In this document: positions 1 to 35,326 of the stretch, piece after piece
Layout of the letters: every line of letters begins with the position of its first letter
Position numbering within the stretch: the stretch's first letter is position 1
Assembly: GCF_024655565.1 (NCBI RefSeq)
Contig: NZ_JANKOF010000047.1
Span: forward strand, 1 to 35,326
Length of the DNA stretch: 35,326 nucleotides
From: Nitratireductor sp. ZSWI3
GTDB taxonomy: Bacteria; Pseudomonadota; Alphaproteobacteria; Rhizobiales; Rhizobiaceae
Direction: 5' to 3'
Made by a program: the position numbers and the translations under genes
The notes under the pieces: model-generated
The model's database searches: none
Told to the model about the DNA's origin: nothing
Seen by the model: only the letters and a program-made list of their open reading frames with translations

Positions 1-50
1 GGGATTGCCCTGCCGCACGCGGGGAGGGGGTAAGAGTGAGGGGCCGGCGC
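1..50. repeat. Fragment of GC-rich intergenic palindromic repeat
   Basis: The first bases carry a GGGGAGGGGGTAAGAG-TGAGGGG string. Its reverse complement matches the CCCCTCACCCTTACCCTCTCCCC string at 35224-35246, with a few mismatches. It is therefore one arm of the same dispersed palindromic repeat family that ends the window on the right, in opposite orientation. It lies directly downstream of the last gene of the fatty-acid operon, so a role as transcript 3' end is possible. The element is cut by the window edge. Confidence 0.5.
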
Positions 51-57
51 CTATCCC

Positions 58-2280
58 TCACGCCGCCTTCTTCGCTTCCACGTCACGCTTCGGCGCGAAG
101 CGCTCGTAGAAGGTCTCGCCACTCTCGGCCATGTCGAGCAGAAGCTTCGGCGCCTTGAACTGCTTGCCGTATTTCTTGGCGAGATGCTTCGTCATGGCGA
201 CGAATTTCGCCGCCCCCATGCCGTCGATGTAGGACAATGCGCCGCCCGTATAGGGCGCGAAGCCGAAAGCGAGGATCGAGCCGACATCCGCCTCGCGCGG
301 GTCGGTGACGATGCCGTCCTCCATCACGCGGGCAGCCTCCAGCGCGATGGTGGACAGGAGGCGCTGCTTGATCTCCTCTATGTCCAGCTTCTCCGGCTTC
401 TTCTGCGGGTAGAGGTCTTTCAGGCCGGCCCACAGATGCTTCTTGGCGGGCTTTTCCGGATAGTCGTAGAAGCCCTTGCTGTTCTTGCGGCCGAGGCGGC
501 CGTGCTTCTCGACCAGCGTGTCGATGAGCTCCACATGGCGCGGGTCGACGGCCTTTGGGCCGAGATCGCGGACCGTCTGCTTCATGATCTTCTGCGCCAG
601 GTCGATCGCCGTCTCGTCGGTCAGCGCCAGCGGGCCGACCGGCATGCCGGCCATCTTGGCGGCATTCTCAATCATCGCCGCCGGCACGCCCTCGATCAGC
701 ATGGTGAAGGCTTCCTGCATGTAGCGCAGCACACAGCGATTGACGTAGAAGCCGCGCGTGTCGTTGACGACGATGGGCGTCTTCTTGATGGCGCGGACAT
801 AGTCCATGGCCACGGCAAGCGCCTTGTCCTCGGTCTTCTTGCCGAGGATGATCTCGACCAGCATCATCTTGTCGACGGGCGAGAAGAAGTGGATGCCGAT
901 GAAGTTCTTCGGCCGCTTGGAATTCCTGGCGAGGCTGGAGATCGGAATGGTCGAGGTGTTCGATGCGAAGATGGCGGACGGCTTCAGCACCGCCTCGGCC
1001 TTCTCCGTCACACCCTTCTTGACCTGCGAATCCTCGAACACGGCCTCGATCACCAGATCGCAGCCGTCGAGCGCCGCATAGTCGTCCGAAGCGGTGATCA
1101 GCGACAGGAGCTTTTCCTTCTCCTCGGTCGTTGCGCGGCCCTTCTTGATGAGCCCGTCCATGAGCGAGGCCGAATGGGCCTTGCCCTTCTCGGCGGCCGG
1201 AACGTCGCGGTCGATCAGCACGACGGGAATGCCGGCCTTGGCCGTCACATGGGCGATGCCGGCGCCCATGAAGCCCGCGCCCAGGACGCCGATCTTCTTG
1301 AATTTCTTGGCCGGCACGCCCTCGGGGCGGCGCGCGCCCTTGTTGAGCTCCTGCAGCGAGACGAACAGCGAGCGGATCATCATCTTCGCTTCGGTCGTCT
1401 GCATGATCTCGGTGAAATAGCGCTGCTCGATGGTGAGCGCGGTGTCGAAGGGCACCAGAAGCCCCTCATAGACGCATTTGAGGATCGCCGTGGCGGCCGG
1501 ATAGTTGCCATAGGTCTCGCGGCGCAGGATGGCGATCGCCGGCGGCCAGAGATTGGCGCCTGCCGCCGAATAGACGGGCCCGCCCGGCAGCCTGAAGCCT
1601 TTTTCGTCCCAGGGCTGGACGGGTTTCAGCCCGTCGAGGATCATCGTCCTGGCGGCCTCCACCAGCTTCTTGGGCGGCACGACCTCGTGCACGAGGCCCA
1701 TCGCCTTCGCCTTCTGCGGCGAAAGGGTCTGACCGGTGGTCAGCATCTGCAGGGCTTCCTGTGGGTTGGCAAGGCGCGGCACGCGCTGGGTTCCGCCGGC
1801 GCCGGGGAAGATGCCCACCTTGACCTCGGGCAGGGCCATCTTGACCTGCGGGCTGTCGGCGACCACGCGGCCGTGGCAGGCGAGCGACAGTTCGAAGGCG
1901 CCGCCCATGCAGGTGCCGTTGATGGCCGAGACCCACGGCTTGCCGGAGGTCTCCAGCTTGCGCCACAGCCAGCCCATGCGGCCGGCGTTGTCGAACAGAA
2001 GCTTGACGGCCTTCTTGCGATCCTTGGCCTTTTCCTTCTCGAAGAGGCCGAGCATCTTCTGCAGCATGGTCAGGTCGGCGCCGCCCGAGAAGGTCTCCTT
2101 GCCGGAGGTGATGACGGCGCCCTTGACGGCCTCGGTGGCCGCGACGTGATCGACGATCGCCTCCAGCTCGTTCATCACCTCCTCGGTGAAGACGTTCATG
2201 GAGCGGTCGGGCATGTTCCAGGTGACGAGCGCGATGCCGTCCTTGTCCACATCGACGGTGAAATTCCTGTAGTCGGTCAT
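58..2280 (-). CDS. fadB: Enoyl-CoA hydratase / 3-hydroxyacyl-CoA dehydrogenase fusion (beta-oxidation multifunctional subunit)
   Basis: This 740-residue protein hydrates 2-enoyl-CoA and then oxidises L-3-hydroxyacyl-CoA with NAD in the cytoplasm. The N-terminal crotonase domain (about 1-230) keeps both acid/base glutamates, E130 in GGAFEL and E152 in LPEVKVGIFPGAGGTQR. The dehydrogenase part starts near 327 with the NAD fold (GAGFMG at 334-339) and carries the catalytic histidine in IGIHFFSP (H464), followed by the C-terminal helical domains. The start at MTDYRNF is chosen because upstream in-frame residues look like non-coding arginine/histidine-rich translation, and crotonase homology begins right after it. 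It is the last gene of a four-gene operon, 23 bp after the thiolase stop, so the two should work as the paired subunits of a trifunctional-type complex. The symbol is used at family level (FadB/FadJ); substrate chain length is not visible. Confidence 0.93.
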   Translation of the reverse strand: MTDYRNFTVDVDKDGIALVTWNMPDRSMNVFTEEVMNELEAIVDHVAATEAVKGAVITSGKETFSGGADLTMLQKMLGLFEKEKAKDRKKAVKLLFDNAGRMGWLWRKLETSGKPWVSAINGTCMGGAFELSLACHGRVVADSPQVKMALPEVKVGIFPGAGGTQRVPRLANPQEALQMLTTGQTLSPQKAKAMGLVHEVVPPKKLVEAARTMILDGLKPVQPWDEKGFRLPGGPVYSAAGANLWPPAIAILRRETYGNYPAATAILKCVYEGLLVPFDTALTIEQRYFTEIMQTTEAKMMIRSLFVSLQELNKGARRPEGVPAKKFKKIGVLGAGFMGAGIAHVTAKAGIPVVLIDRDVPAAEKGKAHSASLMDGLIKKGRATTEEKEKLLSLITASDDYAALDGCDLVIEAVFEDSQVKKGVTEKAEAVLKPSAIFASNTSTIPISSLARNSKRPKNFIGIHFFSPVDKMMLVEIILGKKTEDKALAVAMDYVRAIKKTPIVVNDTRGFYVNRCVLRYMQEAFTMLIEGVPAAMIENAAKMAGMPVGPLALTDETAIDLAQKIMKQTVRDLGPKAVDPRHVELIDTLVEKHGRLGRKNSKGFYDYPEKPAKKHLWAGLKDLYPQKKPEKLDIEEIKQRLLSTIALEAARVMEDGIVTDPREADVGSILAFGFAPYTGGALSYIDGMGAAKFVAMTKHLAKKYGKQFKAPKLLLDMAESGETFYERFAPKRDVEAKKAA

Positions 2281-2303
2281 GGTTCGGGTCCTCTTCCGGC
2301 GGA

Positions 2304-3512
<1,209 letters not shown>

Positions 3513-3559
3513 TTTGGTCTCCCTGCTTTGCGGACCCAACGCGGGGCCTTGCGTTTCGT

Positions 3560-4729
3560 TCAAAGGCTCCTGGCGATCACCAGCTTCATGATCTCGTTGG
3601 TGCCGCCATAGATGCGCTGCACGCGGGCATCGCGATACATGCGCGCGATCGGATATTCGTTCATGTAGCCATAGCCGCCGTGCAGTTGCAGGCATTCGTC
3701 CACCACCTTGCACTGCAGGTCGGTGAGCCAGTACTTGGCCATCGAGGCGGTTGCCGTATCGAGGGTGCCGGCGATGTGGCGCGCCACGCAGTCATTGTAG
3801 AAGACGCGGCCGATGGTCGCCTCGGTCTTCAGCTCGGCGAGCTTGAACTGGGTGTTCTGGAAATCGATGACCTTGGCGCCGAAGGCCTTGCGCTCCTTCA
3901 CATAATCGAGGGTCACGGCGAGCGCGCGCTCGATCATGGCGATCGCCTGGGCCCCGATCAGAAGGCGCTCCTGCGGCAATTGCTGCATCAGCTGCACGAA
4001 GCCCTGGCCTTCCTCATGGCCGATGAGGTTGGCGGTCGGCACACGCACGTCGTTGAAGAACAGCTCCGACGTGTCGTTCGACTTGAGCCCGATCTTGTCG
4101 AGGTTGCGCCCGCGCTCGAAACCGTCCAGCCCGTCGGTCTCGACGACGATCAGCGATGTGCCCTTGGCGCCCTGAGCGGGATCGGTCTTGGCAACGACGA
4201 TGATGAGGTTGGCGAGCTGGCCGTTGGTGATGAAGGTTTTCGAGCCGTTGAGGCGATACTGGTTCCCGTCCCGCTCGGCGCGCGTCTTGACGCCTTGCAG
4301 GTCGGAGCCGGCGCCGGGCTCGCTCATGGCAATGGCGCCGATCAATTCACCTGTCGCAAGGCGCGGCAGCCAGCGCTTCTTCTGCTCCTCCGACCCGTAA
4401 TGAAGGATGTAGGGAGCGACGATGGCGTTGTGCAGCGCGATGCCGAAGCCGTCGACGCCGACATGGCTGATTGCCTCGGCGATGGCGCTCTCATGGGCGT
4501 AGGTGCCTCCCGAGCCGCCGTAATCCTCCGGCATCGAAGCGCACAGGAGGCCGGCCGCGCCGGCCTTCCGCCAGCTCTCGCGGTCGAAGATCTCGGCGCT
4601 CTCGAAATCCTCGTAGCGCGGCGCGATCTCCTCGGAGAGAAAGCGGCTCGCCATGTCGTAGAGCATCGCGACGTCCTCGCCCGCCCAGCCGGGCCGGGGA
4701 AGACCGAGTATCGATTGGGGATCTGCCAC
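3560..4729 (-). CDS. Long-chain-type acyl-CoA dehydrogenase
   Basis: A 389-residue FAD flavoprotein that introduces the 2,3 double bond in acyl-CoA and passes electrons to ETF. N-terminal helical, middle beta and C-terminal helical domains are all present, with AMSEPGAGSD (135-143) in the flavin-binding region. The usual catalytic glutamate before the GT motif is replaced (RIYGGTNEIMK). The sequence instead has LPQERLLI, whose E254 matches the alternative catalytic base used by long-chain and isovaleryl-CoA dehydrogenases. From LPQER to the C-terminus it strongly resembles mammalian LCAD. The start is GTG at 4727-4729 with a GAGGAGG ribosome site 8 bases upstream. It is the second enzyme gene of the operon. 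Exact substrate (straight or branched acyl-CoA) is not determined. Confidence 0.92.
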   Translation of the reverse strand: MADPQSILGLPRPGWAGEDVAMLYDMASRFLSEEIAPRYEDFESAEIFDRESWRKAGAAGLLCASMPEDYGGSGGTYAHESAIAEAISHVGVDGFGIALHNAIVAPYILHYGSEEQKKRWLPRLATGELIGAIAMSEPGAGSDLQGVKTRAERDGNQYRLNGSKTFITNGQLANLIIVVAKTDPAQGAKGTSLIVVETDGLDGFERGRNLDKIGLKSNDTSELFFNDVRVPTANLIGHEEGQGFVQLMQQLPQERLLIGAQAIAMIERALAVTLDYVKERKAFGAKVIDFQNTQFKLAELKTEATIGRVFYNDCVARHIAGTLDTATASMAKYWLTDLQCKVVDECLQLHGGYGYMNEYPIARMYRDARVQRIYGGTNEIMKLVIARSL

Positions 4730-4755
4730 CTTTACGCCTCCTCGTCGGCACCTGC

Positions 4756-4788
4756 GGGAAGTCTGTTCAGGCTAGAACAGACCTTCCC
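4756..4788 (-). other. Intercistronic hairpin between the two acyl-CoA dehydrogenase genes
   Basis: GGGAAGTCTGTTC (4756-4768) and GAACAGACCTTCCC (4775-4788) pair over 13 bases with a single bulge and a 6-base loop. The hairpin lies in the 69-bp gap between the 598-residue dehydrogenase stop and the ribosome site of the next gene. No U-run follows on the minus strand, so it is more likely an mRNA processing, stability or partial-attenuation element than a strong terminator. Confidence 0.6.
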
Positions 4789-4798
4789 TGCCTGCCAA

Positions 4799-6595
4799 TC
4801 AAAACGCTTCCGCCGGCAATGCCATCATCGTGTCCGCGCCGGTGGAGATGCGGGCGAGATGCGCCGCCGTCTCCGGCATGACGCGCTCCATGAAGTAGCG
4901 GCCGGTGACGATCTTCGCCTCGAAATAGGATGCATCCCCATCCGCACCCTCGGCAAGCCTGTCCTGCGCCGCCTTGATCATGCGGCCCCACATCAGGCCG
5001 AGCGCGACCAGGCCCATGAGATGCATATAGTCATAGGAGGCGGCTCCCGCATTGTCCGGTTTCTGCATGGCATTCTGCATCAGCCACAGCGACGCCGCCT
5101 GCAGGTCGTTCAGGCCTTTCTTGAGCGCCTTGGTGTAGGGGGCCATCGCCTCGTCGACCCGGTGCGCCTCGCAGAACTCGCCGACTTCCTTGAAGAAGGC
5201 CTGCACCGCGCGGCCGCCATTGGCCGGCAGCTTGCGGCCCACCAGATCGAGCGCCTGGATGCCGTTCGCACCCTCGTAGATCATGGCGATGCGCGCATCG
5301 CGCACGAACTGGCTCATGCCATGCTCTTCGATATAGCCGTGGCCGCCGAAGACCTGCTGCGCCATCACCGCATGCTCGAAGCCCTTGTCGGTCAGCACGC
5401 CCTTGATCACCGGCGTCATCAGCGCCAGATGGTCGGATGCCGTCTCGCGATCCTTCTCGTCCTCGGAGAGATGAGCGATGTCGGATTTGAGCGCGGTCAT
5501 CAGGATGAGCGCCCGCCCGGCCTCGTTGAAGGCGCGCATGGTCATCAGCTTGCGGCGGATGTCCGGGTGGACGATGATCGGATCGGCCTTCTGGTCCGGC
5601 GCCTTGGGACCGGAGAGCGAGCGGCCCTGCAGGCGCTCGCGGGCATATTCGACAGCGCCCTGATAGGCGGCTTCGCCGACGGCATGGCCCTGCAGGCCGA
5701 CACCGAGGCGCGCCTCGTTCATCATGGTGAACATGGCTTTCAGGCCGCCATTCTCCTCGCCGAGCAGATAGCCCGTCGCCGCGTCGTAGTTCATGACGCA
5801 GGTGGCGTTGCCGTGAATGCCCATCTTCTCCTCGATGGCGCCGCAGGAGACGGCGTTGCGGGCACCGAGCGCGCCTGCGTCGTCGACCATCACCTTCGGC
5901 ACGATGAAGAGCGAGATGCCCTTCACGCCGGCCGGCGCGCCCTCGATGCGGGCGAGGACGAGATGGATGATGTTCTCGGCAAGATCGTGCTCGCCGGCGG
6001 AGATGAAGATCTTCTGGCCGGAGATCCTGTAGCTGCCGTCACCATTGGGCACGGCCCTCGTGGTCAGGAGGCCGAGATCGGTGCCGCAATGGGGCTCGGT
6101 CAGGTTCATGGTGCCGGTCCAGGTGCCCTCGATCATCTTCGGCAGCCACGTCGACTTCTGTTCGTCGGTTCCGTGGGCGAGGATGGCGGCCACCGCGCCC
6201 TGGGTCAGGCCGGGATACATCATCAGCGCCATGTTGGCGGAAACGAGATATTCGCTGACGGCCGAATGGACGGTGTAGGGCAGGCCTTGGCCGCCATATT
6301 CGGCCGGTGCGGAAAGGCCGAGCCAGCCGCCTTCGCAATATTGCCGATAGGCCTCGCCGAACCCCTTGGGCGTCGTTACCGACCCGTCCTCATGGCGGGC
6401 GCAGCCCTCCATGTCGCCGGTGCGGTTGAGCGGCTGCATGACATTTTCGGCGAGCTTGGCGCCTTCCAGCAGGATCGCCTCGACGACATCGGGAGATGCA
6501 TCGGCAAAGCCCGGCAGATTGTCGTGATTGCCGTAGCCAAGCACGTCATTGAGCACGAAAAGCGTGTCGCGCACGGGCGCCCGATAGGTCGGCAT
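4799..6595 (-). CDS. Acyl-CoA dehydrogenase, large (about 600-residue) FadE/DmdC-type
   Basis: A 598-residue acyl-CoA dehydrogenase of the long subfamily, with a short N-terminal helical extension (MPTYRAPVRDTLFVLNDVL), the three classical domains, and a C-terminal acyl-CoA-dehydrogenase-like extension (about 470-598). The flavin/substrate motif NLTEPHCGTDLG is present. The catalytic glutamate is in place in MIYEGANGIQALDLVGRK (E441). Relatives include fatty acyl-CoA dehydrogenases and the 3-methylmercaptopropionyl-CoA dehydrogenase DmdC, and these cannot be told apart by eye. The start ATG has a GGAGGACCCTC ribosome site. It is the first structural gene of the operon, 75 bp downstream of a palindromic operator, and follows the MerR regulator gene on the same strand. 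Confidence 0.93.
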   Translation of the reverse strand: MPTYRAPVRDTLFVLNDVLGYGNHDNLPGFADASPDVVEAILLEGAKLAENVMQPLNRTGDMEGCARHEDGSVTTPKGFGEAYRQYCEGGWLGLSAPAEYGGQGLPYTVHSAVSEYLVSANMALMMYPGLTQGAVAAILAHGTDEQKSTWLPKMIEGTWTGTMNLTEPHCGTDLGLLTTRAVPNGDGSYRISGQKIFISAGEHDLAENIIHLVLARIEGAPAGVKGISLFIVPKVMVDDAGALGARNAVSCGAIEEKMGIHGNATCVMNYDAATGYLLGEENGGLKAMFTMMNEARLGVGLQGHAVGEAAYQGAVEYARERLQGRSLSGPKAPDQKADPIIVHPDIRRKLMTMRAFNEAGRALILMTALKSDIAHLSEDEKDRETASDHLALMTPVIKGVLTDKGFEHAVMAQQVFGGHGYIEEHGMSQFVRDARIAMIYEGANGIQALDLVGRKLPANGGRAVQAFFKEVGEFCEAHRVDEAMAPYTKALKKGLNDLQAASLWLMQNAMQKPDNAGAASYDYMHLMGLVALGLMWGRMIKAAQDRLAEGADGDASYFEAKIVTGRYFMERVMPETAAHLARISTGADTMMALPAEAF

Positions 6596-6919
6596 GAGGG
6601 TCCTCCAGCTCTCAGATCAAGAGTGCGGTCACGAGCGGATCGCACGATGGTCGGCGTGCTTTAGCAAATTTTGACGTTTCCGTAAACGTCAAAAATAATC
6701 CGACCAACGCTTCCGCGCCTTACAGCGCCCGTGCTTCATCTGGATGACCGGGAGGAACGATATGGCAGGGCGGATTTCCCGCGCGCCCGACATCGGCGCG
6801 TGCAGGAACGCCCGAAACGGCAAGGCCGTCGGGTTGCCGGCCGAAGCCGGAAGAGGTGGCTCATCGTGCGGAAAACCGGATGCGCGGGCCGGCATGAGGG
6901 GATGCGGCCCCGCAGGCAG
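6596..6919. other. Intergenic region between MerR gene and acyl-CoA oxidation operon
   Basis: This 324-bp gap holds the operator at 6671-6692 and the presumed promoter of the minus-strand operon. The rest (about 6700-6919) shows open frames on both strands but no convincing ribosome site or recognisable protein. I regard it as non-coding. Confidence 0.5.
6671..6692 (-). promoter_or_regulatory. Palindromic operator in front of the acyl-CoA oxidation operon
   Basis: Two 9-bp arms, TTGACGTTT and AAACGTCAA, form an inverted repeat separated by four bases (CCGT on the plus strand). Read on the minus strand its first six bases, TTGACG, would serve as a -35 element. A weak -10 (TTTGCT/TTGCTA) follows after 18-19 bases, the long-spacer layout typical of MerR-activated promoters. 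It lies 75 bp upstream of the first operon gene. The MerR gene next door is the obvious binder. The motif resembles operators reported for LiuR-type MerR regulators of acyl-CoA/branched-chain degradation, recalled here without a database check. Confidence 0.75.
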
Positions 6920-7375
6920 TCAGTCTTCGTTGCCGGAGGGCTGGATCCTGGCGAGCCTCTCGGTGATGTCGGCCACCAGCTGCTTGAGATCGCCGATCGC
7001 TTCTTCGAGCGTGTGACGCTGGCGTTCGAGGCGGGTCATCTGGCGCTCCGATTTCTTCAGCACCAGCCGGAACTGCTTCTCATTGGCGCCGTGCGGGTCG
7101 TGCAGGTCGAGCACTTCCTTGATGTCGTTCAACGAGAAGCCGATCTTGCGCCCGAGCAGGATCTGCTGCAGCCGCCGTTTGTCCTCGGCGGTATAAAGGC
7201 GGGTGGTTCCGACCCGCTCCGGGCTCAGCAGGCCCTTGTCCTCGTAGAAGCGCAGCGCACGCAGGGTGACGTCGAATTCGCGTGCCATTTCGCCGATGCG
7301 CGTGTAGTCCGCCGGCGTATCAGGAAAATCATTTTCCTCGGCTGCCTTCTGGGCGGCCATCGCAATGTTCATCAT
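6920..7375 (-). CDS. MerR-family transcriptional regulator of the acyl-CoA oxidation operon
   Basis: A protein of about 151 residues. After a 25-residue lead, the winged-helix MerR domain runs from YTRIGEMAREFDVTLRALRFYEDKGLL through LLGRKIGFSLNDIKEVLDL, followed by a dimerisation coiled coil rich in Arg/Glu/Leu to the C-terminus. There are no cysteines, so it is not a metal- or redox-sensing MerR of the classical kind; a CoA-ester ligand is plausible for a degradation regulator. Start choice is loose: GTG 7381, ATG 7375, ATG 7372 and ATG 7360 are all in frame, and a GGAAC ribosome-like site favours 7375 or 7372. It precedes the operon on the same strand with a 324-bp gap holding the operator, so it probably activates or represses the operon from that site. 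Confidence 0.85.
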   Translation of the reverse strand: MMNIAMAAQKAAEENDFPDTPADYTRIGEMAREFDVTLRALRFYEDKGLLSPERVGTTRLYTAEDKRRLQQILLGRKIGFSLNDIKEVLDLHDPHGANEKQFRLVLKKSERQMTRLERQRHTLEEAIGDLKQLVADITERLARIQPSGNED

Positions 7376-7381
7376 GATCAC

Positions 7382-7803
7382 TGTTCCGTATCGAATAGCT
7401 CACTCCGGTCTGCAACCGGGCTGGCTTCCTTGTCCGGCATGCTCGCACGTTGCCCGAGGGGCGGTGTTCATGCGGCCGGACAGGCTCACAAGGGCGGGCT
7501 TATGCGGCCGACAATGCGGCATTACAAGGGCAGCTGTAGAAATTTGATCGCTTCCCCAAGGGCAGGTTCGGGAGATCGCGACGGCGCCGTCGGTAAGAAT
7601 CGTTAACCCGCTGTTTACCATGATGGGCGAATTGTGGGCGCATCGGTGCGTCGCGCCTCCGTCGGTTTTCGGGAGGTCGCGGGCATCGATCGTAGGTGAT
7701 TACCCGGTTTCAGTGCCGCCGTTCAGCGTCTGCGACCCGAGTGCGCCTGCGTGGCTAGAAATGTCTATGGCCAACCGGAAACGGTGGAGAGGCGGGCGTT
7801 CCG
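7382..7803. other. Divergent intergenic region between MerR gene and podJ
   Basis: A 420-bp divergent promoter region. The part near the MerR gene shows no clear motif. The middle holds a GANTC site and a CtrA-like box (7597-7617). A ribosome site (GGAGAGGCGGG) lies just before the podJ start. A short plus-strand open frame starting at 7620 overlaps the podJ start in another frame and is not supported. Confidence 0.45.
7597..7617 (+). promoter_or_regulatory. GANTC methylation site with CtrA-like box upstream of podJ
   Basis: GAATC at 7597-7601 fits the CcrM methyltransferase site GANTC. Two bases later TTAA-CCCGCTG-TTTA (7603-7617) fits the CtrA consensus TTAA-N7-TTAA with one mismatch. The pair lies about 190 bp upstream of the podJ start. 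Cell-cycle control of podJ (GcrA/DnaA in Caulobacter) is known in alphaproteobacteria; binding here is inferred. Confidence 0.4.
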
Positions 7804-10800
7804 ATGAACAACAAGCGTTCCTATCTGGATAACATCAATGCAGGCAGACGCCGCCGCCCCGGCTCGGACGAAACCCTCGACCAGATCAGCAGAACGCTCG
7901 ACCATCTGGAAAGCCGGCTCGAGCACGCCAGAAATCCGCGCCCCGGACATCTGGAGGAAAGCGAGCTCGCGCGTCGCTTCCAGCGGCTCTCCGACAGCGT
8001 GTCCGGCGCCCGTTCGCGCACCGCGCCGCATTCCGAGCCGGTCGGTCGCGCTTCGTCCTCACAGGCCTCCCTGGAGCAGGCCGCACGCGCCCTGGAGCAC
8101 ACGCGCCGACAGGAACGCGAGGTTGCCTCGATCACCGGCATCGCCGGCGAGCTCAAGTCGCTGCGCGAGGATTTGCGCGATGTCATGCAGACCGGCATCA
8201 GCGGCGAGTTCGACATGCTGCGCCGCGAGCTGGCCGGCATCATGGCGGCCGTTCCGAATTCGGCGCTCAGCGGCGAGCTGGTGGTCGAGTTCGAACGGCT
8301 TTCCGACGCGATCGCGCAGCTCGCCGAGCGCAGCGACGACAGGAGCGTCAAGATGCTGCGCCTCGAGATGGAGGAGCTCAAATCCTCGATCTCGGCGCTG
8401 GCGCGAGAAGAGACGCTGCGTGCCGTCGATCGCCGCTGGGATGCCTTCGACGACCGCTGGACCGCCTTCGAGAACCGCATGTCGGCCGGTCTGCGCAACC
8501 CGGATCCGGCATTCGACATGCTGCATCAGCGGCTGGAGGAGATCGGCAGCGCCATCAACAGCCTGCCGGATTCTCTTTCGCTGCGGTCGCTCGATGAGCG
8601 CGTGCGCACGCTGGCGGCCGGGCTCGACAAGCTGGTCAGCCGCAAGGCGCCCGCCAATTCCGAACTTTACGCCGCCCTCGACGAGCGGCTCGACGAGATC
8701 TCCCGCGCCATCGCGGCATGCCTGCCGCGTGGGCAGGTCGCGAGCGTCGACCCCCAGCCCTTCGAGCGGATCGAAGCGCGCATTTCCTCGCTCGCCAATC
8801 AGGTCGCCGAGGTTCTGGCCGACCGGGCGGGAGACCAGGCGGTCGACCGCCTCGGCCTTCAGATGGAGGAACTCTCCAGGAGGGTCGACGACATCGCCAG
8901 CCGCATCGATCTGCCCGAGCAGATGGTCGAGCGGCTGGCCGGCCAGATCGCCGACATCGCCGACAGGCTCGACAATGCGCCGCAGTCGCAGGCGGCCGAG
9001 ATGATGCTGCGCGGCATGGACGATCGCTTCGCCCACCTCTCGCAGATGATCGAGCAGCGTCGCGACGACGCGACCGAATTTGGCCGCTCGCTGGTCTACG
9101 ACCTCGAGCAGCGCCTGCAGGAGATCACGGCGCGCCTGGATGGCCAGGCAGGCGGGCCGCCTGACGCCGCCGGCATCATGGCGAGCATCGACGAGCGCTT
9201 CAATGCGCTGGCTGCGCGCCTCGAGAGCAGCCTGCGCGAACCGCCGAACGCGGCCATGATCGGCGCGCTGGAGGCCCGGCTGGAAGACATTGCCGGGCGC
9301 CTGCAGTCTTCGTCGGCCGGAGCCTCGTCGGTCGATCCGGACGTCATCCGCAATCTGGAAATCCAGGTGAAGAGCCTTTCGGAGCATCTCTCACGGCCGG
9401 GGCTCGAGGTTCCCGAACTCGAGGACATCGGCCCGCGCCTCAAGAGCATCGAGCGCTCCGTTCAGGAAAACCAGGCCGCCGTTCTCGAAGCAGCCCGGCA
9501 GGCCGCCGCGCAGGCCATCGGCGCGCTCGGCGACAGCCCGCACACTGCCGCCGATCCGCATCTCAAGGAGGAGCTGAAGGCGCTGGAAGCGCTGGCGCGC
9601 AGATCCGACGAGCGCAACACCAAGACCTTCGAAGCGATTCACGACACCCTGTTGAAGATCGTCGACCGGCTCGGCACGGTCGAGAACGCGGCGAAGGCGA
9701 TGCCCGCCGACAGCGGCCGGAAGATCGCCATCGAGTCGGCGCCCTCCATCGAACCGGGCAACGAGGTCTCGACGCTCGCCGAGGAAGAACGCGCCGACAT
9801 TCCGCCCTATCGCTCGCCGGCGCAAGCTGCCGCCGCCGCTGCTCGGGCCGCCCTCGACGAGGACGGCGACGAACCGGACACGAGAACGGGCAAGGCCTCT
9901 CTCCTCAGCGGATTGTCGCGCAAGCTTGCCGGACGCAAGGACAAGCCCGCCACCGTGGCGCAAGAGCAGGTGGCGCAGGAGCTGGATGCAACCGACGAGA
10001 CGTTGGAGATCGACGTCGAGCGGCTCCATGAACCGCTCGAGCCCGGCACGGGTACGCCCGACCTCAACGCCATCATGCGCCGCGTGCGCGACGAGAAGAA
10101 GGCACCGGCGCGCGACGGCAACGATGCGGCGAAGTCGGATTTCATCGCCGCTGCGCGGCGCGCGGCACAGGCTGCGGCCGCGGAAGCGGAGATCCTGAAG
10201 AAGCGCCAAGACGCCATCTCCGAATCGTCGGGGCGCTTCGGCTTCGGCAGGATCCTCAAGCGCGCCGGCAAGCCCGTCGCCATGGCGGTGGGAGCCGGCA
10301 TTGTCGTGGTTGGCGGATTGCAGCTCGGCAAGGCCTATCTCTCCGAAACGACGGTCATCCCGTCGCAGATTGCCGCCGGCGAGGCGAAAAGCCCGGCGCC
10401 GCAGCCGGCGCGGCCGGTCGAGGACACTGTGGTGGGCGCTGCGAAGCCGATGACCGATCGCCCCGTGCGCGTTCTCGACGACGAGACGGAAGATGCCCGG
10501 GACGACGTGGTCGACACGCTCGCCGCCATGCCGCAGAAGGACGGCGCCTCCGCTTTGCAGGAGCCTGCGGAAAAATTCGTCGAGCGGCTGGATAAGGCGG
10601 ACACGGCTGCCGGTGACGCGGCGCTGCCGGCGACGCCGGTGGCGGCCAAGGCTTCCGTCGACGACATTCCAATGGACGCCGGTCCGCTGCCGCTGCGCGA
10701 GGCGGCCGCTGCCGGCGATCCCAAGGCCCTGTTCGAGATCGGCAGCCGCTATGCCGAAGGGCGCGGCACCAAGCCCGACATGGCCAAGGCCGGAAAATGG

Positions 10801-11532
10801 TATGAGAAGGCGGCGGAGGCGGGCCTTGCCCCGGCGCAATACCGCATCGGCGATCTCTACCAGAAGGGCACGGGCGTCGAGCGCGACCCGGCCACGGCCA
10901 AGATGTGGCTGCAGCTCGCCGCCCAGCAGGGCAATGCCAGCGCCATGCACAATCTGGGTGTTCTCCATGCGTTGGGTGCGGCCGGTCCCGTCGACAACGA
11001 CTCGGCCGCCCGCTGGTTCCTGGAAGCTGCCGAACACGGGATCAAGGACAGCCAGTTCAACCTCGGCATCCTGTCGGCCAAGGGCATGGGCGTGCCGCAG
11101 GACCTGACGGAGGCCTACAAATGGTTCGCGCTCGTGGCGATGACCGGAGACAAGGACGCGGCCGGCAAGCGCGACGAGGTTGCAGCGACGCTTTCGCCCG
11201 AACAGCTCAAGCAGGCCAAGGACAAGACGGCGCTGTGGAAGGCGAAGGCAGTCGAACCGGCGGCGAACGTCGTCGACATTCCGGATGCCTGGCGGGAGAG
11301 CCGGGAGATCACCGCCGGCATCGACATGAAGAAGGCCGTCGCCAACATCCAGCGCATTCTCAACAAGGAAGGCTTCGATGCCGGCACGCCCGACGGGCTG
11401 ATGGGAGAGCGGACCAAAACAGCCATCAAGGCGTTCCAGAAGGCCAACGGCATGACGGCCAGCGGCGAGGTGGACGAGACGCTCGTGCGCGCGCTCCTGA
11501 AGCGGAACGGCGACGCCGCGGCTGTAAATTGA
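7804..11532 (+). CDS. podJ: PodJ-like polar localisation factor (coiled coil, TM, Sel1 repeats, peptidoglycan-binding domain)
   Basis: A 1242-residue membrane-spanning organiser of the cell pole. Residues 1 to about 820 are cytoplasmic and mostly amphipathic coiled coil with repeated EERLDEIS/LEMEELKSSI-type heptads, ending in a low-complexity Ala-rich acidic stretch. A single transmembrane helix lies at about 824-842 (AMAVGAGIVVVGGLQLG). The periplasmic part holds a disordered linker, four Sel1/TPR repeats (about 970-1120; e.g. ALFEIGSRYAEGRGTKPD) and a C-terminal peptidoglycan-binding domain (about 1173-1235, LNKEGFDAGTPDGLMGERTK). This order is that of Caulobacter PodJ, though the protein is some 270 residues longer. 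Start ATG 7804 has a GGAGAGGCGGG ribosome site. It stands alone, divergent from the MerR gene, and is followed by repeats, not by a partner gene. Confidence 0.88.
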   Translation: MNNKRSYLDNINAGRRRRPGSDETLDQISRTLDHLESRLEHARNPRPGHLEESELARRFQRLSDSVSGARSRTAPHSEPVGRASSSQASLEQAARALEHTRRQEREVASITGIAGELKSLREDLRDVMQTGISGEFDMLRRELAGIMAAVPNSALSGELVVEFERLSDAIAQLAERSDDRSVKMLRLEMEELKSSISALAREETLRAVDRRWDAFDDRWTAFENRMSAGLRNPDPAFDMLHQRLEEIGSAINSLPDSLSLRSLDERVRTLAAGLDKLVSRKAPANSELYAALDERLDEISRAIAACLPRGQVASVDPQPFERIEARISSLANQVAEVLADRAGDQAVDRLGLQMEELSRRVDDIASRIDLPEQMVERLAGQIADIADRLDNAPQSQAAEMMLRGMDDRFAHLSQMIEQRRDDATEFGRSLVYDLEQRLQEITARLDGQAGGPPDAAGIMASIDERFNALAARLESSLREPPNAAMIGALEARLEDIAGRLQSSSAGASSVDPDVIRNLEIQVKSLSEHLSRPGLEVPELEDIGPRLKSIERSVQENQAAVLEAARQAAAQAIGALGDSPHTAADPHLKEELKALEALARRSDERNTKTFEAIHDTLLKIVDRLGTVENAAKAMPADSGRKIAIESAPSIEPGNEVSTLAEEERADIPPYRSPAQAAAAAARAALDEDGDEPDTRTGKASLLSGLSRKLAGRKDKPATVAQEQVAQELDATDETLEIDVERLHEPLEPGTGTPDLNAIMRRVRDEKKAPARDGNDAAKSDFIAAARRAAQAAAAEAEILKKRQDAISESSGRFGFGRILKRAGKPVAMAVGAGIVVVGGLQLGKAYLSETTVIPSQIAAGEAKSPAPQPARPVEDTVVGAAKPMTDRPVRVLDDETEDARDDVVDTLAAMPQKDGASALQEPAEKFVERLDKADTAAGDAALPATPVAAKASVDDIPMDAGPLPLREAAAAGDPKALFEIGSRYAEGRGTKPDMAKAGKWYEKAAEAGLAPAQYRIGDLYQKGTGVERDPATAKMWLQLAAQQGNASAMHNLGVLHALGAAGPVDNDSAARWFLEAAEHGIKDSQFNLGILSAKGMGVPQDLTEAYKWFALVAMTGDKDAAGKRDEVAATLSPEQLKQAKDKTALWKAKAVEPAANVVDIPDAWRESREITAGIDMKKAVANIQRILNKEGFDAGTPDGLMGERTKTAIKAFQKANGMTASGEVDETLVRALLKRNGDAAAVN

Positions 11533-11535
11533 GGG

Positions 11536-11805
11536 CTAGGGTCAGGACCTATTAAAATGGCCACAATGGCGTTCGATAGACCAAGAGATGCAAGGAAAAG
11601 CCCGCAGAGCGGGGTCTTTCCCCCGGTCAAGGGCTTTGACGCGGCAGATCGCCGGTCTATCGAGCGTCCTTTGGATCGGCCTGATTTGCACGGGCTACTT
11701 TGTCGCAAGACCTTGAAAGACGTGAAGTCTTCCTGCGGTCCTGCTTCGCGTATCCGCACAAATCAGGCCGACCATTGCGGCCATTTTAATAGGTCCTGAC
11801 CCTAG
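11536..11805. mobile_element. 270-bp palindromic element with 34-bp terminal inverted repeats (MITE-like)
   Basis: The left end 11536-11569 (CTAGGGTCAGGACCTATTAA...) and the right end 11772-11805 are inverted repeats identical over 34 bases except one. Inside are nested inverted repeats: CGTTCGATAGACC/GGTCTATCGAGCG, GGCCTGATTTG/CAAATCAGGCC, a CCCGC-AGA-GCGGG hairpin and a GAAGACTTC-type hairpin. It has no credible gene. Both ends are flanked by TA (CTA|GGGTCAGG and CCTGACCC|TAG), as expected for a TA target duplication of the IS630/Tc1 type. This makes it a non-autonomous element, probably moved by a transposase elsewhere. It starts 4 bp after the podJ stop, so it could also shape the podJ transcript 3' end. 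Confidence 0.7.
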
Positions 11806-11923
11806 TGGTCTGACCGAAACGGATGGTACCCATCCGTTTCGATAAGTCAGCCCACAAGCTATTGATCTGGTGGGGCGATTTGTCCTGACAGATGGGTACC
11901 ATCTGTCAGGATCGCACCACTAG
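11802..11923. repeat. RIME-like intergenic palindromic repeat, copy 1
   Basis: A roughly 120-bp element bounded by inverted CTAGTGGT/ACCACTAG ends. It contains two perfect hairpins: 12-bp arms CGAAACGGATGG/CCATCCGTTTCG with loop TAC (11815-11841), and 13-bp arms TCCTGACAGATGG/CCATCTGTCAGGA with loop GTA (11883-11911). Size and two-palindrome layout match the Rhizobium-specific intergenic mosaic elements (RIME). A shorter relative lies at 24786-24866. It shares its left CTAG boundary with the 270-bp element. Confidence 0.75.
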
Positions 11924-12056
11924 GTCGCAGTCTTCGACAGGTTTTGTCGTTTTCTGCGGCAAGTCGTTCAAACTTTTCTGCATTTGACCCCGACATGGTT
12001 TGACTTCGCCATCATCAGGGAGCAGAACGAAGACACGCATAATGCTTCCACATATG

Positions 12057-12079
12057 GCCTGGCGCGTTCGCTGCCAGGC
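12057..12079 (+). other. Hairpin directly before the TauE/SafE gene
   Basis: GCCTGGC (12057-12063) and GCCAGGC (12073-12079) pair around a 9-base loop, ending six bases before the first in-frame ATG at 12085. It leaves no room for a ribosome site for that ATG. So either translation starts further downstream (GTG 12103) or the hairpin affects initiation. Confidence 0.4.
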
Positions 12080-12084
12080 ACGCA

Positions 12085-13023
12085 ATGATTCGGGTGCCGC
12101 GGGTGGGTATTTATCTCCCCATCGCCGAAATGTCCGTGAACGTGTTCGTGCTGCTTGCCATGGGCGGCGCGGTCGGCTTCCTCTCCGGGATGTTCGGCGT
12201 CGGTGGCGGATTCCTGATCACGCCCTTGCTGATCTTCTACAACATCCCGCCGGCGATTGCCGTTGCGACCGGCGCCAACCAGGTGATCGCGTCGTCTTTC
12301 TCCGGGGCGCTCGTGCATTTCAAGCGCAAGACGCTCGACGTCAAGCTCGGCACGGTGCTGCTCGCCGGCGGTTTCGTCGGCGCCACGCTCGGCGCCCTCG
12401 CTTTCGCCTATCTGCGCCGGCTCGGGCAGCTCGACCTGATCGTCTCGCTGCTCTACGTCACCTTTCTCGGCGTGGTCGGCGGGCTGATGCTGACGGAGAG
12501 TATCGGCGCCTTGCGCCGGGCGCGGAGCGGCCAGGCCGTGTCGCTCAGGAAGCCGGGGCAGCACAACTGGATTCACCGGCTTCCGTTGAAGATGCGCTTT
12601 CGGGCCTCAAAGCTTTTCGTCAGCGTCATCCCGGTTCTCGGCCTCGGCGCCTTCATCGGCTTCCTCTCCTCGATCATGGGCGTCGGCGGCGGCTTCATCA
12701 TGGTGCCGGCGCTGATCTACCTGCTCAAGGTGCCGACGAATGTCGTCATAGGCACGTCGCTTTTTCAGATCATTTTCGTTGCCGCCTATACGACGATCAT
12801 CCATTCGACCGCCAACCAGACGGTCGACGTGGTGCTGGCTTTCCTGCTGATGGTCGGCGGCGTGGCGGGTGCGCAATACGGCGCCCGCGTGGGTCAACGC
12901 CTGCGCGGCGAGCAATTGCGGGCCCTCCTGGCGTTGCTTGTCCTGGCGGTCGCGCTGCGCCTTGCCTTCGATCTGTTCGTCCGCCCGGCCAGCGTCTATT
13001 CCCTGTCAGCAGGAGTCCTGTGA
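12085..13023 (+). CDS. TSUP-family (TauE/SafE) membrane permease
   Basis: A 312-residue inner-membrane protein of the sulfite exporter TauE/SafE family. The two homologous halves each carry the family signature, GMFGVGGGFLITPLL in the first and SIMGVGGGFIMVPAL in the second, with about eight hydrophobic helices separated by a basic cytoplasmic loop (about 150-180). Members export or import small sulfur-containing anions such as sulfite or sulfoacetate, but the substrate here is unknown. Start is uncertain: ATG 12085 follows a hairpin and has no ribosome site. GTG 12103 (giving VGIYLPIAEMSVN) is a likely alternative. The next gene begins 4 bp after the stop and encodes a TIGR02186 protein, a pairing common in alphaproteobacteria, so the two probably act together. 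Confidence 0.88.
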   Translation: MIRVPRVGIYLPIAEMSVNVFVLLAMGGAVGFLSGMFGVGGGFLITPLLIFYNIPPAIAVATGANQVIASSFSGALVHFKRKTLDVKLGTVLLAGGFVGATLGALAFAYLRRLGQLDLIVSLLYVTFLGVVGGLMLTESIGALRRARSGQAVSLRKPGQHNWIHRLPLKMRFRASKLFVSVIPVLGLGAFIGFLSSIMGVGGGFIMVPALIYLLKVPTNVVIGTSLFQIIFVAAYTTIIHSTANQTVDVVLAFLLMVGGVAGAQYGARVGQRLRGEQLRALLALLVLAVALRLAFDLFVRPASVYSLSAGVL

Positions 13024-13027
13024 AGCC

Positions 13028-13816
13028 ATGCCGTCGAAGGGGATCATCGCAGCGACGACGTTTCTGACCTTCGCACCGGTTCTGGGCGCGCGGGCGCAGA
13101 ACGCGATTCCCGAGAACATCCAGATCGGCCTGTCGACGGACCGCGTTTCCATCACCTCCGATTTCGCCGGCGCGGAGCTGACGATCTTCGGCGCGCTCGA
13201 CAATGCCGATCCGCTGGTAAGCCGGCAGGGCCGCTACGACGTGATCGTCGTCCTGGAAGGGCCGGCGCGCCCGGTGATGGTGCGCAAGAAGACGCGCGTT
13301 CTCGGCATGTGGATCAACACCGAATCCCAGATCTTCAGGGACGTCCCCGAATCCTACTCCATGGCGCTGACGCGCGCCCCGCAGGACATCACCGACCCGG
13401 CCGGCTATCGCCAGTTGGCGCTCGGCCCGTCCAACCTCTATCTGCAACCGCTGGACGCCGATGGCGACCCCAAGACGATCGAGGAGTTCACGGCGGCGCT
13501 GCGCGAGCGCAAGGAGGCTTCCGGTCTTTACTCCGTGCGCGTCGGCGGCGTGCGGTTCCTCTCGCAGAGCCTGTTCCGCGCCACGCTGACGCTGGCGCCG
13601 AACGTCGCCGTGGGCACGCATCGCGCCCGCGCCTTCCTGTTCCGCAACGGCATGTTCCTGCGCGAGACCTCGGCGCAACTCACCATCCGCAAGGCGGGCA
13701 TGGAACAGCGGCTTTACGAGTTCGCGCAACAGCACGGGCTGATCTACGGCATCGCTGCCGTGCTGATCGCCATCATCACCGGCTGGATCGGGCGGCTCGT
13801 CTTCCGCAAGGACTGA
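13028..13816 (+). CDS. TIGR02186 / Alph_Pro_TM family membrane-anchored protein
   Basis: A 262-residue protein of unknown function. It has an N-terminal signal sequence (about 1-23, ending GARA), a largely beta-rich extracytoplasmic domain (about 24-230) with motifs typical of the family (ITSDFAGAELTIFGA, MWINTESQIF, GVRFLSQSLFRATL), and one C-terminal transmembrane helix (about 237-257) followed by a short basic tail. It starts 4 bp after the TauE/SafE permease stop. Its ribosome site (AGGAG) lies inside that gene, so the two are translationally linked. The conserved pairing suggests an accessory role for the exporter on the periplasmic face; this is inference. It converges with pdeM, with only 12 bp between the stops. 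Confidence 0.85.
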   Translation: MPSKGIIAATTFLTFAPVLGARAQNAIPENIQIGLSTDRVSITSDFAGAELTIFGALDNADPLVSRQGRYDVIVVLEGPARPVMVRKKTRVLGMWINTESQIFRDVPESYSMALTRAPQDITDPAGYRQLALGPSNLYLQPLDADGDPKTIEEFTAALRERKEASGLYSVRVGGVRFLSQSLFRATLTLAPNVAVGTHRARAFLFRNGMFLRETSAQLTIRKAGMEQRLYEFAQQHGLIYGIAAVLIAIITGWIGRLVFRKD

Positions 13817-13828
13817 GGAACTGCTCGC

Positions 13829-14536
13829 CTATCGCAGCAAGCTGCCGGCAATGGCGTAAATGCCTTGCCGGCCGAGCATGTAGGCCGTCAGCCGCTCGCG
13901 CGTGAAGAGGCCGGCGAAGGCGCGGTCGAGCACGTTCAGCGTTCCGGTCAGGCTGCCGAAGGCCGGCATGATGAGGCGGGCGCCGTCGGAGGCGAAGCAG
14001 GCGCGGCGCACGGACCGGCCGCGCCGCACGATGCGGGCGCCCGGGTGCAGGTGGCCGGCGATCTCGCCCGGCGCTGCGCCCGGCGCCGGCTCGTGCCTGA
14101 AGGTGAGGCCGTCGATGGCGATCTCCTGCGCCGTCCGCCCGGGCAGGCCCGGCGGCGGTGCGGGATCGTGGTTGCCGGCGATCCAGTGCCAGTCGCGCCC
14201 GGCCATCAGCGTCACGAGGTGGTCGCGAAAGGTCTCCGGCATTTCAGCCGCGCCGTCGCCGTCGTGAAAACTGTCGCCGAGGCTGATGACGATGCCGGGA
14301 TCGTGATCGGCGATGACGGCGCCGAGCCGTCTGAGGGTCGCGGCCGTGTCGTAGGGCGGCAGAAAGCTGCCGCGCCGGGCAAAGGCGGCCCCCTTTTCCA
14401 GATGCAGGTCGGAGACGACGAGCAGGTCGAGCGCCGGGAACATCAGCACGCCTCGCCAGTCGCACACTGCCGTCTCGCCGGCGAGTTCGATGGTCAGGCA
14501 GGTGCTGGCATCCGTCGCCGGCGCAAGGCTGTTCAT
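13829..14536 (-). CDS. pdeM: Ligase-associated DNA damage response phosphoesterase/endonuclease PdeM
   Basis: A 235-residue calcineurin-like metallophosphoesterase. The metal-binding motifs are complete: SDLHLEKG (D43, H45), GDSFHDG (87-93), GNHD (121-124) and GHLHPG (H162, H164). The SDLHLEKG plus A-F-A-R-R-G opening is typical of the TIGR04123 family. Its ATG overlaps the stop of the helicase gene (ATGA at 14533-14536), so both are made from one message. In other bacteria the same four-gene set (ligase, exonuclease, helicase, phosphoesterase) forms a predicted repair system, and all four are present in this window. Confidence 0.9.
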   Translation of the reverse strand: MNSLAPATDASTCLTIELAGETAVCDWRGVLMFPALDLLVVSDLHLEKGAAFARRGSFLPPYDTAATLRRLGAVIADHDPGIVISLGDSFHDGDGAAEMPETFRDHLVTLMAGRDWHWIAGNHDPAPPPGLPGRTAQEIAIDGLTFRHEPAPGAAPGEIAGHLHPGARIVRRGRSVRRACFASDGARLIMPAFGSLTGTLNVLDRAFAGLFTRERLTAYMLGRQGIYAIAGSLLR

Positions 14537-17064
14537 CCGTCCATCGCCTCCTGCATCAGTTCTTCACCCGAAAGTCGCGAAGCCTCTCCGAGCAACGCCT
14601 CGTTGGCATCACCGGCGACCGCTTCCTTGCCGATCTCCAGCATGATCGGCACGGCAAGCGGCGAGATGCGCTCCAGCGATTTATGCACGATTCGCCCGCG
14701 AATGCGCGACAGCATCTCGCCCAGCCTCCTGACATCGAGCAGGCCCAGTGCGGCATCGGCCCAGGTGGCCTGCAACAGGATGTGATCGGGCTCGTGCGCG
14801 CGCAGCACGTCGTAGATGAGGTCGGCCGAGACGGTGACCTGACGCCCGGTCTTTTCCTGACCTGGATGACGCTTCTCCACCAGCCCGGAAATCAGGGCGC
14901 AATTGCGGAAGGTGCGTTTCAGCAGCCAACTGTCGGCGATCCAGGACTCCAGGTCGTCGCCGAGCATGTCCTCGTCGAGCAGGGCGGCCAGGCTCAGCGC
15001 CCGGCGCTTCAGCATCGCGCCCATGTCGTTGAGGCCCCACACGGCGATGGCGTAGTCGTTGGCGACGAAGCCCAGCGGATGGGTGCCGGCGCGCTCCAGG
15101 CGGCGCGTCAGGAGCATGCCGAGCGTCTGGTGCGCAAGGCGGCCTTCGAACGGATAGAGCACCATGTAGTGGCGGTTGCCGCGCGGAAATGTCTCGACCA
15201 GCAGGTCCTGGCGCCGCGGCAGTAGCGACTTGTCGCGCTGGATCGACAGCCATTCGGCGACCTGCTGAGGCAGGGCCTGCCAGCGTTTCGGATCGGCCAG
15301 CATGGCGCGCACCTCGCCCGCCAGATAGGTCGACAGCGGGAACTTGCCGCCGGCATAATAGGGGACCTTGGCATCGTCGCCGCCGCCTGCGGAGACGTAG
15401 CACTCGTTCTCGCGAATGCCCTCGAAGCGCAGCACCCGGCCGGAAAAGAGGAAGGTGTCGCCGGGCGCCAGCGTTTCGAGGAAATACTCCTCGACCTTGC
15501 CGAGCACCGGGCCGCCGCGCGAGACGCCGCCGCGCCCGCGCCGCACCATGCGGATGTTGAGCATCGGCGATTCGACGATGGTGCCGACATTGAGGCGGTA
15601 TTGCTGGGCGACCCGCGGATGCGAGACCCGCCACAGGCCGTCGGCGGTCCTGCGGATGCGCGCGTAGCGCTCGTAGCTCTTCAGCGCATAGCCGCCGGTG
15701 GCGACGAAATCGACGATGCGGTCGAAGGTCGGCCGGTCGAGGCCGGCATAGGGGGCGGCACTAATGATCTCGCCATACAGGACATCCGCGTCGAACGGTG
15801 CCGCGCAAGCCGAGCCCAGCACGTGCTGGGCGAGAACGTCGAGCGCTCCGTCGACCAGCGGCGGCGTGTCCTGGGCGCCCAGATAGTTGGCTTCGAGGGC
15901 GGCGCGGCACTCCATCACCTCGAAACGGTTGGCCGGCACCAGGATCGCCCGGCTCGGCTCGTCCATGCGGTGGTTGGAGCGGCCGATGCGCTGAGCGAGG
16001 CGGCTTGCCCCCTTCGGCGCGCCGACATGGATGACGAGGTCGACATCGCCCCAGTCTATGCCGAGATCGAGCGTCGAGGTGGCGACGATGGCCCGCAGGC
16101 TGTTGGTCTCCATCGCCTTCTCCACCTTGCGGCGCTGGCCGACGTCGAGCGAGCCGTGATGGAGGGCGATGGGCAGGTTGTCGTCATTGGCGCGCCACAG
16201 CTCGCGGAACAGAAGCTCGGCCTGGCTGCGCGTGTTGACGAAGAGCAGGGTCGTGCGGTGGGCGCGGATCGCCGCGTAGATCTTCGGGATGGCGTAGAGC
16301 GCCGAATGGCCGGCCCAGGGCACCCGCTCGTCCGTTTCAAGGATTGTGATGTCGGGTTTCGCCCCGCCCGTCACGGTGACGATGTCGGACAGCGCGCCGG
16401 GCGGATCCTGCGGCACGAGCCAGCGGCGCAGTTCGTCCGGCTCGGCGACCGTGGCCGACAGGCCGATCGCCTGAAGGGCAGGCCGCATGCGGCGCAGGCG
16501 GGCGAGCCCGAGCGACAGAAGATGCCCGCGCTTGGAGATGACCAGCGAGTGCAATTCGTCGAGCACGACGAAGCGCAGATCGCTGAAGAAGCGCTCGGCA
16601 TCCGGCGAGGCGATGAGCAGGGCGAGCTGCTCGGGCGTGGTCAGCAGGATGTCGGGCGGGGCGTGTTTCTGCCTTTGGCGCTTGTGGGCGGGTGTGTCTC
16701 CGGTGCGGGTCTCGATGGAGATCGACAGACCCATTTCGGCGACGGGTAAGTCGAGGTTGCGGTGGATGTCGACGGCCAGCGCCTTGAGCGGCGAGATGTA
16801 GAGCGTGTGGACGCCGCGCCAGGCTTCGCCCGGCCTGGGTTTCCGCTGCTCGGCGAGATCAGTGAGCGACGGCAGGAAGCCGGCGAGCGTCTTGCCCGCG
16901 CCCGTCGGAGCGATCAGCAGCGCAGAACGCCCGGCCTGCGTGCGGGCCAAGAGTTCGAGCTGATGGGCGCGCGGCTGCCATCCGCGCTTGGCGAACCACT
17001 CGCCGAAGGGCGCAGGCAGATAGGGCGCGGCTCCAAAGCCGGTGGGGCGGGTCCGGTGTTCCAA
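14533..17064 (-). CDS. Ligase-associated DNA damage response DEXH-box helicase (Lhr-like)
   Basis: An 843-residue ATP-dependent superfamily 2 helicase. Walker A is PTGAGKT (53-59), the DExH box is DELH (169-172), and the second RecA domain carries ATSTLDLGIDWGDVDLVIHVG and QRIGRSNHR (motifs V/VI). A winged-helix domain and the Lhr-core C-terminal DEAD/H-associated domain follow (about 400-830). This matches the TIGR04121 family that travels with an ATP-dependent ligase, an MBL-fold exonuclease and PdeM. The start is taken as TTG 17064, the first codon of an unbroken frame, with no clear ribosome site. A later start before FGAAPYLPAPFGEWFAKRGW is possible. Upstream lies a short AT-rich islet with an exported-protein gene on the same strand, 51 bp away. 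Confidence 0.9.
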   Translation of the reverse strand: MEHRTRPTGFGAAPYLPAPFGEWFAKRGWQPRAHQLELLARTQAGRSALLIAPTGAGKTLAGFLPSLTDLAEQRKPRPGEAWRGVHTLYISPLKALAVDIHRNLDLPVAEMGLSISIETRTGDTPAHKRQRQKHAPPDILLTTPEQLALLIASPDAERFFSDLRFVVLDELHSLVISKRGHLLSLGLARLRRMRPALQAIGLSATVAEPDELRRWLVPQDPPGALSDIVTVTGGAKPDITILETDERVPWAGHSALYAIPKIYAAIRAHRTTLLFVNTRSQAELLFRELWRANDDNLPIALHHGSLDVGQRRKVEKAMETNSLRAIVATSTLDLGIDWGDVDLVIHVGAPKGASRLAQRIGRSNHRMDEPSRAILVPANRFEVMECRAALEANYLGAQDTPPLVDGALDVLAQHVLGSACAAPFDADVLYGEIISAAPYAGLDRPTFDRIVDFVATGGYALKSYERYARIRRTADGLWRVSHPRVAQQYRLNVGTIVESPMLNIRMVRRGRGGVSRGGPVLGKVEEYFLETLAPGDTFLFSGRVLRFEGIRENECYVSAGGGDDAKVPYYAGGKFPLSTYLAGEVRAMLADPKRWQALPQQVAEWLSIQRDKSLLPRRQDLLVETFPRGNRHYMVLYPFEGRLAHQTLGMLLTRRLERAGTHPLGFVANDYAIAVWGLNDMGAMLKRRALSLAALLDEDMLGDDLESWIADSWLLKRTFRNCALISGLVEKRHPGQEKTGRQVTVSADLIYDVLRAHEPDHILLQATWADAALGLLDVRRLGEMLSRIRGRIVHKSLERISPLAVPIMLEIGKEAVAGDANEALLGEASRLSGEELMQEAMDG

Positions 17065-17115
17065 GATGGATCAGAACTAAACCAGAACGGATGGGTCGCC
17101 AAGAGGGACCTCGGC

Positions 17116-17373
17116 CTATTGTCGGCCGTGATCAGTTCCGAACCAGTCAAGCTGGCACCTGATTCCCGTAAACGTCAGCGGGCTGTCCTCGACGCCGTAT
17201 CGGAGCAGCACCCGGAACATTCGCATGTGCGCGTCCGAGGGGGGCAGCGCTTCAATCACAGTGGCCACATTGGAGAGCCTCGACGTGCACAGGAACCGTC
17301 GGGCATGCGCGTGCTGAACGATAAGAAGCGTTGCTATGGATGCCGAAAATATATTACGCGCGATCTTTTTCAC
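17116..17373 (-). CDS. Small predicted exported protein, no recognised family
   Basis: An 85-residue product with a clean signal peptide: MKKIARN, a hydrophobic core IFSASIATLLIV, and a likely cleavage after HAHA (residue 24). The mature part is about 61 residues, with two cysteines that could form one disulfide and no family I recognise. The start is GTG 17371-17373, because a strong AAGGAG ribosome site lies 7 bases upstream (17381-17386); the ATG at 17406 has no such support. Its upstream region is strikingly AT-rich compared with everything around it, a sign of recent acquisition or of a strong promoter. It lies 51 bp before the helicase start on the same strand, so read-through into the helicase is possible. 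Coding status rests on ribosome site plus signal peptide only. Confidence 0.55.
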   Translation of the reverse strand: MKKIARNIFSASIATLLIVQHAHARRFLCTSRLSNVATVIEALPPSDAHMRMFRVLLRYGVEDSPLTFTGIRCQLDWFGTDHGRQ

Positions 17374-17381
17374 TTTAGTAC

Positions 17382-17500
17382 TCCTTATTAAAATACATTT
17401 TATCATAATCGAAAAACATACAAAATTTTTATTTTATAATTGTAATTACTTATAAATATTATATATAATTACTTAATACTTACATTGATGACTGAGATCT
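17382..17500. other. AT-rich islet
   Basis: About 110 bases made almost entirely of A and T (for example a run of TATAAATATTATATATAATTACTT-like sequence in 17450-17475), inside an otherwise GC-rich genome. It forms the upstream region of the small exported-protein gene and contains the stop codon of the methyltransferase gene (17480-17482). It may be the remnant of an insertion or a strong, AT-rich promoter. Confidence 0.7.
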
Positions 17501-18454
17501 GACGCCTGGGGCAAGGACAGCGGCCGGCGCCAAGCCCGTCTCAACCCCCCGTCGGACGGCGACGACGATCAATCCCTCCATCGGCTCGCCGCGATCCATG
17601 CGGATCGTCGCCCGTTCGAGTGAGGAGACGTCGAAGCCGACGGCCGACAGGCTGGCGCGGAGGTGTGCTTCGGAGTGAGCATAGCGCTGCGAGGATCTCA
17701 GAACCATCGCCTCCGGTCCTGAGTGATGCTCCGTCGAGAACGCGAAGAGCGCGCCCGGTGCGAGGGCCGCTGCCACCACGGCAAACAGCCGGTCAAGAGC
17801 ACCCAGATATATGAGCACATCTGCAGCCGTGACGAGGTCGACCTGGTGCGGCAGGGCTGCGAGCGTCATCAGGTCAGCGCGAGCCAGCCGGTCGTAGATG
17901 CGCTTGGCCTCGGCACGTTTCAGCATCTCCGACGAGATGTCGAGACCTTCCAGAAAGCTCACTGTGCCGCGCACCCGCTCGCCCATCAGTCCCGTACCGC
18001 AACCAAGATCGATGGCGTGCGCGAAGCCGGGACGCCCCTGTCCGGCGATGGCGTCGGAGAGAAGCTCCGGCACGCGGTAGGCGAGCTTGTCCACCAGCGC
18101 TTCGTCGAAGGTGCCGGCATATTGGTCGAACAGCGTCTCGACGAAGGCCGAGGGAACCGCCTCCATGCCTTCGAGCGCGCCATGGAGCTCCAGTTTCAGT
18201 GTAGCCCCAAGCCGGTCGCTTGGGTCGAGGCGAAGCACCGTGCGCCAGGCGTCGATTGCCGCGGCGGTCTCACCCGCCTCCACCAGCATCTCGCCGTGGC
18301 GGAAATGGCCTGCAGACCAGGAGGGAGCAAGCGCCAGCGCCTCGCCCATCAATGCGGCGGCGGCCTTGAAGTCGCCCGCCTCACGCAGCATCGAGGCATA
18401 GTCGGCCCGGCGATCGGCCAGAAGATTGCCGGAGGAAAACGAAAGCGGGGTCAT
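17480..18454 (-). CDS. TPR-domain SAM-dependent methyltransferase
   Basis: A 324-residue cytoplasmic protein. Residues about 15-85 form TPR-like helices (ALMGEALALAPSWSAGHFRHGEML). A class I methyltransferase fold follows, with the SAM-binding motif AIDLGCGTGLMGE (motif core 149-155), LEGLDISSEML as motif II, and LVTAADVLIYLG as the motif after strand 4. The substrate is unknown. The start ATG is preceded by the 113-bp divergent region it shares with the exonuclease gene. The last 20 or so residues (after VVAVRRGVETG) look like non-family sequence, and the stop lies within the AT-rich islet. The original C-terminus may therefore have been replaced by an insertion. Its conserved position next to the repair exonuclease may mean a linked role, but nothing in the protein shows it. 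Confidence 0.82.
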   Translation of the reverse strand: MTPLSFSSGNLLADRRADYASMLREAGDFKAAAALMGEALALAPSWSAGHFRHGEMLVEAGETAAAIDAWRTVLRLDPSDRLGATLKLELHGALEGMEAVPSAFVETLFDQYAGTFDEALVDKLAYRVPELLSDAIAGQGRPGFAHAIDLGCGTGLMGERVRGTVSFLEGLDISSEMLKRAEAKRIYDRLARADLMTLAALPHQVDLVTAADVLIYLGALDRLFAVVAAALAPGALFAFSTEHHSGPEAMVLRSSQRYAHSEAHLRASLSAVGFDVSSLERATIRMDRGEPMEGLIVVAVRRGVETGLAPAAVLAPGVRSQSSM

Positions 18455-18567
18455 GGAGCATGGTCCGGAACCGCCCCGTGGGTGGGCGGCGAGCGCTTAT
18501 GCGCGAGAACAACACTCCTGACAAGCGCGTCTTTCGCGGGCGGAAAAAAAGCCTATCCTCCAGGGTC

Positions 18568-19578
18568 ATGAGGCCACAGGATCTGCTCCACCCGTGTCCC
18601 GAAGGGCTCTATTGCCCCCTTGGCGACTTCTTCATCGACCCGGTGCGCCCGGTGGATCGGGCGCTGATCACGCACGGCCATGCGGACCACGCGCGCGCCG
18701 GCCACCGCACCGTCCTGGCGACCCGGGAAACGCTCGACATCATGCGGCTGCGCTACGGGGCGGATTTTGCCGAAAGCCGGCAGGTCGCCGCCTATGGGGA
18801 AGGGCTCGACATTGGCGATGTGCGCGTGTCCTTTCATCCAGCCGGCCACGTGCTCGGCTCGGCCCAGATCGCGGTGGAGGCGAACGGCCTGCGCATCGTC
18901 GCCTCGGGCGATTACAAGCGGCACCTCGATGCCACCTGCACGCCGTTCGAGCCGGTACGCTGCGACGTCTTCATCACCGAGGCGACGTTCGGCCTGCCGG
19001 TCTTCGTGCATCCGGCGCCCGAGGTGGAAGCCGAACGGCTCGCGGCATCGCTCCGGCAGTTCCCCGAGCGGGCGCACATCGTCGGCGCCTATTCGCTGGG
19101 CAAGGCACAGCGCGTCATCAGCCTGATGCGCTCCATCGGGCATGACGAACCGATCCTGATCCACGGTGCGCTGGCGCGGATCAGCCGATACTACCAGGGG
19201 CAGGGCATCAAGCTCGGCAGGCTCGAGCCGGCGACCGTCGAGGAGGAAACGGCAACGCGCGGCGCCGGCCAGATCATCGTCGCCCCACCCTCCGTTCTGG
19301 GCGACCGGTGGACGCGCCGCTTCGCCGATCCGCTCAGCGCCTTCGCCTCGGGCTGGATGCGCATCCGCCAGCGTGCCAGGCAGCGCGGCGTCGAGCTGCC
19401 GCTGATCCTGTCCGACCACGCGGACTGGAACGAGCTGACGGCGACGATCCGCGAGACCGGGGCGGGCGAGGTGTGGGTGACGCATGGGCGGGAAGAGGCC
19501 CTGGTGCGCTGGTGCGAGCTGCACGGCATCGCCGCCAGGCCGCTCAATCTCGTCGGCTATGAAGACGAGGCCGATTGA
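18568..19578 (+). CDS. Ligase-associated DNA damage response exonuclease (MBL/beta-CASP)
   Basis: A 336-residue metallo-beta-lactamase-fold nuclease. The zinc motif HGHADH is at 36-41, further metal ligands lie in HPAGHVLGSAQ and SGDYKRH, and a beta-CASP-like region with SDHADWNEL follows near the C-terminus. This matches the TIGR04122 family of repair exonucleases. The start is ATG 18568 (MRPQDLLHPCPEGLYC); the 36 in-frame residues before it overlap the divergent promoter region and are not conserved-looking. Its stop overlaps the start of the ligase gene by one base (TGATG), so the two are translationally coupled. It presumably trims ends for the ligase. Confidence 0.9.
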   Translation: MRPQDLLHPCPEGLYCPLGDFFIDPVRPVDRALITHGHADHARAGHRTVLATRETLDIMRLRYGADFAESRQVAAYGEGLDIGDVRVSFHPAGHVLGSAQIAVEANGLRIVASGDYKRHLDATCTPFEPVRCDVFITEATFGLPVFVHPAPEVEAERLAASLRQFPERAHIVGAYSLGKAQRVISLMRSIGHDEPILIHGALARISRYYQGQGIKLGRLEPATVEEETATRGAGQIIVAPPSVLGDRWTRRFADPLSAFASGWMRIRQRARQRGVELPLILSDHADWNELTATIRETGAGEVWVTHGREEALVRWCELHGIAARPLNLVGYEDEAD

Positions 19579-21176
19579 TGCGGCGTTTCGCGGATATCCT
19601 CGACCGTCTCGTGCTGACGCCGGCGCGCAACGGCAAGCTGCGGCTCCTGGCCGATTATTTCCGTTCGGTGCCCGACCCCGACCGGGGGTATGCGCTGGCC
19701 GCGCTCACCGGCGGGCTCGACTTTCCGGCGGTCAAGCCGGCGATGCTGCGGGCGCTGGTCACTGAGCGGATGGACGAGGTGCTGTTCGCCTATTCCTACG
19801 ATTACGTGGGCGACCTGGCGGAGACGATTTCGCTGGTATGGCCGGCGCCGGACGATGCGAGCGCCGAGGCGCCGGCGCTCGGCGAGGTGGTGAACACGCT
19901 GAGCCGGGTCAGCCGTTCCGATGCGCCGGCGGTGATCGCCGATCTCCTCGACCGGCTCGACCCCTCGGCGCGGTTCGCGCTGATCAAGCTCGCCACCGGC
20001 GGCCTGCGCATCGGCGTTTCGGCCCGACTCGCCAAGCAGGCGCTGGCGGCGATGGGCGGCAAGGATGTCGGCGAGATCGAAGAGCTGTGGCATGGTCTTG
20101 AAGCGCCCTATGAGGCGCTCTTTGCCTGGCTCGAAGGGCGTGCCGGAAAGCCGCAGAGCGCGGCTCAGGGCCAGTTCCGCCCGGTCATGCTGGCCCACCC
20201 TGTCGGCGAGGGCGATCTCGAAAAGCTGGACCCGGCCGACTACGCGGCCGAGTGGAAATGGGACGGCATCCGCGTCCAGGCCGTCTGCGAGGGCGGCGTG
20301 AGGCGACTCTATTCGCGCACCGGCGACGAGATCTCCGGCGCCTTTCCGGACCTGATGGAGACGCTCAGTGGGCAGTTGGCGCTCGATGGCGAATTGCTGG
20401 TCGGCGACCCACGCTTGAGGACCGGGAGCTTTTCCGATCTGCAGCAGCGGCTGAACCGCAAGACGGTGTCGAAGAAGATGCTGGCCGATTATCCCGTCTT
20501 CATGCGCTGCTACGATCTCCTGCAGCGAGGCGAGCAGGATATGCGCCCGCGCCCCTTTGCCGAGCGGCGGGCCCTGCTGGAGGACCTTTTGCCGACGCTC
20601 GATCCGCAACGCTTCGATCTGTCGCCGCTGGTGGATTTCGGCGATTGGGCGGAGCTGGAGCATAAACGCAGCAACCCGCCGCACCCGATCATCGAGGGCG
20701 TGATGCTGAAGCGCTGCGACGCCGCCTATCTGCCGGGCCGGCCGAAAGGGCCCTGGTTCAAGTGGAAACGCGATCCCTTCACGGTCGACGCGGTGCTGAT
20801 GTATGCGCAGCGCGGACACGGCAAGCGGTCGAGCTACTATTCCGACTACACGTTCGGTGTCTGGGCGGGCCCCGAGGACGACCTCCAGCTCGTTCCGGTC
20901 GGCAAGGCCTATTTCGGCTTCACCGACGAGGAACTGAAGCTGATCGACAAATATGTACGCGACAACACGGTCGAGCGTTTCGGGCCGGTCCGCTCCGTGC
21001 GGGCAGAGCCCGGCCACGGTTTGGTGCTGGAGGTGGCGTTCGAGGGGCTGAACCGGTCGACGCGGCACAAATCGGGCATCGCGATGCGCTTTCCCCGCAT
21101 CGCCCGGCTGCGCTGGGACAAGCCCGCCGCCGAGGCCGATCACATCGAAGCGCTGACGGCCCTTCTCGACGCTTAG
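19578..21176 (+). CDS. ATP-dependent DNA ligase (ligase-associated repair cassette)
   Basis: A 532-residue ATP-dependent DNA ligase. Residues 1-190 form the DNA-binding helical domain. The adenylation domain starts with the nucleotidyl-lysine motif EWKWDGIR (K227), and later motifs include YSRTGDEISGAFPD, DGELLV, EGVMLKR and PWFKWKR (motif V). The OB-fold domain closes the protein (about 420-530). It resembles the PP_1105-type ligase (TIGR04120) found with an exonuclease, helicase and PdeM, not the Ku-associated LigD. The start is ATG 19578, overlapping the exonuclease stop. The gene is followed by a strong GC-rich hairpin that may end the transcript. Confidence 0.92.
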   Translation: MRRFADILDRLVLTPARNGKLRLLADYFRSVPDPDRGYALAALTGGLDFPAVKPAMLRALVTERMDEVLFAYSYDYVGDLAETISLVWPAPDDASAEAPALGEVVNTLSRVSRSDAPAVIADLLDRLDPSARFALIKLATGGLRIGVSARLAKQALAAMGGKDVGEIEELWHGLEAPYEALFAWLEGRAGKPQSAAQGQFRPVMLAHPVGEGDLEKLDPADYAAEWKWDGIRVQAVCEGGVRRLYSRTGDEISGAFPDLMETLSGQLALDGELLVGDPRLRTGSFSDLQQRLNRKTVSKKMLADYPVFMRCYDLLQRGEQDMRPRPFAERRALLEDLLPTLDPQRFDLSPLVDFGDWAELEHKRSNPPHPIIEGVMLKRCDAAYLPGRPKGPWFKWKRDPFTVDAVLMYAQRGHGKRSSYYSDYTFGVWAGPEDDLQLVPVGKAYFGFTDEELKLIDKYVRDNTVERFGPVRSVRAEPGHGLVLEVAFEGLNRSTRHKSGIAMRFPRIARLRWDKPAAEADHIEALTALLDA

Positions 21177-21204
21177 CGGTTCCGGCTTTGGCTGAAGCGG
21201 CCGA

Positions 21205-21330
21205 CCCCTCAAGGGGGAGGGAAGCCGGGTGTGCGCTCGATCATCCCCCTCCCCCTTGAGGGGAGGGGCAAGGGGTGGGGGTACTGCGGCGCCCCTTGAG
21301 GGGAAGGTGGCCGCCCCGTTCGACAAGCTC
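21205..21330. repeat. GC-rich intergenic palindromic repeat downstream of the ligase gene
   Basis: CCCCTCAAGGGGGAGGG (21205-21221) and its exact reverse complement (21247-21263) form a 17-bp hairpin. Another palindromic CCCCTTGAGGGG follows near 21291-21303. This CCCTCAAG/CTTGAGGG type is a common rhizobial intergenic repeat and lies in the convergent gap between the ligase gene and the membrane protein gene, where it could serve as a bidirectional terminator. Confidence 0.7.
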
Positions 21331-21395
21331 AGGAAGCCAGAGGGGGCGAAGGCCGCCCGACGCTTCAGCAAAGAATGAAAAGCCCTTCGCGAAGG

Positions 21396-22430
21396 TTAGC
21401 GGGTCGCCACCGCGGCGCGGATGCCGAAGATGTCGAGCGCGCGGCGCTGGCCGTCGATGTCGGGCACGATGGCGATGGTGCCGCCGCTGCCGGGATTTCC
21501 CTCGGGCAGATCCACCTCAAACAGATAATCGGAGCGCGTGGCGCCGACCACGTAGCGCGTCCGGCCGCAGCCGCCCAGCGAGCCGAAATGGCAGGAGATG
21601 GAGATCTGCGTCTCCTCGCCGTCCTGGGCGCGGGCATCGACGCTGAACATGGCGCGCTTGCCGGCCAGCGTTTCGAGGACGCCCTGTCCGACATCGAAGA
21701 CGATTGCCGTGTCGGCGTCGCTGCTGATGCGGATCAGGGCGCCGCCCTCCTCCTGCATCACATCGGCGCTGGCGTTGCCGGGGGCGGCGACGGTCGTCGG
21801 ATCGGTCGGCGAGAAAACGGTGATCCAGTTGCCGGTCGGGCGGCTGCCGCTCGGCGCATCGCCGGCATAGTCTTCCTCTTCCAGCCTCAACGGAGGATTG
21901 GGGACGCTGGTGTCGCGCTGTTCGCTGGACAGGAACAGCCCGCTGGTGATGCTCCACCACGCGCCGATGCCGAAGAAGGCGACCAGCGTGGCGACGAGGA
22001 ACAGCATGGCAAAGGGCCGACGCTTCCGGGGCAGCGCGGCCCGGATGCGCCGGGCGTTTTCGCGGGCCGAGGGTCTGCGCGGGGCGGTACGCCGGTCCTC
22101 CGGCTCGAGGTGGGGGGAGAGGTCGGCGGCAACAGTCGGCGCGGCTCTTCTGCTGAGGGGAGGCATCGGCGCGGGGGCGGGCCGCGGCTCTGCCTGGGGG
22201 ACGGGTGCAGCGGCCTGCCTGGCCGGCATGAACTCCGTTTCGATCTCGGTGATCTTGGCCTGCAGCCGCTCGCGCCGGACGCGCTTGGCGTCCTCGGCCA
22301 TCTCGGTGCGTGCCGAAAGCGTGCGCTCCAGCGCCGAGAAGGCGGACCGATAGACCTTTTCGCGGAACGCCCGATCGCGGGCATCGCCCTTCTCGAACGC
22401 TTGTCTTATGGCTTTTTCTATCGCGTCCAA
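21396..22430 (-). CDS. Hypothetical single-pass membrane protein
   Basis: A 344-residue protein I do not recognise by function. Residues 1-70 are charged and helical (AIRQAFEKGDARDRAFREKV, coiled-coil-like). About 70-138 is a Pro/Ala/Arg-rich linker. One transmembrane helix lies at about 139-160 (AMLFLVATLVAFFGIGAWW). The remaining 180 residues form a beta-rich periplasmic domain with two cysteines (SCHFGSLGGCGRTRY) that could pair. The start is TTG 22430, the only reasonable initiator near the start of the conserved-looking helix. Similar proteins are annotated as hypothetical in rhizobia, as far as I recall. It is convergent with the ligase gene and divergent from the nitronate monooxygenase gene. 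Confidence 0.7.
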   Translation of the reverse strand: MDAIEKAIRQAFEKGDARDRAFREKVYRSAFSALERTLSARTEMAEDAKRVRRERLQAKITEIETEFMPARQAAAPVPQAEPRPAPAPMPPLSRRAAPTVAADLSPHLEPEDRRTAPRRPSARENARRIRAALPRKRRPFAMLFLVATLVAFFGIGAWWSITSGLFLSSEQRDTSVPNPPLRLEEEDYAGDAPSGSRPTGNWITVFSPTDPTTVAAPGNASADVMQEEGGALIRISSDADTAIVFDVGQGVLETLAGKRAMFSVDARAQDGEETQISISCHFGSLGGCGRTRYVVGATRSDYLFEVDLPEGNPGSGGTIAIVPDIDGQRRALDIFGIRAAVATR

Positions 22431-22617
22431 GGCGTGCCGCTTTCTCTACGCATGACCTCGTTCCATGGTTAACCGCTGGTGATGATGCAATCAACGGTGA
22501 TAACAAGCTGTGAACAGGACCGTGCCGGCGATCGCCCGGACGCTCGCTGAGGCCGGTGAACCGGCGGCAAAATTGCCCGGGGAGGTTTTCCTCGGCAATG
22601 CTTTTGCTGTAGAAGCT

Positions 22618-22639
22618 TTGACGTTTACGAACACGTCAA
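22618..22639 (+). promoter_or_regulatory. Second copy of the acyl-CoA operon operator, in front of nitronate monooxygenase
   Basis: A 22-base inverted repeat with outer arms TTGACGT and ACGTCAA. It is identical at 20 of 22 positions to the minus-strand reading of the operator at 6671-6692, and in the same orientation relative to the gene it precedes. It lies 18 bp upstream of the start codon. Its first six bases, TTGACG, could be a -35 element, with a weak -10 (TTAGAG) 17 bases later. The likely binder is the MerR protein encoded at 6920-7375. Confidence 0.75.
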
Positions 22640-22657
22640 TTTAGAGAAAGGCCGTCG

Positions 22658-23608
22658 ATGGCGCTTCCGGGAGTTTTCGAAACGTTGCGCTTGCCCGTCG
22701 TGGCGGCACCGCTCTTCATCATCTCGCACCCGCCGCTGGTCGCCGCCCAATGCAAGGCCGGCGTGGTCGGGTCCTTCCCGGCGCTCAACGCGCGGCCCAA
22801 GGAGCAGCTCGACGAGTGGCTTGCGGAGATCACCGAGGACCTTGCCGCGCACGATGCGCAGCATCCGCAGCGGCCGGCCGCTCCCTTTGCCGTCAACCAG
22901 ATCGTGCACCGCTCCAACGACCGGCTGGAGCATGATCTGGGGATCTGCGTGAAATACAAGGTGCCGATCGTCATCACCTCGCTGGGGGCGGTCGAGGAAG
23001 TCAACCAGGCGGTCCATTCCTATGGCGGCATCGTGCTGCACGACATCATCCACGATCGCCATGCGCGCAAGGCGATCGACAAAGGGGCCGACGGGCTGAT
23101 CGCGGTCGCCGCCGGCGCCGGCGGCCACGCCGGCACGCTCTCGCCATTCGCGCTGGTGCAGGAGATCCGCCAGTGGTTCGATGGCCCGCTGCTCCTGTCG
23201 GGCGCCATCGCCAATGGCGGCGCCATCCTGGCGGCAAGGGCGATGGGCGCCGACCTCGCCTATATCGGTTCGCCCTTCATCGCCACCCGTGAGGCGCGCG
23301 CGCCGGAGGGCTACAAGGAGATGATCGTCAATTCGCGCGCCGCCGACATCGTCTATTCGAACCTGTTCACCGGCGTGCACGGCAACTATCTCAAGGGCTC
23401 CATCGTCAATGCCGGGATGGATCCCGACAATCTTCCCGCATCGGATCCCTCGAAGATGAATTTCGGCTCCGCCGACGCCAAGGCGTGGCGCGACATCTGG
23501 GGCAGCGGGCAGGGCATCGGCGCGGTGACGGAGATCACCGATGTCGCCGCGCTGGTGGAGCGGCTTGCCGGCGAGTATGCGGCGGCGCAGGCGCGGCTCT
23601 GCGGATAG
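22658..23608 (+). CDS. Nitronate monooxygenase (FMN, 2-nitropropane dioxygenase family)
   Basis: A 316-residue FMN-dependent TIM-barrel enzyme. The family opening LRLPVVAAPLFIISHPPL, the FMN-binding GAGGHAGTLS (153-162, catalytic-position H157) and the phosphate-binding SGAIANGGAI with GADLAYIGSPFIAT are all present. Characterised members oxidise nitronates such as propionate 3-nitronate. Many genomic members sit beside acyl-CoA dehydrogenase genes and may act on other substrates. The ATG at 22658 follows an AGAGAAAGG ribosome site. An operator almost identical to that of the acyl-CoA oxidation operon lies 18 bp upstream, so it is probably controlled by the same MerR protein. It stands alone otherwise. 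Confidence 0.9.
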   Translation: MALPGVFETLRLPVVAAPLFIISHPPLVAAQCKAGVVGSFPALNARPKEQLDEWLAEITEDLAAHDAQHPQRPAAPFAVNQIVHRSNDRLEHDLGICVKYKVPIVITSLGAVEEVNQAVHSYGGIVLHDIIHDRHARKAIDKGADGLIAVAAGAGGHAGTLSPFALVQEIRQWFDGPLLLSGAIANGGAILAARAMGADLAYIGSPFIATREARAPEGYKEMIVNSRAADIVYSNLFTGVHGNYLKGSIVNAGMDPDNLPASDPSKMNFGSADAKAWRDIWGSGQGIGAVTEITDVAALVERLAGEYAAAQARLCG

Positions 23609-23733
23609 CCGGCAGTTCATGGTGTTGGAATCGGGCGAGAAGCTTGCAATACTCCGGCGATGACCTGAGGAAAGAAAGTATACTTTGAAATTTGAAGTAT
23701 ATTTTCTGAAATATTGCTGTACGGAGCCTCCGC
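23609..23733. promoter_or_regulatory. AT-rich upstream region with repeated AAGTATA boxes
   Basis: AAGTATACTT (23676-23685, a perfect 10-bp palindrome) is followed 19 bases later by AAGTATATTT (23695-23704), within a short AT-rich stretch before the GTG start at 23734. The spacing suggests two binding sites on the same DNA face, or simply promoter sequence. No regulator is identified. Confidence 0.4.
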
Positions 23734-24678
23734 GTGATCCTTTATGCCGACGAAAACCTGGAGCTGATCCATCGGCCGGGATCGTCTCCTTATCTTCTCG
23801 TGACCTTCAACGAGATGGAGATGAGCGCGAACGGCAGTCGCTTCTGGGGGCTGCGCTTCTGTGACAAGCTGGACATCGCCGCGCTCGGCTTCGTCAGCCG
23901 GCGGCCCAACTGGTTCCCCGCCGAGAGCGTTGTGAAGGCGGTCGCCGCGGCGGCACCGGTCCTGCGGCAGGCGCCGGAACGCATCCTCTACGGCCACTCC
24001 CAGGGCGGTTACGCGGCGTTGCGCTATCGCCGTCGCCTGGGCGCCAGCATCTCCATCGCCTTCTGCCCGCAGTTTTCCATCGACCCGGCCGCCGTCCCCT
24101 TCGATGGCCGTTTCGCACGCCATTTCTCGCCCGTCCTCAACGCCAATATGGGCATCGCGCCAGACCACGCGGCGGGGCGGGCCTATGTCTTCCACGACCC
24201 TTTTCACGCCGTCGACCGCCGGCATGCCGAGAAGATTGCGGCGCTGCAGGCCGAAACCCGCCTCCTGCGCGTGCCGATGACCGGGCACGGCACCGTCCGT
24301 GCCTTTGCCGGAACGGCGCGCGGCGTGTCGCTGATCGAAGCGTGCCGAGCGGACGACCTTGCGGGCCTGCGCCGGCTGGCGCGCGAGGTGCGGGTGGACG
24401 CGCCGATGCGCCCCTACCAGATCGCCATCACGGCGATTGCGCGTCATCCCGCCTGGGCCGATCGCCTCCACGCGCGGTTCGGTGCCGGCTTCTCGCCGGT
24501 CGAGCGGGTCAACTTCCTCTATCACCGGGCCAACCGCCACATCCGCGACGGCGAACTGGCGACGGCGCGCGACATGCTCTGCCAGGTTCTGGCGCTGCAG
24601 CCGGCCAATCTCGGCTTTGCCCGGCGCCTGGAGGAACTCGAAAGGCGCATCGCCAGCCCGCGCGCGGCGGCGTCCTGA
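23734..24678 (+). CDS. Alpha/beta-hydrolase-like protein with TPR-like tail
   Basis: A 314-residue protein. The nucleophile elbow YGHSQGGYAAL places the serine at S89, and MTGHGT places a candidate catalytic histidine at H185, so a hydrolase or acyltransferase fold is likely for residues 1-200. The C-terminal part (about 245-305, YHRANRHIRDGELATARDML) reads as one or two TPR-like helix pairs. No signal peptide is seen. The substrate is unknown; similar hydrolases are sometimes found near surface-polysaccharide genes, but there are none here. The start is GTG 23734 with a CGGAG ribosome site. The upstream AT-rich boxes suggest its own promoter. It ends 27 bp before the Pho box of the phn operon. 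Confidence 0.72.
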   Translation: MILYADENLELIHRPGSSPYLLVTFNEMEMSANGSRFWGLRFCDKLDIAALGFVSRRPNWFPAESVVKAVAAAAPVLRQAPERILYGHSQGGYAALRYRRRLGASISIAFCPQFSIDPAAVPFDGRFARHFSPVLNANMGIAPDHAAGRAYVFHDPFHAVDRRHAEKIAALQAETRLLRVPMTGHGTVRAFAGTARGVSLIEACRADDLAGLRRLAREVRVDAPMRPYQIAITAIARHPAWADRLHARFGAGFSPVERVNFLYHRANRHIRDGELATARDMLCQVLALQPANLGFARRLEELERRIASPRAAAS

Positions 24679-24705
24679 CGCGCCGCCGGCGTCCATTCCT
24701 GTGCA

Positions 24706-24723
24706 CTGTCAGAAAACCGTCAT
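24706..24723 (+). promoter_or_regulatory. Pho box upstream of phnC
   Basis: CTGTCAG-AAAA-CCGTCAT matches the PhoB consensus (two CTGTCAT seven-mers spaced by four bases) at 12 of 14 positions. It lies 178 bp upstream of the phnC start and right after the preceding gene. This fits the known phosphate-starvation control of phn genes. A transcript starting shortly after it would carry the RIME-like repeat in its leader. Confidence 0.75.
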
Positions 24724-24785
24724 CTGATCGACATCCGAGTTTCATCCGCACCCGTTAGCGATTTGGCGAGAAGGGCGCAAAGCCC

Positions 24786-24866
24786 GGTGGTCTGACCGAA
24801 GCAGACGGTACCCGTCGGTTTCGACAAGTCAGTCCACAAGCTGTCGATCCGTTGGGATCGACCACT
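24786..24866 (+). repeat. RIME-like palindromic repeat, copy 2, in the phnC leader
   Basis: This 80-bp segment is clearly related to 11802-11923: it shares TGGTCTGACCGAA, GGTACCC, TTTCGA-AAGTCAG and CCACAAGCT. The first hairpin (arms around GGTACCC) is degenerate. The second is replaced by a short perfect hairpin GTCGATCC-GTTG-GGATCGAC (24843-24862). The outer ends are GGTGGTC/GACCACT. It lies between the Pho box and the phnC ribosome site. Confidence 0.75.
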
Positions 24867-24900
24867 GGGAGAGCCGGAAGGCGCTGAACGGGGAAGCCAG

Positions 24901-25740
24901 ATGCTGGAAATCCATCAAGTCACCCGACGTTTCGGGTCGAACACGGCCGTGCGGGACGTGACGTTGGAAATCGAACAGGGTCAGATGGTCGGCGTGATCG
25001 GCCGCTCCGGCGCCGGCAAGTCGACCCTGTTGCGCATGATCAACCGCCTGATCGACCCTTCCGAAGGCTCGATCTCCTTTCAGGGACGGGAAGTGTCCTC
25101 GCTGAAGGGGGCGGCGCTGCGCCGCTGGCAGCGCGACTGCGCGATGATCTTCCAGCAGTTCAACCTGGTGCCGCGTCTCGACGTGCTGACCAACGTTCTG
25201 CTCGGGCGGCTCAACCACCGCTCGACGGTGCTCAACCTGATGAACATGTTCAGCCGCGCGGAGCGCATCCGCGCCATCGCCGCGCTCGAGCGGCTCGACA
25301 TCGCCCAGACGGCGCTGCAGCGCGCCGGCACCCTGTCGGGCGGCCAGCAGCAGCGTGTGGCGATCGCCCGCGCCCTGATGCAGGAGCCGCAGATGATCCT
25401 CGCCGACGAGCCGATCGCCTCGCTCGATCCGCTGAACGCCAAGGTGGTGATGGATTCGCTGGCCGACATCAACGCCCGCGAGGGCATCACCGTCATCACC
25501 AACCTGCACACGCTCGACACGGCGCGCAGCTACTGCACGCGCATCATCGGCATGGCCAAGGGCGCGGTCGTCTTCGACGGTCCGCCCGCGGCGCTGACCC
25601 GCGAGGCGGTGCGCGTCATCTATGGCGGCGCGGACGGCACCGAACTGTCCGAGGCCATCACCTCGACCAGCATCTCCACGCCGTCGAGGCCCGTCAGGGC
25701 ATCTTCCGGCCAGGCGGTGCCGGCGCTGGCCGCCGTCTAA
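24901..25740 (+). CDS. phnC: Phosphonate ABC transporter ATP-binding protein PhnC
   Basis: A 279-residue ABC ATPase that powers phosphonate import. It has Walker [10 protein letters not shown] (34-42), the signature [15 protein letters not shown], Walker [14 protein letters not shown] and the H-loop region [11 protein letters not shown]. The tail after about 245 is a Ser/Ala-rich extension. The ATG at 24901 has a GGGGAAG ribosome site. It is the first gene of phnCDE1E2-DUF1045-phnM-phnN behind a Pho box. The order and the DUF1045 partner are typical of rhizobial phosphonate islands. Confidence 0.93.
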
Positions 25741-25824
25741 TGCCAGGGATCGTCTTGCCCGCGTAACGGGCCCAGCCATGTGCAGAACCCGCCGGCGGGG
25801 GCCGGCAAAAACAGGAGAGACGTC

Positions 25825-26733
25825 ATGTTGAAGAAAGCTCTTATGGGCGCCGTCGCGCTCACCGCGTTGATGGTCGGCGCCGCGCAGGCCGAAGACCTGA
25901 AAGTGTTCCGCGTCGGCATTCTGGGCGGTGAAAACGAGGCCGACCGTCTGCGCAAGTTCGATTGTGTTGCCGAGACGCTGCCGAAGGCCATCGGCGTCGA
26001 GGAAGTCAAGCTGTTCCCCGCCGCCGATTACGACGGCGTGATCCAGGGCCTGCTCGGCGGCACGCTCGATTATGCCGAGCTTGGCGCTTCGGGCTATGCG
26101 AAGATCTATCTGGAAGACGCCAATGCCGTCGAGCCGATCCTCACCACGGTGCAGACCGACGGGTCGACCGGCTACCATTCGGTGATGGTGGCGCGCAAGG
26201 ACTCCGGCTTGGCCAAGCTGGAAGATATGAAGGGCAAGAAGCTCGGCTTCGCCGACGCGGATTCCACCTCCGGATATCTGGTGCCGGTCGTGACGCTGCC
26301 GAAGGCCATCGGCGCCCCGGTGGAGCAGTTCTTCGGATCGACCGGCTTCGGCGGCGGCCATGAGAATCTGGTTCTCGAAGTGGTGAAGGGCACATTCGAT
26401 GCCGGCACCACCTGGGCCTCCGGCGTCGGCGAATTCTCCGACGGCTACACCTCGGGCAACCTCCACAAGATGGTCGAGAAGGGCATCCTCGACATGGACG
26501 ACCTCGTGGAACTGTGGAAGTCGCCGCTGATCCCGAACGGCCCGATCGTCGTGCGCACCTCCATGGACGGCGACATGAAGCAGGCCTTCAAGAAATACAT
26601 GATGGAGATGCCGCAGAAGGATCCGGAGTGCTTCTCGGCGATCCAGGGCGGCGATTACAAGGGCTACACCGAGGTGACGCCGGCCTTCTACGAGCCGATC
26701 ATCGACGCCCGTCGCTCCAAGATCGGCTCCTGA
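25825..26733 (+). CDS. phnD: Phosphonate ABC transporter substrate-binding protein PhnD
   Basis: A 302-residue periplasmic binding protein. The signal peptide is residues 1-22 (MLKKALMGAVALTALMVGAAQA). The mature part has the PhnD fold, with YAELGASGYAKIY, the phosphonate-contact STGYHSV, DADSTSGYLVP and TTWASGVGEF. The start is ATG 25825, with an AGGAGAG ribosome site and a proper signal peptide directly after it. It lies 84 bp after phnC. A strong hairpin follows the gene, as often seen between a binding-protein gene and its permease, which keeps PhnD more abundant than the membrane parts. Confidence 0.94.
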   Translation: MLKKALMGAVALTALMVGAAQAEDLKVFRVGILGGENEADRLRKFDCVAETLPKAIGVEEVKLFPAADYDGVIQGLLGGTLDYAELGASGYAKIYLEDANAVEPILTTVQTDGSTGYHSVMVARKDSGLAKLEDMKGKKLGFADADSTSGYLVPVVTLPKAIGAPVEQFFGSTGFGGGHENLVLEVVKGTFDAGTTWASGVGEFSDGYTSGNLHKMVEKGILDMDDLVELWKSPLIPNGPIVVRTSMDGDMKQAFKKYMMEMPQKDPECFSAIQGGDYKGYTEVTPAFYEPIIDARRSKIGS

Positions 26734-26752
26734 TTTCAGCATTTACCAGACG

Positions 26753-26776
26753 CGCCGCCGGCTCACGCCGGCGGCG
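26753..26776 (+). other. Intercistronic hairpin between phnD and phnE1
   Basis: CGCCGCCGG and CCGGCGGCG form a 9-bp perfect GC-rich stem with a CTCACG loop in the 63-bp gap after phnD. There is no following T-run. It most likely protects the upstream phnD message or lowers downstream expression. Confidence 0.65.
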
Positions 26777-26796
26777 TTGTCGCACGGGCGCGCCTC

Positions 26797-27765
26797 ATGA
26801 CAGCAACGACCCATCCACCGCTTCTTTCCGAGGCCGGCCAGACCGTGGAGCGCCACTGGCGCGAGTTGGCCGGGCGGCGGCGTTTGTACACGATCGGCGG
26901 TCTCGCCTTCATGCTTCTGGCGATGGGCGGCTCCCTGTGGTTCGCCAACGATTCGAACGCCGGCAAGTTCTTCGACCGGCTGCCCTACTTGTTCGATTTC
27001 ATCGGCCAGTTGATCCCGCGCGACGGCTGGGAGATCTGGCGTGCACTGTTCGACCTGCCCTCGCCCTATGATGATGGCAGCCTGAAATACAACTACCCGG
27101 ACGGCCGCGTCTATTTCACCGAAACGCTCTACCTGCCCGAATATTTCTACAAGATGCTGGAGACCATCAACATCGCGCTGGTCTCGACGCTGGTCGGCTT
27201 CGGCCTCGGCTTCGTGCTGTGCTTCCTGGCCGCCTCGAACCTGACGACGCGGCGCTGGCTGCGCTTCTTCGTGCGCCGCTTCATGGAAGTGCTGCGCGCC
27301 TTCCCCGAGATCGTCATCGCCGGCTTCTTCCTGGCCGTGCTCACGCTCGGTGCCGTGCCGGCCATCATCGCCGTGTCGATCCACACCATCGGCGCGCTCG
27401 GCAAGATGTTCTTCGAGGTGGTGGAGAACGCCGACATGAAGGCCGAAGAGGGCCTGCGCGCGGCCGGCGCCAATTGGGTCGAGCGTGTGTGGTTCGCCAT
27501 CGTGCCGCAGGTGATGCCGAACTTTCTGAGCTATGCGCTGCTGCGGCTGGAGATCAACGTGCGCGCCTCGACCATCATCGGCGCGGTGGGCGGCGGCGGC
27601 ATCGGCGAGGCGCTGCGTCTGTCGATCAGCCGCACCCACGAGGCCAAGACGCTGGCGATCGTGCTCCTGCTGTTCTGCACCATCGTCGCCGTCGACCAGT
27701 TTTCGGCCTGGCTGCGGACGCGCATCGTCGGCAAGCAGGCCTTCGAATTCGGCCGGGGAGCATGA
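26797..27765 (+). CDS. phnE1: Phosphonate ABC transporter permease PhnE1
   Basis: A 322-residue inner-membrane permease. There is an N-terminal transmembrane helix (about 33-53), a periplasmic segment (about 54-125), then the conserved multi-helix permease core. The cytoplasmic EAA-type loop reads EEGLRAAGANWVERVWFAIVPQ, and the family ending ASTIIGAVGGGGIGEALR is intact. Its stop overlaps the earliest possible start of the second permease gene. With PhnE2 it should form a heterodimeric channel, the standard rhizobial arrangement. The start ATG 26797 is the only sensible one after the hairpin. Confidence 0.92.
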   Translation: MTATTHPPLLSEAGQTVERHWRELAGRRRLYTIGGLAFMLLAMGGSLWFANDSNAGKFFDRLPYLFDFIGQLIPRDGWEIWRALFDLPSPYDDGSLKYNYPDGRVYFTETLYLPEYFYKMLETINIALVSTLVGFGLGFVLCFLAASNLTTRRWLRFFVRRFMEVLRAFPEIVIAGFFLAVLTLGAVPAIIAVSIHTIGALGKMFFEVVENADMKAEEGLRAAGANWVERVWFAIVPQVMPNFLSYALLRLEINVRASTIIGAVGGGGIGEALRLSISRTHEAKTLAIVLLLFCTIVAVDQFSAWLRTRIVGKQAFEFGRGA

Positions 27766-27767
27766 CC

Positions 27768-29321
27768 ATGACCGAAGCCGAGGCAAATGCCCTGGTGGCG
27801 CGCCACGCGGTGGTCTTCAACCGCCCGCTGATCGAGCGCCTGCGCGGACTGCTGATCCTGGCCGGCGTGTGCCTTTATCTCGTCTTCGCCTGGTGGCTGT
27901 TCGCGGTAGGCCAGGTGCTTGCGGGGGGCAACTGGGAGATCGCCGGCAGCTATCTCGCCGACTGGGTCTCCTATGAGGTGCGCCCCAACATCAAGTATGG
28001 CGAGGGAACCCTGGAGATTTCCTATCCGCGCTTCTCGCCTCTCGGCGACGATCCGAAGCCGGACTGGGTCGTGACGCAAACGGCGATGGTCGACCGCAAG
28101 CTCGGGGCCGGGGGCGGTGTCACGCAGGGCGCCGGCGCGACGAGCGATGCCGGTTTCCTGGGATCGCTCGAGGTAGCACCGGCGCCGAAGGAACAGGACA
28201 GCTTCCTCGGATCGATGGACGGACCGGCCCCAAGCGGCCCATCCGCAGCGGATCCCGTCCCGGACGCGCAATCGGGGACGGTTCGCGAGGAGGCCGTGGT
28301 CACCGCCGAGGTCTCGTACGGCGGCGAGACGCACATCCGCATCGAGCCGGGGCTGGTGACGGTGACGCATGGCGGCGAGACCCTGGTCCTAGACATCGAC
28401 CGGAGGGAAGCGGTGACCGCGCGCGGCCCCTTGCCCGAATGGGCGAGCCAGCGCCAACCGGGCGCCAAGGTGATCGCCCGCTTCGGCTTTGCCGGGCGTG
28501 CCGAGATCGAGGACGACGAGGTGAAGGTGCGCCGACGGTTCCTCGGCTGGGAGAACTTCGTCTTCGACACGCGCTCGCCGTTCTGGGGAAAGCCGGCTTC
28601 AGAGGTGCTCGGCCTGATCGTCTCGGGAGAGCGCATCGATCCGGCCCGTTCCAACCTGGCGCTCGCCTGGGACAACATCCTGAACAACTCCGAATGGCAG
28701 CACGGCGATGTCTGGCTGAAGCTTCTGCAGACCATCGTCATGGCCTTTGCCGGCACGGTGCTCGCCTCGCTGCTCGCCTTCCCGCTCGCCTTCGCCGCGG
28801 CGCGCAACATCATGCCCAACAGGCTCGTCAACCATGTGCTGAAGCGCTTCTTCGATTTCCTGCGCTCGGTCGACATGCTGATCTGGGCGCTGTTCTTCAC
28901 CCGCGCCTTCGGGCCGGGGCCGCTGGCCGGCGTCTCGGCGATTTTCTTCACCGACACCGGCACGTTCGGCAAGCTCTATTCGGAAGCGCTGGAGAACATC
29001 GACGACAAGCAGCGCGAGGGCGTCCGCTCGGTGGGCGCTTCCCCATCCGCGGTGCAGCGCTACGGCGTCGTTCCGCAGGTGCTGCCGGTGTTCCTGAGCC
29101 AGTCGCTCTATTTCTGGGAATCGAACACCCGCTCGGCGACGATCATCGGCGCGGTGGGCGCCGGCGGCATCGGCCTCAAGCTGTGGGAGGCGATGCGCAC
29201 CAACCAGGACTGGGAGAACGTCGCCTATATGGTGATCCTGATCCTGCTCGTCGTCTTCGTCTTCGACAACATCTCCACGCTGCTGCGGCAAAGGCTGATC
29301 GGGACGCCGCGGCGCGCCTGA
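27768..29321 (+). CDS. phnE2: Phosphonate ABC transporter permease PhnE2 with expanded periplasmic domain
   Basis: A 517-residue second permease. One transmembrane helix (about 26-50) is followed by a periplasmic region of about 250 residues, then the permease core (about 305-517). The core has the EAA-type loop REGVRSVGASPSAVQRYGVVPQ and the TRSATIIGAVGAGGIGLKLWE ending. The periplasmic region contains a low-complexity Gly/Ala/Pro linker (about 110-168) with a near-repeat FLGSLEVAPAP / FLGSMDGPAP. As far as I recall, rhizobial PhnE2 proteins are shorter. The start is ATG 27768, because GGGGAG lies 7 bases upstream; ATG 27762 overlaps the phnE1 stop but has no spacing from that site. Confidence 0.9.
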   Translation: MTEAEANALVARHAVVFNRPLIERLRGLLILAGVCLYLVFAWWLFAVGQVLAGGNWEIAGSYLADWVSYEVRPNIKYGEGTLEISYPRFSPLGDDPKPDWVVTQTAMVDRKLGAGGGVTQGAGATSDAGFLGSLEVAPAPKEQDSFLGSMDGPAPSGPSAADPVPDAQSGTVREEAVVTAEVSYGGETHIRIEPGLVTVTHGGETLVLDIDRREAVTARGPLPEWASQRQPGAKVIARFGFAGRAEIEDDEVKVRRRFLGWENFVFDTRSPFWGKPASEVLGLIVSGERIDPARSNLALAWDNILNNSEWQHGDVWLKLLQTIVMAFAGTVLASLLAFPLAFAAARNIMPNRLVNHVLKRFFDFLRSVDMLIWALFFTRAFGPGPLAGVSAIFFTDTGTFGKLYSEALENIDDKQREGVRSVGASPSAVQRYGVVPQVLPVFLSQSLYFWESNTRSATIIGAVGAGGIGLKLWEAMRTNQDWENVAYMVILILLVVFVFDNISTLLRQRLIGTPRRA

Positions 29322-29485
29322 TCTCACAGGAGCCAGGGACCGTACCGCGCCTGGATCAATCGTCTCGCGCGTCCGCGCCGATGACGCGAAGGCATTTCGC
29401 TGCTAATTTTTCCTGCCCTGCCAGAGGGATTCGTTTTTCTGTCATGCAAATCGCCTATTGCGTCGCGATCGGCGAGGAAAAAATC
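29322..29485 (+). promoter_or_regulatory. phnE2-DUF1045 gap with a Pho half-site
   Basis: This 164-bp gap is the longest within the plus-strand phn run. It holds a perfect PhoB seven-mer CTGTCAT at 29439-29445. The second half-site after four bases matches only 3 of 7. A CTATTG near 29455 could be a -10. A secondary phosphate-responsive promoter for DUF1045-phnM-phnN is possible but weakly supported. Confidence 0.4.
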
Positions 29486-30193
29486 ATGCGTTATGCGATT
29501 TACTTCACACCGGAACAGAACGACCCGCTGACGCGGGCAGCCGCGCGCTGGCTGGGCCGCGACGCCTTTACCGGCGAGCAGACCACGCCCGTCGAGGCCG
29601 GTCCGTTCACGGCCGCGGAGATTTCCTTCCACACGGCCGCGGCGCGCCGTTACGGTTTCCATGCGACGCTGAAGGCGCCGTTCCAACTCACCGGAGGCCA
29701 GACGGAGCAGGGGCTGATCGCGGCGCTCGCCAGCTTCTGCGAGCAAAGGGAGCCTGTACTGGTGCCGCGCGCCGTGCTGCGCCGCCTGGATGGCTTCTAT
29801 GCCCTGGTGCCGGAAGAGCGCTCGGCGGACCTCGATGCCCTGGCCGGCGAGATCGTCAGGGAATTCGAGCCTTTCCGCGCGCCGCTGAGCGCCGAGGAGA
29901 TCGAGCGGCGCAATCCACAGAGCCTTTCCCCGGCGCAACTCAAAAATCTCCACAAATGGGGCTATCCTTACGTTTTCGAGGAATTCCGGTTCCACATGAC
30001 CCTGACCGGCCGCGTGCCGCAGAACGAAGCGGCGCGGATGGAGCGCGCCATCGAGGCGTTTTTCGGCCCGCTCCTGTCGGAACCTTTGGAGATCGGATCG
30101 CTTGCCCTGTTCGTGGAGCCCGAGCCGGGCGCACCTTTCCAGGTGAGATCCTTCCACGAACTCGGCTGGACCAAGACAAGAAAGACCGCCTGA
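29486..30193 (+). CDS. DUF1045 phosphonate-metabolism protein, 2H phosphoesterase-like
   Basis: A 235-residue protein of the TIGR03223/DUF1045 family found in phn operons. Two H-x-T-L motifs, FHATLK (H59, T61) and FHMTLT (H170, T172), about 110 residues apart, are the hallmark of 2H (LigT-like) phosphoesterases that act on cyclic or 2',3'-type phosphates. No PhnP gene, the classical cyclic ribosyl-phosphate phosphodiesterase of the C-P lyase pathway, is visible in the window, so this protein may do that job; that is inference. The start is ATG 29486 (MRYAIYFTPE) with a GAGGA ribosome site. It ends two bases before phnM. Confidence 0.88.
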   Translation: MRYAIYFTPEQNDPLTRAAARWLGRDAFTGEQTTPVEAGPFTAAEISFHTAAARRYGFHATLKAPFQLTGGQTEQGLIAALASFCEQREPVLVPRAVLRRLDGFYALVPEERSADLDALAGEIVREFEPFRAPLSAEEIERRNPQSLSPAQLKNLHKWGYPYVFEEFRFHMTLTGRVPQNEAARMERAIEAFFGPLLSEPLEIGSLALFVEPEPGAPFQVRSFHELGWTKTRKTA

Positions 30194-30195
30194 GA

Positions 30196-31335
30196 ATGAG
30201 CAGTGAACTGATCCTGAGAAATGCCCGCATCGTCCTGCCCGACGAGATCGTCGAGGGCAGCGTGGTGGTCCGCGACGGACGGATCGCCGAGATTTCCGCG
30301 GGCGCCGGAACGGTCGGCGAGGACCTTGGGGGCGACTACCTGCTGCCCGGCCTTGTCGAGTTGCACACCGACCATCTCGAACGCCACTACGCACCGCGCC
30401 CCAAGGTACGCTGGAACCCGATCGCCGCGGTGCTTGCCCATGACGCGCAGATCGCCGCATCCGGCATCACCACCGTGTTCGACGCGCTGCGCATTGGCCT
30501 CGACGAGGACAGCGACCTGGAAGCGCGCGAGATGCGTGACCTCGGCAATGCGATCGAGAGCAGCCTGGAGGCGGGGCGGCTGCGCGCCGACCACTTCCTG
30601 CACCTGCGCTGCGAGGTTTCGGCGCCCGATTGCCTCGAAGGCTTCGAGCTCTTCAAGGGCGACGGCCGGGTGAAGCTCGCCTCGCTGATGGACCATTCGC
30701 CGGGCCAGCGCCAGTTCACCCGTATCGAGACCTATGAGATGTACTACCGCGGCAAGACCGGTATGAGCGAGGAGCAGTTCCGCGCCTTCTGCGAGCGGCG
30801 CATGGAGCAGTCGCGCACCCACTCCGCCGTCAACCGCGAGGCCATCGCGCAGATGTGCGGTGCGCGCGGCATCGTGCTGGCGAGCCACGACGATGCAACG
30901 CTGGAACACGTGGACGAGGCGGCGATCCAGGGCGTGCGCGTCGCCGAGTTCCCGACCACCGCCGAGGCCGCGAAGGCCTCGCGCGAGGCGGGCATGCAGG
31001 TGCTGATGGGGGCGCCCAACGTGGTGCGCGGCGGCTCGCATTCCGGCAACGTGTCGGCGCGCAGCCTGGCGGAGGGCGGCACGCTCGACATCCTGTCGTC
31101 CGACTACATTCCCTTCAGCCTCGTGCAGGCCGCCTTTGCGCTCGGCGAGACGGTGGATCACATCTCGCTGCCTCAGGCGGTTGCCATGGTGTCGAAGAAT
31201 CCCGCCGAGGCCGTCGGCCTCGGCGACCGCGGGATCATCGAGGCCGGTCGGCGCGCCGACCTGATCCGTGTCCGGGTCGACGAGCATGTGCCAATCGTCC
31301 GGTCCGTCTGGCGCGAAGGGACGCGGGTGGCATGA
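30196..31335 (+). CDS. phnM: Alpha-D-ribose 1-methylphosphonate 5-triphosphate diphosphatase PhnM
   Basis: A 379-residue amidohydrolase-superfamily metalloenzyme that removes diphosphate from ribosyl-alkylphosphonate triphosphate before C-P bond cleavage. Metal site motifs include LPGLVELHTDHLERH (H57, D59, H60), LMDHSPGQRQF, LASHDDATLEH and the late SSDYIPFSLVQAAFAL. Length fits the family (about 378). The start is ATG 30196, two bases after the DUF1045 stop, and its own stop overlaps the phnN start (ATGA), so DUF1045-phnM-phnN are translated as a tight unit. Confidence 0.94.
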   Translation: MSSELILRNARIVLPDEIVEGSVVVRDGRIAEISAGAGTVGEDLGGDYLLPGLVELHTDHLERHYAPRPKVRWNPIAAVLAHDAQIAASGITTVFDALRIGLDEDSDLEAREMRDLGNAIESSLEAGRLRADHFLHLRCEVSAPDCLEGFELFKGDGRVKLASLMDHSPGQRQFTRIETYEMYYRGKTGMSEEQFRAFCERRMEQSRTHSAVNREAIAQMCGARGIVLASHDDATLEHVDEAAIQGVRVAEFPTTAEAAKASREAGMQVLMGAPNVVRGGSHSGNVSARSLAEGGTLDILSSDYIPFSLVQAAFALGETVDHISLPQAVAMVSKNPAEAVGLGDRGIIEAGRRADLIRVRVDEHVPIVRSVWREGTRVA

Positions 31336-31964
31336 GGGCTTCCGCGACGCTTGAGCGGGTCATCGAGGAACAGGATTTCCCGATCCGTCATGGCGTCTTC
31401 ATTGCTGTGGCCGGTCCCTCCGGTGCCGGCAAGGATTCCGTGATGGAGTATGCACGGCAGCGGCTGGGGCCGGCCGACAGCGACGTCGTGTTCGTGCGCC
31501 GCACGATCACGCGGGCGAAGGACGGGGCGGGCGAGGATCACGATTGCCTGACGGATGCCGCGTTCGAGAAGGCGAAGGCCGAAGGACGCTTCGCCGTCAG
31601 CTGGGAAGCGAACGGCTTGAAATACGCACTGCCGGGAAGCGTCGATGCTGCGGTGCGCGAGGGACACGTGGCGGTGGCGAATGTCTCGCGCTCCGTCATC
31701 CCCGCGCTGCGCGAGCGCTACGGCAACGTGATCGCGGTCGTGATCACCGCCGAACGCGATGTTCTGGCCGATCGCCTGTCGCGGCGCGGCCGCGAAACGC
31801 GCACAGAGGTTCTGGAGCGGCTGGAGCGGGCCGATGCGAAGGAACTGGCGGTCGCGGACGCCACGGTGATCGACAATTCCGGCGCGTTGCAGGAGGCCGG
31901 CGAGCGCTTCCAGGCCGTTCTGCGCCGTGCAATCGCCTGGAGCGCGGTGAGCGATTCCGTTTGA
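31332..31964 (+). CDS. phnN: Ribose 1,5-bisphosphate phosphokinase PhnN
   Basis: A 210-residue P-loop kinase that makes PRPP from ribose 1,5-bisphosphate, recycling the ribose product of the C-P lyase route. The P-loop is AVAGPSGAGKDS (28-36 core). The guanylate-kinase-like body continues with FVRRTITRAKDGAGEDHDCLTD, where substrate-binding residues lie. The start ATG 31332 overlaps the phnM stop by four bases. It is the last gene of the plus-strand run; a stem-loop begins 7 bp after its stop. Confidence 0.93.
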   Translation: MRASATLERVIEEQDFPIRHGVFIAVAGPSGAGKDSVMEYARQRLGPADSDVVFVRRTITRAKDGAGEDHDCLTDAAFEKAKAEGRFAVSWEANGLKYALPGSVDAAVREGHVAVANVSRSVIPALRERYGNVIAVVITAERDVLADRLSRRGRETRTEVLERLERADAKELAVADATVIDNSGALQEAGERFQAVLRRAIAWSAVSDSV

Positions 31965-31971
31965 GGATTTT

Positions 31972-32001
31972 CATCCCGGAGGGCCTCGGGACTCCGGGAT
32001 G
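31972..32001. terminator. Stem-loop between convergent phnN and bfr
   Basis: CATCCCGGAG and CTCCGGGATG form a perfect 10-bp stem with a 10-base loop, 7 bp after the phnN stop and 18 bp from the bfr stop on the other strand. The plus strand lacks a long T-run, but the position between convergent genes fits a bidirectional terminator. Confidence 0.7.
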
Positions 32002-32019
32002 AGGTCGGGATGCGTCGCG

Positions 32020-32505
32020 CTATTCCGCCTCGTCGGCGGAGCCGGCGTTGAGCTGGCCGTATTTGGCTTCGCCGATCTTGTCGAGAAGCTCGAGCTGGGT
32101 CTCGAGGAAGTCGATGTGGCCTTCCTCGTCCGCCAGGAGCTCCTCGAAGAGCTTCATGGAGACGTAGTCGCCAGCGCCGTGGCAGACGTCGCGCGACTTC
32201 TTGTAGGAATCGCGGGCGTCATATTCGCCGGCCAAATCCGCCTCCAGCACTTCCTTGACGTTCTGGCCGATCTTCAGCGGACCGACGGACTGCAGGTTGG
32301 GATGCCCTTCGAGGAAGATGATGCGCTCGACCAGCTTGTCCGCGTGATGCATTTCCTCGATGGATTCGGCGCGCTCCTTGGCGGCCAGCTTGGTGTATCC
32401 CCAATCCTCGAGCAGGCGATAGTGCAGCCAGTACTGGTTGACCGCGCCAAGTTCGAGAAAGAGCGCTTCGTTAAGCCGCTCGATGACCTTTTTGTCGCCT
32501 TTCAT
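32020..32505 (-). CDS. bfr: Bacterioferritin
   Basis: A 161-residue heme ferritin that forms a 24-subunit iron-storage shell in the cytoplasm. The ferroxidase residues E18, E51, H54, E94, E127 and H130 are all present, and M52 in [10 protein letters not shown] is in the position of the axial heme ligand. The start is ATG 32505 ([15 protein letters not shown]) with a GGGAG ribosome site. It begins inside the end of the bfd gene, which overlaps it by 35 bp in another frame, so the two are likely coupled. The pair lies between two converging phosphonate gene runs, which is unusual. Confidence 0.95.
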
Positions 32506-32785
32506 GCATTCTGCTCCCGTACCGCTCGCGCAAGGCGCGAACCTGATCAAGGTAGGTCACGATCTCGGCGCCTTCGGAGCCGCTGTGACGGTGGTGGTAC
32601 TCTTCGGTTACCCGGATGATCGTTTCCACCACATTTGGGAAGCAGCCGCAACAGCGACCACGTTTCGATAGCGTATGGTAAACCTTCGCGGGGACGATGA
32701 GCTGCCATGCATCTTCGTCGAGAAGCGAGACGATCGTCTCCTCGATCTCCTTCTGGGTGATCAGGTTGCACTGGCAGACAAGCAT
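32471..32785 (-). CDS. bfd: Bacterioferritin-associated ferredoxin
   Basis: A 104-residue [2Fe-2S] protein that reduces bacterioferritin to release iron. The cluster ligands fit Cys4-x-Cys6 in MLVCQCN and Cys45-x2-Cys48 in RGRCCGCF. An extra cysteine (C46) sits inside the second pair. The first 60-70 residues make up the Bfd domain. A basic, His/Arg-rich tail of about 30 residues (ending RRQKGHRAA) extends it beyond the roughly 64 residues of the E. coli protein. The tail coding region overlaps the bfr start. The start is ATG 32785 with a GGAGAG ribosome site; further in-frame sequence upstream belongs to the antisense/other frame and has no family match. Confidence 0.9.
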
Positions 32786-32992
32786 GGCGCGTCGGTCTCT
32801 CCGGTCGGAACGGGCACGCGCCCCGACCTGAGCCGAAAACCATCGAACTGGAAGCTTGTCCGTCAAGAGCCTTATCCCTGCCCGCCAGAAAATCGGCATG
32901 TCGCGTGGCAGAAGGCTGGCGACGAGGCGTCCGGTGATCGAATGGGGTAAAGGCCCAGGCATCTGTGGACGCATCCCGTGGATGCAGGCGCA

Positions 32993-33034
32993 ATGAAACC
33001 GATTGTTCTCCCGCCTGTCAATAAAAACATGACA
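32993..33034 (-). promoter_or_regulatory. Candidate bfd-bfr promoter with overlapping inverted repeat
   Basis: On the minus strand a perfect TTGACA (33021-33016) is followed after 17 bases by TTTCAT (32998-32993), giving a plausible sigma-70 promoter about 210 bp upstream of bfd. The -35 overlaps an inverted repeat TGTCA-N9-TGACA (33016-33034), which could be an operator. It is not a clear RirA or Irr box. Confidence 0.4.
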
Positions 33035-33072
33035 ACGATGTTCAGGGAAAACTGCGGCGTGATGGCGCGGTC

Positions 33073-33687
33073 TTATGCCTCGTATTTCTCGAGGAATGCC
33101 TCGGCCGCCAGCGCACGGAAATCGTCGAGCGCCGCGCGCAGGCGCTGGTGATCCCAGTCCCACCAGGCGAGCGCCTGATAGCGCTCTGCCGTGCGCCTGT
33201 CGAAGCGCTCGCGGATCGGCCTGGCGGGCACGCCGCCGACAATGGTGTAGGGCGCGACGTCCTTCGAGACCACCGCTCCCGCGCCGATCACCGCACCGTC
33301 GCCGACGGTGACGCCGGGAAGCAGCGTCGAGCCGTGGCCGAGCCAGGTGTCGTGGCCGACCCGCACCTTGTTGACGTGCCGCCAGTCGAAGAAGTCCTCG
33401 TCGTCCCCGGCGTCCGGCCAGTAGTCGCAGGACCTGTAGGTGAAATGGTGCAGCGTCGGCCGCCAGGTCGGATGGTTGGTGGCGTTGATGCGCACGGCAG
33501 CGGCGATGTTGGAGAACTTGCCGATCTCCGCACACCAGACCCCGCCGTCCTGCATGATGTAGGAATAGTCGCCGAGCACGGTTTCGTGGATGCGGCAGCG
33601 CTCGGCGATCTCGGTGTAGCGGCCGAGCGTGGAGCCGGACACTTCGGCCGTCGGGTGGATGGAGGGCTTTTCGGAGAGCTGCTTCAT
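33073..33687 (-). CDS. Phosphonate-operon hexapeptide-repeat acetyltransferase
   Basis: A 204-residue left-handed beta-helix transferase of the type found in phn operons (TIGR03308-like). Hexapeptide repeats run from about residue 10 ([26 protein letters not shown]) and again at 105-150 ([37 protein letters not shown] in part). The xenobiotic-acetyltransferase features NATNHPTW and [12 protein letters not shown] are present. A role in acetylating aminoalkylphosphonates or sugars is possible, but the substrate is not known. The start ATG overlaps the phnL stop (ATGA), so it is the third gene of phnK-phnL-transferase. The bfd gene begins 287 bp downstream. Confidence 0.88.
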
Positions 33688-34391
33688 GCGGCCTGCCTTT
33701 CGGGCGCGAACCGCGTCACATCGATGATGCGGTCGGCGACCGTCTCGCGTACGTCCTGATCGTGGAAGATGCCGAGAAGGGCGACGCCGGCGGCCTTCTT
33801 CTCGGCGATCATGGCGATGACGATCTCGCGATTGGCCCTGTCGAGGGAGGCGGTGGGCTCGTCGAGCAGCAGGACCGGGTGGTCGGTGATGAAGCCGCGC
33901 GCGATGTTGACGCGCTGCTGCTCGCCGCCGGAGAAGGTGGCCGGCGGCAATGCCCAGAGCCGTTCGGGCAGGTTGAGGCGGGCGAGCAGCGTCTGCGCCT
34001 TGCCGCGCGCGCCGGCAAGATCCTCGCCGCGCGCGATCAGCGGCTCGGCGACCACGTCGCGCGCCGACACCCGCGGCACGGCTCTGAGGAACTGGCTGAC
34101 ATAGCCGATCGTATCGCGCCGCACGGCGATGACGGTGCGCGGATCAGCGGCGGCAAGGTTCACCAGATTACCGCCATGGCTGACGATGATCTGGCCGCTG
34201 TCGACGGCATAGCTGCCATAGATCATCTTGAGGATCGAGCTCTTGCCGGCGCCGGACGGCCCGCCCAGCACGGCGCATTCGCCGGCGGCGAGCGAGAAGG
34301 CGACATCGTTCACCACCGGCAGGCGTATGCCGCCCTGAAGATGCATGGTGAAGCTCTTGCAGACTTCGGAGACGACGAGGGGCGTTGCCAT
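33684..34391 (-). CDS. phnL: C-P lyase accessory ABC protein PhnL
   Basis: A 235-residue ABC-type ATPase (237 if the GTG at 34397 is used). It has Walker [11 protein letters not shown] (43-52), signature [14 protein letters not shown], and Walker [13 protein letters not shown]. PhnL is essential for C-P lyase function in vivo and is thought to act with PhnK on the PhnGHIJ core rather than in transport. ATG 34391 or GTG 34397 may be the start. The latter overlaps the phnK stop (GTGA), so coupling is likely in either case. No transmembrane partner gene lies next to it, in line with a non-transport role. Confidence 0.93.
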
Positions 34392-34393
34392 GG

Positions 34394-35188
34394 TCACACC
34401 TGGAGGATGGAGGAGACGAGAAGCTGCGTGTAAGGCGCCTGCGGATCGTCGAGCACCCGGTCGGTCAGTCCGCTTTCAACCACGTGGCCGTCCTTCATGA
34501 CGATCATGCGGTGCGACAGGAGGCGTGCCACGGCGAGATCGTGGGTGACGACGATGGCCGACAGCCCAAGCTCGTGGACCAGGCCGCGCAGCAGGTCGAG
34601 GAGGCGCGCCTGCACCGAGACGTCGAGCCCGCCCGTCGGCTCGTCCATGAAGACGAGGCGCGGCTGGGTGACGAGGTTGCGGGCGATCTGCAGGCGCTGG
34701 CGCATGCCGCCGGAAAAAGCCCGCGGCTGATCGTCGACGCGGTCCTCGGCGATCTCGACACGGCCGAGCCAGTCGGTCGCCGCGGCGCGGATGCGGCCGT
34801 AATGGCGCTCGCCGACGGCCATCAGCCGCTCGCCGACATTGGCCCCGGCCGACACCGTCATGCGCAGCCCGTCGGCCGGGTTCTGGTGCACGAAGCCCCA
34901 GTCGGTGCGCATGAGGAAGCGCCGCTCGGCCTCGCTCATCCGGTAGAGATCGTGGAAGGCGCCGTCGCGCATGCGGTAGGAGACGGTGCCGGAGGTCGGC
35001 ATCAGCCGGGTCGACAGGCAGTTGAGCAACGTCGTCTTGCCGGAACCCGACTCGCCGACCACCGCCAGCACCTCGCCGGGCCACAGGTCGAAGGAGATGT
35101 CTTCGCAGCCGATGCGATTGCCGTAGAATTTCGAGACGGAGCGTACGCGCAGAAGCGGTTCGTTGGTGGAATCGTGGGTGGCTGTCAT
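34394..35188 (-). CDS. phnK: C-P lyase-associated ABC protein PhnK
   Basis: A 264-residue ABC-type ATPase with Walker A GESGSGKTT (45-53), signature FSGGMRQRLQIARN, and Walker B LVFMDEPTGGLD. In E. coli, PhnK binds the PhnGHIJ core complex. The start is ATG 35188 (MTATHDSTNEP) with an AGGAT ribosome-like site; 11 in-frame residues upstream lack support. It leads the minus-strand run phnK-phnL-transferase. Its usual upstream partner phnJ is expected just beyond the right edge, separated by palindromic repeats. Confidence 0.93.
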   Translation of the reverse strand: MTATHDSTNEPLLRVRSVSKFYGNRIGCEDISFDLWPGEVLAVVGESGSGKTTLLNCLSTRLMPTSGTVSYRMRDGAFHDLYRMSEAERRFLMRTDWGFVHQNPADGLRMTVSAGANVGERLMAVGERHYGRIRAAATDWLGRVEIAEDRVDDQPRAFSGGMRQRLQIARNLVTQPRLVFMDEPTGGLDVSVQARLLDLLRGLVHELGLSAIVVTHDLAVARLLSHRMIVMKDGHVVESGLTDRVLDDPQAPYTQLLVSSILQV

Positions 35189-35221
35189 GGGATCATCCTG
35201 CGGATTCTGTCGCCGTTGCAC

Positions 35222-35326
35222 TGCCCCTCACCCTTACCCTCTCCCCGTGAACGGGGAGAGGGAGGCGCCAACGTTGCGGCCGGCTTCCCCTTCTCCCCGC
35301 CCGCGGGGAGAAGGTGGCCCGAAGGG
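35222..35326. repeat. Tandem GC-rich palindromic repeats upstream of phnK
   Basis: Two perfect hairpins lie side by side: CCCTCTCCCCGT/ACGGGGAGAGGG (35237-35262, 2-base loop) and CCTTCTCCCCGC/GCGGGGAGAAGG (35289-35314, 2-base loop). They follow a CCCCTCACCCTTACCCTC lead, typical of rhizobial intergenic repeats. They sit where phnJ and phnK would normally be closely linked, so they may modulate that transcript. The window ends within them. Confidence 0.75.

Follow-up and report, generated by a model that had tools for sequence, protein, structure and literature searches.

Why should a gene labelled nitronate monooxygenase (NMO) carry, directly in front of its start codon, nearly the same 22-bp palindrome as a distant operon for acyl-CoA oxidation? 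The question is raised by a contig of Nitratireductor sp. ZSWI3, the whole 35,326 nucleotides of which were analysed and are called the window here. The features that bear on an answer are as follows.

58–2352, minus strand: FadB/FadJ-like enoyl-CoA hydratase / 3-hydroxyacyl-CoA dehydrogenase (Pfam/NCBIfam; start uncertain)
2304–3512, minus strand: acetyl-CoA C-acetyltransferase (thiolase; NF006090, 725 bits vs a cut-off of 514; start codon taken from the NCBIfam match)
3560–4729, minus strand: ACAD2, acyl-CoA dehydrogenase (Pfam/NCBIfam)
4799–6595, minus strand: ACAD1, acyl-CoA dehydrogenase with a PF12806 C-terminal domain, first gene of the operon (Pfam/NCBIfam)
6662–6668, minus strand: TTTGCTA, conserved downstream of operator 1, a possible extended -10 region (flank columns)
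6671–6692, minus strand: putative operator 1, the 22-bp palindrome of the adjoining ACAD1 operon (sequence and genome scans)
6920–7381, minus strand: MerR-family regulator gene, 153 aa (PF13411, 4e-16)
22610–22615, plus strand: TAGAAG, a possible -10 just upstream of operator 2 (TA[GT] element)
22618–22639, plus strand: putative operator 2, 18 bp before the NMO start codon (sequence, scans and conservation)
22658–23608, plus strand: NMO-family (PF03060) flavoenzyme gene, 316 aa (75.9 bits vs a cut-off of 28)

Position, rarity and conservation of the two palindromes

The preliminary description of this DNA had placed one palindrome beside a MerR gene and a four-gene operon and the other in front of the NMO gene, with a match of 20 in 22 positions between them, and direct checking bore out the coordinates, the identity and the neighbouring genes, which Pfam/NCBIfam confirmed. 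Operator 1, read toward ACAD1, is TTGACGTTTACGGAAACGTCAA, and operator 2, read toward the NMO gene, is TTGACGTTTACGAACACGTCAA; they differ at positions 13 and 15. The MerR, ACAD1, ACAD2, thiolase and FadB-like genes all lie on the minus strand with short gaps between them, and MerR, a DNA-binding protein of that family by PF13411, PF00376 and PF09278 (all above cut-off), stands upstream of ACAD1. Operator 1 comes after the stop codon of MerR and ahead of the start of ACAD1; it therefore faces ACAD1, and the MerR gene itself does not have it upstream.

The statement that the window holds no further copy also stood at up to three mismatches to the pattern TTGACGTTTNCGNAAACGTCAA (0 matches in 100 shuffles), and the same search over the 5.2-Mb Nitratireductor genome returned these two sites only. 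A reversed-pattern control gave no match in the whole genome at up to three mismatches, and the analytic expectation for the pattern is 0.027 places per genome. That the two palindromes are alike by chance can be practically dismissed, being ruled out by the zero controls, the low expectation and the conservation of the same position in relatives.

Both sites are kept in all nine same-genus genomes searched, where the MerR-side site scores 20/20 and the NMO site 18 or 19 of 20, positioned 15–19 bp before the NMO start. More widely, of the 31 loci that the pattern brought up (L001–L031), 23 have ACAD1 next to the site. Upstream DNA of the NMO gene was compared for 30 of 37 NMO hits, 27 of them from the family, counting the own genome, and three from other families of the order. 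Conservation of the NMO site in relatives, which the preliminary description had made a check on its proposal, was found in 25 of the 27 family genomes examined at a score of at least 14/20, and in 20 of the 27 at 17/20 or better. Weak operators were present at the expected position in G019 (13/20) and G032 (12/20), and the order-level homologues in G041, G044 and G054 had no site, with upstream scores of only 10 to 12. In 2000 trials with shuffled upstream DNA a score of 14 came up 8 times and 15 never; among the real flanks of these NMO loci, three loci gave 14 and one gave 15, which makes the weakest members of the conserved set uncertain.

Of 60 relatives, 40 had a match to the TTGACGTTTNCGNAAACGTCAA pattern and 7 a single match to the reversed control (among the matches listed), so single three-mismatch places in distant genomes may be due to chance. 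A scan of named genomes, covering the best 80 of 585 NMO loci, found at least 14/20 upstream of NMO in 28 loci and lower scores in 52. When the loci are grouped by the titles of their records, the rhizobial ones, several of them from the same genomes as in the set of 37 hits, reached this score in 25 of 27 cases (the misses being L118 and L158, and one of the 25 being labelled Rhodobacteraceae). Among the same 80 loci, three of 14 from Sphingomonadales reached it, as did none of the eight Caulobacter-type loci and none of the Bacillus-type or Myxococcales ones. The three order-level homologues lacking a site and the 52 loci below 14/20 thus indicate that the link between NMO and operator is lineage-bound. 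An NMO paralogue in the own genome (C6:20635, 56%) has no site of at least 16/20 nearby, and the second NMO of G028 (72%) none within three mismatches among the matches listed. A distant NMO hit (54%) is also held by G027.

The wider regulon and its candidate regulators

A degenerate motif, TTNACKTTTACGTAAAMGTNAA, allowed up to three mismatches, occurs at five places in the genome (reversed control: none), and the three further places all lie outside the window.

C28:6639: site upstream of a second acyl-CoA dehydrogenase, 49% identical to ACAD1
C46:31713: site about 155 bp before an ETF-ubiquinone oxidoreductase (ETF-QO)
C102:4476: site upstream of a second MerR gene, the mgtE-linked paralogue

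The counterpart of the second acyl-CoA dehydrogenase in G026 (72% identical) also has a site, and the ETF-QO homologue in G023 (81% identical) keeps it amid otherwise diverged upstream DNA; the gene beside the site at locus L228 is ETF-QO, on the minus strand. The second MerR gene lies near mgtE in three of three loci checked, and in 23 of 24 loci the mgtE-type MerR genes have a close palindrome upstream that scores at least 15/22, a score reached by 5 of 2000 shuffled stretches. The members of the regulon would accordingly be the ACAD1-ACAD2-thiolase-fadB operon, the NMO-family gene, the second acyl-CoA dehydrogenase, ETF-QO and the mgtE-linked MerR paralogue. With two strict places genome-wide, and five in all under the degenerate motif, the occurrence of the motif at many unrelated genes, which had been named as an argument against a small MerR regulon, was not seen. 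Elsewhere, sites were noted whose nearby genes are a MarR gene (L204 of G001), a nitroreductase gene (L206 of G013), or alpha/beta hydrolase and DAHP synthase genes (L191 of G028); one in G026 (L198) precedes an FAD-binding dehydrogenase, and G028 also has a weak site (L192).

In Burkholderiales, 18 of the best 80 of 585 loci (including L116, which is cut by a contig end) have an ACAD1-like acyl-CoA dehydrogenase gene whose end is no more than about 350 bp upstream of NMO, and etfB and etfA precede it wherever the contig reaches, giving an etfB-etfA-ACAD-NMO operon; at L124 an acyl-CoA dehydrogenase lies about 2 kb from NMO. The region upstream of etfB was readable in 13 loci, of which four hold a 22-bp match of at least 17/20 (a perfect palindrome in L144), six a shorter palindrome, TTRACG-N4-CGTCAA, and three neither, so that one kind or the other is present in 10 of 13, compared with 0 in 13,000 shuffles. 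Ten of these 13 regions also match a second inverted repeat, of the GAACGATCGTTC kind, which is perhaps tied to FadP, a TetR-type regulator of fatty-acid degradation reported for Comamonadaceae (PMC5343134). The perfect palindrome TTGACGTTTACGTAAACGTCAA was found beside MerR genes in three of four Burkholderiales genomes searched. At L247 the same 22-bp palindrome is present where an isovaleryl-CoA dehydrogenase gene is next to MerR, as in the LiuR-LiuA arrangement, and at L246 MerR is followed by a thioesterase gene and then an acyl-CoA dehydrogenase.

Taken together, the conserved sites, the five genomic places, and the Burkholderiales operon with its LiuR-type palindromes make a LiuR-type regulon for acyl-CoA oxidation the likely explanation: the two palindromes would serve as operators for a MerR-family regulator of about five promoters, that of the NMO-like gene included. 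The small MerR regulon of the preliminary description therefore holds as a conserved set joining beta-oxidation genes and NMO; its assignment to the adjacent MerR protein found no support. Four genomes (G017, G018, G019 and G028) retain operators although their sole homologue at E<=1e-9 is of the mgtE type, and the paralogue may share or own the sites.

It is quite conceivable, if somewhat short of an even chance, that the mgtE-linked paralogue (G000:C102:3995-4363) is the main binder and the adjacent MerR a dispensable or specialised duplicate, or that both bind. Besides being the sole homologue in those four genomes, the paralogue has the closely similar palindrome upstream of its own gene, and the HTH region is near-identical between the two MerR groups in an alignment of eight. 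A tree of 58 MerR rows (midpoint root) sets the ACAD1-adjacent type apart from the mgtE-linked type at 96/91 and joins the mgtE-linked clade with the Burkholderiales LiuR rows at 94/67; placement is unsure for two order-level rows and for the long-branched G025 row. Against a dispensable duplicate, the adjacent type forms a clade of its own across the order, taking in most order-level rows and three Sphingomonas rows, and is found next to the ACAD1 operator in 16 of the 23 ACAD1 loci (the 3-kb stretch of the other 7 showed no MerR), and this combination suggests a dedicated role. A compact regulon with two MerR paralogues and near-identical operators offers a good case for the division of targets between paralogous regulators.

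Promoter layout and mode of control

Both palindromes contain TTGACG, which the preliminary description read as a possible -35. This is probably not its role: conserved flanking elements put the promoters elsewhere, a placement that a shuffle test backs weakly. In 19 ACAD1 promoters compared, 8 of them same-genus, the TTTGCTA columns at +3 to +9 after the operator are kept by 11 to 17 of the 19. The NMO promoters have a TA[GT] element before the operator in 18 of 25 and after it in 3 of 25. A composition-shuffle test of these -10 elements gave a z of 2.0 for NMO and did not support the ACAD1 TTTGCTA element.

A canonical MerR activator, with TTGACG as -35, a long spacer, and a promoter twisted on ligand binding, would fit a MerR-family protein and a good -35-like hexamer. 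In canonical MerR activator promoters, however, the dyad sits in the middle of a 19–20 bp spacer, and here its centre is 5 bp behind TTGACG. The position of the operator relative to the conserved flanking element, moreover, differs between the two promoters, and just 18 bp remain between operator 2 and the NMO start codon, making an activator of this kind an improbable reading. The layout would suit a repressor better, and the simplest reading of a regulator that acts from both positions relative to the flanking element is repression by occlusion. At the ACAD1 promoter such a repressor would most likely cover the -35 region, at the NMO promoter the transcription start, and it would be released by a pathway ligand such as an acyl-CoA.

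The NMO-family enzyme and comparison with known systems

By sequence score, the best solved relatives of the NMO-like protein are FabK-type enzymes including TM0800 (56–74 bits), ahead of the Streptomyces nitroalkane oxidase (46–50 bits) and of the Pseudomonas and Shewanella nitronate monooxygenases and PA1024 (29–35 bits); close sequence kinship to characterised nitronate monooxygenases was not found. These scores rule out a PA1024-type quinone reductase or a close relative of the Pseudomonas nitronate monooxygenase. The FabK equivalog TIGR03151 was matched at 69.3 bits, far below its cut-off of 453.1. The AlphaFold model has a mean pLDDT of 86.7 and drops below 50 at residues 153–157, around the GGH motif, and a fold search with it returned FabK first, then the Streptomyces enzyme (TM 0.79–0.81), PA1024 and FabX, a ranking that would be compatible with the reactions of FabK, nitroalkane oxidase or PA1024 alike.

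A true nitronate monooxygenase, removing nitro-lipids or propionate 3-nitronate and co-induced with fatty-acid breakdown, would agree with the PF03060 membership, with the invariant GGH motif and its catalytic-type histidine, and with the Streptomyces nitroalkane oxidase being among the good fold matches. It is nonetheless unlikely, given the low scores of the Pseudomonas and Shewanella enzymes beside those of the FabK type, with the Streptomyces enzyme in between, and given that the gene is joined to ETF and acyl-CoA dehydrogenase genes in Burkholderiales. A role in acyl-CoA or nitro-lipid degradation had been proposed at the outset; the shared operator and the etf-ACAD operon speak for the acyl-CoA part, and I found no evidence for the nitro-lipid part.

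The near-identical switches within a small, conserved, fat-burning set of genes suggest that the NMO-labelled enzyme acts in fatty-acid breakdown. FabK and FabX are NMO-family members that act on acyl thioesters (PMC8626469), and this family chemistry, together with the genomic wiring, favours the proposal that the protein is an oxidoreductase for acyl- or enoyl-CoA that works in the degradation of fatty acids. The NMO-like protein would then be an FMN enzyme of acyl-CoA oxidation, probably using an acyl or enoyl thioester as FabK and FabX do. I tentatively extend this, at slightly under even confidence, to a widespread PF03060 "nitronate monooxygenase" subgroup as an unrecognised component of acyl-CoA oxidation, in which an FMN enzyme would serve acyl- or enoyl-CoA or the electrons passing along ACAD, ETF and ETF-QO, wired in by the shared operator in Rhizobiales and by the etfB-etfA-ACAD-NMO operon in Burkholderiales. 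Many bacterial proteins labelled nitronate monooxygenase are without a tested role, and the conserved operator and the conserved ETF/ACAD operon offer this subgroup a testable metabolic home and name the first substrates to try. No report linking NMO or 2-nitropropane dioxygenase to MerR, LiuR or ETF was found in the titles, abstracts and passages searched; an earlier listing of the gene elsewhere is possible.

For alphaproteobacteria, fatty-acid genes under LiuR-type control have already been published; Kazakov and co-workers reportedly proposed LiuR orthologues for such genes in 2009. Work on Shewanella (PMC3223726) presents LiuR as a repressor of the MerR family, and the LiuR regulon is treated there and in two other papers (PMC5343134, PMC7238569). 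The present system is like LiuR in having a MerR-family regulator and the same palindrome, TTGACGTTTACGTAAACGTCAA in Burkholderiales. It differs in its targets, which here are acyl-CoA oxidation, ETF-QO and NMO genes, and, in the midpoint-rooted tree, in the placement of the adjacent MerR outside the clade of the Burkholderiales LiuR rows. No sign of the control over leucine/isovaleryl-CoA (liu, ivd) genes that marks LiuR was seen in the own genome, where the isovaleryl-CoA dehydrogenase gene has no site (best 13/22 within 1.5 kb on each side).

FabK and FabX resemble the NMO-like protein in fold and in the catalytic-type histidine and are its nearest solved relatives, whereas the identity is about 20–24% and the genomic link here is to degradation and not to synthesis. 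PA1024 of Pseudomonas aeruginosa, an NADH:quinone reductase, is more distant still in sequence (33–34 bits, 19% identity), but it offers a likeness of another kind, as a presumed nitronate monooxygenase that was reassigned to a different reaction (PMC10033279).

The mgtE-linked paralogue and the gene beside MerR

A palindrome closely similar to the window operators was found upstream of the mgtE-linked MerR paralogue in 23 of the 24 loci tested, and its retention there points to apparent autoregulation of this paralogue.

G000 (own genome), contig C102, 3995-4363: MerR paralogue near mgtE; site at 4476-4497 (locus L187) upstream
Window 7804-11532: gene of a large protein that carries Sel1 repeats as well as a peptidoglycan-binding domain, adjoining the MerR gene

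In the relative G028 (L189), which lacks MerR at this locus, an ORF of similar length to this large-protein gene adjoins the ACAD1 operator, an arrangement that looks like a loss of MerR.

Predicted sites seen in one genome each

L198:4759 (G026): before an FAD-binding dehydrogenase gene (PRK12834)
L206:5981 (G013): near a nitroreductase gene
L191:5580 (G028): between a hydrolase and a DAHP synthase region

A second repeat before etfB in Burkholderiales

Upstream of etfB, 10 of 13 Burkholderiales loci (L144, L155 and similar) carry a conserved inverted repeat of the GAACGATCGTTC kind; it adjoins the LiuR-type site, which suggests dual control of etfB-etfA-ACAD-NMO, the second regulator perhaps being FadP.
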